A stretch of DNA of 64,000 nucleotides. It comes from Streptomyces sp. NBC_00457 (GTDB lineage: Bacteria > Actinomycetota > Actinomycetes > Streptomycetales > Streptomycetaceae). The stretch is taken from contig NZ_CP107905.1 of the NCBI RefSeq assembly GCF_036014015.1, positions 3,348,001-3,412,000 on the forward strand. Direction: 5' to 3'. This document shows, one piece after another, positions 1-64,000 of the stretch. Position 1 is the stretch's first letter. Every line of letters starts with the position of its first letter. The position numbers and the translations under genes are program-made. The notes beneath the pieces are model-generated. The model was not told the DNA's origin. It made no database searches and saw only the letters and a program-made list of their open reading frames with translations.

Positions 1-473
1 CCGAGCAGCCCCTGGGGCCCGTCCGTCAACGCCTGCTTGGTCAGCTCGCGTTGCGCCGCGAACCCGGCCGTCACCGCCCGGTACTGGTCGGCCGCGATCG
101 CCGCCGAGACGGCCTTGCTGATGGCGAGAAACGGTGTCCGGCGCGGCACCTCCAGCAGCGGCAGGCCCTCTTGCTCCGCCGCGTCGACGAGGGCCTTGGG
201 GGTCTCCTCGTAATTGACCCCGACGGCGAAGCCGAGCCCGACGACGCCCGCTCCGACCAGCCGCTTCACATACCGCCGCATCGCCTCCGGGTCCTCCGCG
301 TCCAGCTTCAACGCGGTGACCAGCAGCAGTTCCCCGCCCTCCATGTACGGCACGGGATCGGCCAGCTCACTGACATGCGCCCAGCGGACGGGCACGTCCA
401 GCCGGTCCTCGCCGGCGCGCACGGTGAGCTTGAGCGCGGAGTGGTGGACGAGGGAGGCGAGCGTGGGGGGCAT
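1..473 (-). CDS. PucR-family transcriptional regulator, N-terminal part (runs off window)
   Basis: The minus-strand reading frame starts with ATG at 473 and stays open to base 1, so the C-terminus lies outside the window. The visible 157 residues begin MPPTLASLVHHSALKL and include RWAHVSELADPVPYM and GGELLLVTALKL, followed by VGLGFAVG and EQEGLPLLEVPRRTPF. This is the N-terminal purine-catabolism-regulator-like (PucR) domain, whose full-length members end in a PucR-type helix-turn-helix. Such regulators often sit beside and control catabolism of purines, GABA or other nitrogen compounds; the gabT gene 3 kb away and the polyamine operon make that a reasonable target here, but this is inference. 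The DNA-binding domain is not visible. Confidence 0.8.
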   Translation of the reverse strand, partial: MPPTLASLVHHSALKLTVRAGEDRLDVPVRWAHVSELADPVPYMEGGELLLVTALKLDAEDPEAMRRYVKRLVGAGVVGLGFAVGVNYEETPKALVDAAEQEGLPLLEVPRRTPFLAISKAVSAAIAADQYRAVTAGFAAQRELTKQALTDGPQGLL

Positions 474-591
474 GGAGCCTTCAGGTCGGTGAGGGTTACG
501 TGATCATTGTGATCCTTTGGCCGCCACGTATGAACGGCCTATGCAGATTCTGCCTCACCGTACGGTCGCCGCACTCCCCCCTTTCCAGCTG

Positions 592-2988
592 TCAGCCCCG
601 CAGATCCACCAGCAACGGCGGCGCATGCTCCCCCTGCACGGTCGTCAACGACAACACCGCATGCCCCGGCGGCACACCATGCGCCAGCTCGGACGCAGAC
701 CAACGCTCCCGCTCGACCTGTCGTACGGTGACGGCTTCCGTCGTCACCGCCTTGCCGGTCACCAGCTTGCGCAGGGCGTGCATGACCCGGGTCATGGGCT
801 GGTCGGCGAAGACGGTGTGCTGGGCGACTTCCGTGGTCTCGACCCACTCCGTGCCCCAGGTGTCGGCGAAGCGGCTGCCGTCCCACGTCGTCACCCCGGA
901 CAGGGCCATCCGGCAGCCGACCGCCCCGAACAACGGCCCGTGCAGGGCCTCCGGAACGTCGGACACCGTGCGCAGCGTGAGCACGACACCGGCGTTCTGC
1001 GAGCGCAGCCGCTGGATCCGCCGTACCGACTCCGGGGTGATGGTGCCGGTGGCGTCGTCGAGGACCAGGCTGACGAAGTGGTCGCGTGAGCCTTCCCGTA
1101 CGACCCCGGCGAACTGGGCCAGCACCAGCCGGGCGATCACGCGGGAGGCCTCCTCGTGGCCGGCGTCGGGCAGGTCGATACGAACGCGCAGGGGGTGGTG
1201 GGCGACGGCGCGCAGCGAGAACGGGCGGATGGTGTCGCCGCCCGAGCCGAAGAAGTCCGCGAAGGCGGGCCGGTCCAGCAGGGCGAGCCGGTCGGCGAGC
1301 GCGGGACCGGGATCGCCGGACGTGCCGGTCTGCCGGGCGCGGGCATCGAGTTCGCGGCACATCGCCGTGTGCCCCTCACCGGCCAGCCGCTCGCGCAGGC
1401 CCGAGAGAGCAGCCGGGTCCCCTTCCAGCAGTTCCCGCAGGACAGGCATGGCCGGGAAACGACCGTACGCGGCCCGGTAGGGGCCGAGAAGTTGAGCAAG
1501 TGCCCGCGCCGCGCGCTCGGCGCCCACGCTGTCGAGGTCCCCGGCCAGTGCCTCGGCGAGGAACCCGGCCGCCTCGTCGGGGTCGTCGGTGTCTGCGTAC
1601 GGGTCGAGGTCATGCACGGAGGCGGGGTCGCCGATACGCACCACGACGTCGTACGCCGAGTCCGCCCCGAGCGCCGTGCCCGCGCCGCACACCACTACGA
1701 CGGCGCAACCGCCGGTGAGGGCCTGGAGCGTGAGGGACTCGGCCACCGGGGCGATCACGTGCCGAGTCTTGCCGGCACCCGACGGCCCGACGACCAGCAG
1801 CGAGGTGCCCAGCGTCTCCGGCCCGAGGGCCGCGCTCGTGCCCCCGTACGCCCTCGGGGTCCGCTCGGCGGTGGCCCACTGTCCGATGCGCACCTGCCGA
1901 GTGAGCAGGTCGTGCCGGGCCGCGCGGCCCGGCAGGTCCCGGGCTCCGGAGGGGTGGGTGAGTGCGGCGGCGCCCTGACGCAGCACGGCATCCGTGAAGG
2001 CGGCCGGCCGACCCTGGCTTCGGGCCCTGGTCCAGCCGTTCTCGATACGGGCGCAGTCCACGTCGTTCATCCGCCCGGCGAGCACTTCGGCGGTGAGCAC
2101 GTCGGCGACCTCGTGCTGCCCCACCTCCCGCAGCTCGGGCCAGCGGGCACGGGGCTGCTCTGCGACGGGCGGCGGGCCCTGCCCCTGCGTGGCGCGGCTA
2201 CGGGCAGCGAGCCAGGTCCGGGCAAGAGGCCACCAGGCACCGATCCGGGCGAAGGGCCACAGGACGAGGACGGTGATGAGTGTGTAGAGCACATCGGTGA
2301 GCCACGACGATTCGAAGACCTCGTACCCGCCGCTGATCAGCACGATCACGGAGAACAACGGGTCCACGACGGGCAGGGCGTCCCATCCGACGCCGGGGAA
2401 GGCGTCCGGGAAGACAAAGCTGAGGATCACCAGGGCGCCCAGGGCAGCCAGCAGGGCGCGGGCGGGCTGGGGCTTGCGGCTCACGTAGTGACGGACGACA
2501 GCAGGCCAGCTGCCGAGCCGGCCCACTGTGTAGACGAGCACGGCGAAGAAGACTCCGCTGTACACCTCCAGGGCCTCGACACCCGGGTACTGCAGAGTCT
2601 GGCCCTCCAAGCGCTTGGGAGAGGCGAGCGTGCCACCCCACCACCAGTCGTCCGGGGTGAACAGCCGCAGGATCGTGTACTGGTACGGGATCGCGCCGCG
2701 CCGCCAGAAGGACCACACCACGAGCGCCAGGGCGAGCGGAATCAGCATGCCGGCGACGGTCACCGGTTTGAGCCGCTCCGTGTTCAGCCCGGCCTTCGGC
2801 ATCCGGTATCCGAAGCGCCAGATGCCGGGCCTGGCTTCGGGCCGGGCTTCGTTGAGCCAGTCGGCCACGGACGCGCCCGGACTCTGGGCCGGCCGCGGCG
2901 GCACGTTCGGCACATCTGGCGGTCCCGCCGGACGCGGCACAGGATTCGCATGCGTACCCCGCGCGTCCTGCGTCCCGTCGCTGTCCAT
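592..2988 (-). CDS. Membrane-anchored P-loop ATPase, TraG/VirD4-like
   Basis: A protein of about 798 residues. The first 40 or so residues are Pro/Gly-rich and cytosolic. Hydrophobic segments follow between about 75 and 250 (for example GMLIPLALALVVWSF, VFFAVLVYTVGRL, ALVILSFVFP, LITVLVLWPF). A large soluble C-terminal ATPase carries Walker A GPSGAGKT at about 401-408 and a hydrophobic-Asp stretch FVSLVLDDATG resembling Walker B. A membrane-anchored N-terminus plus a C-terminal P-loop domain is the layout of VirD4/TraG coupling proteins, but no relaxase or type IV secretion genes are nearby, so a housekeeping role is equally possible. I chose ATG 2988 because AGGGGGC sits 7 bases upstream; a GTG at 3021 in the same frame has no ribosome site. 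Confidence 0.7.
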   Translation of the reverse strand: MDSDGTQDARGTHANPVPRPAGPPDVPNVPPRPAQSPGASVADWLNEARPEARPGIWRFGYRMPKAGLNTERLKPVTVAGMLIPLALALVVWSFWRRGAIPYQYTILRLFTPDDWWWGGTLASPKRLEGQTLQYPGVEALEVYSGVFFAVLVYTVGRLGSWPAVVRHYVSRKPQPARALLAALGALVILSFVFPDAFPGVGWDALPVVDPLFSVIVLISGGYEVFESSWLTDVLYTLITVLVLWPFARIGAWWPLARTWLAARSRATQGQGPPPVAEQPRARWPELREVGQHEVADVLTAEVLAGRMNDVDCARIENGWTRARSQGRPAAFTDAVLRQGAAALTHPSGARDLPGRAARHDLLTRQVRIGQWATAERTPRAYGGTSAALGPETLGTSLLVVGPSGAGKTRHVIAPVAESLTLQALTGGCAVVVVCGAGTALGADSAYDVVVRIGDPASVHDLDPYADTDDPDEAAGFLAEALAGDLDSVGAERAARALAQLLGPYRAAYGRFPAMPVLRELLEGDPAALSGLRERLAGEGHTAMCRELDARARQTGTSGDPGPALADRLALLDRPAFADFFGSGGDTIRPFSLRAVAHHPLRVRIDLPDAGHEEASRVIARLVLAQFAGVVREGSRDHFVSLVLDDATGTITPESVRRIQRLRSQNAGVVLTLRTVSDVPEALHGPLFGAVGCRMALSGVTTWDGSRFADTWGTEWVETTEVAQHTVFADQPMTRVMHALRKLVTGKAVTTEAVTVRQVERERWSASELAHGVPPGHAVLSLTTVQGEHAPPLLVDLRG

Positions 2989-3167
2989 CGCGCTTGCCCC
3001 CTGAGCAGCCGTTCCGTCCACCGTCCGCGAGTCAATCTAACGCCCCGGCAAGGGGAGTTCACCGCTAGCGGCGTGCGGCACGCGGAGCGGACCAAGACGC
3101 TCCGGATATCGTCGTCCCTTCATATCGGACGCGGTGGACGAAACGGGGATGCGCAGGTGACCGCACG

Positions 3168-3689
3168 ATGCCGGAGAACCCCGGCCGCCGCCGTGATGTG
3201 GAGGTCCCCGACGGCTCCCTCAGTGCCCTGGCACATCCCGCTACCCGCCGCACGATGCGCCGCCGGCTCGTCACCCGCGTCGCCCTGCTCTGCGTAGTCT
3301 GGCCGGCCCTGCTCGCGGTCCAGATCGCCCAGGTGGTCGCCGACGAGGACCACGACAAGATCGGCGTCTTCGTCGTGGCCCTGATCCTCGAGGTGACCGT
3401 CCTCCCCTTCCACTTCTACGTGATCGTGGCCACGCGCCGCATGGCCCGCACGCTGGCCGCGCACCCCTGGCGTCCGGTCGACTGCGAGGTCCGTATGCGC
3501 GGCAGGCAGCAACTGATCCGGGTCGACGGACGTGTCCTGACGCCCAGCCCGTTCCGGGTGTACGTCGACTCGACCGCCACCAGACTGTGGATGGCGGGCG
3601 ATCCGCACCCACGCCGCGTCGTCTCCGCCCCCGGCGGTGCCCGTCCGCTCGGCGTCGCCATGTCCACCGCGGACAATCGGAACCCCTGA
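3168..3689 (+). CDS. Small membrane protein of unknown function
   Basis: 173 residues. Two hydrophobic helices are visible, at about 37-56 (VALLCVVWPALLAVQIAQVV) and 64-86 (IGVFVVALILEVTVLPFHFYVIV), joined by a charged DEDHDK loop. A basic soluble tail of about 85 residues includes RMRGRQQLIRVDGRV and a proline-bounded beta-rich stretch. It is divergent from the ATPase gene, with a shared 180-bp promoter region, and lies 120 bp upstream of gabT. I do not recognise a family. High-GC codon use matches its neighbours, so it is probably a real gene. Confidence 0.6.
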   Translation: MPENPGRRRDVEVPDGSLSALAHPATRRTMRRRLVTRVALLCVVWPALLAVQIAQVVADEDHDKIGVFVVALILEVTVLPFHFYVIVATRRMARTLAAHPWRPVDCEVRMRGRQQLIRVDGRVLTPSPFRVYVDSTATRLWMAGDPHPRRVVSAPGGARPLGVAMSTADNRNP

Positions 3690-3811
3690 CAACGCCCACA
3701 TGGAGCATGCCCGCCCCCCGCTCCCGGTCCTAGCCTGCGAGAAAGGACCAGAAAAGAAGAGAACGCCAAAGCGTCCGCACCACCCCGTCCGCACCACTCC
3801 AGGAGCCCCTC

Positions 3812-5146
3812 ATGACCGCAATCCCGCAGGAGCGCCGCGTCGTCACCGCCATCCCCGGTCCGAAGTCACGGGAGCTGCAGGCCCGCCGTGTCGCCGCGGT
3901 CGCGCAGGGCGTCGGCTCCGTGCTGCCGGTGTTCACCGCGCGGGCGGGCGGCGGGATCATCGAGGACGTCGACGGGAACCGGCTGATCGACTTCGGGTCG
4001 GGCATCGCCGTGACGTCCGTCGGCGCGTCCGCCGAGGCCGTCGTACGCCGGGCGTCCGCGCAGCTCGCCGACTTCACCCACACCTGTTTCATGGTCACGC
4101 CGTACGAGGGGTACGTCGAGGTCGCGGAGGCGCTGGCGGAGCTGACGCCGGGCGACCACGACAAGAAGTCCGCGCTGTTCAACAGCGGCGCCGAGGCCGT
4201 CGAGAACGCCGTCAAGATCGCCCGTGCGTACACCAAGCGGCAGGCCGTCGTCGTCTTCGACCACGGCTACCACGGGCGTACGAACCTCACGATGGCGCTG
4301 ACCGCCAAGAACATGCCGTACAAGCACGGCTTCGGGCCGTTCGCGCCCGAGGTGTACCGGGTGCCGGTGGCGTACGGCTACCGCTGGCCGACCGGGCCTG
4401 AGAACGCGGGCCCCGAGGCCGCCGCGCAGGCCATCGACCAGATGTCCAAGCAGGTCGGGGCCGAGAACATCGCCGCGATCATCATCGAGCCGGTGCTCGG
4501 CGAGGGCGGCTTCATCGAGCCGGCGAAGGGCTTCCTGCCGGCCGTGCGGAAGTTCGCCGCCGACCACGGGATCGTCTTCGTCGCCGACGAGATCCAGTCC
4601 GGCTTCTGCCGTACCGGCCAGTGGTTCGCCTGCGAGGACGAGGGCATCGTTCCGGACCTGATCACGACGGCGAAGGGCATCGCCGGCGGCCTCCCGCTCG
4701 CCGCGGTGACCGGCCGCGCCGAGATCATGGACGCCGCGCACGCCGGTGGCCTGGGCGGCACCTACGGCGGCAACCCGGTCGCCTGCGCCGGTGCGCTCGG
4801 CTCGATCGAGACCATGAAGGAGCTCGACCTCAACGCGAAGGCGAAGAACATCGAGGCGATCATGAAGGCCCGCCTCATCGCCATGTCCGAGAAGTTCGAC
4901 ATCGTCGGCGACGTCCGCGGCCGTGGCGCGATGATCGCCATCGAGCTGGTCAAGGACCGCACCACCAAGGAGCCGAACCCGGAGGCCACCGCCGCGCTCG
5001 CCAAGGCCTGCCACCAGGACGGGTTGCTGGTCCTGACCTGTGGCACTTACGGCAACGTGCTCCGCTTCCTGCCCCCGCTCGTCATCGGCGAGGACCTCCT
5101 GAACGAGGGCCTCGACATCATCGAGCAGGCCTTCGCCTCCATCTGA
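3812..5146 (+). CDS. gabT: 4-aminobutyrate aminotransferase
   Basis: 444 residues, the usual length for class-III PLP aminotransferases. It converts GABA plus 2-oxoglutarate to succinate semialdehyde plus glutamate in the cytosol. Visible family marks are FNSGAEAVENAVKIAR (cofactor phosphate loop), FDHGYHGRTNLTMALT, IIIEPVLGEGGF, VADEIQSGFCRTG with the pyridine-binding Asp, and TTAKGIAGGLPL with Lys288 as the Schiff-base lysine. The start ATG has a good AGGAG site 6 bases upstream. It fits functionally with the polyamine operon on the opposite strand (10-16 kb), whose products make GABA from putrescine. The GABA assignment over ornithine or beta-alanine aminotransferase rests on overall resemblance and context. 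Confidence 0.92.
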   Translation: MTAIPQERRVVTAIPGPKSRELQARRVAAVAQGVGSVLPVFTARAGGGIIEDVDGNRLIDFGSGIAVTSVGASAEAVVRRASAQLADFTHTCFMVTPYEGYVEVAEALAELTPGDHDKKSALFNSGAEAVENAVKIARAYTKRQAVVVFDHGYHGRTNLTMALTAKNMPYKHGFGPFAPEVYRVPVAYGYRWPTGPENAGPEAAAQAIDQMSKQVGAENIAAIIIEPVLGEGGFIEPAKGFLPAVRKFAADHGIVFVADEIQSGFCRTGQWFACEDEGIVPDLITTAKGIAGGLPLAAVTGRAEIMDAAHAGGLGGTYGGNPVACAGALGSIETMKELDLNAKAKNIEAIMKARLIAMSEKFDIVGDVRGRGAMIAIELVKDRTTKEPNPEATAALAKACHQDGLLVLTCGTYGNVLRFLPPLVIGEDLLNEGLDIIEQAFASI

Positions 5147-5462
5147 GCCGCCGCACACACCTCATGAACCCCACCGGCCCCAGCCCTGTCGTCCAGCGGG
5201 ATTCCAGGGCAGGGACGGCGGCCGTCAGAGCGTGTGAAGAACGTGTGCGAGGTGGATGACGGGACGCGATTCCGCCTGTCGTACGCCCACCCCCTGCCGT
5301 AGGTTCTACCCAGATGAGAGATACACCCCGCTCACAGGGGACTGTGGGCGGCTACAGGCCGGGGCCTCCCCAGCTTCGACCTGGTCGTGCCCTCGCGCAC
5401 ACAACCGGAGCCTCTGGCTCTGGATCTCCTCACCGATCGGACAGTCGCCCGCCCCAAACCCC

Positions 5463-5501
5463 CCGGGGCGGCCGACCATCCGATCTGATCGGCCGCCCCG
5501 G
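5463..5501. terminator. 13-bp perfect inverted repeat after gabT
   Basis: Arms CCGGGGCGGCCGA (5463-5475) and TCGGCCGCCCCGG (5489-5501) pair perfectly around a 13-base loop, about 320 bp past the gabT stop. No T-tract follows, as is common in streptomycetes. A further copy of the first arm at 5519-5531 can pair with the second arm instead, giving two mutually exclusive hairpins just ahead of the PAP2 reading frame. The 5147-5462 stretch before it holds no convincing gene. Confidence 0.5.
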
Positions 5502-6187
5502 AACCACCCCCCCCTGTTCCGGGGCGGCCGGCCTCCTTCCTCCTTCTCGGCCTTCCGGCCCTTCTCTTCGCGCTGATCACCTGGCAGGTCGTCGTCGACG
5601 GCCCGCTGCTGCGCCTCGACGCGCGCGTCAGCCGGGCCCTCGTCCACCCTGACCGGATCTCCGAACTCCTAGCTGACCTGGGCGGTGTCCCGGTCGCCGT
5701 GCCGGTTCTCGCGGTCGTCCTCGGGTACGCCGCCTGGCGTGCCCGCCGCAGTGGTACAGACCGCTGGTGGCTGCCGGCCACCGCGGCGGCCGTCCTGATG
5801 GCGCTCGTCCCGGCCCTGGTCGTCCCGCTGAAGGTACTGACGGACCGCCCCGGCACCCCGGCCGTGCCGCCCGCCACCGGCTACTACCCCTCCGGCCACA
5901 CGGCCACGGCCGCCATCGCCTACGGCTGCGCCACCTTGCTCCTCCTTCCCTGGCTCCGCACGGCCCTGGCCCGCCGCGCCCTCGTCCTCCTCTGCGTCGC
6001 GCTCAACGCCGGCGTCGGCTTCGGCCTGGTCCGCCGCGGCTACCACTGGCCCCTCGACGTGGTGGCCAGCTGGTGCCTCGGTGCGGTGCTGCTGACGGCG
6101 TTCGTGCTGTGCGTGCGCCTGGGCGTCAGCCGAAGTAGCCGTCGAACGTCCGCTGGAACTCCCAGTTCGCATAGCGGTCCCAGTTGA
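5489..6187 (+). CDS. PAP2-family phosphatase, 5' end unresolved or frameshifted
   Basis: A membrane lipid/undecaprenyl-phosphate phosphatase-type protein. Readable sequence starts with a first transmembrane helix (LLLGLPALLFALITW) at about 5540 and continues through several helices. The active-site motifs are KVLTDRP, YPSGH and RRGYHWPLD, matching KxxxRP, PSGH and RxxxH(x3)D of PAP2 enzymes. No ATG, GTG or TTG occurs in frame between the upstream stop at 5486 and GTG 5699. A start at GTG 5699 would delete the first helix. A run of eight C residues at about 5507-5514 is a plausible site of a frameshift or sequencing error joining an upstream frame. The coordinates therefore mark the open frame rather than a chosen start. 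Its 3' end overlaps the convergent chitinase gene by 62 bp. Confidence 0.65.
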   Translation, partial: SAAPEPPPPVPGRPASFLLLGLPALLFALITWQVVVDGPLLRLDARVSRALVHPDRISELLADLGGVPVAVPVLAVVLGYAAWRARRSGTDRWWLPATAAAVLMALVPALVVPLKVLTDRPGTPAVPPATGYYPSGHTATAAIAYGCATLLLLPWLRTALARRALVLLCVALNAGVGFGLVRRGYHWPLDVVASWCLGAVLLTAFVLCVRLGVSRSSRRTSAGTPSSHSGPS

Positions 6188-7919
6188 TCGACCACGTCAT
6201 CAGGCCGCGCAGGGCGGGCCAGGTGCCGTGGGTGGCGTACGAGCCGCAGTTGCTCTTCTTCGTCAGGCAGTCGAGGGTTTTCACGACCTCGGCGGGAGCC
6301 ACGTAGCCGTTGCCCGCGTTGACGGAGGCCGGCATGCCGATGGCGACCTGGTCGGGGCGCAGGGGTGGGAAGACGTTGCTCGCGTTGCCCGCGACCGGGA
6401 AGCCGGTGAGCAGCATGTCGGTCATGGCGATGTGGAAGTCGGCGCCGCCCATGGAGTGGTACTGGTTGTCGAGGCCCATGATCGGGCCCGAGTTGTAGTC
6501 CTGGACGTGGAGCAGGGTGAGGTCGTCGCGCAGGGCGTGGATCACCGGGAGGTAGGCGCCCGCTCTCGGGTCCTGTCCGCCCCACGGGCCCGTGCCGTAG
6601 TACTGGTAGCCGAGCTGGACGAAGAAGGTCTCCGGGGCCATCGTCAGCACGAAGTCGTCGCCGTACTTGGCCTTGAGGGTCTTCACGGCCGAGATCAGGT
6701 TCACGATCACCGGCGTCCTGGGGTTCTTGAAGTCCGTGTCGTCGGCGTTGAGGGAGAGCGAGTGGCCCTCGAAGTCGATGTCGAGGCCGTCGAGGCCGTA
6801 CTCGTCGATGATCTTCGAGACGGAGGAGACGAAGGTGTCGCGGGCCGCGGTGGTCGTCAGCTGCACCTGGCCGTTCTGGCCGCCGATCGAGATCAGCACC
6901 TTCTTGCCGGCCGCCTGCTTGGCCTTGATCGCGGCCTTGAAGTCGGCGTCGCTCTCCACGTTCGGGCACTCGGCGACGGGGCAGCGGTTGAAGCGGATGT
7001 CGCCGGAGGTGACCGAGGTCGGCTCGCCGAAGGCCAGGTCGATGATGTCCCAGCTGTCGGGGACGTCGGCCAGGCGCGTGTAGCCGGAGCCGTTGGCGAA
7101 GCTGGCGTGGAGGTAGCCGACAAGGGCGTGCGGTGGGAGTTCCACGGGATTTCCGGTGCCCGCGGTCGTCGTCGCGGTCACCGTGGGCGTCTTCGCGGAC
7201 TCGCCGGCGTCGTTGACCGCGGCGACCTGGAAGCCGTACGCCGTGGACGGCGCCAGTCCGGTCACGGTGGCCGAAGTGCCGGTCACCGTACGGACCTTGA
7301 CCCCGTCGCGGTACAGGGCGTAGCCGGAGGCGCCGGTGACCGGGGACCAGGACAGCGCCACGCTGGTGGAGGTGACGGTGCCGACCTGCAGTCCCGTCGG
7401 CACGGCGGGCGGCTGGCCCGCGTCCACGCCCGGCCCGGTGAGCGATATGTCGTCGGCGTGGTAGGCGCCGGTGCCGTACCAGCCGTGCGTGTAGATCGTG
7501 ACCTTGGTGGTGGCGGCGCCGGTGCGGAAGGTCGTGGTGAGCTTCTGCCAGTCGGGGGCGGACTGGGTCCATGCGGAGACGTCGGTGGTGCCGGTGCCGG
7601 TCGCGCCCAGATAGACGTAGGAGCCGCGGACGTAACCGGAGAGCGTGTACTGCGAGTCGGGCTTCACGGTCACCGTCTGCGCGCACCGGGCGTTGTCGCT
7701 GCCGGCCGGGGTGGCCTGGAGCGCGGAACCACCAGTGCGTACGGGCGAGTTGACCGTCGTACCGGAGGTGCAGGTCCACCCGTCGAGGGCGGATTCGAAA
7801 CCTCCGTTACGGGCCAGGTCCGCGTCGGCCGCACGGGCGGCCGACGAGAGCGCGGTGATCCCGGGCACGGCCAGGACGGTGGCCGTGAGGGCGGCGACGA
7901 AGGGTCTGGTGCGATCCAC
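6126..7919 (-). CDS. Secreted GH18 chitinase with CBM and fibronectin III modules
   Basis: 597 residues from GTG 7919, with GGAGG upstream. A Sec signal peptide (about 1-30, ending SAARAADA) is followed by a carbohydrate-binding jelly-roll (about 32-165: NGGFESALDGWTC to ISLTGPG). Next is a fibronectin type III module (about 172-255, VPTGLQVG to VTATT) and a GH18 TIM barrel (about 265-597). The barrel carries the family signature DGLDIDFE at 377-384, with Glu384 as the catalytic acid. It hydrolyses chitin outside the cell. The promoter holds a chi-box/DasR-type operator, so GlcNAc-linked control is expected. The domain order matches the common streptomycete multi-modular chitinases. Confidence 0.93.
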   Translation of the reverse strand: MDRTRPFVAALTATVLAVPGITALSSAARAADADLARNGGFESALDGWTCTSGTTVNSPVRTGGSALQATPAGSDNARCAQTVTVKPDSQYTLSGYVRGSYVYLGATGTGTTDVSAWTQSAPDWQKLTTTFRTGAATTKVTIYTHGWYGTGAYHADDISLTGPGVDAGQPPAVPTGLQVGTVTSTSVALSWSPVTGASGYALYRDGVKVRTVTGTSATVTGLAPSTAYGFQVAAVNDAGESAKTPTVTATTTAGTGNPVELPPHALVGYLHASFANGSGYTRLADVPDSWDIIDLAFGEPTSVTSGDIRFNRCPVAECPNVESDADFKAAIKAKQAAGKKVLISIGGQNGQVQLTTTAARDTFVSSVSKIIDEYGLDGLDIDFEGHSLSLNADDTDFKNPRTPVIVNLISAVKTLKAKYGDDFVLTMAPETFFVQLGYQYYGTGPWGGQDPRAGAYLPVIHALRDDLTLLHVQDYNSGPIMGLDNQYHSMGGADFHIAMTDMLLTGFPVAGNASNVFPPLRPDQVAIGMPASVNAGNGYVAPAEVVKTLDCLTKKSNCGSYATHGTWPALRGLMTWSINWDRYANWEFQRTFDGYFG

Positions 7920-7966
7920 AAGGGCCTCCGGGCATGGGGGAATTGGAGGGTGGAGCGCCGCACAAT

Positions 7967-7992
7967 TTGGTCCAGACCAATCACCTTGTCAA
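7967..7992 (-). promoter_or_regulatory. Chitinase promoter with DasR-type chi-box operator
   Basis: The palindrome TTGGTCCAGACCAA (7967-7980) matches the streptomycete chi-box/dre consensus around TGGTCTAGACCA. On the minus strand a TTGACA -35 hexamer lies just upstream (complement of 7987-7992), so the operator falls between -35 and the expected -10, where repressor binding would block polymerase. The site is about 50 bp upstream of the chitinase GTG. DasR control of chitinase genes through such sites is established in S. coelicolor; its use here is inferred from the sequence match. Confidence 0.75.
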
Positions 7993-8025
7993 GACTTCCA
8001 GCAACGATCTGACAGCCGGCACGGA

Positions 8026-8092
8026 CAGCGCCCCGAAGGGGCGCGGGGAACTGCGCGACCAGCCACGAGACAGCCGCAGCCGACAGACAACC
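8026..8092. repeat. Dispersed intergenic repeat, copy 1
   Basis: The stretch contains GCGCCCCGAAGGGGCGCGGG, a short hairpin, followed by GAACTGCGCGACCAGCCACGA. The same words occur in inverted orientation at 25542-25598 downstream of the fadH-type gene. The element lies between two minus-strand genes, the chitinase and the 147-residue unknown. From memory, this element is very common between genes in Streptomyces genomes. I can suggest no coding function. Confidence 0.55.
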
Positions 8093-8107
8093 CCTCGCGG
8101 CACCCCT

Positions 8108-8551
8108 TTAGTCGCCGGCCAACCCAGCCGCAGCCTCATGCATAGCCAGTTCCAGCAGCCCCGCATCCGTGAGCGTGCCGGACCCGTCCGGTGGGACCAG
8201 CCACCGGACTCCCCCGGTGGCGCGTCCCGGATAAGGCACGACGATCCACGTCCCCGCCCCCGCCGTGCGGATCCCCGTGCCGAGCCAGCGCGCGGCCGTG
8301 CCCGGCGGCACGAAGAAGCCCATCCGCGCGTCACCGAAGTCGGCCAGCACGGGCCCGAGTTGGTCGATGATGCGGGTCAGCACGTCGAGGGTGGGGTAGC
8401 CGAGCGCACCCGGCAGGATCAGGACGTCCCAGGCTTTGCCGGCCGGAAGCAGCGCGACCCCAAGGGGGTTGCGCTCCCACTCCCAGCGGCACGCCTCGGG
8501 GTCCGGTGCGACGGACGCTAGCCACTCGACCGCCGTCTTCGCCCCTGTCAT
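8108..8551 (-). CDS. Hypothetical actinobacterial protein
   Basis: 147 residues from ATG 8551, chosen because GAGGAGG sits 7 bases upstream; the frame stays open to 8620 but without a ribosome site. The sequence starts MTGAKTAVEWLASVAPDP and includes WEWERNPLGVALLP, WDVLILPGALGYPTLDVL and GFFVPPGTAARW, ending in an acidic tail. It resembles a small family in streptomycetes sometimes described as primase/polymerase-like, but I see no catalytic signature and do not assign a function. It is transcribed in the same direction as the polyamine operon and lies 150 bp after the oxidase gene. Confidence 0.65.
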   Translation of the reverse strand: MTGAKTAVEWLASVAPDPEACRWEWERNPLGVALLPAGKAWDVLILPGALGYPTLDVLTRIIDQLGPVLADFGDARMGFFVPPGTAARWLGTGIRTAGAGTWIVVPYPGRATGGVRWLVPPDGSGTLTDAGLLELAMHEAAAGLAGD

Positions 8552-8701
8552 GAGAAGACCTCCTCGTCTCTCGTCGACGCAGAGCGCGTCACGAGGGAGA
8601 CGGAGGTCTCCCGGCGGCATTACGCGGGTTCGCTCAACTCGTCGGAGTGAACTGAAGCAAAGGCCAGTGAACTGAAGCAGAGACCCGCGTCAGCATCACC
8701 G

Positions 8702-10129
8702 TCAGCTGTCGAAGCCGAGCCCCAGCCGGTCCATCGTCCTCAGCCACAGATTGCGCCGCCCACCGTGCGCGTCCGCGCGGGCCAGCGACCACTTCGTCAG
8801 CGCGATCCCGGTCCAGGCGAAGGGCTCCGGCGGAAACGGCAGCGGTTTCTTGCGCACCATCTCGAGCTCCGTACGTTCCGTGCGCTCCCCCGCGAGCAGG
8901 TCCAGCATCACGTCGGCGCCGAAGCGGGTGGCGCCGACGCCCAGGCCCGTGAACCCGGCCGCGTACGCCACCTTGCCCTGGTGCGCGGTGCCGAAGAACG
9001 CCGAGAAGCGCGAGCAGGTGTCGATCGCGCCGCCCCACGCGTGCGTGAAGCGCACGCCCTCCAGCTGCGGGAAGCAGGTGAAGAAGTGCCCGGCGAGCTT
9101 GGCGTACGTCTCCGGCCGGTCGTCGTACTCGGCGCGCACCCGGCCGCCGTACGGGTAGACCGCGTCGTAACCGCCCCACAGGACGCGGTTGTCGGCGGAC
9201 AGCCGGAAGTAGTGGAACTGGTTCGCCGAGTCCCCGAGGCCCTGGCGGTTCTTCCAGCCGATGGAGGCGAGTTGATCGGCCGTCAGCGGCTCGGTCATCA
9301 GCGCGTAGTCGTAGACCGGGACGGTGTACGCCCGGACCCGCTTGACCAGGCTCGGGAAGATGTTGGTGCCGAGCGCGACGTGGCGGGCGCGGAGGGAGCC
9401 GTAGGGGGTGCGTACGGCCATACCGGCGCCGTACGGCTTCAAGGTGAGCGCGGGGGTGTGCTCGTAGACGCGGACACCGAGTTCGAGGCACGCGCGCTTG
9501 AGGCCCCAGGCGAGCTTGGCGGGGTGGAGCATGGCGACGCCCCGGCGGTCGAAGAGGCCCGCCTGGAAAGTCGGTGAGTCGACTTGTTCCCGTACTGATT
9601 CGGCGTCCAGGAACTCGACGCCGTCGGCCAGCCCCCGCTGCTCCATCTCCTCGTACCAGTCGCGCAGTTCCCACGCCTGGTACGTCTCGGTGGCGACGTC
9701 GATCTCGCCGGTCCGCTCGAAGTCGCAGTCGATGGAGTAGCGGGCGACCGCCGCCTCGATCGCGTCGAGGTTGCGGGCGCCCAGCCGCTCCAGCTTGTGG
9801 ATCTCGTCCGGCCAGCGGGCGAGCCCGTTGGCCAGGCCGTGCGTGATCGAGGCGGCGCAGAAGCCGCCGTTGCGGCCCGAGGCGGCCCAGCCCACCTCGC
9901 GGCCCTCCACCAGCACCACGTCCCGCCCCGGGTCGCGCTCCTTGGCGATCAGTGCGGTCCACAGTCCGCTGTAGCCACCGCCGACGACCAGCAGATCGCA
10001 GGTCTCGGCGCCGGTGAGGGCGGGCTCGGGGTGGGGCTTTCCGGGGTCGTCCAGCCAGTACGAGACCGGCTGGGCTTCAGAGAGTGCCTTTGTCCAGTCA
10101 CTGCCACGGCTCATGGCGCTCGGGGCCAT
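8702..10129 (-). CDS. DAO-type FAD oxidoreductase, gamma-glutamylputrescine oxidase-like
   Basis: 475 residues. The N-terminal dinucleotide fold has CDLLVVGGGYSGLWTAL at about 43-60 and the FAD ribityl motif VGWAASGRNGGF, as in PuuB/DadA-like enzymes. The C-terminal part has GFTGLGVGATRFGADV, the closing FAD-binding loop. It probably oxidises putrescine, gamma-glutamylputrescine or a related amine to an aminoaldehyde, passed to the aldehyde dehydrogenase at the head of the operon. It is the last gene of the pot operon, 32 bp after potC. The ATG at 10129 has GGGAG 8 bases upstream; a second ATG at 10114 is weaker. The amine substrate is inferred from the neighbours. Confidence 0.85.
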   Translation of the reverse strand: MAPSAMSRGSDWTKALSEAQPVSYWLDDPGKPHPEPALTGAETCDLLVVGGGYSGLWTALIAKERDPGRDVVLVEGREVGWAASGRNGGFCAASITHGLANGLARWPDEIHKLERLGARNLDAIEAAVARYSIDCDFERTGEIDVATETYQAWELRDWYEEMEQRGLADGVEFLDAESVREQVDSPTFQAGLFDRRGVAMLHPAKLAWGLKRACLELGVRVYEHTPALTLKPYGAGMAVRTPYGSLRARHVALGTNIFPSLVKRVRAYTVPVYDYALMTEPLTADQLASIGWKNRQGLGDSANQFHYFRLSADNRVLWGGYDAVYPYGGRVRAEYDDRPETYAKLAGHFFTCFPQLEGVRFTHAWGGAIDTCSRFSAFFGTAHQGKVAYAAGFTGLGVGATRFGADVMLDLLAGERTERTELEMVRKKPLPFPPEPFAWTGIALTKWSLARADAHGGRRNLWLRTMDRLGLGFDS

Positions 10130-10161
10130 GATGTCAACTCCCTACAGGGGATTACGAAGGC

Positions 10162-10962
10162 TTATGCCTTTTGCTTGTTACGGCGATTACTGATGACCAT
10201 AGAAGCCAGGACGAGCAGTACGGCGACCAGGAACATGGCCGTACCGATGACATTGATCTGAACGGGTGTGCCGCGCTGCGCCGAGCCCCAGACGAACATG
10301 GGGAAGGTGACGGTCGAGCCCGCGTTGAAATTGGTGATGATGAAATCGTCGAAGGAGAGCGCGAAGGCGAGCAGCGCGCCCGCGGCGATTCCCGGGGCCG
10401 CGATCGGCAGGGTGACCCGGACGAAGGTCTGGAACGGGCCGGCGTACAGATCCTGCGCCGCCTGCTCCAGCTTCGGGTCCATCGACATCACGCGCGCCTT
10501 GACGGCCGTCACGACGAAGCTGAGGCAGAACATGATGTGGGCGATCAGGATCGTCCAGAATCCCAACTGTGCACCCATGTTGAGGAACAGGGTGAGCAGC
10601 GAGGCCGCCATGACGACCTCGGGCATCGCCATCGGCAGGAAGATCAGGGAGTTGACGGCACCCCGCGCGCGGAACCGGTAGCGGACCAGCGCGAAGGCGA
10701 TCATCGTGCCGAGGAGCGTGGCGCCGAGCGTCGCCCAGAACGCGATCTGGAGGCTGAGCGACAGCGAGCCGCACATGTCGGCGACACCGCACGGGTCCTT
10801 CCAGGCGTCCGTGGAGAACTCCTGCCATTCGTAATTGAAGCGCCCCTTCGGGTTGTTGAAGGAGAACACCGTGACGACGACGTTCGGCAGCAGGAGATAG
10901 CCGAGGGTCAGCAGTCCCGCGATGACGACGAAATGGCGCTTGAGCCAGTTGACGAAGGCCAT
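10162..10962 (-). CDS. potC: Polyamine ABC transporter permease
   Basis: 266 residues with about six transmembrane helices, from LKRHFVVIAGLLTLGYLLLP at the start to MFLVAVLLVLASMVIS near the end. The conserved EAA loop of binding-protein-dependent permeases is readable as EQAAQDLYAGPFQTFVRVTLP at about 170-190. It forms the membrane channel with PotB. It follows potB with no spacer: the potB stop is directly adjacent to this ATG. Confidence 0.88.
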   Translation of the reverse strand: MAFVNWLKRHFVVIAGLLTLGYLLLPNVVVTVFSFNNPKGRFNYEWQEFSTDAWKDPCGVADMCGSLSLSLQIAFWATLGATLLGTMIAFALVRYRFRARGAVNSLIFLPMAMPEVVMAASLLTLFLNMGAQLGFWTILIAHIMFCLSFVVTAVKARVMSMDPKLEQAAQDLYAGPFQTFVRVTLPIAAPGIAAGALLAFALSFDDFIITNFNAGSTVTFPMFVWGSAQRGTPVQINVIGTAMFLVAVLLVLASMVISNRRNKQKA

Positions 10963-11892
10963 TTAAACCAGATCCTCCGTTCCGGACCTGCGAATGTAGA
11001 GGGTGACCATGATGAGGATCGCGGCCATCAGGATGAAGGAGAGGGCCGCGGCCGTCGGATAGTCGAGAATCCGCAGGAACTGGGTCTGGATGACATTGCC
11101 GACCATGCGGGTGTCGGTCGAGCCGAGCAGATCGGCGTTGACATAGTCACCGGCCGCCGGGATGAACGTCAGCAGCGTGCCGGAGACGACACCCGGCATC
11201 GACAGCGGGAAGGTGACCTTCCGGAAGGTCGTGATCGGCTTGGCGTACAGATCCCCCGCCGCCTCGTGCAGCCGTCCGTCGATGCGCTCCAGCGAGGAGT
11301 ACAGCGGCAGGATCATGAACGGCAGGAAGTTGTACGTCAGACCGCACACGACCGCCAGCGGAGTCGCCAGCACGCGGTCGCCGGAGGTCCAGCCGAGCCA
11401 GCTGGTGACGTCCAGGACGTGCAGCGTGTTGAGGGCGCCGACGACCGGGCCGCCGTCCGCGAGGATCGTCTTCCAGGCGAGCGTACGGATCAGGAAGCTG
11501 GTGAAGAACGGCGCGATCACCAGGATCATGATCAGGTTCCGCCAGCGGCCCGCGCGGAACGCGATCAGGTACGCCAGCGGATAGCCGAGGACCAGACACA
11601 GGATCGTCGCCGCACCGGCGTACAGCACCGAGCGCAGGAACTGCGGCCAGTACTCGGACAGCGCGTCCCAGTACGTCGCGAAGTGCCAGGTGACCTTGTA
11701 GCCCTCCTCCAGGGAGCCCGTCTGCACGGACGTGGAGGCCTGGTAGATCATCGGCATCGCGAAGAAGACCAGCAGCCAGAGAATGCCGGGCAGCAGCAGC
11801 CAGTACGGCGTCCAGCGGCCCCGCTTGCGCGGCGGCTTCTTCGCCGGCGCGCCCGGCGCGAGAGGCGGTGGCGCCTCAGTGAGGGTCGCCAT
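10963..11892 (-). CDS. potB: Polyamine ABC transporter permease
   Basis: 309 residues. A basic, proline-rich cytoplasmic N-terminus (PGAPAKKPPRKRGRW) precedes six predicted helices. The EAA loop reads LHEAAGDLYAKPITTFRKVTFP. It pairs with PotC in the inner-membrane channel of a spermidine/putrescine importer. The ATG overlaps the potA stop codon in an ATGA arrangement, indicating translational coupling. Confidence 0.88.
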   Translation of the reverse strand: MATLTEAPPPLAPGAPAKKPPRKRGRWTPYWLLLPGILWLLVFFAMPMIYQASTSVQTGSLEEGYKVTWHFATYWDALSEYWPQFLRSVLYAGAATILCLVLGYPLAYLIAFRAGRWRNLIMILVIAPFFTSFLIRTLAWKTILADGGPVVGALNTLHVLDVTSWLGWTSGDRVLATPLAVVCGLTYNFLPFMILPLYSSLERIDGRLHEAAGDLYAKPITTFRKVTFPLSMPGVVSGTLLTFIPAAGDYVNADLLGSTDTRMVGNVIQTQFLRILDYPTAAALSFILMAAILIMVTLYIRRSGTEDLV

Positions 11893-13046
11893 CAGACCGC
11901 CGCCTCTTCTTCGATCCCGGCGTCGATGTCCTGAGCGGCGTCGAGGCCGAAGGTGTGCGCCGGGCTCCAGTGCAGGACGACGTCGGCGCCGGGGACGAGC
12001 CGGGTGTCACGGTCGATGTTCTGGGCGTAGACCTCGAACTCGGGGCAGACCGGGCTGTCGATGACGTACTGCGTGGAGACCCCGATGAACGACGTGGCCG
12101 CGATCTTGCCGGTGATGCGGTTGCGGGCCTCGGGGATCTCGCCCGCGTCGTCCACGTGGGTGAGGGTGATCTTCTCCGGGCGGACGCCGACCAGCACCTT
12201 GCCGCCGGTCGTCGTGGGCGCGGAACAGCGCACCTCGGGCAGGACGAGCTTGCCGCCGCCGGCCCGGACGACGATCTCACCGCCGGTCTTGTTGTCGACC
12301 TCGGCCTCGATCAGGTTGGACGTCCCGAGGAAGTTGGCGACGAACGTGGTCTTGGGGTTCTCGTACAGGTCGGCGGGCGAGCCGAGCTGCTCCACTCGGC
12401 CCGCGTTCATCACGGCGACCCGGTCGGCCATCGTCATGGCCTCCTCCTGGTCGTGCGTGACGTGCACGAAGGTGATGCCGACCTCGGTCTGGATGCGCTT
12501 GAGCTCCAGCTGCATCTGACGGCGCAGCTTGAGGTCGAGGGCGCCGAGGGGCTCGTCGAGGAGGAGCACCTTGGGGGTGTTGATCAGCGCCCGGGCCACG
12601 GCCACACGCTGCTGCTGGCCGCCGGAGAGCTGATGCGGCTTCTTGCGTGCCTGCTCGCCGAGCTGCACCAGGTCGAGCATGTCCCCGACCTGCTTCTTCA
12701 CCGACTTGATGCCGCGCCGGCGCAGGCCGAAGGCGACGTTCTCGAAGATGTCGAGGTGCGGGAAGAGGGCGTACGACTGGAAGACCGTGTTCACCGGCCG
12801 CTTGTACGGCGGCAGGTTGGTGACCTCCTGGTCGCCGAGGTGGACGCTGCCGCTCGTCGGCTCCTCGAGTCCCGCGATCATGCGCAGAGTCGTGGTCTTG
12901 CCGCAGCCGGAGGCGCCGAGCAGGGCGAAGAACGAGCCCTGCGGCACGGTCAGGTCGAGCGGGTGTACGGCGGTGAAGGAGCCGTAGGTCTTGCTGATCC
13001 CGGAGAGGCGGACGTCACCGCTGCTGTCGTTCGTCATCGTCGTCAC
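11892..13046 (-). CDS. potA: Polyamine ABC transporter ATP-binding protein
   Basis: 384 residues. Walker A is [16 protein letters not shown] (about 42-57), the Q-loop lies in [10 protein letters not shown], the ABC signature is [16 protein letters not shown], Walker B is [12 protein letters not shown], and the switch His is in [12 protein letters not shown]-terminal TOBE-like region (about 280-375) is typical of PotA/UgpC-type importers. It powers uptake through PotBC. The GTG start at 13046 overlaps the potD stop (GTGA); an ATG at 13037 is an alternative start three codons in. Confidence 0.9.
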
Positions 13047-14290
13047 GCCCCTGTCAGCTTCGCGAACTTCTCTTCATAGGCCGTCTCTTCCTTCGAGCTC
13101 AGCGAGCGGAAGGCATGGGACTTCGCGGCCATTTCCTTGTCCGGGATGATCAGCGGGTTGTCCGCCGCGTCCTCGTCGATCTCCGCGAGATAGGGCTTCA
13201 CTCCGTCCACGGGACAGACGTAGTTGATGTAGGCGGCCAGTTCGGCGGCCGGCTCCGGCTCGTAGTAGTAGTCCATGAGCCGCTCGGCGTTCGTCTTGTG
13301 GCGTGCCTTGTTGGGGATCAGCATGTTGTCGGTCGACGTCATGTAGCCGCTGTCCGGGATGACGAAGTCGACGTCCGGGCTGTCCGCCTTGAGCTGTACG
13401 ACGTCACCGGCCCACGCGATACAGGCCGCGAAGTCGCCGCTGGTGATGTCGGACGTGTAGTCGTTGCCGGTGAAGCGGCGGATCTGGCCCTTGTCGACGG
13501 CCTTCTGGAGCCGGGCGATCGCCGCGTCGTAGTCGTCGTCCGTGAACTTCGCCGGGTCCTTGCCCATGTCCAGCAGCGTCATGCCGACGCTGTCGCGCAT
13601 CTCGGTGAGGAAGCCGATGCGGCCCTTGAGCTTGGGGTTGTCGAGCAGGTCGGAGACCGACTTCACCTCGATGCCGTCGAGCGCCTTCTTGTTGTACGCG
13701 ATGACGGTCGAGATGCCCTGCCAGGGGTACGAGTAGGCGCGTCCGGGATCCCAGTCCGGGCTGCGGAACTGGCTGGACAGATTGGCGTACGCGTGGGGCA
13801 GGTTGGACGGGTCCAGTTTCTGGACCCACCCCAGGCGGATGAGGCGCCCGGCCAGCCAGTCGGTGAGGACGATGATGTCGCGGCCGGTGTCCTGGCCCGC
13901 GGCGAGCTGCGGCTTGATCTTGGCGAAGAACTCGTTGTTGTCGTTGATGTCCTCGGTGTATTTGACCTTGATGCCGGTCCGCTCGGTGAACGCGTCGAGG
14001 GTGGGGTGGCGCTTCTCGCTCTCGTCGATGTCGATGTACTCGGTCCAGTTGGAGAAGCTGATCTCCTTCTCCTTCGCCGAGTAGTCCTCCGCGGAGGTGC
14101 CGCCCTCCGACTTGCCCGCCGCGGGGATCCCGCAGGCGCTCAGCGCCCCGAGGCCGCCGACCGCGAGCGCGCCGCCCGCGGAGGCGCGCAGCAGCGAACG
14201 ACGGGTGAGGGCGGCCCTGCCGCTCCGGAGGCTGCGCCGCATGGCGGCCAGCTGGACCGGAGTCAGCGGTTCGGGCTCGTACTGCTCCAT
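13043..14290 (-). CDS. potD: Polyamine-binding lipoprotein of ABC transporter, Tat-type export
   Basis: 415 residues. The N-terminus has a basic region with TRRSLLRASAGGALAVGG followed by LSAC, i.e. a twin-arginine motif and a lipobox with Cys at about 52, so it is probably a Tat-exported lipoprotein on the outer face of the membrane. The body is a type-2 periplasmic-binding fold: ISFSNWTEYID, IIVLTDWLAGRLI, AYNKKALDGI, and a C-terminal NADRLMDYYY-like segment close to the PotD/PotF pattern. It captures putrescine or spermidine. It is second in the operon, 54 bp after the aldehyde dehydrogenase. Confidence 0.88.
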   Translation of the reverse strand: MEQYEPEPLTPVQLAAMRRSLRSGRAALTRRSLLRASAGGALAVGGLGALSACGIPAAGKSEGGTSAEDYSAKEKEISFSNWTEYIDIDESEKRHPTLDAFTERTGIKVKYTEDINDNNEFFAKIKPQLAAGQDTGRDIIVLTDWLAGRLIRLGWVQKLDPSNLPHAYANLSSQFRSPDWDPGRAYSYPWQGISTVIAYNKKALDGIEVKSVSDLLDNPKLKGRIGFLTEMRDSVGMTLLDMGKDPAKFTDDDYDAAIARLQKAVDKGQIRRFTGNDYTSDITSGDFAACIAWAGDVVQLKADSPDVDFVIPDSGYMTSTDNMLIPNKARHKTNAERLMDYYYEPEPAAELAAYINYVCPVDGVKPYLAEIDEDAADNPLIIPDKEMAAKSHAFRSLSSKEETAYEEKFAKLTGA

Positions 14291-14343
14291 GCGCTTGGTG
14301 CCCTTTCGGAGGATGGGCGGCCGCGGGTCGGGCGGCCTGTCTG

Positions 14344-15873
14344 CTAGCGGTCCCCGAAGATCGTGCGGTGCCAGTCCTTTCTGGGCACCGCCGTGTTGTC
14401 GAACATGACGTGTTTGATCTGGGTGTACTCCTCGAAGGAGTAGGTTGACATGTCCTTACCGAAGCCGGACGCCTTGTAGCCGCCGTGCGGCATCTCGCTG
14501 ATGATCGGAATGTGGTCGTTGACCCACACGCACCCGGCCTTGATCTCGCGGGTCGCGCGGTTCGCCCGGTAGACGTCCCTGCTCCACGCGGAGGCGGCCA
14601 GGCCGTACGGGGTGTCGTTGGCGAGCCGGATGCCGTCGTCGTCGCTGTCGAAGGGAAGGACGACGAGGACCGGGCCGAAGATCTCGGACTGGACGATCTC
14701 GCTGCCCTGGGACGCGTCGGCGATCAGGGTGGGCCGGTAGAACGCGCCATTCTTCAGGTCGCCCTGTGGTGCCTCACCACCGGTGACCACGCGCGCGTAG
14801 GCACGCGCCCGGTCGACGAAACCGGCGACGCGGTCGCGCTGGACGTGCGAGATGAGAGGGCCGAGATCGGTGGTGCTCTGGAAGGGGTCGCCGAGGCGGA
14901 CGGTGTCCATGAGGGCGGCGGTCCGCTCCACGAATACGTCATAGAGCGGCCGTTGCACGTACGCGCGCGTGGCGGCCGTGCAGTCCTGGCCGGTGTTGAT
15001 GAGGGCGCCCGCGACGGCGCCGTTGACGGCCGCCTCGAGATCGGCGTCGTCGAAGACGACGAAGGGGGCCTTGCCGCCCAGCTCCAGGTGGATGCGCTTG
15101 ACGGTGGCGGTGGCGATCTCGGCGACGCGCTTGCCGACGGCCGTGGAGCCGGTGAAGGAGGTCATGGCGACGTCGGGATGCCCGACGAGATGCTCGCCGG
15201 CTTCCTTGCCCGTCCCGGTCACGATGTTGATGACACCGTCCGGGATACCGGCCTCGGTGGCGGCCTCGGCGAAGAGGAGCGAGGTCAGCGGGGTGAGTTC
15301 GGCGGGCTTCAGGACGATGGTGTTGCCCGCGGCGATCGCCGGGAGGACCTTCCAGGCGGCCATCTGGAGGGGGTAGTTCCAGGGCGCGATGGAGCCGACG
15401 ACGCCGATGGGTTCACGCCGGATGTACGACGTGTGGTCGCCGGAGTACTCCCCCGCCGACTGCCCCTGGAGGTGCCGGGCGGCCCCCGCGAAGAACGCGG
15501 TGTTGTCGATGGTGCCGGGGACGTCGAATTCACGCGTCAGCTTCAGCGGCTTGCCGCACTGCAGGGACTCGGCGCGGGCGAATTCGTCCGCCCGGTCGGC
15601 GAGCACGGCGGCGAAGCGGTGCATCGCGTCCGAACGCTCGCCGGGTGTGGTCGCGGCCCAGCCCAGGAATGCGGCGCGCGCGGCAGCGACAGCCGCGTCG
15701 ACGTCGCCCGTGCCGGCCAGCTCGTACGTGTAGACGTCCTCGCCGGTCGCCGGGTCGACGACCGTGTGCGTACGACCTGAGGTGCCCTTCGTCAGCCGGC
15801 CCGCGATGAACTGCGCACCGGCCGCGAGGCGCTCCTGCGCGGGGAATCGGTCTGAGGTTCCCGGGTAGTGCAT
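14344..15873 (-). CDS. Aldehyde dehydrogenase, gamma-aminobutyraldehyde type
   Basis: 509 residues, normal for the NAD(P) aldehyde dehydrogenase family. The catalytic general base is Glu264 in HLELGGKAP and the nucleophile is Cys298 in NTGQDCTAATR. The nucleotide-binding FTGSTAVGKRV and the substrate-side NVWVNDH-like region (CVWVNDHIPI) are also present. First gene of the polyamine operon, it probably oxidises 4-aminobutanal or its gamma-glutamyl derivative to GABA, which gabT then transaminates. The substrate is inferred from operon context. The 210 bp upstream to the NADAR gene would hold the operon promoter. Confidence 0.87.
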   Translation of the reverse strand: MHYPGTSDRFPAQERLAAGAQFIAGRLTKGTSGRTHTVVDPATGEDVYTYELAGTGDVDAAVAAARAAFLGWAATTPGERSDAMHRFAAVLADRADEFARAESLQCGKPLKLTREFDVPGTIDNTAFFAGAARHLQGQSAGEYSGDHTSYIRREPIGVVGSIAPWNYPLQMAAWKVLPAIAAGNTIVLKPAELTPLTSLLFAEAATEAGIPDGVINIVTGTGKEAGEHLVGHPDVAMTSFTGSTAVGKRVAEIATATVKRIHLELGGKAPFVVFDDADLEAAVNGAVAGALINTGQDCTAATRAYVQRPLYDVFVERTAALMDTVRLGDPFQSTTDLGPLISHVQRDRVAGFVDRARAYARVVTGGEAPQGDLKNGAFYRPTLIADASQGSEIVQSEIFGPVLVVLPFDSDDDGIRLANDTPYGLAASAWSRDVYRANRATREIKAGCVWVNDHIPIISEMPHGGYKASGFGKDMSTYSFEEYTQIKHVMFDNTAVPRKDWHRTIFGDR

Positions 15874-16085
15874 GTCGTCGCTCTCCTCCGCCGTCGCCCC
15901 TGGTGATCAGGGTGGGTGGCGTAGCTTCAGCTCGATTTGAGTGCCGATCCTGACAGAGCTATAGGCGTCCAACAAGTGATTCCGTTGTTGCCTTTTGGTT
16001 ACGCGACGGAATCTGTCGACCAGGTGTCGAGTCGGCATGAGAAAGGGGGGACGGATTGTCAGTGGTGGCTGCCACACTCGCATGC

Positions 16086-16646
16086 ATGGGGAAGATCGAT
16101 TCTTGGGACGCCCTGGTCAGGGAGGTCCGCGCGGGGGCGAGAGTGAAGTATCTGCACTTCTGGGGGCACCGGGCGCGGGCGGACGGTCGGGTCGGGGCGA
16201 GCTGTCTGAGTCAGTGGTGGCCATCGCCCTTCGAAGTGGACGGCGTGACCTATGAGACCGCCGAGCACTGGATGATGGCCAGCAAGGCACGGCTGTTCGG
16301 GGACGCGGAGGCCGAGCGGCGGGTGCTGGCCGCAGGGCATCCCGCCGAGGCCAAGAAGGCCGGGCGGCTCGTGCGCGGTTTCGACGAGGCGATATGGGAG
16401 CGGGAGCGGTTCGCGATCGTGATCGAGGGCAGCGTCCACAAGTTCACCGCGCACGCCGAGCTCCGGGACTTTCTGCTGGGCACGGGCGATCGGGTGCTGG
16501 TGGAGGCGAGTCCGCTGGATCGGGTGTGGGGGATCGGGCTGACGGCGGACGACGAGGCCGCGATGGATCCGGAGCGGTGGCGGGGGATGAATCTGCTGGG
16601 GTTCGCGTTGATGGGGGCGCGGGAGAGGTTGGTGGCGGGTGGGTAG
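16086..16646 (+). CDS. NADAR (YbiA/DUF1768) family protein
   Basis: 186 residues from ATG 16086; a TTG 30 bases upstream is a weaker alternative. Family hallmarks are KYLHFWGH, LSQWWPSPFEVDGVTYETAEHWMMASKARLF, the basic RGFDEAIWERERF and the C-terminal DRVWGIGLTADD and WRGMNLLGFALM. Members are N-glycosidases acting on riboflavin-pathway intermediates or ADP-ribosyl groups. All the usual conserved Trp/Glu positions look intact. It is divergent from the polyamine operon. The product is probably cytosolic. Confidence 0.88.
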   Translation: MGKIDSWDALVREVRAGARVKYLHFWGHRARADGRVGASCLSQWWPSPFEVDGVTYETAEHWMMASKARLFGDAEAERRVLAAGHPAEAKKAGRLVRGFDEAIWERERFAIVIEGSVHKFTAHAELRDFLLGTGDRVLVEASPLDRVWGIGLTADDEAAMDPERWRGMNLLGFALMGARERLVAGG

Positions 16647-16799
16647 TGAGGCGGGAGTGGCGGGTGGGTGGTGACGCGAGGGTTCCGGCTGGGTGGGGAG
16701 GCCCGCCGGGGGGCGGGTCGGCGATGAGACACCGAGGGCGGCTGGGTCAGGGCGCGGGGTGACGGCTGAGCGGAGGGGGCACGGGTCGCGGCTCGGACG

Positions 16800-17300
16800 T
16801 TGCGCCCCGGGAGGGCTCGGCGGTGACACCGAGGTGGCGGCTGAGCTGTGAAGCTGGGGGTGGCTGCGCGGGATCGCGGCTCGCGCGTTGCGGCGCCCCG
16901 AGGGCGGCTCGACGGTGACACCGAGGCGGGCGGCTGAGCTGTGAAGCCGGGGCTAGCTGCGCGGGATCGCGGCTCGCGCGTTGCGGCGCCCCGAGGGCGG
17001 CTCGACGGTGACACCGAGGCGGGCGGCTGAGCTGTGAAGCCGGGGCTAGCTGCGCGGGATCGCGGCTCAGACGTTGCGGCGCCCCGAGGGCGGCTCGACG
17101 GTGACACCGAGGCGGGCGGCTGAGCTGTGAAGCCGGGGCTAGCTGCGCGGGATCGCGGCTCGCGCGTTGCGGCGCCCCGAGGGCGGCTCGACGGTGACAC
17201 CGAGGCGGGCGGCTGAGCTGTGAAGCTGGGGGTGGCTGCGCGGGATCGCGGCTCGGACGTTGCGGCGCCCCGAGGGCGGCTCGACGGTGACACCGAGGGT
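16800..17300. repeat. Tandem repeat array, 93-bp period, about five and a half units
   Basis: The word GCGCCCCGAGGGCGGCTCG recurs at about 16893, 16986, 17079, 17172 and 17265, exactly 93 bp apart, with a diverged copy at 16802. Each unit also contains GGTGACACCGAGGCGGGCGG, GAGCTGTGAAGC and GCGCGGGATCGCGGCTC. Units differ by a few bases. The array fills the gap between the NADAR gene and the convergent DUF4190 gene. The period is a multiple of three and one minus-strand frame stays open across it as a Pro/Ser/Arg-rich 31-residue repeat, but I see no start or domain supporting translation. The 16647-16800 flank is a low-complexity G-rich prelude. Confidence 0.8.
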
Positions 17301-17346
17301 GGATGAGCGGGGGCGTCCAAGGGCCGGTCGGCTGATCGAGTTGCCG

Positions 17347-18408
17347 TCAGAGCGCTATGAACAGCACGATCATGCCGATGCCCAGGGCGATGCCGACCGC
17401 GCCGCAGATGATGCCGGCCAGGGCGTGGCCGGCGTTCGTGGCCTCGCCCTTGCGGGCCTTGCCGCGGCCGAGTACGCCGAAGATCACGGCGAGGATGCCG
17501 AGGACGATGGCCAGCGGCCATAGGCAGAAGACGACGGCCGCGCAGATGCCGAGCACGAGGCTTGCCGTGCCCATCCCGTTGGCCGGCGCGGGATGCATAC
17601 CGGGCCAGCCGTAGTGGCCTACACCGGGCGGGGTCGGATATCCGGGACCTGTGGGGTAGCCGGGGCTGGCGGGGTAGCCGGGGTCGGGCTGGTAGACCGC
17701 GTCGGTCGGGGTCGGGTAGCCCTGACCGGCCGGGTAGCCGTAACCCGCCGGGTAGCTGGGGCCTGCCGGGTAGCCGTATGCGACCTGGCCGGGGCCGTCG
17801 GGGGCTATGGGCGGCGGGGGGACGGGGTGGCCGTGGTCGTGCGGAGTGGTCGGGGCGGGCGGGGCGAAGGGGTTGGATGAGCCGTTGGCTGGGGGTGTGG
17901 GCGTTGGGGGTGCGAAAGGGTTCGCCCAGGGCTGGGGTGCCTGGGTCGGCTGAGGTTGGGCCTGCGTGGGGGCCGGCTCCACCGGGTTCGCCCACGCCTG
18001 GTCGGCGTCCGCCGTGGCAGGGGGTGTGCCCATCGACGGGACCGACGTCACTGTCGGCTGATCGTGGACGGAGGGGGCGGGGCCGGTGTCGTCCGCGGGC
18101 GGAGACCATGGGTTCGGCCCGGGACGGGCGTCGGCAGGGCTGCTCGCCGAGTCCGCGCGTCCCGCCATCGACTCCCCGCGTCCACGCCCACTCGCCGGGT
18201 CCGCGCGTCCCGCCAGCGACCCCCCACGACCACTCGACGGCTCCGCCTTCCCCAGGTCGACGGACTCCGCACCCCCGGCCAGCGGCACCTCCGCCGCGTC
18301 GGCCACTGCCGCGCCCGGCGCTGTGGCTGCGTCGGCGTCGCCTGGCGGCGTCGGCCAGACTGCTGCGGCGTTCTCACGCGCTTCCGGCGTCTGCGCGTCG
18401 TCGGACAT
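17347..18408 (-). CDS. DUF4190-type membrane protein with long Pro/Gly/Tyr-rich N-terminus
   Basis: 353 residues from ATG 18408 (MSDDAQTPEA). The first 250 or so are disordered: acidic and Ala-rich, then repeated Gly-Tyr-Pro units such as GYGYPAGQGYPT and GYPTGPGYPTPPG. The C-terminal 75 residues hold two helices, MGTASLVLGICAAVVFCLWPLAIVLG and HALAGIICGAVGIALGIGMIVLF, separated by a basic loop GRGKARKGEATN. This matches the DUF4190 arrangement common in actinobacteria. The Pro/Tyr tail is typical of proteins thought to interact with cell-envelope complexes; the exact role is unknown. Confidence 0.78.
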   Translation of the reverse strand: MSDDAQTPEARENAAAVWPTPPGDADAATAPGAAVADAAEVPLAGGAESVDLGKAEPSSGRGGSLAGRADPASGRGRGESMAGRADSASSPADARPGPNPWSPPADDTGPAPSVHDQPTVTSVPSMGTPPATADADQAWANPVEPAPTQAQPQPTQAPQPWANPFAPPTPTPPANGSSNPFAPPAPTTPHDHGHPVPPPPIAPDGPGQVAYGYPAGPSYPAGYGYPAGQGYPTPTDAVYQPDPGYPASPGYPTGPGYPTPPGVGHYGWPGMHPAPANGMGTASLVLGICAAVVFCLWPLAIVLGILAVIFGVLGRGKARKGEATNAGHALAGIICGAVGIALGIGMIVLFIAL

Positions 18409-18560
18409 GCGCGGGGCCCCCTCTGTCGTGCGTGCCGTCATGCTACGGCCCGTGCCACGACGGCAGGGGCCCGGCCTACGATGATCCCCGAGTCATCGAT
18501 CAGCCGATCACCCGCGTCCCGCCGGACACCGGCCGGGGACGCCGTTCCCGGGGAGGAACC

Positions 18561-19619
18561 TTGACCCAGTACGTCGCCGCAGGCGCCCCGCGCGACCTGC
18601 ACGCCTTCATCGCCGGACTGCCCAAGGCCGAACTGCATGTGCATCACGTCGGCTCCGCCTCCCCCCGGATCGTCTCCGAACTGGCCGCGCGCCACCCCGA
18701 CTCCAAGGTGCCCACCGACCCCGAGGCCCTGGTCGACTACTTCACCTTCACGGACTTCGCCCATTTCATCGAGGTGTACCTGTCCGTCGTCGACCTGATC
18801 CGCACGCCGGAGGACGTACGTCTGCTGACGTACGAGGTGGCCCGTGACATGGCCCGGCAGCAGGTGCGCTACGCCGAGCTGACCATCACGCCGTACTCCT
18901 CGACCCGGCGCAACATCGACGAGGGCGCCTTCATGGACGCCATCGAGGACGCCCGCAAGGCCGCGGAGGCCGACTTCGGGACCGTACTGCGCTGGTGCTT
19001 CGACATCCCCGGCGAGGCGGGGCTCGAAGCCGCCGAGGAGACGACTCGGCTGGCCACCGACGACCGGCTGCGCCCCGAGGGGCTGGTGTCGTTCGGGCTC
19101 GGCGGGCCCGAAATCGGCGTGCCGAGGCCGCAGTTCAAGCCGTTCTTCGACCGCGCGCTGGCCGCCGGCCTCCGGTCGGTGCCGCACGCCGGTGAGACGA
19201 CCGGCCCGGAGACGGTGTGGGACGCCATCACCGAGCTGCGTGCCGAGCGCATCGGGCACGGCACCAGTTCCGCCAAGGACGCGAAGCTGCTCGCGCACCT
19301 CGCCGAGCACCGCATCGCGCTGGAGGTGTGCCCGACCTCCAACATCGCCACCCGCGCGGTCCGCACCCTCGACGAGCACCCCATCAAGGAGTTCGTGCGG
19401 TCCGGCGTCCTGGTCACCATCAACTCCGACGACCCGCCGATGTTCGGCACCGACCTCAACAACGAGTACGCGGTCGCCGCCAAGCTCCTCGAACTCGATG
19501 AGCGCGGCCTCGCCGACCTCGCGAAGAACGCGGTCGAGGTGTCCTTCCTCGACGAGCCCGGCAAGACCCGGATCAAGGACGAGATCGACGCCTACACCTC
19601 GACCTGGCTCGCGCCATGA
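18561..19619 (+). CDS. Aminodeoxyfutalosine deaminase (adenosine deaminase family)
   Basis: 352 residues from TTG 18561, chosen because GGGAGGAA lies directly upstream. Zinc ligands are His26 and His28 in ELHVHH, plus SVPHAGE, RIGHGTS and NSDDPPMFG, the metal-dependent amidohydrolase set of adenosine deaminases. HHVGSASP in place of the usual HLDGA, together with FTFTDFAHFIEVYLSVV, matches as I recall the streptomycete enzyme that deaminates 6-aminodeoxyfutalosine in the futalosine route to menaquinone. Adenosine deamination remains possible. The downstream gene overlaps by 4 bp. Confidence 0.83.
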   Translation: MTQYVAAGAPRDLHAFIAGLPKAELHVHHVGSASPRIVSELAARHPDSKVPTDPEALVDYFTFTDFAHFIEVYLSVVDLIRTPEDVRLLTYEVARDMARQQVRYAELTITPYSSTRRNIDEGAFMDAIEDARKAAEADFGTVLRWCFDIPGEAGLEAAEETTRLATDDRLRPEGLVSFGLGGPEIGVPRPQFKPFFDRALAAGLRSVPHAGETTGPETVWDAITELRAERIGHGTSSAKDAKLLAHLAEHRIALEVCPTSNIATRAVRTLDEHPIKEFVRSGVLVTINSDDPPMFGTDLNNEYAVAAKLLELDERGLADLAKNAVEVSFLDEPGKTRIKDEIDAYTSTWLAP

Positions 19620-20383
19620 CCTCCACCACAATGACGCCCATGCAGAACGTGACCGCCGTAGCCCACCGCGGCGACCCCTACCGGCTCCGCGAGAACACGC
19701 TCGGCTCGCTGCGTTCCGCGCTCAGACAGGGCGCGGACGCGGTCGAGATCGACGTACGGCTGACCCGGGACGGCGTGCCCGTGCTGCTGCACGACGACAC
19801 GCTCAAGCGGCTGTGGGAGCACGACCGGCCGCTGAGCTCGCTGTCGGCGGCCGAGGTGCACGGGCTCACGGACGGCGGGGTGCCGACGCTGGCTCAGGCC
19901 CTCGCCGCCACCGACGGCCACCGGGTCATGCTCGACCTGCCCGGCGGGCCGAGTGCGAAGGCGGTCCGCCGGGTCGTGGGCGTCGTACGGGAGTCGGGGG
20001 CGGCCGACCGCGTGTACTACTGCGCCGACGCCGGCGCGATGCTCAACGTGCGCGCCGCCGACCCGGCCGCCGAGATCGCGCTGACCTGGACGACGCTGGC
20101 GCCCGCGCGGCCCGTCCTGCTGGACGCGGTGCGGCCCCGGTGGCTCAACTACCGCTTCCCTCTGGTCGACCGCGACCTCGCCGGCCGCCTCCACGCGGAC
20201 GGCTATCTGATCTCCGTCTGGACGCCCGACACCCGCCGCTCCATGCGCCGGCTCGTCGACATCGGCGTCGACTCGATCACCACGAACCGCATCGACGCAC
20301 TCTGCACCCTGCGCGGACCCCGGGGCACTACAGGCGCGAACGCTGAGCCACCGTCGCCGGGTCGGCGGGGGTCGCTCGCGTGA
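19616..20383 (+). CDS. Glycerophosphodiester phosphodiesterase
   Basis: 255 residues. GDPD marks are VAHRGDPYRLRENT (catalytic His and Glu), AVEIDVRLTRDGVPVLLHDDTL (Glu-x-Asp metal ligands and second His) and the C-terminal YLISVWTPDT and SITTNRID. It cleaves glycerophosphodiesters to glycerol-3-phosphate and alcohol. No signal peptide, so probably cytosolic. ATGA overlap with the deaminase implies co-translation. Its last 56 bp overlap the 3' end of the convergent sigma-factor gene. Confidence 0.88.
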   Translation: MTSTTMTPMQNVTAVAHRGDPYRLRENTLGSLRSALRQGADAVEIDVRLTRDGVPVLLHDDTLKRLWEHDRPLSSLSAAEVHGLTDGGVPTLAQALAATDGHRVMLDLPGGPSAKAVRRVVGVVRESGAADRVYYCADAGAMLNVRAADPAAEIALTWTTLAPARPVLLDAVRPRWLNYRFPLVDRDLAGRLHADGYLISVWTPDTRRSMRRLVDIGVDSITTNRIDALCTLRGPRGTTGANAEPPSPGRRGSLA

Positions 20384-21998
20384 CGTACTGGGGTACGGGA
20401 GCGGTGTCCTTGCCGTTGTCGCGGACCAGGCCGTAGCGGATGGCGCCCTGGTCGGGGCCGTTCTGGATGTCCTCGGTCACCTTGTCCCAGCTGGACGGGA
20501 AGACGGTCAGGCCGTACGAGGCGCCGCGCTCGTTGACGTTGAGGGTGACGGTTCCGTCGACGTAGAAGAACTCGTTCTGCCACATCTGCTGGGTGCCGTC
20601 CGGGAGGTCCGTGTAGCCGATGTCCGGGCCGCCCATGCCGGTGACGTAGCCGCGGTCGGAGCCGTCCCCGATGACGTCGTCCATACGACGGCCGCCACCG
20701 GAGGCGACGTGGAAGAGCTTGCCCTTCAGACCGGTCCAGGTCGGCATGGTCAGCCCACCGGGCCGGTCGTGCGGGGCGATCTGCCAGCGGACCAGGACGT
20801 AGCCCTGGCCGCTGAGCGTCACGTTCTCCCCGCGGTGCTGCATCACGGTCCTCGCGCCGCCGGTGCTGGTGATGCCGGACTCGGGGCGAAGCGGGAGGGC
20901 GGCGGGCCGGGTGTTCGGGTCCGGTGCCTGGTCGACGGCGTCCACGACGGTGCCGTACAGGTCGGGCTGCCGCGTCGGGGACGGTGAAGGTGACGCCGTG
21001 GGCGAGGCGGGCGCGGAAGGGGCCGGCGGGCGGGCCGTGCTCGCCGCGGTCGGGGCCGCCGCGCGCGGGGGCGGGTCGGCCGGGGGCTGGGTGACGACGT
21101 ACGCACCACCCGCCACGATGCTCGCGCCGGCCGTCATCGCGACGGCGGGCTTGGTCAGCGCGCCCAGCACCTTCGCGGACCAGCCGATGGAGGTGGCGGC
21201 CACGGCCGTCTTGCCGCCGAAGGCCAGCGACAGGGTGAAGCCGACCGGGAGCGGCACGAGCGCGATCCCGACGAGCAGCCGCTCGGCCGGTACGACGGCC
21301 TGGCGGGCGTCGCCGCAGTAGCCGCAGCCGCGGATGTGCCGGGCCAGCCGCTTGCGCCAGACGGAGTCGGGGCCGCCGTTCCAGCGGGCCGTGACCTCGC
21401 GCAGTTCGGGGCAGGCGCCATCCAGGGCGCGCACGATGCCGCGCGCGTTCTCCACGCGTTCCTTCAGCCGCTGGACGCGAACGGCGGCATGCTGGCGGCT
21501 GATGCCGGCGGCCGAGGCCAGCTCACGCCGGGTGAGTTCACCGGCGACCTCCAGCCACCACAGCGACAGCAGCTGCCGGTCCTCGTCGTCGAGCCAGCGC
21601 ACCGCCTCCGCGACCTCGCGGCGCTGGCCCTCCAACTGGAGCCGCAGCACGGTGAGTTCGGCGAAGTCGGTGGCCTCGTGCGCCGCGGACTCGTCCAGCC
21701 GGTCGGGCTGCTTGCGGCGTGCCCGGTCCCGGATCTGCCGCATGGCGATCGCCACCAGCCAGGACCGGAAGCTGTCCGGGTCGCGCAGCGAGCCGAGGTT
21801 GTCGACGGCCCGCAGCATCGTCTCTTGTACGACGTCGTCGACATCGGCATGACCGTTCAGGGCGCGGCCGACGATGTTGTAGACCAGCGGCAGCCAGCCC
21901 GCGACCAGCTCGTCCAGCGCCTGCCGGTCGCCGGCCTGCGCCGCCGCGATGGTGGATCGCCACTGCCGCCCTTCCACAATCGTCCTCTCCTGTGTCAT
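20328..21998 (-). CDS. ECF sigma factor fused to a membrane-anchored extracytoplasmic domain
   Basis: 556 residues, nearly three times an ordinary ECF sigma factor. Sigma-70 region 2 (about 20-90) has LVYNIVGRALNGHADVDDVVQETMLRAV, and region 4 (about 130-190) has a helix-turn-helix in LTRRELASAAGISRQHAAVRVQRLKERV. A zinc-finger-like HIRGCGYC motif follows at about 232-240, then hydrophobic segments near 245-265 and 285-305, a Pro/Ala/Ser linker, and an outside domain of about 210 residues (DLYGTVVDAVDQ to VAQRSRL) that I do not recognise. It probably senses an envelope or extracellular signal and regulates itself by membrane tethering. A second, truncated member lies at 34969-35925. Confidence 0.82.
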   Translation of the reverse strand: MTQERTIVEGRQWRSTIAAAQAGDRQALDELVAGWLPLVYNIVGRALNGHADVDDVVQETMLRAVDNLGSLRDPDSFRSWLVAIAMRQIRDRARRKQPDRLDESAAHEATDFAELTVLRLQLEGQRREVAEAVRWLDDEDRQLLSLWWLEVAGELTRRELASAAGISRQHAAVRVQRLKERVENARGIVRALDGACPELREVTARWNGGPDSVWRKRLARHIRGCGYCGDARQAVVPAERLLVGIALVPLPVGFTLSLAFGGKTAVAATSIGWSAKVLGALTKPAVAMTAGASIVAGGAYVVTQPPADPPPRAAAPTAASTARPPAPSAPASPTASPSPSPTRQPDLYGTVVDAVDQAPDPNTRPAALPLRPESGITSTGGARTVMQHRGENVTLSGQGYVLVRWQIAPHDRPGGLTMPTWTGLKGKLFHVASGGGRRMDDVIGDGSDRGYVTGMGGPDIGYTDLPDGTQQMWQNEFFYVDGTVTLNVNERGASYGLTVFPSSWDKVTEDIQNGPDQGAIRYGLVRDNGKDTAPVPQYVTRATPADPATVAQRSRL

Positions 21999-22268
21999 TC
22001 CGTGTCCGTACGCACCTTGTCAGCCGTGACTGTGTGGCTCGCCATGAGGAAGATCACAGATACGGAGACGGGGTGAAGGCGGCCTCGATAACAGTTTTTC
22101 GGTGCCGGTGCCGGTCCCGTAGGGGCGATCCCCGGGAACTCCAGTGCCGAGGGCGGGAATTGCTCGGGGTTCCACCAGGGTGGGTGCCCTCCTCGGTGAC
22201 GATCCGGGCATCGTCGTACTCGCAGAGGATCATCACAAACGCCCAGCCGCCCCCCCCTGGAGCAGCCC

Positions 22269-23465
22269 ATGCGCACCTCTGTCCTCGCCGCCTGTGTCGC
22301 CGTCGCCCTGACCGCGGGCCCGCTGGCGGCCCCCGCGTTAGCCGCGCCCCCGTCGGCCTCCGCGTCGGCCTCCGTCCGCGCCGCGGCGGGCCCGGACGCG
22401 GAGGCCCTGTGCGCCGCGATCGCCGGGCTTCCGGACGAGGACGCGACGGCCGCCCTGGTCCGGGTCGGCGGCACAGGGGGCAGCTGGCACGGCAGCTCGG
22501 GCGTGCGGGACCTGGTCAGCGGGCAGGCGGCGGATCCGGATGCGCGGTTCCGGGCCGGTTCGACGACGAAGGTGGTGACGGCGGCCGTCGTCCTGCAGCT
22601 CGCGGCGGAACGCGCGGTCGACCTGAACCGGCCGGTGCAGCACTACCTCCCCGGCCTGCTGAGCAAGCGCTTCAAGCCGATCACGGTACGGCAGCTGCTG
22701 AACCACACCAGCGGCATCCAACCCGGCGACGCCCTCGGTGACACCCTGGAGGAGGCGTACGAGCACCGCTTCGACACGCTTTCGCCGCGGCAGGTGGTGG
22801 CGTCGGCGGTGGCGAAGGGGCCGGAGTTCCGCCCCGGGAAGCAACAGCATTACCTCAACATCAACTACACGGTGCTCGGGATGCTGATCGAGAAGGTGAC
22901 CGGACACTCGTACGCCACCGAGGCCACCCGTCGCGTGCTGCACCCCGCGGGAATGTGGGACACGTACTTTCCGGGCACCGATCCGCGCATCCTCGGCCCG
23001 CACAACCGCGGATACCAGCAGATGAAGCAGCCGGACGGGACGACCCGGCTGGTCGACGTCACCGAGTGGAACCAGGCGGACCGCTGGGCGGCCGGCGACA
23101 TGATCTCCACGACCGCCGACCTGGAGCGGTTGATCGACACGCTCTTCCGAGGGCGGATCGTGCCCCAGCCGCAGCTGCGGGAGATGTTCACGGTGCCGCG
23201 CGTCAAGGACACGACCATGAAGGACGCGACGATGAGCGCGGGGCTCCAGCGGTTCGTGTACGAGGGGAAGGTCTACTGGATCAAGACAGGGGCTCGGTAC
23301 GGCTACAGCACGGCGATCGGCGCGACCCGCGGCCTGAGCCGGACGGTCGTCTACTCGCTCAACGACACGAACGCCAAGGACCAGGACATGAACCCGGTCG
23401 CGGAGCGGATCGTAGGGGCGGCGCTCAAGCAGGGCGTGAGTGGGCGAGACCACTTGTGCAACTAG
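22269..23465 (+). CDS. Secreted serine hydrolase (beta-lactamase/DD-peptidase family), TTA-containing
   Basis: 398 residues with GGAG just upstream of the ATG. A Sec signal peptide spans about 1-30. The class-C-like active site is Ser98-x-x-Lys101 (STTK in RAGSTTKVVTA) and Tyr195-x-Asn197 in HYLNINYTVLG; a KTGARYGYSTAIG segment near residue 338 fits the third KTG box. Probably a D-alanyl-D-alanine carboxypeptidase or esterase of the cell wall. Codon 24, inside the signal peptide, is TTA (22338-22340), so translation should need the bldA leucyl-tRNA and occur late in growth. Divergent from the sigma factor. Confidence 0.87.
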   Translation: MRTSVLAACVAVALTAGPLAAPALAAPPSASASASVRAAAGPDAEALCAAIAGLPDEDATAALVRVGGTGGSWHGSSGVRDLVSGQAADPDARFRAGSTTKVVTAAVVLQLAAERAVDLNRPVQHYLPGLLSKRFKPITVRQLLNHTSGIQPGDALGDTLEEAYEHRFDTLSPRQVVASAVAKGPEFRPGKQQHYLNINYTVLGMLIEKVTGHSYATEATRRVLHPAGMWDTYFPGTDPRILGPHNRGYQQMKQPDGTTRLVDVTEWNQADRWAAGDMISTTADLERLIDTLFRGRIVPQPQLREMFTVPRVKDTTMKDATMSAGLQRFVYEGKVYWIKTGARYGYSTAIGATRGLSRTVVYSLNDTNAKDQDMNPVAERIVGAALKQGVSGRDHLCN

Positions 23466-25517
<2,052 letters not shown>

Positions 25518-25541
25518 CTTCGCTGGGGCGCCGGTTTTCCG

Positions 25542-25598
25542 TCTGCGGGTGCGTTGTGGCTGGTCGCGCAGTTCCCCGCGCCCCTGGCGGGGCGCTGC
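25542..25598. repeat. Dispersed intergenic repeat, copy 2 (inverted relative to copy 1)
   Basis: The sequence TGGCTGGTCGCGCAGTTCCC followed by CGCGCCCCTGGCGGGGCGCTG is the reverse complement of the copy near 8026-8092. It contains the same GC-rich hairpin and lies between the FadH gene and the PadR gene, where it may act as a terminator. Confidence 0.55.
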
Positions 25599-25621
25599 TG
25601 CACCGTTCCTAGGATGGGCCC

Positions 25622-26167
25622 ATGTCCCTGCCGCACGCGATTCTGACCGCCCTGCTGGAGAAGCCGTCCTCGGGGCTGGAGCTGACTCGGCGGTTCGATC
25701 GGTCGATCGGGTACTTCTGGTCGGCGACGCATCAGCAGATCTATCGCGAGCTGGGGAAACTCGAGGCCGAGGGCTCCATCCGGGCCCTGCCCGCCGCGCA
25801 GCCGACCCGTGGGCAGAAGAGGAGCTACGAGGTGCTGCCCGCGGGCCGCGCCGAACTGGCCCGCTGGACGGCCGCCGCCCAGGGCCCCAAGCCGCACCGG
25901 GACGCCCTGCTGCTGCGGCTGCGCGCGGCGGCCGTGGTCGGCACGGCGGGTCTTGAGGCCGATCTGCGCCGCCATCTGGAGCTGCACCGGCGGCAGTTGG
26001 CCGAGTACGAGGAGATCGAGCGGCGCGATTTCCCGCCCGGCAAGGACAACCCCGAGGACCGGCTGCGGCATCTGGTGCTGCGGGCGGGCATCGACCTGGA
26101 GAACTTCTGGACGGGGTGGCTGACGCACGCGCTGGAGGAAGTCGCCGGGCTGCCGGATCACGGCTGA
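25622..26167 (+). CDS. PadR-family transcriptional regulator
   Basis: 181 residues. The N-terminal winged helix reads LPHAILTALLEKPSSGLELTRRF, then YFWSATHQQIYRELGKLEAEGSI, the classic PadR recognition region. The Vir-like C-terminal helices (about 100-175, LRRHLELHRRQLAEYEEIERRDF) mediate dimerisation. PadR proteins usually repress a neighbouring gene; the nearest candidate is the fadH-type gene upstream, but no operator was identified. Confidence 0.88.
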   Translation: MSLPHAILTALLEKPSSGLELTRRFDRSIGYFWSATHQQIYRELGKLEAEGSIRALPAAQPTRGQKRSYEVLPAGRAELARWTAAAQGPKPHRDALLLRLRAAAVVGTAGLEADLRRHLELHRRQLAEYEEIERRDFPPGKDNPEDRLRHLVLRAGIDLENFWTGWLTHALEEVAGLPDHG

Positions 26168-26317
26168 GCTCTCCGCCGGCATCCCCCGCCCCGGGCTGTG
26201 GGCGAAGTCATAGCCGTACACCTACTCCGGCTTTACACACGCTGCAGTAACTTGGTGAACGAAACAGTTTCGTTCCGGTGGGCGGCCAGCTCCGCCTCCA
26301 TACGGGAGAAGGCAGCC

Positions 26318-26977
26318 ATGGTCTCCGTACTCGTGGTCACCGACCAGTCTCTGCAGCGTCTCGCCCTACACATGCTCCTCGCCGCCGAGCCCGATCTGAG
26401 CGTCGTCGGGGAAGCGGCGAGCGGGACCGAGGCGGTCCGCCTGAGCGCCGAACTCCGTCCCGACGTCGTCCTGGTGGACGGCAGACTCGCCCAGGCGGAC
26501 GGCATCGAGGCCGTCCGGCGCCTCGCGGAGTCACCGCACACCCCGCGCACCCTGGTGCTCACCCCCGCCGGTGACGAGGGGTACGCCTACACCGCCCTGC
26601 ACGCCGGTGCGGACGGCTTCGTCCTCGAAGACGCCGCCCTCGACGAACTCGTCTCCGCCATCCGCGTCGTGGCCACCGGAGACGCCGTCATCACTCCCGG
26701 CCTGACCCGTGCTCTGATCGACGCCGTCCGGCAACAGGGCACCGTCCACCCGCTGCACCGCGCCTCCACGGTCGACGCCCTCACCGCACGCGAACGCGAC
26801 ATCCTCCTCGCCGTCGCCTCCGGTCGGTCCAACGCCGAGATCGCGAAGTGGCTCTCCATCGCCCCGACCACCGTCAAGAGCCACGTCAGCCACATCCTCG
26901 CCAAGATCGGCGCCCGGGCCAGGGTCCAAGCGGTGGCCTTCGCGTATGAGTCGGGCCTGGTACGGCCGGCCGCCTGA
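26318..26977 (+). CDS. NarL/LuxR-type response regulator, orphan
   Basis: 219 residues from ATG 26318, which has GGGAGAAGG upstream. The receiver domain (about 1-120) has the phosphorylatable Asp54 in VVLVDGRL and the Lys-site region replaced by TLVLTPAGDEG, so the conserved Thr/Lys pair is atypical. The LuxR helix-turn-helix (about 150-212) reads LTARERDILLAVASGRSNAEIAKWLSIAPTTVKSHVSHILAKIG. No histidine kinase is adjacent. Its targets are not evident. It is the last core-like gene before the carbohydrate island. Confidence 0.85.
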   Translation: MVSVLVVTDQSLQRLALHMLLAAEPDLSVVGEAASGTEAVRLSAELRPDVVLVDGRLAQADGIEAVRRLAESPHTPRTLVLTPAGDEGYAYTALHAGADGFVLEDAALDELVSAIRVVATGDAVITPGLTRALIDAVRQQGTVHPLHRASTVDALTARERDILLAVASGRSNAEIAKWLSIAPTTVKSHVSHILAKIGARARVQAVAFAYESGLVRPAA

Positions 26978-26982
26978 CACGT

Positions 26983-27019
26983 GGCTCTCTCCGCCCACCG
27001 ACGGTGACCGGAGAGAGCC
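26983..27019. terminator. Bidirectional terminator hairpin
   Basis: GGCTCTCTCCG (26983-26993) pairs perfectly with CGGAGAGAGCC (27009-27019) around a 15-base loop. It sits between the convergent response-regulator and GH5 genes and can serve both. Confidence 0.7.
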
Positions 27020-27046
27020 CGGCGAAGCCCACCTATCGCAGCGTCG

Positions 27047-28084
27047 TCACTTCCTCCAGGCCCAGTGCAGCCGGTCGAGACCGCTCTGGTTGTTCAGCTT
27101 CAGGCTGAGCTTGGTGCCCGTGCCCTGGAGGGTGGTGAGGGAGTAGGTGTCGCCGTTGCGCAGACCGGGCCAGTAGACCGAGCCGAGGCCCATCTCCCGG
27201 ATGATGTCGGTCGCGGCCTGGATGTACGCGACCTCGTTGGAGCCGTTGACCGGGCCGTTGTAGTCCAGGCCGGTCGTCATGGAAGCGCCGAACTCGTCGA
27301 GGATGGTGCGCGAGGCGCAGTCGCCGATGCGCTCCTTGAAGTCCGCTTTCCACTGCTCGACGCTGGTCCAGTCGGTGTGCCAGAAGCCGTAGTTGTGCAG
27401 GGCGATCCGGGTGCCCTTGAGGCGCGGATCGGCGCAGACCGGCTTGACGTCCTCGCTGTACTTGTACCCGCCGATCAGCATCCGGTCGCGGGGCACGTTG
27501 CGGTGCGTGGTCACCCACTTCGCCGCGATGTCGGTCCACTCCTGGGCGGTGTAGCCGAACGGCTCGTTCATCGGCTCGAAGTACACCCTGGAGTTGCGGG
27601 TGTAGGCGGAGGTGATCCGCGCCCACATCCGGTCCCAGGAGGCCTGGTCGTCGATCTTGCCGTCCTTGGTGTTGTCGGCCTCCCAGTAGCCCAGGATGAC
27701 CTTGAATCCCTTGGCGGTGGCGGCGTCGATCGCGCCCCGGTACGACTTCCAGAAGGGGCCGTTCACGGAGGTCGGATTGACCGGCAGGCGGACCGTGTTG
27801 GCACCGAGCCCGGCGAACCCGCCGATGATCGCCCGGGACTTGGCGTAGGTCGTGGCGTAACTGTCCGAGGTGGACAGGCCCGAGGGTACGACCGCGTCGT
27901 CGGCGTAATTGTCGCGCGGGTCGGCCCAGTTGACGCCTTGGAACGCGCTGACAGGCGGCGAGGCGTGGGTGGAGGCGGCTGCGGGAGCGGCGGACGCGGG
28001 GGAGGCAAGGGCCCCGCCGAATGCCGTGACGCCGGCCAGCAACGCCCCCAGGCAAGCTGTCCCGCGACGGTTCTTTCGTGACAC
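27047..28084 (-). CDS. Secreted GH5 glycoside hydrolase (cellulase family)
   Basis: 345 residues from GTG 28084, supported by AAAGGGA upstream; the frame continues open further 5' but without a ribosome site. A Sec signal with NRRGTACLG and ends SPASAAP. The TIM barrel has the acid/base Glu174 in YFEPMNEPFG and the nucleophile Glu264 in ILDEFGA, with GVNWADPRDNYADD near the start and GSVYWPGLRNGD near the end. It resembles the single-domain secreted GH5 beta-glucanase/mannanase-like proteins of streptomycetes; the substrate is not predictable by eye. A longer paralogue with a lectin tail is at 32906-34384. Confidence 0.88.
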   Translation of the reverse strand: MSRKNRRGTACLGALLAGVTAFGGALASPASAAPAAASTHASPPVSAFQGVNWADPRDNYADDAVVPSGLSTSDSYATTYAKSRAIIGGFAGLGANTVRLPVNPTSVNGPFWKSYRGAIDAATAKGFKVILGYWEADNTKDGKIDDQASWDRMWARITSAYTRNSRVYFEPMNEPFGYTAQEWTDIAAKWVTTHRNVPRDRMLIGGYKYSEDVKPVCADPRLKGTRIALHNYGFWHTDWTSVEQWKADFKERIGDCASRTILDEFGASMTTGLDYNGPVNGSNEVAYIQAATDIIREMGLGSVYWPGLRNGDTYSLTTLQGTGTKLSLKLNNQSGLDRLHWAWRK

Positions 28085-28244
28085 GACGTCCCTTTCTGAG
28101 CAGTTACGTCCGCGAAACCCTGCAAGCAGGTCGGCGGCTCTGTGGCTCCCGCAAAGTAGAAGAGACTTCGAACAAGGGTCAACACATCTGCACATCAAAT
28201 TTCATCAAGAACGCAGGATGACGCCCCACAACCGGACTGGAGAT

Positions 28245-28275
28245 GAAGGCGGCCGCGACTACTGCGGCCGCCTTC
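28245..28275 (-). terminator. Terminator hairpin after the esterase gene
   Basis: GAAGGCGGCCGC (28245-28256) and GCGGCCGCCTTC (28264-28275) form a perfect 12-bp stem with a 7-base loop immediately after the stop of the minus-strand esterase. No T-run follows. The remainder of 28085-28244 is the promoter region of the GH5 gene. Confidence 0.7.
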
Positions 28276-28285
28276 ACACTTCTGC

Positions 28286-29596
28286 TTACGCTCGGGCCCA
28301 GCGTTGGTTGACGCCGGTGTGGCAGCTCCACACGATCACCGCAGCGCCGTTGGCGGTGCTGCCGCCGTTGACGTCCAGGCAGAGTCCGGTCTGGACGTTG
28401 CTGACGGTTCCGTCGGTGTTCACATTCCATTGCTGGTTCGCGCCGCCGGTGCAGTCCCAGATCCGTGCTCGGGCGCCGGAGGCGGCGTTGCTCGGCACGT
28501 CCAGGCATCTGCCCATCACCCGCAGGGTCTGTCCGGTCTGAATGAACTGCTGGTTGGTGCCGGTGTGGCAGTCCCAGATGATCATCGGGGCATCGTTGGA
28601 CGAGCTGGCACCGCTGACGTCCAGGCATCGGTCGGCGGACTGGCTGCGCAGCCGGAATGTGGTCGGGGTCGGGGTCGGGTCAGCACCCGTGAAGAAGCTC
28701 CAGACCTCTTCCTTGACCCAGCTCCTGGCGCCGCTCTCACAGCCGGCGCACCCGTCCACGGGGCCTTGCTGGTGGCCTCCGTCGAACGCGGCCCAGACGA
28801 CCGGATACCCCTCTCGGCAACCCGAGTAGGCGGTGGTGATGTGGGTGCGGCTGCCCGGCGCGGGCTCCGGCGGGTTCTGGGGAGTACAGCCGTTGTTCCT
28901 GACGAACCTGTCCCGCATCCCGCGACCGGCGCCGATGTTGTCGTTGATGCCGTGGATTCCCATGTACGCGAAGGGCTGGGTGCCCCCGCTGCACCCGCTG
29001 ATCCCCCCGGGCGCGGCTATCGCGGCGACCGCACGGAAAACGTCCGGCCTGGCACAGGCGAGTGCGTAGCTCATGGCTCCGCCGTAGCTGAACCCGAGGG
29101 CGAAGCGCTGCGCGGTGTCGACACAGAGGTCGTTCTCGATACGCCTGATCATGTCGTCGACGAAGGTCACGTCCTCGCCACCGGAGTTGCCCCAGCCGTT
29201 GTTGATGCCCTGCGGAGCAACGAAGATCGCGCTGTTGTTCGCCAGGCGCCGGAGTCCGTAGTGGGCATAGACATCGCCATCGCTTCCGCCGCCGGCGACT
29301 TGCCCGGCGGTGCCGCCCAACCAGTGGAATCCGAAGACCAATCGATATTGGCGGGTGTTGTCGTAGTTCTCAGGGATGCTCAGGATGAAGGAGCGATTCT
29401 TACCGCCGCTTTGAATCGTGTGCGTACCGTTCGTCAGTGTGGGGGCACGTCCGCATCCGGCAGTCCCCGCACGTGTGTCCCCGGCGGTGGGCGACGTGCC
29501 GGCCGCAGCGCTGACTCCTGCCACGCCGGCCATGGCAAGAGCGAGCAATGCCGCTACCACGGCTCGCCAAGCAAACAATCTATGGATCGACATCAT
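28286..29596 (-). CDS. Secreted PHB-depolymerase/feruloyl-esterase-like enzyme with CBM13 lectin
   Basis: 436 residues. A signal peptide (about 1-32) is followed by an alpha/beta-hydrolase domain (about 45-300) beginning [20 protein letters not shown], with the nucleophile Ser in GFSYGG, an oxyanion region [11 protein letters not shown], and the catalytic His in FDGGHQ. A proline-threonine linker leads to a ricin-type CBM13 trefoil (about 310-436) with repeated QxW words: TNQQF, ANQQW and VNQRW. It probably removes acyl or feruloyl groups from plant polysaccharide. The start overlaps the GH95 stop (ATGA), so both are one operon; GGGAG precedes the paired ATGs. Confidence 0.85.
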
Positions 29597-32514
29597 GCGA
29601 CTCCCTCGCTGCTCGGTGACATGGCTCTGCCTGGTTGGTCGGGCCGCAGTTCGCCCTGGGGCTGGATGCGGTGGAGTTGGAATCGCTGGTTGGTGCTACC
29701 GGTGGCTGCCCACTGGGAGATGCGGGCTCCGTCGGCGGTGGAGGCCTCCCACACGTCCAGGGCGAGGCCGCTCTGCCGGTTGACCAGACTGATCACGCCA
29801 CCGCCGTGGTCGACTGTCCGCCACTGCTGGCCGGCGGCGTTGGTGTCCGGCTGCTGGGTGATGTCGGCGCCGCTGCTGCTACTGGCGGCGTGCAGGACCA
29901 GACCACTGTGCCCAAGCCGGATCTTGTAGTGCCCGCCGTCGGAGGGCAGGAACTCGAAGTGCTGGTTGAGACCGGCGGTGATCTGCCACTGGATCAGCCG
30001 CGCACCGGCGGCCGTGGACGCACCGTTGATGTCGGCAGCCTTGCCGCTGTGCTGGGCCACCAGCCGATAGGCCACGCCGGCCTCCACCGGCCCCGACCTG
30101 AGTGCGGACGCGCGATAGGTGGTGCCGGCCTGGCCGGCGAACTCGATGAGATCGGCCTCGAGCCGCTTCGGCTGGACCGGCTCGCCGCTCGAAGCGTCCT
30201 GCAGCGTGAAGTCGCCGGTGAAGATCCGACTGCGCACCCGGACGGCACCGGTTCGGTCGGGTGTGACGACGAACACGATCCGGCCGCTGCTCCACTCGGC
30301 GCCGACGGTGTATCCGCCGCGGCCGCGCAGTCCGCTCACGCCTCCGGTGGGCCAGGCGGCCGGCAGGGCCGGTAGCACGTGCAGTTCGCCGTTGTGGCTC
30401 TGCAACAGCATCTCCGCGATGCCCGAGGTGGCGCCGAAGTTGCCGTCGATCTGGAACGGTGGGTGCAGGTCGAACATGTTGGGCGCGAGCCGGTCCGTCC
30501 GCACCAGGTCCCGGATCAGCTTGTGGGCCCGGGCGCCGTCCTCCATCCGTGCCCAGAAGTTGATCTTCCACGCGAGCGACCATCCCGTCCCGTCGTCACC
30601 GCGCAGTTCCAGCGTCCGCCGCGCGGCCTCGTGCAACTGGGGTGTCCCGCGCCTGGTGATCTGGTTGCTCGGATGCAGACCGTACAGGTGGGAGACGTGC
30701 CGGTGAGTCCGCTCGGTCTCCACCCAGTCGGCCAGCCACTCCTGGATATTGCCCCTGGAGCCGACCCGCGTCGGCGCCAGCCGGTCCCGGGCCGCCAGTG
30801 CCTGAGCGCGGAAGGTGGCGTCCACGCCGAGGACTTCGCCGGCGCGGGCGACGCTGTTGAAGAGGTCGCGCAGGATCTGGTTGTCCATGGTGGGCCCGGC
30901 GCAGACGGTGGCGTTCGCGTGGTGAGCGAGTTCCGGAGAGTTCGACGGGTTGGTGACCAGGTGTCCGAGCGTCGGGTGGGCGACCAGGGTGTCGAGGAAG
31001 AACTGGGCGGCGCCCTTCAGGGCCGAATAGTTCGAGCGGAGGAAGTCGTTGTCACCGGTGAACAGGTAGTGGTCCCAGATCAAGGTGGCCAGCCACGCGC
31101 CACCGGTCTGCCACATCCCCCACTGCGCTCCGTCGACGACCGAGGCGCCCCGCCACGCGTCGGTGTTGTGATGCGTCACCCAGCCGCCGGCGCCGTACTG
31201 CGCCTGGGCCACCCGGGCGCCGGTCACGGTCAGGTCGTTGATCATGTCGAAGACCGGGAGGAAGCATTCGGACAGGTTCGTCGTGTCGGCGGGCCAGTAG
31301 TTCATCGGCAGGTTGGCGTTGATGGTGAACTTCGAGTCCCAGGACGGAGCCATCTGGTCGTTCCAGATGCCCTGCAGGTTCGCCGGCTGGGTGCCCGGCC
31401 GCGAGGACGAGATGAGCAGATAGCGGCCGAACTGGAATAACAGGGCGGAAAACTGCGGGTCGTTCACTTGCGCGTGCTGTGCGATCCGTACGTCGGTCGG
31501 CTGGTCGGCCGCCGTCGTACGTCCCAGATCGACCGACACCCGGTTGAACAGCGCCTGATAGTCGGCGAGATGCCGGCTGCGTAGTTCGTCGATGCCGATG
31601 TTGCGGGCAGCGTTGAGGCGGCTCCGCGCGATCCCCTGGTAGTCGCCGTCGACGTTCCGGAAGTTGATGTAGCTGGAGCCGATCGACACCAGCAGCGTCA
31701 CGCTGGTGGCGCCGGAGACCCGCAGCGTGCCGCCCGAGCTGCTGACCGTGCCGCCCGTCACGGCGGCATTGGCCAGGGCGAGGAACCGGACCCGCCCGGC
31801 GATGCCCTCCATGGTGGCGGAAATGCCGTCGAGGGCGATCGTGGCCCCGTCCGGGCTGGACACCGTAGTCCGTTGTGGACTGTCGAATGTGGCGTTGAAG
31901 GTGATGGAGTTGGCCCGGTCGGCCGTCAGCCGGACCACGATCACCTGGTCAGGTGCGCTGGCGAACACCTCACGCTGGTACCGCACGCCGTTCAGCGCGT
32001 AGGTCGTGATGGCCGTGGCGGTGGTGAGGTCGAGCGTCCGGTTGTACTGCGACGCACCGGTAGCGCTGCCGAAGGAGAGCAGAAGGTTTCCGACCGGCTG
32101 GTAGGCCAGCTGTCCGGCCGGGCTGCCCAGCATCGTCTGATTGATCAGGTCCTGCGCCGGCCCCCACTGATCCGCGAAGACCCGCCGCCGGATCTCCGCG
32201 ATGTTGGCCGCGCCGCGGATGTTGGCGGAGTCGTACGGACCGCCGGCCCAGACGGTGTCCTCGTTGAGCTGCAGCCGTTCGGTGTCGACGTTGCCGAACA
32301 CCATCGCGCCGAGGCGTCCGTTGCCGATCGGCAGTGCCCGCAGCCAGTCCGCGCCGGCCGGCTTGTCGTACCACAGGGCGAGGTCGCCCGCGGCCAGAAC
32401 CTCCGGCGGCGCGGCCGAGCCGCTCCGGGCAATGGCCGTCCACCCAGCCGGCACGATCCCTGCTCCAGCCGCCGCCCCGGCGGCGAGAAACCGTCTGCGT
32501 GTCACCTCGGACAT
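29593..32514 (-). CDS. Secreted GH95 alpha-L-fucosidase/galactosidase with CBM13 lectin
   Basis: 973 residues. The N-terminus [15 protein letters not shown] is a Tat signal. Domains are an N-terminal beta-sandwich (about 40-290), a helical (alpha/alpha)6 barrel (about 330-700), a C-terminal sheet, and a ricin-type CBM13 (about 815-950). Residues corresponding to the GH95 active site are visible: Asn399 and Asn401 in [10 protein letters not shown], Glu528 in NPSNSPE, and Asp690 in IDGNFGA. It removes terminal alpha-L-fucose or alpha-L-galactose from xyloglucan or similar glycans. Codon 359 is TTA (31438-31440), predicting bldA dependence. Co-operonic with the esterase. Confidence 0.9.
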
Positions 32515-32736
32515 GTCGTTCTCCCTTCACGGACTGGAACAGGTCACTGACTTTGGTGCGCCGGCTTGCGAACGAACGCCGGCGCCTCGGGCGCTCGGAT
32601 CAGCCGGGGCGTCCGGTAGCTCGGCTCTGCCGCACCGACGCCCGGCGGCGGCGAACGGGTCTACGCTCTCCGACGGTCGCGCCGCGACCCGCTGAACGAC
32701 CCTGGTGGGCCACCGCGGAGGCGGCGAGCGAGTGCC

Positions 32737-32832
32737 GGGCAGGTCAAAGGCGACCGCGCCGAGCGACCCGTTGATCTCCGCACGGAGCGCGTTCTTGCGC
32801 CCGGTGGCGAACCTCGTCGCCGCGTAGAACAG
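32737..32832 (-). pseudogene. Remnant of Gfo/Idh/MocA sugar oxidoreductase
   Basis: In the 390-bp gap 32515-32905 one minus-strand frame reads ATRFATGRKNALRAEINGS then GAVAFDL, which is the C-terminal signature region of Gfo/Idh/MocA-type dehydrogenases. Nothing before or after it continues the family, so only about 30 residues survive. Such enzymes oxidise sugars at C3 in keto-glycoside pathways, so an intact copy may once have stood here. I see no gene in the rest of the gap. Confidence 0.5.
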
Positions 32833-32905
32833 AACGACCCTTGAACTGCCGGCAGACCGTCTGCTGTGGCGTCGTTGTTGCCATCGGCTCGGCCGCGGCC
32901 GGCGG

Positions 32906-34384
32906 TCACCTGCCACCGTGTCCGCCGAGTCGGGCGTCGCGTCGCGCGTCAGTGTTCTGGATCTGCCATCTCTGGTTGTCGCCGCCCCAGCACGCCCACA
33001 GCTGCACCTTGAAGGTGGCGGTGTTCACGTCGAGGCAGAGGCCGGAGTGAACGCTGCGGATGGTGCCGTCAGCGCCCACCGTCCAACGCTGGTTGTCGCC
33101 GCCGTTACACGCCCACGTGCCGACCACGGTGCCGTTCGTCGTCCCGCTGTTGTACGCGTCCAGGCACTTCTGGCCCCCAAGTGCGGTGATCTGTCCGGCC
33201 GTCAAGGTCCACTGCTGGCCAACCGTGTTGGCGCAGGTGTACGCCTGGACCTGGATGTTCGCCGTGGTCCCGCCGGGGATGTCCAGACAGCGCCCGGTGC
33301 TGACGTTCCGCAGCACGCTGGTCGGGGCCGGGACGTCGCCATCCAAGCCCCAGCCGTATCTGAGGCGCTCGCGGCCGCCGGCGCTGGGGGTGCTGAGCGT
33401 GAGGTTGGTACCGGTGCCGTGCAGTTTCTGCATGGCATACCAGTCGTCGCCCTGGCCGGCGCGTATCTTCCCGCCCAGCCCGGGCCAGTAGATGGAGCCG
33501 ATCCGCAGTTCCCGGAGCACCGTGGTGGTGGCCCGGAAGTAGCGCACGAAGTTGTCGGTGCTGCCGGCGTCGTGGTAGTTGAGCCCGGTATCCATCGGCG
33601 CGCCGAACTCGTCGACGACAGTGCGGTCGGCGCAGGAGCCGATCGCGTTCCGCAGGTACGCCACCCACTCGTCGTAGGTCTTCGCGCCGCTGAAGAACGT
33701 GTAATGGTGCAGCGACAGGAACGTCCCGTCAAGGCGGCGGTCGGCGCACATCGATGTGATGTCGGTGTTCAGGCCGGCGCCGCTGACGAAGATGCGGTTC
33801 CGCGGAATCGACGGGCGGCTGCTGATCCAGTTACTCACCACGTTCGCCCACTCGCCGGCGCTGTGTCCCCCCGGTTCGTTCATCGGCTCGAAGTAGACGA
33901 GGCTGTTGGTGCCGTACCGGGCAAGCACGGTGTTCCACATGGTGTCGAAGGCGCTCGGGTCGACGATGCGACCGCCGCGGGCGGCCACCCCGTCCTCCCA
34001 GTAGGACAGGACGACCTTGAATCCCTTCGCGGTGGCTGCGTCTATCGCGCCCGTGTACGCGCTCCACCAGCTCGTCCCGACTGTGTAGGTGTTGATCGGG
34101 AGCCGAACGGTGTTGGCGTCGAGGTTGTTCTCGAAGCCGGTGTAGATGGCGTTGGCTTTCGCCACGACCGTCTGGTAGCTGTCGGAGCCGCTCAATCCGT
34201 GCAGGACCAGCGGTCCACCGTGGAAGTTGTCACCGAGCCGGGCCCAGTTGACGCCGCGGAACTGGGCGGTGTCGGCGGCGGCCGGCGAGGCTCCCTGGTG
34301 CTCGACGACCACGGGCGCGCTGAGAGCGGTCAGGATGCAGGCGAGCGCCCGGGCGAGGTAGCGCCGGCGATGGGTGTGCGGCAT
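32906..34384 (-). CDS. Secreted GH5 glycoside hydrolase with CBM13 lectin
   Basis: 492 residues from ATG 34384, which has GAAGG upstream; the frame extends 49 codons further 5' without a ribosome site. A basic signal peptide (MPHTHRRRYLARAL) is followed by a GH5 barrel with acid/base Glu170 in YFEPMNEPGG and nucleophile Glu259 in VVDEFGAPMD. It shares FRGVNWARLGDN, GAIDAATAKGFKV and GSIYWPGLGG with the GH5 at 27047-28084, so they are paralogues. A CBM13 trefoil covers about 360-480, with GQQW, DNQRW and DNQRW words, and a charged tail ends the protein. Confidence 0.87.
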   Translation of the reverse strand: MPHTHRRRYLARALACILTALSAPVVVEHQGASPAAADTAQFRGVNWARLGDNFHGGPLVLHGLSGSDSYQTVVAKANAIYTGFENNLDANTVRLPINTYTVGTSWWSAYTGAIDAATAKGFKVVLSYWEDGVAARGGRIVDPSAFDTMWNTVLARYGTNSLVYFEPMNEPGGHSAGEWANVVSNWISSRPSIPRNRIFVSGAGLNTDITSMCADRRLDGTFLSLHHYTFFSGAKTYDEWVAYLRNAIGSCADRTVVDEFGAPMDTGLNYHDAGSTDNFVRYFRATTTVLRELRIGSIYWPGLGGKIRAGQGDDWYAMQKLHGTGTNLTLSTPSAGGRERLRYGWGLDGDVPAPTSVLRNVSTGRCLDIPGGTTANIQVQAYTCANTVGQQWTLTAGQITALGGQKCLDAYNSGTTNGTVVGTWACNGGDNQRWTVGADGTIRSVHSGLCLDVNTATFKVQLWACWGGDNQRWQIQNTDARRDARLGGHGGR

Positions 34385-34968
34385 GGTCGTGCCTTCCCGG
34401 TTTGCGGTGTGGTCACGTCTGCGCTGTGCATGATCTGTTGACCTCGGCCGCCTGCCGGCAGCCGGCCGAGCCGGCGCGGAGCTTGCCCTCTCCGCGCCGG
34501 CCCCCTCCCAGATCGCTCGCGCAGCGAGCATGTCAGCGTCATGCCGCTGCCGTTGGCGCCTGGAAAGCCTCGGTGAGTTGCCCCATCCGCCGCGGCGGAT
34601 CAGCCGAGTGCACGAATTCGCTCATCACCGGCACCCTTCGAAGTCGGAGCCACTTAACTGTGTTGACATCAGCAATCCGTAGATCGCTTTTGGCTTCCGC
34701 TTTCACAGGTCATGAATGAGGCACGTTATGCGTCGACGACCAGAAGATTGTCAGATCGCCATGGTCCAATCAAGAGGGAGTCGTCGATACATGTGGGCCT
34801 TGGCCGTCGTGCAACTAACCGAAGAAGCGGGACTATTGGCGGCCACCCCTCATAACCATTTCAGGCGGCGAATTGGAGTGGCGGACGCGTGTAAATCACG
34901 GCAGTTTTTGTTATCGGCGGCCGGCTTGAACAGTCGCAGTCGCCGTAGTGCCGAAAAGCACGGTGACG
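34385..34968. other. 584-bp intergenic region with a possible 28-codon reading frame
   Basis: GC content drops here compared with flanking genes. A minus-strand frame from ATG 34625 to 34539 (MSEFVHSADPPRRMGQLTEAF and seven more residues) has AAGGGTG upstream and could be a small peptide or the stub of a deleted gene. The palindrome CCGCCGCGGCGG lies inside it. A TTGACA word on the plus strand at about 34660 has no matching -10. Nothing else is supported. Confidence 0.3.
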
Positions 34969-35925
34969 TCACCGAACGCGAAGACTTGGGTGCCGACTCA
35001 AGCGGCCCTCAGGCGAGTTCGCCGACATCACGACGGCGACCAGCGGGGCGGGGAGCAGCGCCAGGGCGACGATCAGCCGCTCAAGGGGCACCAGTTCGTC
35101 GGCGGTCCGGCCGCAGTCCGCACAGGATCGGGTGTGCCGGGTGATGCGCTTACGCCACAGCGTGCTCGGTACGCCGTCCCAGCCCCCCAGCGCGGCGGTC
35201 AGCAGTGGGCACCGGGGGCTGGCTTCCAGCGCGGCGACGAGTGACCGGCTCAGCTCCAGCTGGTTGCGCATCCGCTGGACGCGCACACCCGCGTGAGCGA
35301 CGCTCGTCCCCAGCGCCGCCGCGAGCTCCGCCCTCGTCAGCCGGCCCGCGGTCTCCAGCCACCACAGCGACAGCAGCGCCCGGGCGTCCGGGTCGAGCCA
35401 TCGACTGGCGCGTACGGTCTTTCGGCGATGACCGGACAGCTCGACGTGGATCAGGGCCAGGTTCTCGGCGTCGGCGTCCGGCGGGTCGGCCATCTCGTCG
35501 AGGGGGGCCGTCCGTTCGGCGTCCGCCTGCCGCCGGTGCAGATGGGTGCTGATCTGTCGTGTCGCGATCGTGGCCAGCCAGGGCCGGAAGCACTCCGGGG
35601 CGCGCAGCGTGCGCAGCTCAGGAAGTGCCCGCAGCATCGTCTCCTGCACCACGTCGTCGACGTCCGCAAGCTCACCCAGTGCCCTGCGCACGATCGCGTA
35701 TACCAGCGGCAGGTACGTCGCGGCCAGGTCGTCGAGCGCTCGTGGATCGCCGGCCTGTGCGGCGACGACCAGGCTCGTCTCATCGGCTCGGCCGGCTCGC
35801 CTCACGAGCCCATACACGTTGCCTCGGGCGAGGCCGCCCCAGGTGCCGCGGACATCGCCACCCTCGGTTTCGCACGCACGATCGACTCGGGCGCGGCCGG
35901 CTGGTAATGCTGGGCCGCCCATCAT
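34969..35925 (-). CDS. ECF sigma factor, truncated paralogue of the membrane-fused type
   Basis: 318 residues from ATG 35925; GTG 35817 (VYGLVRRAGRADE), preceded by GAGG, is an alternative start closer to the sigma domain. Region 2 reads LPLVYAIVRRALGELADVDDVVQETMLRAL and region 4 reads LTRAELAAALGTSVAHAGVRVQRM. A HTRSCADC zinc-binding motif and the start of a membrane helix (ERLIVALALLPAPLVAVVM) parallel the protein at 20328-21998. This one then stops after SANSPEGRLSRHPSLRVR, lacking the external sensor domain. It may be a degraded copy or a constitutive regulator of the neighbouring hydrolase genes. Its start overlaps the SDR remnant stop. Confidence 0.75.
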   Translation of the reverse strand: MMGGPALPAGRARVDRACETEGGDVRGTWGGLARGNVYGLVRRAGRADETSLVVAAQAGDPRALDDLAATYLPLVYAIVRRALGELADVDDVVQETMLRALPELRTLRAPECFRPWLATIATRQISTHLHRRQADAERTAPLDEMADPPDADAENLALIHVELSGHRRKTVRASRWLDPDARALLSLWWLETAGRLTRAELAAALGTSVAHAGVRVQRMRNQLELSRSLVAALEASPRCPLLTAALGGWDGVPSTLWRKRITRHTRSCADCGRTADELVPLERLIVALALLPAPLVAVVMSANSPEGRLSRHPSLRVR

Positions 35926-36152
35926 CGCCCCAGCCGTCCGCCATCAACGGGAAGAACGATGCCGTTGACACAGTCCGACGCCGGGGAGGCGTGGAACACC
36001 GTGGCCCCGGCGAAATCGTCGGCGCGTCTCCTGCGACCGGCCTGAATCCGGTCAAGGAGCGCCTGGTCGCGCTGGGGGTCCGCGCGTAACGCCTCGGCGA
36101 CCCGGCTCTCGATCTCGAGGGTGCGGGCCCCGCGGTGGACAACCGCTTTCAT
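35922..36152 (-). pseudogene. Chimeric remnant: alcohol-dehydrogenase N-terminus joined to SDR C-terminus
   Basis: 76 residues from ATG 36152 with GGAGGA upstream. The opening MKAVVHRGARTLEIESR is the N-terminus of a zinc alcohol dehydrogenase. The remainder, ALRADPQRDQALLDRI and DDFAGATVFHASPASDCVNG then VLPVDGGRLGR, is the C-terminus of a KduD/gluconate-dehydrogenase-like short-chain dehydrogenase. No catalytic Tyr-x-x-x-Lys remains. A TTA codon is present. The reading frame survives but the protein cannot be a working dehydrogenase. Confidence 0.7.
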
Positions 36153-36595
36153 CGATCCTCCATCCCTATGGTGTCGAACGTGCCTTCCGCGGTGGAGCGG
36201 CATGGTCCAGGGGTGACCGCGAACAGCCGCCGGCCGGCTTGCTCCGGCTCGACGCCTCCCGCCGCGATCAGCGGGCGGAACTGCTCGGGGCCGGTGAGGT
36301 CCTCCCCACTGGCGACCGCTGTCCGTACGCCACGGCTGACAGCGGCCGGGCCATCGGCGTCCCAGCGCCGGATCGGCTCCTCGATCCAGGTCAGGTCGAG
36401 TGTGCGTGCCGATTCACCGACGTGGCGTACCGCCTGCTTGCGGCTCCAGGACTCGAGCAACAGCCGGTGCCGGTCACGCTCGATGTCCAGGCCGGAGGCG
36501 TAGGCGTTGATGTCCCACAACGCCGTGCCGAACACCACGCCGGCATGCCCGGCTTCCACGTCAGGGCCGCTGCCACCAGAACCAATGGGTGACAT
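36149..36595 (-). pseudogene. Remnant of enolase-superfamily sugar-acid dehydratase
   Basis: About 148 residues. SGLDIERDRHRLLLESW, RKQAVRHVGESARTLDL, TWIEEPIRRWDADGPAAVS and SGEDLTGPEQFRPLIAAGGV are characteristic of the mandelate-racemase/muconate-lactonising half of L-fuconate or L-rhamnonate dehydratases (EEP and GE metal ligands). The N-terminal capping domain and the C-terminal barrel strands are missing, and the end (EQAGRRLFAVTPG) looks like another sequence. Its stop still overlaps the next remnant's ATG, preserving the old operon coupling. Confidence 0.65.
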
Positions 36596-36599
36596 GGCC

Positions 36600-36923
36600 T
36601 CAGCCCGCCTGGTCGGACGCCGCCGGCTGCTTGGCCGGCGCGTCGACCGTGACCGATCCACTCAGCAGTTGCTGAGACAGCCGCCCCATCAGGTCTGCGG
36701 GCTTGCCACGGTCGAGCTCGGACACGGTGGTGGCGACGGCCGGTCCACCGCTCGAGACGTCCACGGTGCGGTCGGCGGCGACCTTGGGGTCCTTGGTCCA
36801 CTTCGCGACGGCGTAGCCGATGCCGGCGTCGAGCACGACGAGCTTGCCCTGCGGACCACCGGACGCCGAATCCGAGTCGGAGACGCTTCCGCAGCTCGCC
36901 GCCCACAGTGTCCGCTGCTTCAT
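36600..36923 (-). pseudogene. Internally deleted sugar-binding protein remnant
   Basis: 107 residues from ATG 36923 with AGGAG upstream. The N-terminus (MKQRTLWAASCGS, then a Ser/Asp/Gly stretch and GKLVV) resembles a lipoprotein signal region of a family-1 extracellular solute-binding protein. The rest (KWTKDPKVAADRT, GGPAVATTVSEL, LMGRLSQQLLSGSVTVD) matches the C-terminus of the same family. The 300 or so middle residues are absent, so this is probably an in-frame deletion product. Confidence 0.55.
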
Positions 36924-36980
36924 TGCTGCCCCACTCCTGAGGTGACCGGCTGTCCGGCAGTTGAGGTTGAGGAGGAACGC

Positions 36981-37038
36981 AACTCGTATGACATAGGTAA
37001 CTCGTATGACGTATGACGTCAACCGGATGCCCTATAGT
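36981..37038. promoter_or_regulatory. Repeated operator-like motif and promoter upstream of the GntR gene
   Basis: AACTCGTATGAC occurs at 36981-36992 and 36999-37010, and GTATGAC again at 37011-37017, running into TGACGTCA. A plus-strand TATAGT (37033-37038) fits a -10 element, placing its -35 region inside the repeats. The region separates the decayed minus-strand operon from the GntR gene, the usual place for autoregulatory binding by a FadR-type repressor. Confidence 0.5.
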
Positions 37039-37079
37039 TGGCGAGCATTCGTGGTAAGGCACGGATCCCGGGGGTTGTC

Positions 37080-37850
37080 ATGACGGCAGTACCGCAGTCA
37101 TCGGCAGAGGCCTCGCAGGCCCCCGCCTGGAGCCGGCGCCCGGCGAACCTTGCCGCCGCGGTCACGGCTGAGCTGGTGGAGCGGATCGTCCGTGGAGTCC
37201 ATCCGTCCGGTTCGCCGCTACCCCCCGAGCCCGTGCTCTGCGAGACCTTCTCGGTCAGCCGCACCGTGGTCCGCGAGGCGGTGAAGGTTCTTCAGGAGAA
37301 GGGGCTGGTGCAGATCCGCCAAGGCACCGGCACGATGGTTACCCCGCCGGCGATGTGGAACATGCTTGACGAGCTGGTCCTCGGCGCCACCATCGCCGGA
37401 GACGAGAGCCTGGCCGTCCTCGATCACCTCGTCGCGACCCGCCGCGTGCTGGAGTCCGATATGGCCAACGTGGCCGCCCGCCTGGCGAACGCCGAGGTGA
37501 TCGACCAGCTGCGCAGTCTGGTGGAGCGGATGGATGAGCTCGTCGACGACCCCGCTTCGTACCACGAAGAGGACCGGGCGTTCCACGACACCGTCATGCA
37601 GGCGTCGGGGAACCGCATCAGCCGAGCCGTGGTCCGTTCGCTGGAGCGCCAGGTCATCAACTCCGCCCGTTACATGGGCCGAACCGGCCGCGCCTTCTGC
37701 GTCACGTCCAACCAGGGCCATCGGCGCATCTACGAGCGGATCGCCGCGCACGACCCCAAGGGTGCGGCGGAGGCGATGTTCACCCACATCACCGAGGCGT
37801 GGGTGGTGCGCCGCAGCGGGCCGGGCGAGCCGACCGCGCTGCGACGTTAG
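37080..37850 (+). CDS. GntR-family (FadR-type) transcriptional regulator
   Basis: 256 residues from ATG 37080. The winged helix (about 20-90) includes AAAVTAELVERIVRGVHPSGSPLPPE and FSVSRTVVREAVKVLQEKGLV, then RQGTGTMVTPP. The FCD effector domain (about 105-245) has LVATRRVLESDMA, RAFHDTVMQASGN (His metal ligand) and GHRRIYERIAAHDP. FCD regulators commonly sense sugar acids such as galactonate, gluconate or fuconate. The adjacent divergent remnants belong to exactly that type of pathway, so this repressor may now lack its original target and could act on other island genes. Confidence 0.9.
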   Translation: MTAVPQSSAEASQAPAWSRRPANLAAAVTAELVERIVRGVHPSGSPLPPEPVLCETFSVSRTVVREAVKVLQEKGLVQIRQGTGTMVTPPAMWNMLDELVLGATIAGDESLAVLDHLVATRRVLESDMANVAARLANAEVIDQLRSLVERMDELVDDPASYHEEDRAFHDTVMQASGNRISRAVVRSLERQVINSARYMGRTGRAFCVTSNQGHRRIYERIAAHDPKGAAEAMFTHITEAWVVRRSGPGEPTALRR

Positions 37851-37919
37851 AGGATGGTGCTGCTGACGACTTCACCTGTCGGGGCCTGTCTCAAAAGGAG
37901 CGGATAGGCGTTGATTCCG

Positions 37920-40298
37920 CTATCGCAGTGCCCACTGCTGGTTGGTGCCGCCGTGGCAGGACCAGAGGGTGGTTCTGGTGCCGTTGGCGGTGCCTGCGGC
38001 GTTGGCGTCGAGGCATAGTCCGGACTGGACGCCGGTGATGGTGCCGTTGGGGTTGACGTTCCACTGTTGGTTGTTCTGGCCGTTGCAGTCCCAGATGATG
38101 ACCGGGGTGCCGTTGGTGGTGCCGCCTCCGCTGGCGTCGAGGCACTTGTTGCCGTACACGGTCAGTTGTTTGCCGGCGGTGTAGGTCCAGGTCTGGCCGG
38201 CCGCGCCGGTGCAGTCCCAGAGTTGGGTCTGGGTGCCGTTGGCGGTAGTGGAGCCGGGGACGGTCAGGCAGCGGCCGGACTGCGCGCCCACGATCTGAGC
38301 CGTGGGCGGCGGTGGGGTGGTGCCCTGCGGTCCGGCGGACGCCATCACGTCCTGGGCACCGGAAGGCCAGTTGCCATTGGTGACCGTGACATTGCCGGAG
38401 ACCACGTTGCCGCGGTCCCCGTTGGTCACGTTCGTGCTGCCGTTGGTCGACCAGTTGTTGGTGACGGTCCAGTTCCCCATGTTCTCGCCACCCCAGTAGT
38501 TGGCCGTCGCCCACGTACCGGTGCTCGAGAAGACATTGTTGGTGGCCGTGTAGTACTTCGAGCCCTCGTCGAAGTACACCCCGAAGTGTCCGTTGGTCCG
38601 CAGGCAGTGGTTCCGGCTGATCAGCGCGCTCGGGTTCCATCCGAGCGTGTAGATGCAGCCGCCGTCGTTCATCTGCTGCATGACATCGTGGATGTAGTTG
38701 CCGATGAGCCGGTTGTTGGACGCGGTGGTCGGCGTCGTGTAGCGCGGCTGGTAGTTGTACAGGCCGCGGTTGGCATAGTGGTTGCTGCCGCCCGCGTCGT
38801 TGGCGCCCCAGCCGTACCCGATCGACATGCCGGAGTACGGCATGTTGTAGACCTCGTTCTGGGCGACGGTGCTGTTGGTGACGTACGTGGTCAGGACAGA
38901 GACGATGCCCCGGTGGTCCGCCCCGAGGTCGTGGATGCGGTTGTTGCTGATCGTGATGTCCCTGTTGACCATGCGCTGGTCGCCGGGGTGGTGGGCATCG
39001 GCGCGCACGCCGCCCACGAGGATGCCACCGGCTGAGCTCCGGGCGATCTCCGACCGGGTCACCGTGATATTGCTGGCGCCCAGGCCGACGCCGCTGGCGT
39101 GCGCGTTGGCGTCGTTGCCGATACCGATGGCCGTCTGGCCCAGGTTGACGAACCGGGAGTCGCTGAAGGTGATGGTGTTGGCGGCGGAGATCTGCACGGC
39201 GGCCGGCATCTGCAGCCAGTGTGGCCGGGCGGCCTCGAACTGCGTGCAGCCGTTGTGGCAGGAGTCGAAGCTCGGCCAGTTCCAGTTGCCGGCGATGTAC
39301 GCGCCGGTCTGCTGGTCCGCGTAACCCTGGTTGCTGCTGGGGCCCAGCCAGCTCGTACCGGTGAAGGTGATCCCGCTGAACGTGATGTGGTGCGCCGGCT
39401 CGCTGTACGTGCCCCCGACGTTGACCAGCGACTGCAGCGTCGGCAGTTCCACGCCGGCGGTGCTCATGTTCTGCCCGGCCTGGGGGATGTAGTACAAGGC
39501 TCCGGCCGTGGGGTTGAGGTACCACTCGCCGGGCGAGTCCAGGAACTCGTACGCGTTGGACAGGTAGAACGGACCGGCCCGGTGTGGCCGCATGAGGGTG
39601 TCGTAGCCGAAGTTGTTGTTGTTCCACGCCGGCTGCTGCATCGTGATGAAGTTCGCACTGATGCTCTGCACCGGCGAGTACCGGTCGGTGAAGGAGTTGA
39701 CGCTCTCCACCTCGATCCGGCTCTGGTCGGCCAGGTTGTTCAGATAGCTCAGCGCACCGCTCGAGAACCTCATTCCGGCGCTGGAGGCCGTGAAGTCGGC
39801 CCTGTTCACCTGTGTGCGTGCCCGGGTGGCGACGGCGCCGTCGACATAGAGCTGCCGGGCATCGAGACCGGCGGGCACGTCGGCCCGCCAGATGTTCCTG
39901 GCCGCGTCGGCCACCGACCAGCCGGTGACCGCCCGGGCACCGGTGATCACCGGACGCGCCGACGGGGCGGCCTGCCACACGACGGTGTGGCCGCCTGAGC
40001 CGGAGTCCTCCGCCGTCAGCCGGAAGGGTTGGGCCAGCCGGTACACACCGTCGGCCAACTGCACCACGATGTCGTCCGACATGGAGTCGTTGAGCGATCG
40101 CACCGCCGTCTGCGCGGCTGTCAGTGAGCACGGCTGCGCGCTGGAACAGTCAGTGCCGGTGCCGGACGGCGAGACGTACACAGTGAGGGGAGCCGCGGAT
40201 GCGGGCGCGGGGGACGCCATCACGGCGGTCGCGGTCAAACCGACTGTGGCGGCTACGGCCAGAAGTCGCCTTCGTATCCAACTGAGAGTGGTGAACAC
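37920..40298 (-). CDS. Secreted right-handed beta-helix protein with CBM13; GH141-like candidate
   Basis: 792 residues from GTG 40298, with AAGGAG 5 bases upstream. Signal peptide about 1-36. The long parallel beta-helix (about 40-655) shows rungs such as NITVTRSEIARSSAGGILVGG, DITISNNRIHDLG and NNRLIGNYIHDVMQQ. PGEWYLNPTAGALYYIP and YVDGAVATRARTQ resemble the pattern of GH141 enzymes, a family containing alpha-L-fucosidase and xylanase activities; this placement is tentative. A CBM13 trefoil (about 668-792) has GQTW, NNQQW and TNQQW. The lectin DNA is nearly identical, in inverse orientation, to that of the GH54 gene at 50018-51499. Confidence 0.78.
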   Translation of the reverse strand: MFTTLSWIRRRLLAVAATVGLTATAVMASPAPASAAPLTVYVSPSGTGTDCSSAQPCSLTAAQTAVRSLNDSMSDDIVVQLADGVYRLAQPFRLTAEDSGSGGHTVVWQAAPSARPVITGARAVTGWSVADAARNIWRADVPAGLDARQLYVDGAVATRARTQVNRADFTASSAGMRFSSGALSYLNNLADQSRIEVESVNSFTDRYSPVQSISANFITMQQPAWNNNNFGYDTLMRPHRAGPFYLSNAYEFLDSPGEWYLNPTAGALYYIPQAGQNMSTAGVELPTLQSLVNVGGTYSEPAHHITFSGITFTGTSWLGPSSNQGYADQQTGAYIAGNWNWPSFDSCHNGCTQFEAARPHWLQMPAAVQISAANTITFSDSRFVNLGQTAIGIGNDANAHASGVGLGASNITVTRSEIARSSAGGILVGGVRADAHHPGDQRMVNRDITISNNRIHDLGADHRGIVSVLTTYVTNSTVAQNEVYNMPYSGMSIGYGWGANDAGGSNHYANRGLYNYQPRYTTPTTASNNRLIGNYIHDVMQQMNDGGCIYTLGWNPSALISRNHCLRTNGHFGVYFDEGSKYYTATNNVFSSTGTWATANYWGGENMGNWTVTNNWSTNGSTNVTNGDRGNVVSGNVTVTNGNWPSGAQDVMASAGPQGTTPPPPTAQIVGAQSGRCLTVPGSTTANGTQTQLWDCTGAAGQTWTYTAGKQLTVYGNKCLDASGGGTTNGTPVIIWDCNGQNNQQWNVNPNGTITGVQSGLCLDANAAGTANGTRTTLWSCHGGTNQQWALR
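37932..38292 (-). repeat. CBM13 cassette, inverted near-identical copy of 50142-50506
   Basis: The lectin-coding stretch at the 3' end of the beta-helix gene and the 5' lectin of the GH54 gene agree over about 360 bp with only scattered substitutions, including long silent identities through GTCATCATCTGGGACTGCAA and neighbouring codons. The copies are in opposite orientation about 12 kb apart. Confidence 0.8.
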
Positions 40299-40348
40299 GT
40301 TTTCTCCTTATGGCGGTTCCCGGGCGGAAGGGATGACGGCGCGACCGG

Positions 40349-41230
40349 CTACTCGGCGTGCGAGGGAGCGTTCTCCAGTCCGCGGAGGACGGTTCGGAGG
40401 TAGGACAGCCCGTCACGGGCGAGGGTGTCCTGGGACGGGGCAAGCGGTCGCCAGATCGAGGCCGCGGTAGCGATGGCCTCGTTCTGCGCGGTGAACGACT
40501 CGATGCACACCGCGCCGCCGTAGCCGGTCGTGGCCAGGCCGGCGAGGAAGCGTGGCCAGTCGAAGTGGTCGGCGCCCGGGGCGCCGCGGTCGGTGCCGCT
40601 GACCTGGACGTGCTTGATGTGCGGACCAGCCGTGACGAGCGCCTCGTAGGGGTCGGCCTCCTCGATGTTCATGTGATAGGTGTCGATCATGAGACCGACG
40701 TTCGCGGGCAGGCCGTCGATCAGCTCCACCGCCTGCTCGACCGTGTTGACGACGCTCGTCTCATAGCGGTTGAGGGCCTCCACACCGATGCTCACGCCCC
40801 GCTCCCCCGCGTAGTCGGCCACGGGTCGCAGGGCGCGGCGGACGTCCGCGTAGCAGGCCGCGCGCTCCGCCGGTGACATGCGCCAGGTCCGCCCCACCGC
40901 GGCGTAGACCGGGCCGCCGACGCAGGGCGCGCCGACAGCCACCGCACTGTCCACACACGTTTTCAGGTACGCCACGGTGGAGGCGACGACCTCCGGCGGG
41001 GCGTTCACGAGGTCACGTCCGGGCGAGGTGACCGCACAGACGCCGACCGCGCGCAGGCCGTACGCCGCCAGCAGGTCCCGGGTGCGGGCCGGGTCCCAGT
41101 CGGCGGGTTGCTCGATCGGCAGCTCGACCGCATCGAAACCGAACGCGGCGATCCGCGGCACCAGTTCGGCCATGGCCTCGTCGTCGACCGGCGAGGCCCA
41201 GACCCACGGGTTGACACCGATGGTGTACAC
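40349..41230 (-). CDS. Ketose 3-epimerase-like sugar isomerase (TIM barrel)
   Basis: 293 residues. Metal-binding residues of D-psicose/D-tagatose 3-epimerases are readable: Glu in IGVEALNRYE, Asp in GLMIDTYHMNIEE, the His in HIKHVQVSGTDRG, and Glu in GAVCIESF. It starts MYTIGVNPWVW with no signal peptide, so it acts in the cytosol on imported sugar. It is the last gene of the CUT2 importer operon, 4 bp after the binding-protein gene. Related enzymes also isomerise 3-keto sugars, which would suit the neighbourhood; the substrate is not determined by sequence. Confidence 0.85.
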   Translation of the reverse strand: MYTIGVNPWVWASPVDDEAMAELVPRIAAFGFDAVELPIEQPADWDPARTRDLLAAYGLRAVGVCAVTSPGRDLVNAPPEVVASTVAYLKTCVDSAVAVGAPCVGGPVYAAVGRTWRMSPAERAACYADVRRALRPVADYAGERGVSIGVEALNRYETSVVNTVEQAVELIDGLPANVGLMIDTYHMNIEEADPYEALVTAGPHIKHVQVSGTDRGAPGADHFDWPRFLAGLATTGYGGAVCIESFTAQNEAIATAASIWRPLAPSQDTLARDGLSYLRTVLRGLENAPSHAE

Positions 41231-41234
41231 CGGA

Positions 41235-42419
41235 CTACTTCCAGCGCCGCGGGTAATCGGGCAGGTCGGTGCAGCCGCACATCGCGTAGTGCAGCGGCGG
41301 CATGGTGGGGTCGACGTACTCGTCCAGGTTGTCCTGGGTGATGGTCGGCTGTGGCAGCTTCCACGGGTTCGGCACCTGCTCGCCGTCGAGGATCTTCAGC
41401 GCGGCGATGATCGGGGTGCGCCACTGGTAGGTCGGGTAGGTCGGGGCGATCGCCGTGAGCTTCTTGTCCTTCCACAGCTTCAGGAAGTCGAGCTGGTCCT
41501 CGCCGTTGATCGGCGGCACGGGCTTGCCGGCGTCCTCGAACGCCTCGACCGCCGCGCCCGCGACCGCCCCGGCGTCCATCCAGACGCCGTCGATCGTGCC
41601 GTACCGCTGGATGTAGTCGTTGACGATCTTCTTCGTCCTGGCCGGGTCGCCGTCGGTGAACTCGACGCCGACGACGTCGACGCCCGCCTTGTCGAAGGCG
41701 ACCTTCGCCGCGGACCAACGGGTCTCCAGCACGTCGACGCCGGGCAGGATGCGCAGCGCGAGCACCTTGCCGCCCCGCCTCATCTTCTGGGTGACGAACT
41801 CCGCCGCGACGTGGCCGAATCCGTAGCCGCCGATCGGGTTGATGAACGTCACCGGGCAGGTCGTGTCGACGCCGCGGTCGAAGACGATGACCGGCAGGCC
41901 CTTCTGGCAGGCGGCTTTCACGGCCGGGGTGAGCGTCGCGGTGGTGTTCGGCGAGACGATGAGCGCGTGGCAGCCCTTGCCGAGCAGGTCGTTGATGTCG
42001 GCGATCTGCTTCTGGTCCTTGCCCTCGGCATCGACGTGGACGAACTCGGAGATCCGGCCGCGGTGCGTGTCGACCTCGGCCTGCATGGTCTTGAAACCGA
42101 CCTGGCGCCAGGGGTTGTTCAGCCCCGCGTTGGAGAAGCAGATCTTGTACGGTCCGGGCTTCTTGAACTTCGCGGTCTCCACCATCGCCGGGTTGAGCGC
42201 CTGCTCCCAGGGCTTGCCGGCCGGCCCGGTGGGCGCGGCGTCCAGGAGCGCGAGCTGCTCGTCGTAGTCGGCCTGCACGAAGAACTTCGACTGCTTCCCG
42301 GTGCCCGACCCGGTGCCCGCGGAGGGCGAACTCGATGCGCCGGTGGTGGGCTCGTCGGTGGCGCAGCCGGCCAGCACCAGTAAGGTGCACACGGCCAGCA
42401 CCGTCATGGAATGCCTCAC
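41235..42419 (-). CDS. Sugar-binding lipoprotein of CUT2 ABC importer
   Basis: 394 residues from GTG 42419 (AGGGGA upstream; an ATG four codons later is possible). The signal peptide ends in the lipobox VLAGC. Mature part is a type-1 periplasmic-binding fold: YKICFSNAGLNNPWRQVGFKTM, CHALIVSPNTTATLTPAVKAA, PVIVFDRGVDTT, DGVWMDAGAVAGAAVEAF. It binds a mono- or oligosaccharide for the adjacent permeases. Codon 13 is TTA (42381-42383), so synthesis should depend on the bldA tRNA. An unusually long insert between lipobox and domain is Ser/Thr/Gly-rich. Confidence 0.87.
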   Translation of the reverse strand: MRHSMTVLAVCTLLVLAGCATDEPTTGASSSPSAGTGSGTGKQSKFFVQADYDEQLALLDAAPTGPAGKPWEQALNPAMVETAKFKKPGPYKICFSNAGLNNPWRQVGFKTMQAEVDTHRGRISEFVHVDAEGKDQKQIADINDLLGKGCHALIVSPNTTATLTPAVKAACQKGLPVIVFDRGVDTTCPVTFINPIGGYGFGHVAAEFVTQKMRRGGKVLALRILPGVDVLETRWSAAKVAFDKAGVDVVGVEFTDGDPARTKKIVNDYIQRYGTIDGVWMDAGAVAGAAVEAFEDAGKPVPPINGEDQLDFLKLWKDKKLTAIAPTYPTYQWRTPIIAALKILDGEQVPNPWKLPQPTITQDNLDEYVDPTMPPLHYAMCGCTDLPDYPRRWK

Positions 42420-42429
42420 TGGATCCCCT

Positions 42430-43401
42430 TCATCTGGACGGGAAACGGAAGGACGCCGCCGCCACGGCGAACAGAATGATCGCGCCCTGGACGGTCGGTT
42501 TGAGGGCGCCGGAGACGCCGTAGAAGTTCATGACCGTGAAGAGCGTCTCGAGGGTCAGCGCGCCCAGCATCGCGCCGACGACCGAACCGCGGCCCCCGCC
42601 CAGAGCGACACCGCCGAGGACCGCCGCGGTGATCGCGCCGAACTCCAGGCCGGCACCGGCCTGGAACGACACTCCGCTGTACCCGCCGATGAGGATCGCC
42701 GCGAGCGTGGCGGCGAGTCCGCTGAGGACGAACGCCATCGTCTTGGCGCGCCACACGCGCACGCCGCTCAGCTCGGCGGTCCGCGGGTTGCCGCCGACGG
42801 CGACCAGGGTGCGGCCGAAGTCCGAACGCGTCAGCACCAGCAGCAGAGCGGCCGCCGCCACCAGGATGACCAGGGCGTACGGTATCCGGCCCAGCGCGGG
42901 CACGTCCTCGAACGCCGACCGACCGAGCCGGCGGAACTCCTCGGAGAGACCACCCTTCGGGGCACCGTCGGACCACAGGTACACGGCACCGACGAGGATG
43001 AGGAACATCCCGAGGGTCGTGATGAACGACGGCACCCGCAGCCGCGTGGTGATGAGGCCGTTGACGAGGCCGACGGCGATGCCGAACGCGAGCAGGAGCA
43101 CGACGACAGGCCATCCGGCCGACGGATCGCCGTCGATCAGCCGGGCGGCGATGACCACCTGCGCGGTGACCAGAGAGCCGACGGACAGGTCCAACTCGCC
43201 GGAGACGATCACGAAGTACTGGCCGGCGGCGAGCAGGATGACCGGCGCGGAGCGACCGAGGAACGACATCAGCGACGGCGGCGAGAGAAAGTCCGGTTGA
43301 CGGGCGGTCAGCAGAACCAGCAACACCGCCAGGATCACGATGATCGGTGCGAGACCGCCGGAGCGGAACTTAAGGAGCCGCAGTGGGCGCGCGATCCGCA
43401 T
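42430..43401 (-). CDS. CUT2 sugar ABC transporter permease 2
   Basis: 323 residues with 8-10 hydrophobic segments. The CUT2/RbsC signature region reads VSGELDLSVGSLVTAQVV near residue 65 and GGVALGGGRGSVVGAMLGAL near 265, with RTLVAVGGNPRTAELSGV between. It forms the channel with the next gene. It is separated by 10 bp from the binding protein gene downstream and by 1 bp from permease 1 upstream. Confidence 0.88.
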   Translation of the reverse strand: MRIARPLRLLKFRSGGLAPIIVILAVLLVLLTARQPDFLSPPSLMSFLGRSAPVILLAAGQYFVIVSGELDLSVGSLVTAQVVIAARLIDGDPSAGWPVVVLLLAFGIAVGLVNGLITTRLRVPSFITTLGMFLILVGAVYLWSDGAPKGGLSEEFRRLGRSAFEDVPALGRIPYALVILVAAAALLLVLTRSDFGRTLVAVGGNPRTAELSGVRVWRAKTMAFVLSGLAATLAAILIGGYSGVSFQAGAGLEFGAITAAVLGGVALGGGRGSVVGAMLGALTLETLFTVMNFYGVSGALKPTVQGAIILFAVAAASFRFPSR

Positions 43402-43402
43402 G

Positions 43403-44374
43403 CTATGACGCCTTTCGCATCGCCCGGCGGGCGTAGACGGCGACCGCCGCGATGATGATCACGCCACGGATCACCTGCTTGAAGAACACGTCGACCTCGA
43501 GCTGGTTGAAGATGGCGTCGATGCTCGCGAGCAGCAGCACGCCGCCGACCGTGCCGACGACGCCGCCGCGCCCGCCGGCCAGGGCGGTGCCGCCGAGCAC
43601 CACCGCGGCGATCGACTCCAGGTCGTACAGTCCCTCGGTGCCCACCCTTGGTGCGCCGGCGCCGAGCCGGCTGGCGAGGTAGACCCCGGCGAGGCCGGCG
43701 CAGAGGGCGCACAGCACATGGGCGGTGACGAGGACCCGGCTGCCCCGGACGCCGGAGAGCCGGGCGACCTCCGGGTCACCGCCCACGGCGATCAGGTGGT
43801 GGCCGAAGCGGGTGCGCGCCAGCACGAACCAGGCTGCGGCGGCGACGGCGAGCAGCAGCAGGAACGACAGCGGCACCGGGCCGATGCGCTGGTATCCCAG
43901 GCCCTGCACCAGAGCGGGTGCGGTCTTGCCGGCCGGGCCGTCGTATCCGTTGTCGAGGTATCCCTTCAGCAGTAGTCCGACGCCGACGGTCGCGATGAAG
44001 GGGTTGATCCGCGCTGTGGTGACGAGCAGGCCGTTGACGAGGCCGATCGCGCTGCTGACGGCGAGCGTCAGGCCGATCGCCGGCAGCAGCGCACCGTCGT
44101 CACCGGCCATGGTCTCGGCGGCGACGAGGGTGCTCAGGCTGACCACGTACGCCACGGACAGGTCCAGCGAGCCCCCGATGATGACCAGCGTCTGGCCGAC
44201 CGCGACGAGGCCCAGACCGGCGGCGACGTGCAGCAGGCTCACCGTCGTCGGCAGGCTGAACAGCCGGCCGCCGTCGGCCGTGACGATGAGCCAACCGATC
44301 GTCAGGGTGAGGATCAGGGCGACGAACACGCCGGGCGGGGTCCGCCGGGCCGTCAGGGACAGCGCGCCGCTCAT
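43403..44374 (-). CDS. CUT2 sugar ABC transporter permease 1
   Basis: 323 residues from ATG 44374, which overlaps the ATPase stop (ATGA); the frame is open further upstream but belongs to the ATPase gene's shadow. Family marks are IIGGSLDLSVAYVVSLSTLV, HHLIAVGGDPEVARLSGV and GGTALAGGRGGVVGTVGG. A paralogue of permease 2, as in RbsC-type heterodimers. Confidence 0.87.
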   Translation of the reverse strand: MSGALSLTARRTPPGVFVALILTLTIGWLIVTADGGRLFSLPTTVSLLHVAAGLGLVAVGQTLVIIGGSLDLSVAYVVSLSTLVAAETMAGDDGALLPAIGLTLAVSSAIGLVNGLLVTTARINPFIATVGVGLLLKGYLDNGYDGPAGKTAPALVQGLGYQRIGPVPLSFLLLLAVAAAAWFVLARTRFGHHLIAVGGDPEVARLSGVRGSRVLVTAHVLCALCAGLAGVYLASRLGAGAPRVGTEGLYDLESIAAVVLGGTALAGGRGGVVGTVGGVLLLASIDAIFNQLEVDVFFKQVIRGVIIIAAVAVYARRAMRKAS

Positions 44375-45882
44375 CCGGCCGCCTCCGGCACGGTGCCGAC
44401 CGCCAGGGCGACGACATCCTCCTCCGTCGCGCCGGCGGGTAGCTCGCCGGCGATCCGGCCGTCGCGCATGACGATGATCCGGTCGCTCATGCCGAGCAGC
44501 TCGGGCAACTCGGACGAGACCATCAGCACGGCGGCGCCGTCGCGGGCCAGCCGGCGGACGAGATCGTGGATCGCCGACTTGGCGCCCACGTCGATGCCCC
44601 GGGTCGGCTCGTCGAAGAGCAGGATCCTCGGGGCGAGCGCGAGCCACCTGGCCAGCACGACCTTCTGCTGGTTGCCCCCGGACAGGAAACGGATCTCCTG
44701 GTCCTCCCCTGCGGCGCGAAGCTCGACGGCCGCGAGCAGCTCCCGGACCCGCGCGGTCCGGGCACCGCGGCCGACCCGGCCCGGGCGGACGGCGCGGTCG
44801 GCCAACAGCGCGTTGTCGAGCACCGACTGCTCGGCGACGATCCCCTCGCCCTTGCGGTCCTCGGAGACGTAGGCGATACCGGCCCGCATCGCGGCGCGGG
44901 GCGAGCGCAGCCGGACCGGCGCTCCGTCGACGGTCACCTGGCCGGTGCTGAACGGTGCGGCGCCGAACAGCGCGCGGGCCAACGCCGACCGGCCGGCGCC
45001 CTGCAGGCCTCCGACGCCGAGCACCTCGCCGGCGCGCAGCCGTAGGTCGATGCCGCGCAGCTTCCGGTTGCCTCCGCCCCGGACGGTCAGCCGCACCGGG
45101 CCCAGCTCCTGCGGCTTCGCCGGGTCGGGGTAGTAGCTCGACAGCTCGCGGCCGACCATGTGGCGCACCAGTTGATCGGCGCCGGTGTCCGCGGTGTCCA
45201 AGGTGGCCACCGCCCGGCCGTCCTTGAGCACGGTGATCCGGCTGGACAGGTCGAAGACCTCCTTGAGGCGGTGCGAGACGTACAGCACGCCTATCCCCTG
45301 CTCCTGCAGCCGCCGTACGAGCGCGTAGAGCTGGTCGACTTCGTGGTCGGCGAGAGCCGCGGTGGGCTCGTCCATGATGAGCAGCCGCGCGTCGAGGGCG
45401 AGCGCCTTGACGATCTCGACCACCTGTTGTTGCGCCACGCCGAGTCGTCCCACGCGCGTTTCGGGCGGTATCGAGCCCTCCCCGATCGAGGCGAGGAGCC
45501 CCGCGGTGTGGCTGAGCATCGCCCTGCGGTCGACGAGCCCGCGGCGCAGGGGCTCGCGGCCCAGACAGACGTTCTCCGCGACGGTGCGCTCGGGCAACAG
45601 GGTCAGCTCCTGGTAGACGATGCCGATACCGGCCTGTTGGGCCTCACGCGGGCTGCGGAACGTCCGCGGTGCGCCGGCGAACTCAACCGTTCCCTCGTCG
45701 GGCTGGTGGACGCCGGACACCACCTTCATGAGCGTGGACTTGCCGGCGCCGTTCTCGCCGACGACCGCGTGCACCTCGCCGGGCCGGACCTGGAGGTCGA
45801 CGCCATCGAGCACCCGCACGCCGAGGAACGACTTGCCGATGCCTCGCAGAGCGAGCAGCGGCGACGGCGGCAGGCCAGACAT
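44371..45882 (-). CDS. CUT2 sugar ABC transporter ATPase (two-domain)
   Basis: 503 residues from ATG 45882, with GAGGG upstream. First nucleotide-binding half: VVGENGAGKSTLMKVVSG (Walker A), LGVAQQQVVEIVKAL (degenerate signature), LLIMDEPTAAL (Walker B), VLYVSHRLKEVF. Second half: LQGAGRSALARALFGA (degenerate Walker A), FLSGGNQQKVVLARWLA (signature), ILLFDEPTRGIDVGAK. This asymmetric duplicated architecture is that of RbsA/XylG/MglA. Promoter-distal genes are the two permeases, binding protein and epimerase; the 509-bp upstream region contains direct repeats. Confidence 0.9.
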   Translation of the reverse strand: MSGLPPSPLLALRGIGKSFLGVRVLDGVDLQVRPGEVHAVVGENGAGKSTLMKVVSGVHQPDEGTVEFAGAPRTFRSPREAQQAGIGIVYQELTLLPERTVAENVCLGREPLRRGLVDRRAMLSHTAGLLASIGEGSIPPETRVGRLGVAQQQVVEIVKALALDARLLIMDEPTAALADHEVDQLYALVRRLQEQGIGVLYVSHRLKEVFDLSSRITVLKDGRAVATLDTADTGADQLVRHMVGRELSSYYPDPAKPQELGPVRLTVRGGGNRKLRGIDLRLRAGEVLGVGGLQGAGRSALARALFGAAPFSTGQVTVDGAPVRLRSPRAAMRAGIAYVSEDRKGEGIVAEQSVLDNALLADRAVRPGRVGRGARTARVRELLAAVELRAAGEDQEIRFLSGGNQQKVVLARWLALAPRILLFDEPTRGIDVGAKSAIHDLVRRLARDGAAVLMVSSELPELLGMSDRIIVMRDGRIAGELPAGATEEDVVALAVGTVPEAAG

Positions 45883-46052
45883 CGTGGGACCCTCTACATT
45901 TCGCGTCGTCAGCAGGATTGAGTCACCGATAGCTGAATCGTCGAATAGCATCGAACTTTCGCCGGATTCGATGGCGACATCGCGGCCCGAGGGTAAATGC
46001 CTCGATGAGCCCTGGCAATACCACCGGACATCACAGCAGGGCGTTCGCCGTT

Positions 46053-46200
46053 GCCAAAATCTGTTATCAAATCGGCCCGTCCACAGTCGCGCGCCGAACC
46101 GCGACGACTGATACGCAAAATGTGTTATGGAATCGCCCCGACGACAGTCGCGCACCGAACCGCGATGATTGATGCGCAAAATGTGTTATGGAAACGGCCG
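46053..46200. repeat. 61-bp direct repeats in the divergent regulatory region
   Basis: Between the ABC ATPase gene and the divergent ThuA/quinoprotein gene (45883-46391), an AAAATnTGTTATnnAA word starts at about 46056, 46117 and 46178, exactly 61 bp apart. The two complete units also share ACAGTCGCGC, CCGAACCGCG and GATACGCAAAA-like ends. The region is much more AT-rich than its surroundings. The regular spacing (close to six helical turns) suggests cooperative binding sites for a regulator of both divergent transcripts. The rest of the gap holds the presumed promoters. Confidence 0.65.
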
Positions 46201-46391
46201 CACTCGAACCATATTGACTGTTGCGATACGCCGCTGCATGCTGGCCGCCAGACCACGGGAGACGGTCGCATCTGGTGTGACGCCCCCTCTCTTCCGTAGG
46301 GATTGACTGCCCGTCACGGCGGACGGAATGACGAGCTGCCGGCGCGTGCCCGTGGTCATGCCATCGTTGCTCCGCCGAAATAGGAGACGGC

Positions 46392-49300
46392 ATGCGTCGC
46401 GTCATATTTATCTTCGGGGTGATCGCGAGCGTGCTCCTGTCGCTCGTCGTCGCCCAACCGGCGTCAGCGGCGCCGGCCTTCCGAGCCCTTGTCTTCACGG
46501 AGACGGCCGGCTACCGGCACGATTCGATCCCTGCCGGCCTCGCGATGTTCCGGGAGCAGGCGGCGGCCAACAACTTCGAGTTGGTCCACAGCGAGGACTC
46601 GAGCGTTTTCACCCCGGCAAACCTCGCCACCTTCGACGTGCTCATCATGTTCCAGACCTCGGGAATGGTGTGGAACACGGCGGCCCAACGTCAGGCGGTG
46701 GAGGGCTACCTCGCCGGCGGCAAGGGCATCGTCGCGATCCACAACGCCACAGACATGGGCATCGAGAACGAGTACCCGTGGTGGGACCAGACCATCAACG
46801 GCGGCGCACACATGCCGGAGCACTCCCCCGGCGTGCTGCCCGGCACCGCCGTCGTCGCGGACAAGAAGCACCCGTCGACGGCCGGCCTGCCGGACCGATG
46901 GAACCGCAGCGAGGAGTGGTACAACTTCGACCGCAACTCCCGCGGCGACGTCCACGTCCTGGTCACCGCGGACGAGCGCACGTACAACCCGGGCCCCCGC
47001 GCCATGGGGCCGGACCACCCCATCTCCTGGTGCCGCAACACCGGCGGCGGCCGCGTGTGGGCCACCGCCATGGGGCACACAAGCGCGGCCTACAGCGAGA
47101 CCCATTTCCGCAACCACGTCCTCGGGGGCGTCAAGTGGGCGGCCGGCAACGAGCCCGGCGACTGCGGCGGCACCGTGTGGAGCAACTTCGAAAAGCGCAC
47201 CCTCGACGACAACACCGCGGACCCGATGGCTCTCGCGGTCGCCCCGGACGGGCGGGTGCTCTATGTCCAGCGGGCCGGTCAGCTGAAGATCTTCAAACCG
47301 ACCACGAACAGCACCGTGACAGCCGGCACGCTCAGCGTCTACACCGGCGGCGAGGACGGCCTCACCGGACTGGCGCTCGACCCCGACTTCGCCAGCAACG
47401 GCTACGTGTACCTGTATCACTCCCCGGCCGGAGTCCCGAACGACATCAACCGGGTCTCCCGGTTCACGCTCACCGGCGACACCCTGAACATGTCGAGCCA
47501 GGTGACGATCATCGACATCCCCGCGACCCGGGACCGCACGTTCGCCGAGCCCGGGCACACGGGCGGGTACATCGAGTTCGGCCCCGACAAGAACCTCTAC
47601 ATCGGCACCGGGGACGACGTCCCACCGAACCTCGACTCCAACTGGCAGGGCTACGCCCCGCTGGACTGGCGGCAGGGCAAGGCCAACCTCGACGCCGCCC
47701 GCACCGCCGGCAACACCAACGACCTGCGTGGCAAGCTCCTGCGCATCCGGCCGTCGGCCGACGGCGGCTACACCGTCCCGGCCGGCAACCTCTACCCGCA
47801 GGGCACAGCGCAGACCCGGCCGGAGATCTACGCGATGGGCTTCCGCAACCCGTTCCGCTTCTCGATCGACCCGGACAACGGGTGGGTCTACCTCGCCGAC
47901 TACGGCCCGGACCGGAACCCGCCCGCGACCAACCGCGGCCCCGAAGGGCTCGTCGAACTCAATGTCATCAAGGCCCCGGGCAACTACGGCTGGCCGTTCT
48001 GCCACGGCGACAACCAGGCCTACGCGCCCTACAACCCGAGCACCGGCGTCGTCGGCGCCAAGTTCAACTGCAACGCGCCGGTCAACAACTCGCCGAACAA
48101 CACCGGCCTGACCAGCCTCAAGCCGATCGTCGCGCCGAACATGTGGTACGGCTACGGCGTCTCACCGAACTTCCCCGAACTCGGCTCCGGCGGCTCGGGG
48201 CCGATGGGCGGACCGGTCTACCGCTACGACGCCGCGAACCCGTCCGAGACAAAGTTCCCGCCCTACTACGACGGGGTCCACTTCTTCTACGAGTGGTCGC
48301 GCCACACCGTCAAGGAGGTCCACTTCGACTCCGCGACCGCGGTCACCCGGACCAACTCCTTCCTGCCCGCCGCCAAGTTCCTCAAGCCGATGGACATGGA
48401 GTTCGGGCCCGACGGTTCGTTGTACCTGCTCGAATGGGGCACCAACTTCGGCGGTGGCAACAACGACTCGGGTCTTTACCGCATCGACTACAAAAACCAG
48501 GGCGGGCGGGCGCCGACAGCCAAGGCCACCGGAACGCCCACCAACGGTGACGCGCCGTTGACCGTGCAGTTCAGCAGTGCGGGGTCCACGGACCCGGATC
48601 CCGGCAGCACGCTCAGCTACCACTGGACGTTCGGCGACGGCACCACGTCCACGGCGGCCAACCCGTCACACACCTACACCGCCAACGGCAACTACACCGC
48701 CCAGCTCAAGGTCACCGACATCACCGGCAAGACAGGCTTCGCCAACGTGCCGATCACCGTGGGCAACACCGCACCGAAGGTCACCGTCACGATTCCGCCC
48801 GACGGCGGCATGCTGGACTTCGGCGACCGCGTCTCGTACAAGGTGTCTGTCTCGGACCCCGGCGGCGCGCCCATCGACTGCACCAAGGTGTTCGTCAACC
48901 CCGCCCTCGGCCACGACGACCACCAGCATGAGACCACGGACTACCCGGGGTGCTCGGGCACCATCGACACGACGCTGCTCGGCGGGCACCCTGACGGCGC
49001 CAACCTGTACTACGTCCTCAACGCCCGTTACACCGACGACGGCGGCCCCGGCGGTGCGGCTCCGCTCACCGGCTACGCTCACGCGATCCTCCAACCCAAG
49101 CACAAACAGGCCGAGTTCTACACGGACCAGTCGGGTGTGCAGGTCGTCGAGCAGGCCGGCGCGGAGAGCGGCAAGCGGGTCGGCAACATCTCCGACAACG
49201 ACTGGATCGCGTTCGACCCGATGAGCCTGTCGGGCATCACGAACGTGAGCTACCGCCTGTCGTCGCCGAGCGGCGGCGGATCGATCGAACTGCGCGCCGA

Positions 49301-49946
49301 CTCCCCGACCGGCACACTCCTGGCCACGACACCGGTGCCCAGCACCGGCGGCTGGAACAACTACCAGTCCACGCCTGCGGTGAACACTGCCGATCTCGCC
49401 GGCTCGCACCGGCTCTACCTGGTGTTCAAGGGCACCTCGAACAACTGGTTCGACCTCGACTCGCTTACCTTCGGCGGCAACGGGGTCGGCGAACCGGGCG
49501 GCGGCGGTGGCGGCGTGGCCGGTCGGACCTGGACGGTCGCAGCGCAGCACAGCGGCAAATTCATGGACGTCAACGGCGCCTCGACCGCTGACGGCGCCCA
49601 GATCGTCCAGTGGCCGGCCACCGGCGGCAACAACCAGAAGTGGCAGGCCGTCGACGCAGGTGGCGGCGCCGTCCACCTGAAGGCGGTGCACAGCGACAAG
49701 TGCCTCGCCGTGACCAACGGCTCCACCGCCCAGGGCGCGTTCCTGCAGCAGTCCACCTGCGACAACGGCAACCCGCAGAAATTCCTCGTCACACCGACCA
49801 CCACGGTGGGCGTGTACACGGTGAAAAGCCTCCCCAGTGGACTGTGCGTCGACGTCAACGGCGGCTCGACGGCCGACGGTGCACGACTCCTGCAATGGAG
49901 CTGCCACAGCGGCACCAACCAACAGTGGCGGTTCACCGCCGTATAG
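46392..49946 (+). CDS. Secreted ThuA - PQQ sugar dehydrogenase - PKD - CBM6 - CBM13 fusion
   Basis: 1184 residues. Signal peptide about 1-27 (ends PASAA). ThuA-like domain about 30-255: RALVFTETAGYRHDSIPAGL, HPISWCRNTGGGRVWATAMGHT. Quinoprotein glucose/sorbosone-dehydrogenase propeller about 265-695: His389 in GHTGGYIEFGPD and Arg485 in GFRNPFRFS match PQQ-site positions of soluble aldose dehydrogenases. A PKD module follows (about 705-790, YHWTFGDGTTSTAANP), then an Ig-like stretch (PKVTVTIPPDGG), a CBM6-like jelly roll (about 905-1030), a Gly-rich linker and a CBM13 trefoil (about 1040-1184). It probably oxidises bound glycans outside the cell. It is transcribed away from the importer operon. 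Confidence 0.85.
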   Translation: MRRVIFIFGVIASVLLSLVVAQPASAAPAFRALVFTETAGYRHDSIPAGLAMFREQAAANNFELVHSEDSSVFTPANLATFDVLIMFQTSGMVWNTAAQRQAVEGYLAGGKGIVAIHNATDMGIENEYPWWDQTINGGAHMPEHSPGVLPGTAVVADKKHPSTAGLPDRWNRSEEWYNFDRNSRGDVHVLVTADERTYNPGPRAMGPDHPISWCRNTGGGRVWATAMGHTSAAYSETHFRNHVLGGVKWAAGNEPGDCGGTVWSNFEKRTLDDNTADPMALAVAPDGRVLYVQRAGQLKIFKPTTNSTVTAGTLSVYTGGEDGLTGLALDPDFASNGYVYLYHSPAGVPNDINRVSRFTLTGDTLNMSSQVTIIDIPATRDRTFAEPGHTGGYIEFGPDKNLYIGTGDDVPPNLDSNWQGYAPLDWRQGKANLDAARTAGNTNDLRGKLLRIRPSADGGYTVPAGNLYPQGTAQTRPEIYAMGFRNPFRFSIDPDNGWVYLADYGPDRNPPATNRGPEGLVELNVIKAPGNYGWPFCHGDNQAYAPYNPSTGVVGAKFNCNAPVNNSPNNTGLTSLKPIVAPNMWYGYGVSPNFPELGSGGSGPMGGPVYRYDAANPSETKFPPYYDGVHFFYEWSRHTVKEVHFDSATAVTRTNSFLPAAKFLKPMDMEFGPDGSLYLLEWGTNFGGGNNDSGLYRIDYKNQGGRAPTAKATGTPTNGDAPLTVQFSSAGSTDPDPGSTLSYHWTFGDGTTSTAANPSHTYTANGNYTAQLKVTDITGKTGFANVPITVGNTAPKVTVTIPPDGGMLDFGDRVSYKVSVSDPGGAPIDCTKVFVNPALGHDDHQHETTDYPGCSGTIDTTLLGGHPDGANLYYVLNARYTDDGGPGGAAPLTGYAHAILQPKHKQAEFYTDQSGVQVVEQAGAESGKRVGNISDNDWIAFDPMSLSGITNVSYRLSSPSGGGSIELRADSPTGTLLATTPVPSTGGWNNYQSTPAVNTADLAGSHRLYLVFKGTSNNWFDLDSLTFGGNGVGEPGGGGGGVAGRTWTVAAQHSGKFMDVNGASTADGAQIVQWPATGGNNQKWQAVDAGGGAVHLKAVHSDKCLAVTNGSTAQGAFLQQSTCDNGNPQKFLVTPTTTVGVYTVKSLPSGLCVDVNGGSTADGARLLQWSCHSGTNQQWRFTAV

Positions 49947-49957
49947 CCCGTCCGAAC

Positions 49958-49991
49958 GGGATGCCCGGCGCGGTTGCGCGCCGGGCATCCC
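49958..49991 (+). terminator. Strong terminator hairpin
   Basis: GGGATGCCCGGCGCG (49958-49972) pairs perfectly with CGCGCCGGGCATCCC (49977-49991) over 15 bp with a 4-base loop, 12 bp after the stop of the ThuA/quinoprotein gene. Confidence 0.8.
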
Positions 49992-50017
49992 TCCCTACGA
50001 ACAGGTGAGGAACCGCC

Positions 50018-51499
50018 ATGGTGTTTCGGATACCTCGGCCACTCCGGTCCGGACGGCTGTCCGCGCTGGGCACAGCCCTGGTGCTTGTCGCCGTCGGCGC
50101 CACCGCGGTGGCGGCACCGATCGAGCCCGGGCAGAGCGCCCCCATCGTGGGCGCGCAGTCCGGCCGCTGCCTGACCGTCCCCGGCGCCGGCACCACCAAC
50201 GGCACCCAGACCCAACTCTGGGACTGCACCAACGCAGCCGGCCAGACCTGGACCTACACCGCCGGCAAACAACTGACCGCCCACGGCAACAAGTGCCTCG
50301 ACGCCAGCGGACGCGGCACCACCAACGGCACCCCGGTCATCATCTGGGACTGCAACGGCCAGAACAACCAACAGTGGAACGTCAACCCCAACGGCACCAT
50401 CACCGGCGTCCAGTCCGGACTATGCCTCGACGCCAACGCCGCTGGCACCGCCAACGGCACCAGAACCACCCTCTGGTCCTGCCACAACGGCACCAACCAG
50501 CAGTGGAACTCGCCGACCCCGCCAGTGCCGGGCGGCGCGGGCACGTGCGACATCTACGCCTCGGGCGGCACCCCCTGCATCGCCGCCCACAGCACCGTAC
50601 GAGCGCTCTACGGCACCTACAACGGCAACCTCTACCAGGTCCGGCGCTCGTCCGACAGCACGACCCGGAACATCGGCGTCCTGAGCGCGGGGGGCGCCGC
50701 CGACGCGACGACGCAGGACTCGTTCTGCGCGGGGGCCACCTGTGTCATCACCGTCGTCTACGACCAGTCCGGCCGCGGGAACGACCTGTGGTACCAGGGA
50801 TCGAGTGTGGTTCCCGGCTCCAACCAGAGCCGCCCGGCGATCGCGACGTCGGAGTCGCTGGCGGTCGGCGGCAGCAAGGCCTACTCGCTCTACATCAACC
50901 CCGGCAACAGCTACTGGCGGGACGGCCACCTGACCGGCGTGCCGACCGGCAGCGCCCCCGAAGGCATGTACATGGTGACCAGCGGCACCCATGTCAACGG
51001 CGGCTGCTGCTTCGACTACGGCAACAGTGAGACGACCCGAGCGGCCGACGCGGCCGGGGCGATGGACGCGATCAATTTCAGCACCCAGTGCTGGTTCGGC
51101 GGGTGCGCCGGCACCGGCCCATGGGTCCAGGCCGACCTCGAATGGGGGCTCTACTCCGGTGGCAGTCAGACCTGGAACTCGAACCAGCGGGCCTTCACCA
51201 GCAAGTTCGTGACGGCGATGTTGAAGAACAACGGGACGAGCCGTTTCGCGCTCAAGGGTGGCAACGGCCAGACCGGAAGCCTGACCACGCTCTGGGACGG
51301 CGCGCTTCCGCCCGGCTACAGCCCCATGAAGAAGCAGGGCGCCATCATCCTCGGCAGCGGTGGTGACTGCTGCAAGCCCGGCGGCGGCGCGAACCTCAGC
51401 GCCGGCACCTTCTACGAGGGCGCGATGGTGTCCGGATACCCGTCCGACGCAACCGAGAACGCGGTACAGGCCAGCATCGTCGCCGCCGGCTACCGCTGA
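50018..51499 (+). CDS. Secreted GH54 alpha-L-arabinofuranosidase with N-terminal CBM13
   Basis: 493 residues, GAGGAA before the ATG. Signal peptide about 1-33. A CBM13 trefoil at about 40-163 (GQTW, NNQQW, TNQQW) precedes the catalytic domain (about 170-493), which begins GTCDIYASGGTPCIAAHST. GH54 features are VYDQSGRGNDL, a Cys-Cys pair in HVNGGCCFDYGN, WVQADLEWGLYSGG with the nucleophile-position Glu, LGSGGDCC with the acid-position Asp, and the ending FYEGAMVSGYPSDATENAVQ. It releases arabinofuranose side chains from arabinoxylan or arabinan. Fungal GH54 enzymes carry a different C-terminal CBM, so the lectin at the N-terminus is a bacterial arrangement. Confidence 0.88.
   Translation: MVFRIPRPLRSGRLSALGTALVLVAVGATAVAAPIEPGQSAPIVGAQSGRCLTVPGAGTTNGTQTQLWDCTNAAGQTWTYTAGKQLTAHGNKCLDASGRGTTNGTPVIIWDCNGQNNQQWNVNPNGTITGVQSGLCLDANAAGTANGTRTTLWSCHNGTNQQWNSPTPPVPGGAGTCDIYASGGTPCIAAHSTVRALYGTYNGNLYQVRRSSDSTTRNIGVLSAGGAADATTQDSFCAGATCVITVVYDQSGRGNDLWYQGSSVVPGSNQSRPAIATSESLAVGGSKAYSLYINPGNSYWRDGHLTGVPTGSAPEGMYMVTSGTHVNGGCCFDYGNSETTRAADAAGAMDAINFSTQCWFGGCAGTGPWVQADLEWGLYSGGSQTWNSNQRAFTSKFVTAMLKNNGTSRFALKGGNGQTGSLTTLWDGALPPGYSPMKKQGAIILGSGGDCCKPGGGANLSAGTFYEGAMVSGYPSDATENAVQASIVAAGYR
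50142..50506 (+). repeat. CBM13 cassette, inverted near-identical copy of 37932-38292
   Basis: Covers IVGAQSGRCLTVPG through GTNQQW of the GH54 protein. Protein-level differences from the beta-helix lectin are limited to a handful of residues (for example AGTT for STTA, N for G after DCT, AH for VY). Confidence 0.8.
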
Positions 51500-51524
51500 G
51501 TCGCTCCATCCAGGGACGGGCACG

Positions 51525-51562
51525 AGTGAAGGCGGTACGTGACATCACGTGCCGCCTTCACT
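51525..51562 (+). terminator. 18-bp inverted repeat terminator after the GH54 gene
   Basis: AGTGAAGGCGGTACGTGA (51525-51542) and TCACGTGCCGCCTTCACT (51545-51562) are reverse complements apart from one position that would be a G-U wobble in RNA. Only 2 bases separate the arms, so the folded loop takes in a few end pairs. Confidence 0.75.
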
Positions 51563-51833
51563 CCCTCCGTGGCGAGCCGGGGTGCATCTGTGGCGTCGCT
51601 CGGACGGTCGGCGGCCGGCGGTCGCGTCGCCGGCAGCCGCGGCCAAGCTCGTCGAGGTCACCGACTTCGGCGCCAACCCGACGAACCTGCGCATGTACCT
51701 GTACGTGCCGGACCGCCTGGCGGCGCGGCCACCCGTCCTGGTCGCCGCGCACTACTGCGGGGGAAGTGGCCCGGCCTTCCACGACGGAAGCCCGTACGCC
51801 TCGCCGGCGGACCGGTGGCAGTCCGGCCGCTGA
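51549..51833 (+). pseudogene. N-terminal fragment of a CE1/PHB-depolymerase-type esterase
   Basis: After an Arg-rich unrelated start, the frame reads LVEVTDFGANPTNLRMYLYV and PPVLVAAHYCGGSGPAFHDG then SPYASPADR. This is the beginning of a secreted acetylxylan-esterase-like alpha/beta hydrolase, including the oxyanion HY(C)GGSG loop. It ends at a stop before any Ser nucleophile, and the signal peptide is lost. With the hairpins around it, it fills the 51500-51963 gap. Confidence 0.65.
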
Positions 51834-51912
51834 CGGCCCTCCGGCTACACACCGACCTGGCCGTGGGTCGACCTGGCGTTCCTGACGTCAGCCGCCCCCG
51901 GCCCGGGAACCC

Positions 51913-51947
51913 GGAAGGGCCACCGCACAGTGGCAGGTGGCCCTTCC
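51913..51947 (-). terminator. Terminator hairpin after the ThuA/DUF1080 gene
   Basis: GGAAGGGCCACC (51913-51924) and GGTGGCCCTTCC (51936-51947) form a perfect 12-bp stem with an 11-base loop, 17 bp beyond the stop of the minus-strand gene. Confidence 0.75.
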
Positions 51948-51963
51948 AGTGTGCCGCGTCAGC

Positions 51964-52362
51964 TCAGGGCAGGGTCCATTTCTGGTTGGTTCCGCCGTGG
52001 CAGGTCCACAGGTGCACGAGGGTGCCGTCCGACGAACCCGCGCCCGACACGTCCAGGCACTTGCCCGACTGCGGGTTCCGCAGCGACCCGTCCGGGTTCG
52101 CCTGCCAGTTCTGGTTGGCGCCACCGTTGCAGGACCACAACTGGACTCTCGCCCCGTCCGCCGTGCTGTTACCACTGACATCCAGGCACTTGCCCAACGC
52201 CTTGATCGTCGACCCCGGCGTCACCGTCCACTGCTGCCCCACCAAGCCCGTACACGACGAGATCTGCACCGCCGTCCCATCCGCCGAGCTGCCGCTCCGG
52301 ACATCCAGACACTTACCCGTGAGCCCCACGATCGGACCCGCTCCGGGTGTCGGGCCGCCGCC
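51964..52362 (-). repeat. 399-bp lectin tail, direct copy of 53700-54098
   Basis: The 3' ends of the ThuA/DUF1080 gene and of the quinoprotein gene match along their whole 399 bp; by eye I count about 17 mismatches and no gaps, several of them synonymous. This includes the PGAGPIVGL linker and the entire trefoil up to the stop codon. Confidence 0.85.
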
Positions 52363-53670
52363 CAGCTCCTTGATCCGGACGTTGCGGAACGATACGTCGT
52401 CCCCCGTGCCGTGATTCTGGATGCCGACGTGGCCGGCGAGCGAGCGGGCGGGGTCGGTGTTGGTGAAGTCATTGATCTTCACGCCATTGAGCCAGACCTG
52501 GAGCCGCTCGCCCTCCACGAGTAACTCGAAGGTGTTCCACTCGCCCGGTGGGTTGAGCGCCGCGTCCCGGGCAGCCGTGTCCGGGGCCTTGATGGCGTAG
52601 ATCGAGCCAGTCGTGCGGTCAGTCGCGTCGGTGGCGTCGATCTGGACCTCGTAGCCGTTGTTCAGTGCCGACGACGGGTCGCTCGACGGTGGGAAGCCCA
52701 CGATCACGCCGGAGTTGTCGTCGCCGGGCATCTTCCAGTCCAGCTTCAGCGAGCAGTTGGTGAACTGCCGGGCGCTGTACCAGAGCATGCCCAGGCCGCC
52801 GTACGAGGCGAGGGTGGCGTCCGAGTTGGTGAAGCCGCCTGGGCCGGCCTGCGACCAGCCGGTGGTCGAGCCGTTGTAGAGGGCCGTATAGCCGGTCTCG
52901 GGCCGGCAGTCGGCCTTGGTCCGGCCTGCCGCGTACCGGATGCCGCCGAGCAGGTGCGCCCGGAGGGCCGGCTCCGCGTACGACGCCTGGCTGTGCCCGC
53001 CGCCGGTGTAGAAGGACCGGCCCCCCGAGTGTGTCTTGCACCAGGTGTGCGGGTGGTCGGCGCCCATCGAGCCGCCCGAGTACGACGACTCGTCCAGCGT
53101 GGTGAGCACGCGCGCGGTGGTACGGGGGTTGGTCCGGAAGTTGTACCACTCATCGGTGCGGGTCCATGTCTGCGGCAGGTGAGCCGTCGCCGCGTGCGCC
53201 CGCCCCTCCACCTTGACGTCGGCCTGCTGGACAGCGGGGTGCGAGGCGAAGTAGGCGCCGACCAGCTCGCCGTAGAACGGCCAGTTGTACTCCGTGTCCG
53301 CGGCCGAGTGGACGCCGACGAAGCCGCCGCCTGAGCCGATGTACGACTGGAACGCCGACTGCTGGGCGTCGTTCAGAACGTCGCCGGTGGTGTTGAGGAA
53401 GATCACCGCCTCGTAGCGGCTCAGGTTGCTGGTGGTGAAGTGGTTGCCGTCCTCCGTGGCCGTCACCGTGAAACTGTTCGCCGCGCCGAGGTCGCGGATG
53501 GCCTGGATCCCTGCCGGGATCGAGTCGTGCCGGAAACCGGCCGTCTTGGAGAACACGAGGACGTCGTAGGGCGTGTCCGCGGCATTGACTGGGTTGGGCA
53601 GCCCGACGAGGGCCAGGGCGGCGAGTGTCGCGGCCGCCCCACCAAGCAGGCTTCGGGGTTGTCTGCGCAT
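51964..53670 (-). CDS. Secreted ThuA - DUF1080 (3-keto-disaccharide hydrolase) - CBM13 protein
   Basis: 568 residues from ATG 53670 (MRRQPRSLLGG). Signal peptide about 1-31. ThuA-like domain about 33-245: VLVFSKTAGFRHDSIPAGIQ, HSAADTEYNWPFYGELVGAYF, HPHTWCKTHSGGRSFYTGGGHS. DUF1080/3-keto-disaccharide hydrolase concanavalin-like fold about 258-440: YTALYNGSTTGWSQAGPGGF, DWKMPGDDNSGVIVGFP, PPGEWNTFELLVEGERLQVWLNG. CBM13 about 445-568. Codon 383 is TTA (52522-52524). It probably cleaves 3-keto-glycosides outside the cell after oxidation by its quinoprotein neighbours. It lies 29 bp downstream of the quinoprotein gene at 53700-56543, so they form one operon. Confidence 0.85.
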   Translation of the reverse strand: MRRQPRSLLGGAAATLAALALVGLPNPVNAADTPYDVLVFSKTAGFRHDSIPAGIQAIRDLGAANSFTVTATEDGNHFTTSNLSRYEAVIFLNTTGDVLNDAQQSAFQSYIGSGGGFVGVHSAADTEYNWPFYGELVGAYFASHPAVQQADVKVEGRAHAATAHLPQTWTRTDEWYNFRTNPRTTARVLTTLDESSYSGGSMGADHPHTWCKTHSGGRSFYTGGGHSQASYAEPALRAHLLGGIRYAAGRTKADCRPETGYTALYNGSTTGWSQAGPGGFTNSDATLASYGGLGMLWYSARQFTNCSLKLDWKMPGDDNSGVIVGFPPSSDPSSALNNGYEVQIDATDATDRTTGSIYAIKAPDTAARDAALNPPGEWNTFELLVEGERLQVWLNGVKINDFTNTDPARSLAGHVGIQNHGTGDDVSFRNVRIKELGGGPTPGAGPIVGLTGKCLDVRSGSSADGTAVQISSCTGLVGQQWTVTPGSTIKALGKCLDVSGNSTADGARVQLWSCNGGANQNWQANPDGSLRNPQSGKCLDVSGAGSSDGTLVHLWTCHGGTNQKWTLP

Positions 53671-53699
53671 GTCCGTCGCTCTCTTCTTGGTGACAGAAA

Positions 53700-54098
53700 T
53701 CAGGGCAGGGTCCATTTCTGGTTGGCTCCGCCGTGGCAGGTCCACAGGTGCACGAGGGTGCCGTCCGACGAGTTGGCGCCCGACACGTCCAGGCACTTGC
53801 CCGACTGCGGGTTCCGCAGCGACCCGTCCGGGTTCGCCTGCCAGTTCTGGTTGGCGCCACCGTTGCAGGACCACAACTGGACTTTCGCCCCGTCCGCCGT
53901 GCTGTTACCGCTGACATCCAGGCACTTGCCCAACGCCTTGATCGTCGACCCCGGCGTCACCGTCCACTGCTGCCCAGCCGAGCCCGTACACGACGAGATC
54001 TGCACCGCCGTCCCATCCGCCGAGCTGCCGCTCCGGACATCCAGACACTTGTTCGCGAGTCCGACGATCGGACCCGCTCCGGGTGTCGGGCCCCCGCC
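53700..54098 (-). repeat. 399-bp lectin tail, direct copy of 51964-52362
   Basis: Second copy of the shared CBM13 tail, in the same orientation 1.3 kb away from the first. Recombination between them would fuse the two genes and delete the ThuA/DUF1080 catalytic parts. Confidence 0.85.
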
Positions 54099-56543
54099 AG
54101 GATTGAAGGTGAACGCGTCGACGTCGAAGAGGAATCCGGAGCCGCCGGCGAAGGTCAGGTAGAGCGTGGTGGTGCCGGCCGGTGCACCGGAGATCGAGCC
54201 GTTGACGGTAGTGAAGTTCGTCCACGAGCCGGTGACCGGGACGGTGGCGGAGCCGAGGATGGTGCCGGTCGGCGAGCCGGCCCGAACCTGCAACGTGCCG
54301 CCCGCGCCGGCTGACGACACCCGGGCGCTGAACGACGTGGCGTTGCTCAGCTTGTACGGCTCGAATGCGATCCAGTCGCCGTTCTCGATGTCACCGACGG
54401 ACTTGCCGCCCTCGGCGGTCGACTTGTCCAAGGTGGCGATGCCGGACGATGTCTTGTAGTGCTCGGCCTGCCGGTGCTTCGGCTGCAGGATGTGCTGCGT
54501 GTGCGTGGTGAGCCCGGCGTTGTCGGTGTACTCGGCGTCGAAGACTCCGAAGATGTTCGCCGCGTCGTCGTGCTCACCGTCGACCGGGATGGTGATCGTG
54601 CCCGAGCAACCGGTCTTCGAGGTGATCGGGTGGCCGTGGCTGTCGTGACCGACGATGTACGTCAGCTTGACTTTGGTGCAGTCGACCGTGCCGTCCTCCG
54701 GATCCGTCACGGTGATACTGAACGGCACGGTGTCACCGAAGGCGAAGATCTCCCCCGCGGCGGGGCTGTTGATGGTCACGGTCGGCGCGGTGTTGCCGAC
54801 GGTGATCCGCACGTCGGCGGTGCCGGTGGCACCCTGCGGGTCGCGCACGGTCAGCGTGGCCGTGTAGTCGCCGTTTGTGTTGTACGTCTTCGTCGGGTTG
54901 GCGGCGGTGGAGCTGGTGCCGTCACCGAAGCTCCAGGCATAGGTCAGTGCCCCACCGTCGGGGTCGGACGATCCGGCCGAGGAGAAGGTCACGGTCAACG
55001 GCGCGGCGCCGGAGGTCCGGTTGGCGCCGGCCATCGCCGTGGGCGCCCGGTTGCCGCCGCCGACGTGGTCGAAGCGGTAAAGGGCGGAGTATTGGTCGCC
55101 CTGGTACAGCCCGGCGCCGTAGTCCAGCACGTAGTAGGAGCCGTCCGGGCCGAACGCCGAGTCGATCACCTGCTTGCCACTCCAGGGGAAGCTGTCGATG
55201 GTCCCCGGGGAGCCGTCGGCGTTGAGGTGGATCGGCTTGATCCAGCCGCGGCCGAACTCCGTGGCGAAGAACTGCCCGTCGAACGACTGCGGGAACTTCG
55301 TGGGCGAGCTGACGTCGGGGTCATACCGGTACACCGGGCCCGCCATCGGCGACTCCGAGCCGCCGCCGAACGCCGGCGGGCTGCCGGCGTCGCCGCCGTA
55401 ACGGATCCAGGCAGCCTTGGCGGGGGGCAGCGCGCTCAAGCCGGTGTTGCGGAACGAGTTGTTCGTCGGCCCGCCCGAGCAGTTGTATTTCGCGCCTGCC
55501 GTGTTGGTGGCGAAGTCCCACTCGGCGTACGTCTCGGAGCTCGTGTTCGTGCCGGTGCAGTATGGCCAGCCATAGAAGCCCGGGCCCGTGACGCGGTTGA
55601 ACTCGACCTGGCCCTGCGGCCCGCGCGCCGAGGTGGCGCCGGCATCGGGGCCGTAGTCGCCGACGTAGACGATGCCGGTGGCCTTGTCCACGCTCATCCG
55701 GAACGGGTTGCGCAGGCCCATCGCGTAGATCTCCGGCCGGGTCCTGGCCGTGCCGGGCGGGAACATGTTGCCTGCCGGGATCGAGTACGACCCGTTCTCG
55801 TTCACCTTGATTCGTAAGATCTTGCCGCGCAGGTCGTTGGTGTTGGCGGCGGTGCGCTGTGCGTCGAACGCCGGGTTGCGGTTGGCCCGCTCGTCGAGTG
55901 GGGAATATCCGGCGGACTCGAACGGGTTGGTGTCGTCGCCTGTGGACAGGTACAGGTTGCCTGCCGCGTCGAAGTCGATGTCTCCGCCGGCGTGGCAGCA
56001 GATACCTCGGTCGGCCGCCACGTCGAGGATGTCCACTCTGCTGGACTGGTTGAGCGTGAAGTCGGCGTTGAGCGTGAACCGGGAAAGCCGGTTGACACCC
56101 TGCCACGCCGACCAGTTGCCGCCGGTGGTCGGTGCGTCGCCTCCCGGTGTGGACAGCGGCGGGGCGTAGTAGAGGTAGATGTGCCGGTTGGTGGCGAAAC
56201 CCGGGTCGACGCCGATGCCCTGCAGGCCGTCCTCGTCGTGCACGTATACGGGGATGTTGCCGATCACCGTGGTGGTGCCGTTGGCCTCCGTGCGGCGCAC
56301 GGTCCCGTTGCGAGCGGTATGCAGCACCGACCGGTCGGCGAGTACGGCCAGCGACATCGGCTCACCGACCTCCGCGACCCCGCGGGCCAGTTGGACCTGC
56401 TGGAAGTCGGCGGCGTTGATCGGGTGCGCCGAGGCCGGGGTCGCACTGGACAAGGCCGCGGTGAGAGTGGCCGCGACCAGAAGCAGAGCCGAACCGATGA
56501 CCGGCCAACGCGCGACTGCGGCCCTCCTGATCTTCATGAACAT
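53700..56543 (-). CDS. Secreted PQQ sugar dehydrogenase - PKD - CBM6 - CBM13 protein
   Basis: 947 residues from ATG 56543, with AAGGGGAG 9 bases upstream. Signal peptide about 1-40 (ATPASAHP). Quinoprotein beta-propeller about 48-500: GLQGIGVDPGFATNRHIYLYY, His184 in CCHAGGDIDFD, Arg278 in GLRNPFRMS. A PKD module (about 503-590, YAWSFGDGTSSTAANP), an Ig-like stretch, a CBM6-like module (about 690-805) and CBM13 (about 822-947) follow. It is a paralogue of the 46392-49946 protein without the ThuA domain. Codon 243 is TTA (55815-55817). First gene of an operon with ThuA/DUF1080. No PQQ synthesis genes are in the window. Confidence 0.86.
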   Translation of the reverse strand: MFMKIRRAAVARWPVIGSALLLVAATLTAALSSATPASAHPINAADFQQVQLARGVAEVGEPMSLAVLADRSVLHTARNGTVRRTEANGTTTVIGNIPVYVHDEDGLQGIGVDPGFATNRHIYLYYAPPLSTPGGDAPTTGGNWSAWQGVNRLSRFTLNADFTLNQSSRVDILDVAADRGICCHAGGDIDFDAAGNLYLSTGDDTNPFESAGYSPLDERANRNPAFDAQRTAANTNDLRGKILRIKVNENGSYSIPAGNMFPPGTARTRPEIYAMGLRNPFRMSVDKATGIVYVGDYGPDAGATSARGPQGQVEFNRVTGPGFYGWPYCTGTNTSSETYAEWDFATNTAGAKYNCSGGPTNNSFRNTGLSALPPAKAAWIRYGGDAGSPPAFGGGSESPMAGPVYRYDPDVSSPTKFPQSFDGQFFATEFGRGWIKPIHLNADGSPGTIDSFPWSGKQVIDSAFGPDGSYYVLDYGAGLYQGDQYSALYRFDHVGGGNRAPTAMAGANRTSGAAPLTVTFSSAGSSDPDGGALTYAWSFGDGTSSTAANPTKTYNTNGDYTATLTVRDPQGATGTADVRITVGNTAPTVTINSPAAGEIFAFGDTVPFSITVTDPEDGTVDCTKVKLTYIVGHDSHGHPITSKTGCSGTITIPVDGEHDDAANIFGVFDAEYTDNAGLTTHTQHILQPKHRQAEHYKTSSGIATLDKSTAEGGKSVGDIENGDWIAFEPYKLSNATSFSARVSSAGAGGTLQVRAGSPTGTILGSATVPVTGSWTNFTTVNGSISGAPAGTTTLYLTFAGGSGFLFDVDAFTFNPGGGPTPGAGPIVGLANKCLDVRSGSSADGTAVQISSCTGSAGQQWTVTPGSTIKALGKCLDVSGNSTADGAKVQLWSCNGGANQNWQANPDGSLRNPQSGKCLDVSGANSSDGTLVHLWTCHGGANQKWTLP

Positions 56544-56828
56544 GACAATGCACTCCCCTTCCTGAACAGGTGGCTGCCAGGCTTGGGGCGCGCGCTGCCG
56601 CGCCGATGCCGTAGCGGGATTGGGAGCCGAGCGGGGGCAACCGCTCGGAAACAGTAGAAGTCGATGGCTACCGCGCTGTCGGGTCACATCGACGACCGTG
56701 ATGGTCCGCCGACAAGGCTAGAAGACTTCAGCCCAACGTGTCCATACTTCCCTCCGGGCCGGCCAGACTATTGGCCTGTTGTGGAGAAAGTCGCGAAGCG
56801 CAGCAGTACGACTGTGACCAGGAGCGGT

Positions 56829-56914
56829 AGTTGGCACCAGGCAACGTTCGCGACCTGCGGTGATGCCAACTAGATTGTTGGGCCGTTGGTACGGAATCAG
56901 AGAGATAGTTGGCA
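56829..56914. promoter_or_regulatory. Three TAGTTGGCA words upstream of the quinoprotein operon
   Basis: TAGTTGGCA occurs at 56829-56837 and 56906-56914, and its inverse TGCCAACTA at 56865-56873. GTTGGTAC/ATTGGTAC words lie between. The region 56544-57023 is comparatively AT-rich, contains no gene I can support, and lies upstream of the minus-strand quinoprotein operon. The arrangement suggests an operator cluster; the binding protein is unknown. Confidence 0.4.
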
Positions 56915-57023
56915 CATTGGTACAGCGCAGGTCACGGGGGAGTCGCCACCGAAGTGACAGATCAGCACGAGCCGTTGTCGCTGGCCTCTAGGCGTGAGGC
57001 TCCCAGTCTGCACCCGCCGGACT

Positions 57024-57233
57024 TCAGGTCCCGATACAGTTCCCCTGTTGATAATCCGTACGGTGATGCATCCAGAGCACCACGTCACAGACCCTCAGCA
57101 CGCTGACGCTCCCAGGAAGGTCGGCGGACTGTCGCCCGAGCGGGACCTTTTGCAGCCTCAGCACAGCAATTGCACCGAGCACGATCAGCACGAGAGCGGC
57201 GACGGGTGTCAGCAACGGCCAGCTGGCCGACAT
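57024..57233 (-). CDS. Possible small membrane protein
   Basis: 69 residues from ATG 57233, with GGGGAG 5 bases upstream. One helix, LLTPVAALVLIVLGAIAVLRL (about 7-26), is followed by a short polar tail. It has no family resemblance I know. It lies between the quinoprotein operon and the MFS gene. A real gene is possible because of the ribosome site and a sensible single-pass topology, but it could be chance. Flanks 57234-57379 hold nothing clear. Confidence 0.3.
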   Translation of the reverse strand: MSASWPLLTPVAALVLIVLGAIAVLRLQKVPLGRQSADLPGSVSVLRVCDVVLWMHHRTDYQQGNCIGT

Positions 57234-57379
57234 CAGAACTCCCCAGTCCCTTGGAGTAGGTCGACACTATCGGGCCTCGGTCCTCCGGAGTCAGTCGCGT
57301 TGCGGCGCTCCCGCCGAGCACTTCGGTGGCTTTAAGCACAACGGCGTCAAGGCGCCCCGAAGTGGTGTCGTCGGTCCGC

Positions 57380-59418
<2,039 letters not shown>

Positions 59419-60813
59419 TCACGCCGACCCGGTGGTCTGCTCGGGAGCGTTTTCGATCTTCCACTGTGCCGGGAACTTCGGTAGCACCGCCGCCAGGACG
59501 ACGGCGACCACCGTCAGCGCGGTGAGCGCGAGCACCGGCACCGTGTAGCTCCCGGTGGAGGTCTGCACCGCGCTGACCAGGAACGGCGATATACCGAGCG
59601 ACAGGGTGGAGATGGCCAGCGTCAATCCCTGCAGCTGCGCGAACGAGGCGAGGCCGAAGTACCGCGCGATGAGGAAGGGTCCCAGCGACGACTCGGCGCC
59701 GGTGGCGAAGCCGAGGAGGATCATCGCGACCAACAGCAGCGGCGTCGAGCCGTGATTCGCGAAGGCGATCAGGAGCCCCACCGGCACCGCTGCGAGCATC
59801 GGGACCACCACCCGGGGCCGGTCGGTCCTGTCCAGGATCATCCCGCCGATGAGAAGTCCGGCGACCGACGCGGCGAAGAGCGCGGACAGGGAGAGCGAGA
59901 CCGTCGTCTCGGTGAATCCGCGCTCGTCGAAGAAATCGACCGCGTTCTGCCGCACGGTCATCGGGCCGGCTGCTGCGAAGGCGAGGGAGACCGTGATGGA
60001 GATCCAGACCCGTGTCCGGACCGCCTTGCGCAGCGGGATGCCCGGAAGCCTTGGCAGCCCTGCTTCGGGCCCTGTCACACGCCGCTTCGTCGGCTCCATC
60101 GGCTCTGTCAGTTTCATCGGCCCCGTAGGCTCCACCGGCTCCACCGGCACCGTCGGCTCCGAGATGAGGAACACGGTGGTTGGGATCGCCACGAGTGCGA
60201 TCGCCGCAGCCACGAGTAGGTAGGTTCCCTTCCATCCGAGACCGGCGCTGCCGCTGATCAGCCACTGGAACACCGGTGAGAACACAGCGGCGGCCAGGCT
60301 GGAGGCTATGCCGATGAGGGCGAATCCGATGCCCTTGTGCTGCGGCAGCCAGGTCGAGACAACTTTGAAGACAACAGCCAGACCTGACATGAACCCGAAC
60401 ACGGACGCCAGGATCAGCACGACCGCCAGCGCCGGCACGCTGGACCCGCACAGCGGGACAAGGGCCGTCAGCGCCGCGTAGAGGACAGCGGAGGGGACCG
60501 CGACCCTGCGTGCGCCCAGTCGATCCACCCAACGGCCCGCGAAGGGCAGGACGATCGGCCCGATCAGCAGCGGGATGGAGACGAACACGAGAATGCCGGC
60601 GGATTTGGCGACGCCCGTGTCCTTGGCGAACGCCGGCACGATGAACGTCGTCATTGCGGAGAGGCCGGAAGGACTGACCAGCATGAGGAGGAGACAGCCG
60701 GTCAGCGCGGCCTTGGCGCTCGCTGGTGCCTTCCAGAGGTCGGCCAGGTAGGACTTCCAGCCTGCTTCGGACGAAGACGGGGTGGTGTCGCCCCTCGGCA
60801 CTGAAGTGGTCAT
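59419..60813 (-). CDS. MFS transporter, monocarboxylate/nitrate-like 12-helix type
   Basis: 464 residues from ATG 60813, with GGAGG upstream; the frame extends 12 codons further without a site. Helix 1-2 region LTGCLLLMLVSPSGLSAMTTFIVPAF and motif A-like GRWVDRLGARRV indicate the major facilitator fold; FGFMSGLAVVFKVVSTWLPQHKGIGFALIGIASSLAAAVFSP resembles oxalate/formate or monocarboxylate permeases. The central cytoplasmic loop has an unusual charged repeat VPVEPVEPTGPMKLTEPMEPT. The substrate is unknown. Confidence 0.83.
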   Translation of the reverse strand: MTTSVPRGDTTPSSSEAGWKSYLADLWKAPASAKAALTGCLLLMLVSPSGLSAMTTFIVPAFAKDTGVAKSAGILVFVSIPLLIGPIVLPFAGRWVDRLGARRVAVPSAVLYAALTALVPLCGSSVPALAVVLILASVFGFMSGLAVVFKVVSTWLPQHKGIGFALIGIASSLAAAVFSPVFQWLISGSAGLGWKGTYLLVAAAIALVAIPTTVFLISEPTVPVEPVEPTGPMKLTEPMEPTKRRVTGPEAGLPRLPGIPLRKAVRTRVWISITVSLAFAAAGPMTVRQNAVDFFDERGFTETTVSLSLSALFAASVAGLLIGGMILDRTDRPRVVVPMLAAVPVGLLIAFANHGSTPLLLVAMILLGFATGAESSLGPFLIARYFGLASFAQLQGLTLAISTLSLGISPFLVSAVQTSTGSYTVPVLALTALTVVAVVLAAVLPKFPAQWKIENAPEQTTGSA

Positions 60814-60908
60814 GGGAAAGCCTCCGTTACGGATGCACCGCGGCCCCATTGGCGCGGCGAGCTATTCAGAGGGCGGCTCAATCGGTCATGGGCTGGGGTG
60901 GTGACGCT

Positions 60909-61330
60909 GTGAAGCGCTTTGTTCCTGACCAGCTGTGGGAGTGGTTCCGGCCAGTGGTGCCTGCGGCGCCGACGCGGCCGCAGAGCGGCGGTCGACGTCG
61001 GCACGGCGATCGGGAGGTGCCGGCGTCGACCGTGTTCGTCGCCGTCTCTCGGGGTGCAGCCGGTGTCAACTGCTGCTTTGTGTCGGCCCGTTGGGCCCGA
61101 CCGGGCACCGGCACCGAACCGGGTGACGCCGTGCCCGGGTCTGTGGAGCCGGACCGGTCCCGGTGCACGATCGACTGGGAGAACGTGAGGGCTCTGGCAG
61201 GAGGCCTGACAGATTCCGGGCGTCTGGAGCGCTGTTGGCGGACTGTGGGGGGATCGCTGCTCGGCGGCTCACCAGGTGACGCTGCTCCGGCGTCACTACG
61301 AGCGGAAAGGTGTCACTGCGAGCGGAAAGC
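60909..61330 (+). pseudogene. IS5-family transposase remnant
   Basis: From GTG 60909 one frame reads VKRFVPDQLWEWFRPVVPAA then PTRPQSGGRRRHGDREV and VFVAVSRG, the N-terminal DUF4096-type domain of IS5-like transposases. The family match then jumps to another frame (QLLLCVGPLGPTGHRH) and returns as RSRCTIDWENVRALAGGLTD, the start of the DDE catalytic region. Frameshifts and truncation make it inactive. No terminal inverted repeats were found. It fills most of the 60814-61383 gap. Confidence 0.7.
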
Positions 61331-61383
61331 CGAGTACTTGCTCGGGGTTACCGGTATCGCCGCAGCCCTCAAGTGGAATCGGT

Positions 61384-62733
61384 TCACGCGGGGCGCGGCA
61401 CCGGTCCCGGGAAGTTGCCGTTGGCCGCCTGCGGGGGCATCTTCCCGGGAGGGGGCGAACTGAGGGCGGCCATCATCGGGAAGGGCTCCAATCCGAAGAT
61501 GTCCCGACCGTTGATCTCGGCCATCGGGTCGATCCGGAACGCGCCATGGGTCGCCAGCACGTGCACGTCCCGGACGAAACGCTGGACCGGATTGGACAGG
61601 CCGACGGTCGAGGAACCGAGTGCCAGCTGCAGCCCGTCGATCACCTGGAGACAGGCGTGGATCTGATGGACGAGGTCCATCGTGATCTCCGGTTCGTCCC
61701 ACGGGTGAAAGTCCTCGCCCGCCAGCGCGCGCCGGTCCACCTCGTCCGCCTGCCGCTCGATGACCGCCGCGGCCGTGTTGATGACGGCCCTTGCCTTGCC
61801 CGCCACGACCTGCGTCGAGGCCATGTCGGCCATGTTCGGATACGGCAGATTGAACGGCGCCCGCTTTTTGGCCTGCTCGACGAAGGCACCGAGAGCGCCC
61901 TCGGTCATGCCCAGAGCGAGCGCCGCGAAGGCCGTCGTCGTAGCGACCATGGTTCCGGTCGCGGAGTGCATGAATCCGAGTCCCTGGTACTTGCCCCGCA
62001 AGGCGTCCATGCGAGCGGGCATGTCCATGGTGTGGATGACCCGGTACTCGGGGACAAACACCTCCTCGTCGGCCTGCACACTGTTGCTCGACGTGGCGCT
62101 CAGCCCCATGACCTGCCAGTCGTCGACGATCGTGTACTGGTCCTGGGAGAGGAGCCCCATCGCACGACGCCGTTCTCCGGTGTCGGGGTCGTCGTACTCG
62201 AACCCGACCGAGCCCCACTTCGCGATCTTGCAGCTACTGCCGAACGCCCAGCGGCCCTTCACCATCCAGCCGCCCTCGACCTTGCGTCCATCGCCGACCT
62301 TCGGCGCGAAGACGGTGGCGCCGAAAATGAGCGGTCCCTGCCAGGTATCGATATCGGCGAAGACCTCGTCCTTCACACGGTCACCGAGAGCGAGCGCGCC
62401 CCGGGACGCGCTGGAGACGATCACCGTCCAGCCAGCCGACGCATCGACGCGTCCGAGCTCACGCACGACCTCCATCGTGTCGCGTGCGCCGAGTGCGAAC
62501 CCACCCAGCTCCACCGGGACGGTGATGCGGAACACCCCGATCTCGTGCAGTACCGAGACCGTCTCGGGCGCGAGCACGCCCATCAACTCCCCCTCCCGGG
62601 CACGTTCGGCAAGGCCGGGCGCCGCCGCGTGCACCGCGTTGCGCATGCGCCGTCCCTCCTCACTGAGATGGGGCGACTCGGGAAACCTGCTCACTTTGGG
62701 CAACGTCATGGTCATCTCGTGCTCTTTCTTCAT
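61384..62733 (-). CDS. Acyl-CoA-dehydrogenase-fold flavin monooxygenase-like enzyme 1
   Basis: 449 residues from ATG 62733; an ATG at 62715 (MTMTLPK), preceded by AGAAAGAG, is an equally good start. The layout is that of the acyl-CoA dehydrogenase superfamily: helical N-domain (HEIGVFRITVPVELGG), middle beta domain (GGWMVKGRWAFGSSCKIAKWG) and helical C-domain (FVEQAKKRAPFNLPYPNMADM, QVVAGKARAVINTAA, SSTVGLSNPVQRFVRDVHVL). The lack of the usual catalytic Glu loop and the HsaA/DszC-like C-domain suggest a two-component FMNH2-dependent hydroxylase. Such enzymes act in aromatic or polyketide tailoring. A paralogue lies at the window edge. Confidence 0.75.
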   Translation of the reverse strand: MKKEHEMTMTLPKVSRFPESPHLSEEGRRMRNAVHAAAPGLAERAREGELMGVLAPETVSVLHEIGVFRITVPVELGGFALGARDTMEVVRELGRVDASAGWTVIVSSASRGALALGDRVKDEVFADIDTWQGPLIFGATVFAPKVGDGRKVEGGWMVKGRWAFGSSCKIAKWGSVGFEYDDPDTGERRRAMGLLSQDQYTIVDDWQVMGLSATSSNSVQADEEVFVPEYRVIHTMDMPARMDALRGKYQGLGFMHSATGTMVATTTAFAALALGMTEGALGAFVEQAKKRAPFNLPYPNMADMASTQVVAGKARAVINTAAAVIERQADEVDRRALAGEDFHPWDEPEITMDLVHQIHACLQVIDGLQLALGSSTVGLSNPVQRFVRDVHVLATHGAFRIDPMAEINGRDIFGLEPFPMMAALSSPPPGKMPPQAANGNFPGPVPRPA

Positions 62734-62979
62734 CCTTGGGCATAGCCGACGCGTTCATCACTGCGCGCGGGCGACGGCGGATTGCGATGCGGGGCCGGGA
62801 GCGCGTCGGTTCGGCGGCGTCGACTACGGGTTTGGCGGCGGGTCAGAGATCGACCTGATCGCCTTCGGACCCGCCGTGCGTCACCGCGCGGTTGTACGTC
62901 CAGCGCGCGACGGGGAAGGGGGCGGCGCGGACAGAGCGCTTGCTGCGGCGACGATCTGTGACTGTGCCGGGCTCGCCGC

Positions 62980-63495
62980 TCAGTTCCCCGGCATGGGCGC
63001 GGCCATCTTGCGGAAGGCACTCCAGTGCTCGGCGAGCTTGCCATCGCGGACGCGGAACACCGTCACGATGTACCAGTCGTAGGTCTGGTCGGGGCTCTCC
63101 GGGTCCGGCGTCGGCTGCTTCATCATGACGCACGCCAGATCGCCGTCCAGGACCACGCTCACCACCGGCGGCGGAGTGCCGTGGCCGGTCGGAACGTTGC
63201 GGAAGTGCTCGATGATGTTGTCGCGGCCGTTGCCGGGGGCGTTCGGGTCGTGCTGGACGTAGTCCTTGACGATGTAACGGTTCATCACGTCAGCGACGTT
63301 TTCCTGCACTGTGTCGTCGCGCACCATGCGTGCGAGGTCAGCCTCGAAGTCGACCAGCAGACGCTTGATGGCGGTCCGCTCGGGCGTGTCGGCCTGCGCG
63401 ACTGCGGCCTTGTAGTCCTCGCGGTCGAGCCAGGTCTCGTACAGCGCGGGATCGTTGATGTGCGCGATGCCGTCGATGATGCTGAAGTCGTTCAT
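62980..63495 (-). CDS. NTF2/SnoaL-like protein
   Basis: 171 residues from ATG 63495, which overlaps the stop of the upstream flavoenzyme (ATGA). The second half shows an NTF2-like cone: NRYIVKDYVQHDPNAPGNGRDNIIEHFRN, VVSVVLDGDLACVMM, DWYIVTVFRVRDGKLAEHWSAF. SnoaL-like enzymes are polyketide cyclases or hydroxylases that usually rely on Asp and His residues in this cavity; HDPN and EHW are candidates. Translationally coupled to a flavin enzyme, it is probably a biosynthetic or degradative partner. The 246 bp to the next gene holds nothing clear. Confidence 0.77.
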   Translation of the reverse strand: MNDFSIIDGIAHINDPALYETWLDREDYKAAVAQADTPERTAIKRLLVDFEADLARMVRDDTVQENVADVMNRYIVKDYVQHDPNAPGNGRDNIIEHFRNVPTGHGTPPPVVSVVLDGDLACVMMKQPTPDPESPDQTYDWYIVTVFRVRDGKLAEHWSAFRKMAAPMPGN

Positions 63496-64000
63496 GCGCG
63501 GATGGGCTCCTTGTCTCGGGACGAGTCTGTTGCGGCGCGGCGCTCGGGGACGGCGCCGCCGATCATGGCGAAGGGGGGCAGGCCCAGGAGCCGGCGCCCG
63601 TTCTGTTCCGCCAGCGGGTCGATGCGGATCGCGCCGTGCGAGGTGAGCACGCGGGCGTCGCGGACGAACCGCTGGATCGGGTTGGACAGGCTCACCGTGG
63701 ACGAGCCGATCGTCTTCTGCAGGAGGTTGATCGCGTCCTCGCACATGTTCGCCGCGTAGGCGATGGAGAGGCTGATCTCGGACTCCTCCGGCGGGGTGAA
63801 GTCGAGTCCCTCCGCGGTCCGCGCGTCGATCTGGTCGGCCGTGCCCTCGATCGTCGCGGCGGCGACGTTGATCATCGCGAGTGCCTTGCCCGCCGCGACC
63901 TGGGCGGACGCCATGTCGCCGATCGTAGGGTAGGGCAGGGTGAAGGGCTTGCGCTTGTTCGCCTGTTCGGTGAAGCAGTCGAGCGCGCCCCGCGCCATGC
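63492..64000 (-). CDS. Acyl-CoA-dehydrogenase-fold enzyme 2, C-terminal part (runs off window)
   Basis: The frame is open to base 64000, so the N-terminus lies outside. The visible portion (about 169 residues) is the helical C-domain: CFTEQANKRKPFTLPYPTIGDMASAQVAAGK, EESEISLSIAYAANMCEDAINLL, GSSTVSLSNPIQRFVRDARVLTSHGAIRIDP. It is a close paralogue of the enzyme at 61384-62733, with the same closing motif around RLLGLPPFAMIGG. It overlaps the NTF2-like gene by 4 bp, indicating one operon. Confidence 0.78.
   Translation of the reverse strand, partial: MARGALDCFTEQANKRKPFTLPYPTIGDMASAQVAAGKALAMINVAAATIEGTADQIDARTAEGLDFTPPEESEISLSIAYAANMCEDAINLLQKTIGSSTVSLSNPIQRFVRDARVLTSHGAIRIDPLAEQNGRRLLGLPPFAMIGGAVPERRAATDSSRDKEPIRA

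Follow-up and report, generated by a model that had tools for sequence, protein, structure and literature searches.

The window analyzed here, a stretch of 64,000 nucleotides from Streptomyces sp. NBC_00457, contains a sugar importer operon beside genes for large proteins that are predicted to be exported; its genes were annotated by a Pfam scan of 19 proteins encoded within 27047-62733. On the reverse strand, the operon encodes a CUT2 double ATPase (44371..45882; ABC_tran 176.9 bits, in two stretches), two CUT2 permeases (43403..44374, BPD_transp_2 110.6 bits, and 42430..43401, 139.2 bits), a CUT2 sugar-binding lipoprotein (41235..42419; Peripla_BP_4 122.4 bits, with a VLAGC lipobox recognized by eye) and an AP_endonuc_2 enzyme that resembles ketose 3-epimerases (40349..41230; 146.5 bits; D-tagatose 3-epimerase 7ern, E 1.7e-46). 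The starts of the ATPase and of the first-named permease were set by inspection. The last gene of the operon, on its left side and in the same direction, encodes a predicted exported GH141 protein with a CBM13 domain (37920..40298; GH141_M 40.7 bits, Ricin_B 106 bits; BT_1002 (5mqp), E 3.2e-45). Adjoining the operon's end on the forward strand is a gene for a putative regulator of the GntR/FCD type (37038..37850; FCD 89.2 bits, GntR 62.2 bits), and Pfam also identifies GH95 and GH5 genes near the locus.

On the right side of the importer, a 61-bp direct repeat (46055..46187; two copies and a third, partial copy) lies between divergent genes and is possibly their operator. The forward-strand gene at 46392..49946 encodes a protein of 1184 aa with ThuA (212.8 bits), GSDH (122.5 bits; a propeller at about 47142-48506), PKD, CBM6 and CBM13 domains. 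It is followed on the same strand by a gene for a CBM13-GH54 protein resembling alpha-L-arabinofuranosidases (50018..51499; ArabFuran-catal 457.3 bits), which an earlier, sequence-only reading of this DNA had not mentioned, although it lies inside the span under discussion. On the reverse strand, a gene for a propeller-PKD-CBM6-CBM13 protein (53700..56543; GSDH 106 bits; propeller at about 55044-56423) is located 29 bp upstream of a gene for a ThuA-DUF1080-CBM13 protein (51964..53670; ThuA 272.8 bits, DUF1080/3keto-disac_hyd 133.5 bits, the latter at about 52369-52893). The open frame of this last gene comprises 636 aa, and an ATG that we infer at 53670 gives a product of 568 aa, matching database prediction P0124.

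The sequence-only reading had described three secreted multidomain proteins that combine these domains and flank the importer. Their domains are confirmed by Pfam, and signal-like N termini can be recognized by eye in the translations; DUF1080 occurs in one of the three only, and ThuA and the propeller in two each. The flanking arrangement is rejected, as the coordinates place all three genes to the right of the importer. The sequences support the view that these are exported, sugar-binding proteins. Pfam found neither a cytochrome domain nor a sure copper domain in the three.

The ThuA (PF06283) and DUF1080 (PF06439) scores given above pass the gathering cut-offs of 33.4 and 26.8 bits, respectively. 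Among the conserved His/Glu columns of ThuA, five of six are common to two cytosolic ThuAs. The sixth, His186, is not His in those two proteins, so the activity of ThuA here may differ. The DUF1080 domain has the conserved columns N-S-G, E-x-Q-x-D, H-G and R, and NCBIfam models gave no match to it.

This gene set recurs in other soil bacteria. Propeller, ThuA and DUF1080 domains are linked genetically, either in the same frame or in neighboring genes, and the recurring block also includes an importer of the CUT2 type and an enzyme resembling ketose 3-epimerases. The linkage of propeller, ThuA and DUF1080 is real and exceeds chance, where the chance expectation assumes 7-Mb genomes and disregards kinship among them. 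The genome-wide matches listed comprise at least 150 propellers (at most 8 scored per genome) and 141 DUF1080 domains; because only these were counted, the adjacency counts are lower bounds. Comparison of genomic neighborhoods also bore out the proposed association of the propeller with the importer and the epimerase-like gene, the epimerase comparison being based on hand-picked propeller matches from epimerase-bearing genomes only. Neighboring domains were scored with small profiles built from this genome, and 7 proteins were checked with Pfam. That the family might consistently lack the expected neighbors had been named as grounds for abandoning the idea, and no such pattern was found; yet among the best 80 of 579 confirmed related loci, several of them on short contigs, 36 show none of DUF1080, CUT2, AP_endonuc_2 or GFO/IDH in the flank retrieved. 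GFO/IDH neighbors occur in 13 of these 80. Relatives assigned to Bacteroidota carry cytochrome c. A CxxCH motif follows the propeller in 9 of 11 loci; in the other two, L091 and L115, it was recorded as present in the same frame.

The propellers match the six-blade fold of bacterial PQQ sugar dehydrogenases (sGDH/Asd). In a sequence alignment, the catalytic His144, Arg228 and Asn229 of sGDH are kept in all 96 members. The residues that hold PQQ present a different picture: the counterpart of sGDH Arg408 is Arg in none of the 96, the Arg406 position is Arg in 25, and the counterpart of Lys377 is never Lys or Arg, this last being a weak test given that the solved relative 7cdy also has Ala there. 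The RxR formed by Arg406 and Arg408, which holds the PQQ carboxylates in sGDH, is present in six of six solved relatives compared and in three of four other GSDHs of this genome, the fourth (506 kb) being without it. In this family a P-M-D-type motif may have replaced the clamp, along with a new invariant Arg after Arg-Asn-Pro. Searches for PqqC gave no match in this genome and 43 others of the 46 propeller genomes, and were validated by two genomes of the same set that scored over the cut-off. In those two, the clamp is absent from five of five propellers, i.e., it is not restored where PQQ can be made. A PqqE search yielded at best 58.4 bits, far below the cut-off of 381, with the same weak matches in all 14 control genomes. 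The first proposal, that a PQQ propeller carries out the oxidation, is therefore not supported in that form, given the missing counterparts of Lys377 and Arg408 in 96 of 96 members and the distribution of PqqC. We also rejected the GSDH/PQQ family name as proof of PQQ use, since the PQQ-holding residues are lost. The alignment suggests that the putatively oxidizing propeller has lost a large part of the pocket in which the expected cofactor normally sits; the actual cofactor may be PQQ bound in an atypical manner or a different redox cofactor. A redox role is favored because the His-Arg-Asn set is invariant and Bacteroidota relatives carry cytochrome c.

Our main reading is that the three proteins probably act outside the cell, oxidizing sugars of the plant cell wall before splitting them. 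ThuA/ThuB is a known 3-keto-glycoside pathway. By analogy with it and with DUF1080 pathways, the propeller would oxidize a hydroxyl of the bound sugar at C3, after GH141 and GH54 had trimmed side chains; the C3 chemistry and the substrate both rest on this analogy. In Bacteroidota the propeller would hand its electrons to cytochrome c, and in actinomycetes perhaps to copper proteins. It would stand in for the GFO/IDH dehydrogenase that, using NAD, performs the oxidation in the cytosolic version. ThuA and DUF1080 would process and split the keto-glycoside, and the product would enter through the CUT2 importer and be epimerized. As an exported system of this kind for plant-wall oligo- or polysaccharides, the model has in our judgment about an even chance of being correct. 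A wider formulation is more tentative, and we consider it possible but somewhat doubtful: an exported glycan-oxidizing family common to Actinomycetes and Bacteroidota and coupled to cytochrome c or copper domains, whose PQQ pocket would have been rebuilt either to bind PQQ differently or to accommodate some other redox cofactor. Together with ThuA and DUF1080, this family would generate keto-glycosides at the surface of the substrate and cleave them there. The points against the main reading are the lost clamp residues, the absence of PqqC matches in this genome and 43 others, the 36 of 80 loci without expected neighbors, the lack of a cytochrome or sure copper domain in the three window proteins, the deviating His186 column of ThuA, and a report of DUF1080 as a plain endo-glucanase.

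A rather unlikely alternative is an ordinary hydrolytic cluster in which the propeller serves for binding or structure without redox chemistry, DUF1080 acts as a GH16-like glucanase and ThuA as an accessory hydrolase, and no keto-glycoside is formed. The propeller is related in sequence and fold to hedgehog-interacting protein (HHIP), an animal binding protein without an enzymatic role, and loss of the PQQ-holding residues would fit such a function, as would the nearby GH141, GH54, GH95 and GH5 genes. The invariant His-Arg-Asn set and the cytochrome c of Bacteroidota relatives speak instead for redox work, and in other systems ThuA is associated with the metabolism of keto-sugars. For DUF1080, one study reports Thermogutta THTE_1561 to be an endo-xanthanase/glucanase acting on unoxidized glucans (PMC10881899), in agreement with hydrolysis.

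If the propeller is a redox enzyme, it might still be an aldose dehydrogenase of the usual PQQ type that obtains its PQQ from elsewhere, which would convert released sugars to aldonic acids at C1 and perhaps feed electrons to other enzymes as AA12 does, with ThuA and DUF1080 acting independently. The fold agrees with this. According to one source, fungal AA12 enzymes bind PQQ with other residues, organisms can take PQQ up, and non-producers such as E. coli depend on environmental PQQ (PMC6881789); another is reported to describe AA12 as driving LPMOs (PMC5960967). However, a simple C1 enzyme does not account for how strongly the propeller is linked, and fused, to DUF1080 and ThuA, and the clamp is absent even in the two PqqC-positive genomes, so we regard this as quite improbable. 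Still less probable, to the point of being very unlikely, is that the module takes part, outside the cell, in the chemistry of a cyclitol- or prenyl-type metabolite that ebo-like genes produce, with plant glycans secondary. A paralogous locus of this genome (L031) does have EboA (169.3 bits) and EboE (427.2 bits; cut-off 250) domains, an EboC-like prenyltransferase and an Inos-1-P-synthase-like gene. However, among the best 80 of 579 related loci, ebo-like genes occur in 7, while 73 show none in the flank retrieved; none is found among the window genes scanned, and the CBM and GH domains indicate polysaccharides.

If the oxidize-then-cleave reading is right, soil actinomycetes and Bacteroidota would hold an extracellular, NAD-free oxidant on the polysaccharide, adding one more oxidative path of biomass turnover to the hydrolases, lyases and LPMOs. 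It would also give a function to thousands of protein clusters whose present names are 'ThuA domain-containing', 'PQQ-dependent sugar dehydrogenase' or 'lectin' (7596 and 4661 matching candidates of those scored).

We found no description of an exported system of this kind in the open-licence literature searched. The keto-glycoside pathways described in the cited papers are cytosolic or periplasmic; they include LacABC with DUF1080 of Caulobacter and the 3-ketotrehalose hydrolase BT2157 (PMC9007349), and GlycDH/AtOGE/AtHYD of Agrobacterium (PMC10628242). The locus has in common with them ThuA and DUF1080 domains, AP_endonuc_2 enzymes, a nearby sugar importer and, in its predicted keto chemistry, oxidation before cleavage. 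It differs in that the putative oxidant is an exported beta-propeller rather than a GFO/IDH or LacABC dehydrogenase (no GFO/IDH gene was found among the 19 scanned window proteins), that its proteins carry CBM6/CBM13 modules, and that ketose 3-epimerases are the nearest match of its AP_endonuc_2 gene. Unlike sGDH and Asd/Adh (1cru, 3a9g, 3das), the propeller family lacks counterparts of Lys377 and Arg408 throughout and keeps Arg406 in 25 of 96 members, and the locus propellers are fused to ThuA, PKD and CBM domains, with ThuA/DUF1080 partners. HHIP differs in being animal and non-enzymatic. THTE_1561 is likewise an exported DUF1080 protein, reported, in contrast, to act on unoxidized glucans. 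Fungal AA12 enzymes (CcPDH, TrAA12) are also exported six-blade propellers that can carry a CBM, and they bind PQQ with a residue set other than that of sGDH (PMC6881789, PMC6881810).

The genome around the window is a single contig of 10.8 Mb, of which the window covers 64 kb, and a protein database comparison finds the closest named relatives of the window's proteins in Streptomyces. Pfam resolves the domains of three large proteins whose N termini resemble signal peptides: a ThuA-propeller (GSDH)-PKD-CBM6-CBM13 protein (46392-49946, + strand), a propeller-PKD-CBM6-CBM13 protein (53700-56543, - strand) and a ThuA-DUF1080-CBM13 protein (51964-53670, - strand). The latter two genes run in the same direction with a gap of 29 bp, and a CBM13-GH54 gene (50018-51499, + strand) lies between them and the ThuA-propeller gene. 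Divergent from the ThuA-propeller gene is an operon (45882 down to 37920) encoding a CUT2 ATPase, two permeases, a binding protein, a ketose-3-epimerase-like enzyme and a GH141-CBM13 protein. The sequence-only reading named its component genes correctly according to Pfam, but omitted two glycoside hydrolase genes, and it had the three large proteins flank the importer, while by coordinates all three are on one side of it.

The divergent operons are separated by a 61-bp direct repeat (46055-46187; two copies and a partial third) with a AAAATNTGTTAT-type box in each copy. Two such boxes also occur in a Streptomyces djakartensis locus (L037) and none in 8 other loci examined; the repeat is possibly an operator. 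More glycan genes are located at 27047-34531: two encode proteins of GH5 type, one a GH95 protein that includes a lectin domain, and one a CBM13 protein that matches peptidase S9 weakly.

The gene set is real and recurrent. The window's own genome has 10 GSDH, 7 ThuA and 7 DUF1080 matches, and DUF1080 is at most 10 kb from 5 of the 6 propellers of the window type, versus 0 of the 4 other GSDHs. Counted without correction for genome kinship, the propeller (E up to 1e-60) occurs in 46 of 197 same-class genomes, DUF1080 (E up to 1e-20) in 43 and both in 42 (Fisher test run); among the matches listed, 87 of 150 propellers have DUF1080 within 10 kb, versus approximately 1.7 expected, and 34 of 141 DUF1080s are inside the propeller's own open frame, a fusion that is independent of kinship. 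Of these 197 genomes, 33 have close relatives of the window's epimerase and the propeller is present in 30 of the 33; 24 of 45 epimerase matches are within 10 kb of a propeller among the matches listed. Because only the window's own genome has this epimerase among 16 listed genomes of the genus, the epimerase block is patchy in the genus.

Using small profiles built from the own genome, we read the best 80 of 579 related loci from the genome_contigs database. ThuA and propeller share a frame in 65 of these 80, and neighbours include CUT2 with AP_endonuc_2 (27), DUF1080 (18), GFO/IDH (13), GH141 (9) and ebo-like genes (7); in 36 of the 80, no DUF1080, CUT2, AP_endonuc_2 or GFO/IDH was seen. Actinoplanes aureus (L043) has the same order of GH141, importer, ThuA-propeller, GH54 and ThuA-DUF1080, which runs to near the contig end. 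By precomputed Pfam, one Streptomyces profundus protein (P0235, 1090 aa) combines ThuA, DUF1080 and inositol-1-phosphate-synthase domains.

Propeller and ThuA or ThuA-DUF1080 genes adjoin an ebo-like cluster at L031 (own genome 2193000-2212000), and likewise at L058, L060, L064, L080, L096, L104 and L109. Compared with the published ebo composition (PMC5133447), the cluster has an EboA domain, EboE, an EboC-like prenyltransferase and a TatD-like gene, with an Inos-1-P-synthase-like gene at the place expected for the sugar phosphate cyclase EboD.

Among 89 ThuA domains, six His/Glu columns are conserved; the own genome's two cytosolic ThuAs share five and do not keep the sixth (His186). At L035 (own genome 9727000-9745000), a cytosolic-looking ThuA adjoins a GFO/IDH gene, forming a thuAB-like pair. 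Across 27 DUF1080 domains, the residues N-S-G, E-x-Q-x-D, Q-x-H-G and R are kept in 23 to 27, and many are also present in solved DUF1080 structures. DUF1080 has been linked to 3-keto-disaccharide hydrolysis (PMC9007349), but one member is reported to be an endo-xanthanase and glucanase (PMC10881899), a role also proposed in PMC5673643.

As to redox partners, 11 of the best 80 of 579 loci, Bacteroidota by title, have CxxCH in the propeller frame. Both such propeller proteins scanned with Pfam contain cytochrome c (30.7 and 30.5 bits; cut-off 21.3), as does the neighbouring DUF1080 protein at one of these loci (25.4 bits). At the paralogous locus L030 (own genome 1828000-1847000), a multicopper oxidase and a LacI regulator accompany a ThuA-propeller; the DUF1080 protein encoded there matches a plastocyanin-like domain marginally (22.1 bits; cut-off 21.2), and this domain and the oxidase are possible electron acceptors.

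Since propeller, ThuA and DUF1080 are constantly together, the simplest scheme is extracellular oxidation followed by cleavage. The bound sugar would be oxidized outside the cell, the keto-glycoside would then be converted and cleaved, and the product would be imported and epimerized. The GH141, GH54 and lectin domains point to branched glycans of plant-wall type as putative targets. Gene linkage, the propeller fold, the kept catalytic His-Arg-Asn triad and the redox domains in relatives are directly observed; we infer oxidation at C3, the cofactor, the substrate and the sequence of the steps. The scheme of the sequence-only reading is plausible in outline, its chemistry is putative, and it is weakest at the PQQ step. 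In sequence alignment of 96 family members, the RxR clamp that holds the PQQ carboxylates (Arg406 and Arg408 in sGDH) is nowhere complete: the Arg408 position is Arg in none and the Arg406 position in 25. We therefore set aside classification as a classical PQQ dehydrogenase; that the propeller works like a sugar dehydrogenase is the better guess. The own genome's fourth other GSDH (L008, about 506119-507075) is without RxR and has RNPWRF like the window propeller family, so it may be another altered branch.

ThuA/ThuB constitute a 3-keto-glycoside pathway, and a 2024 paper reportedly describes a broad 3-keto pathway in gut bacteria. Searches of the open-licence literature brought up no paper that describes an exported system of this kind from actinomycetes. 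The window system resembles 3-keto-glycoside pathways in its proposed working, for which we compared Caulobacter LacABC-DUF1080 (PMC9007349) and Agrobacterium GlycDH-OGE-HYD (PMC10628242); however, its oxidant differs in fold and in location. Like fungal AA12 enzymes (PMC6881789, PMC6881810), the window propeller is probably exported and can be joined to a binding module.
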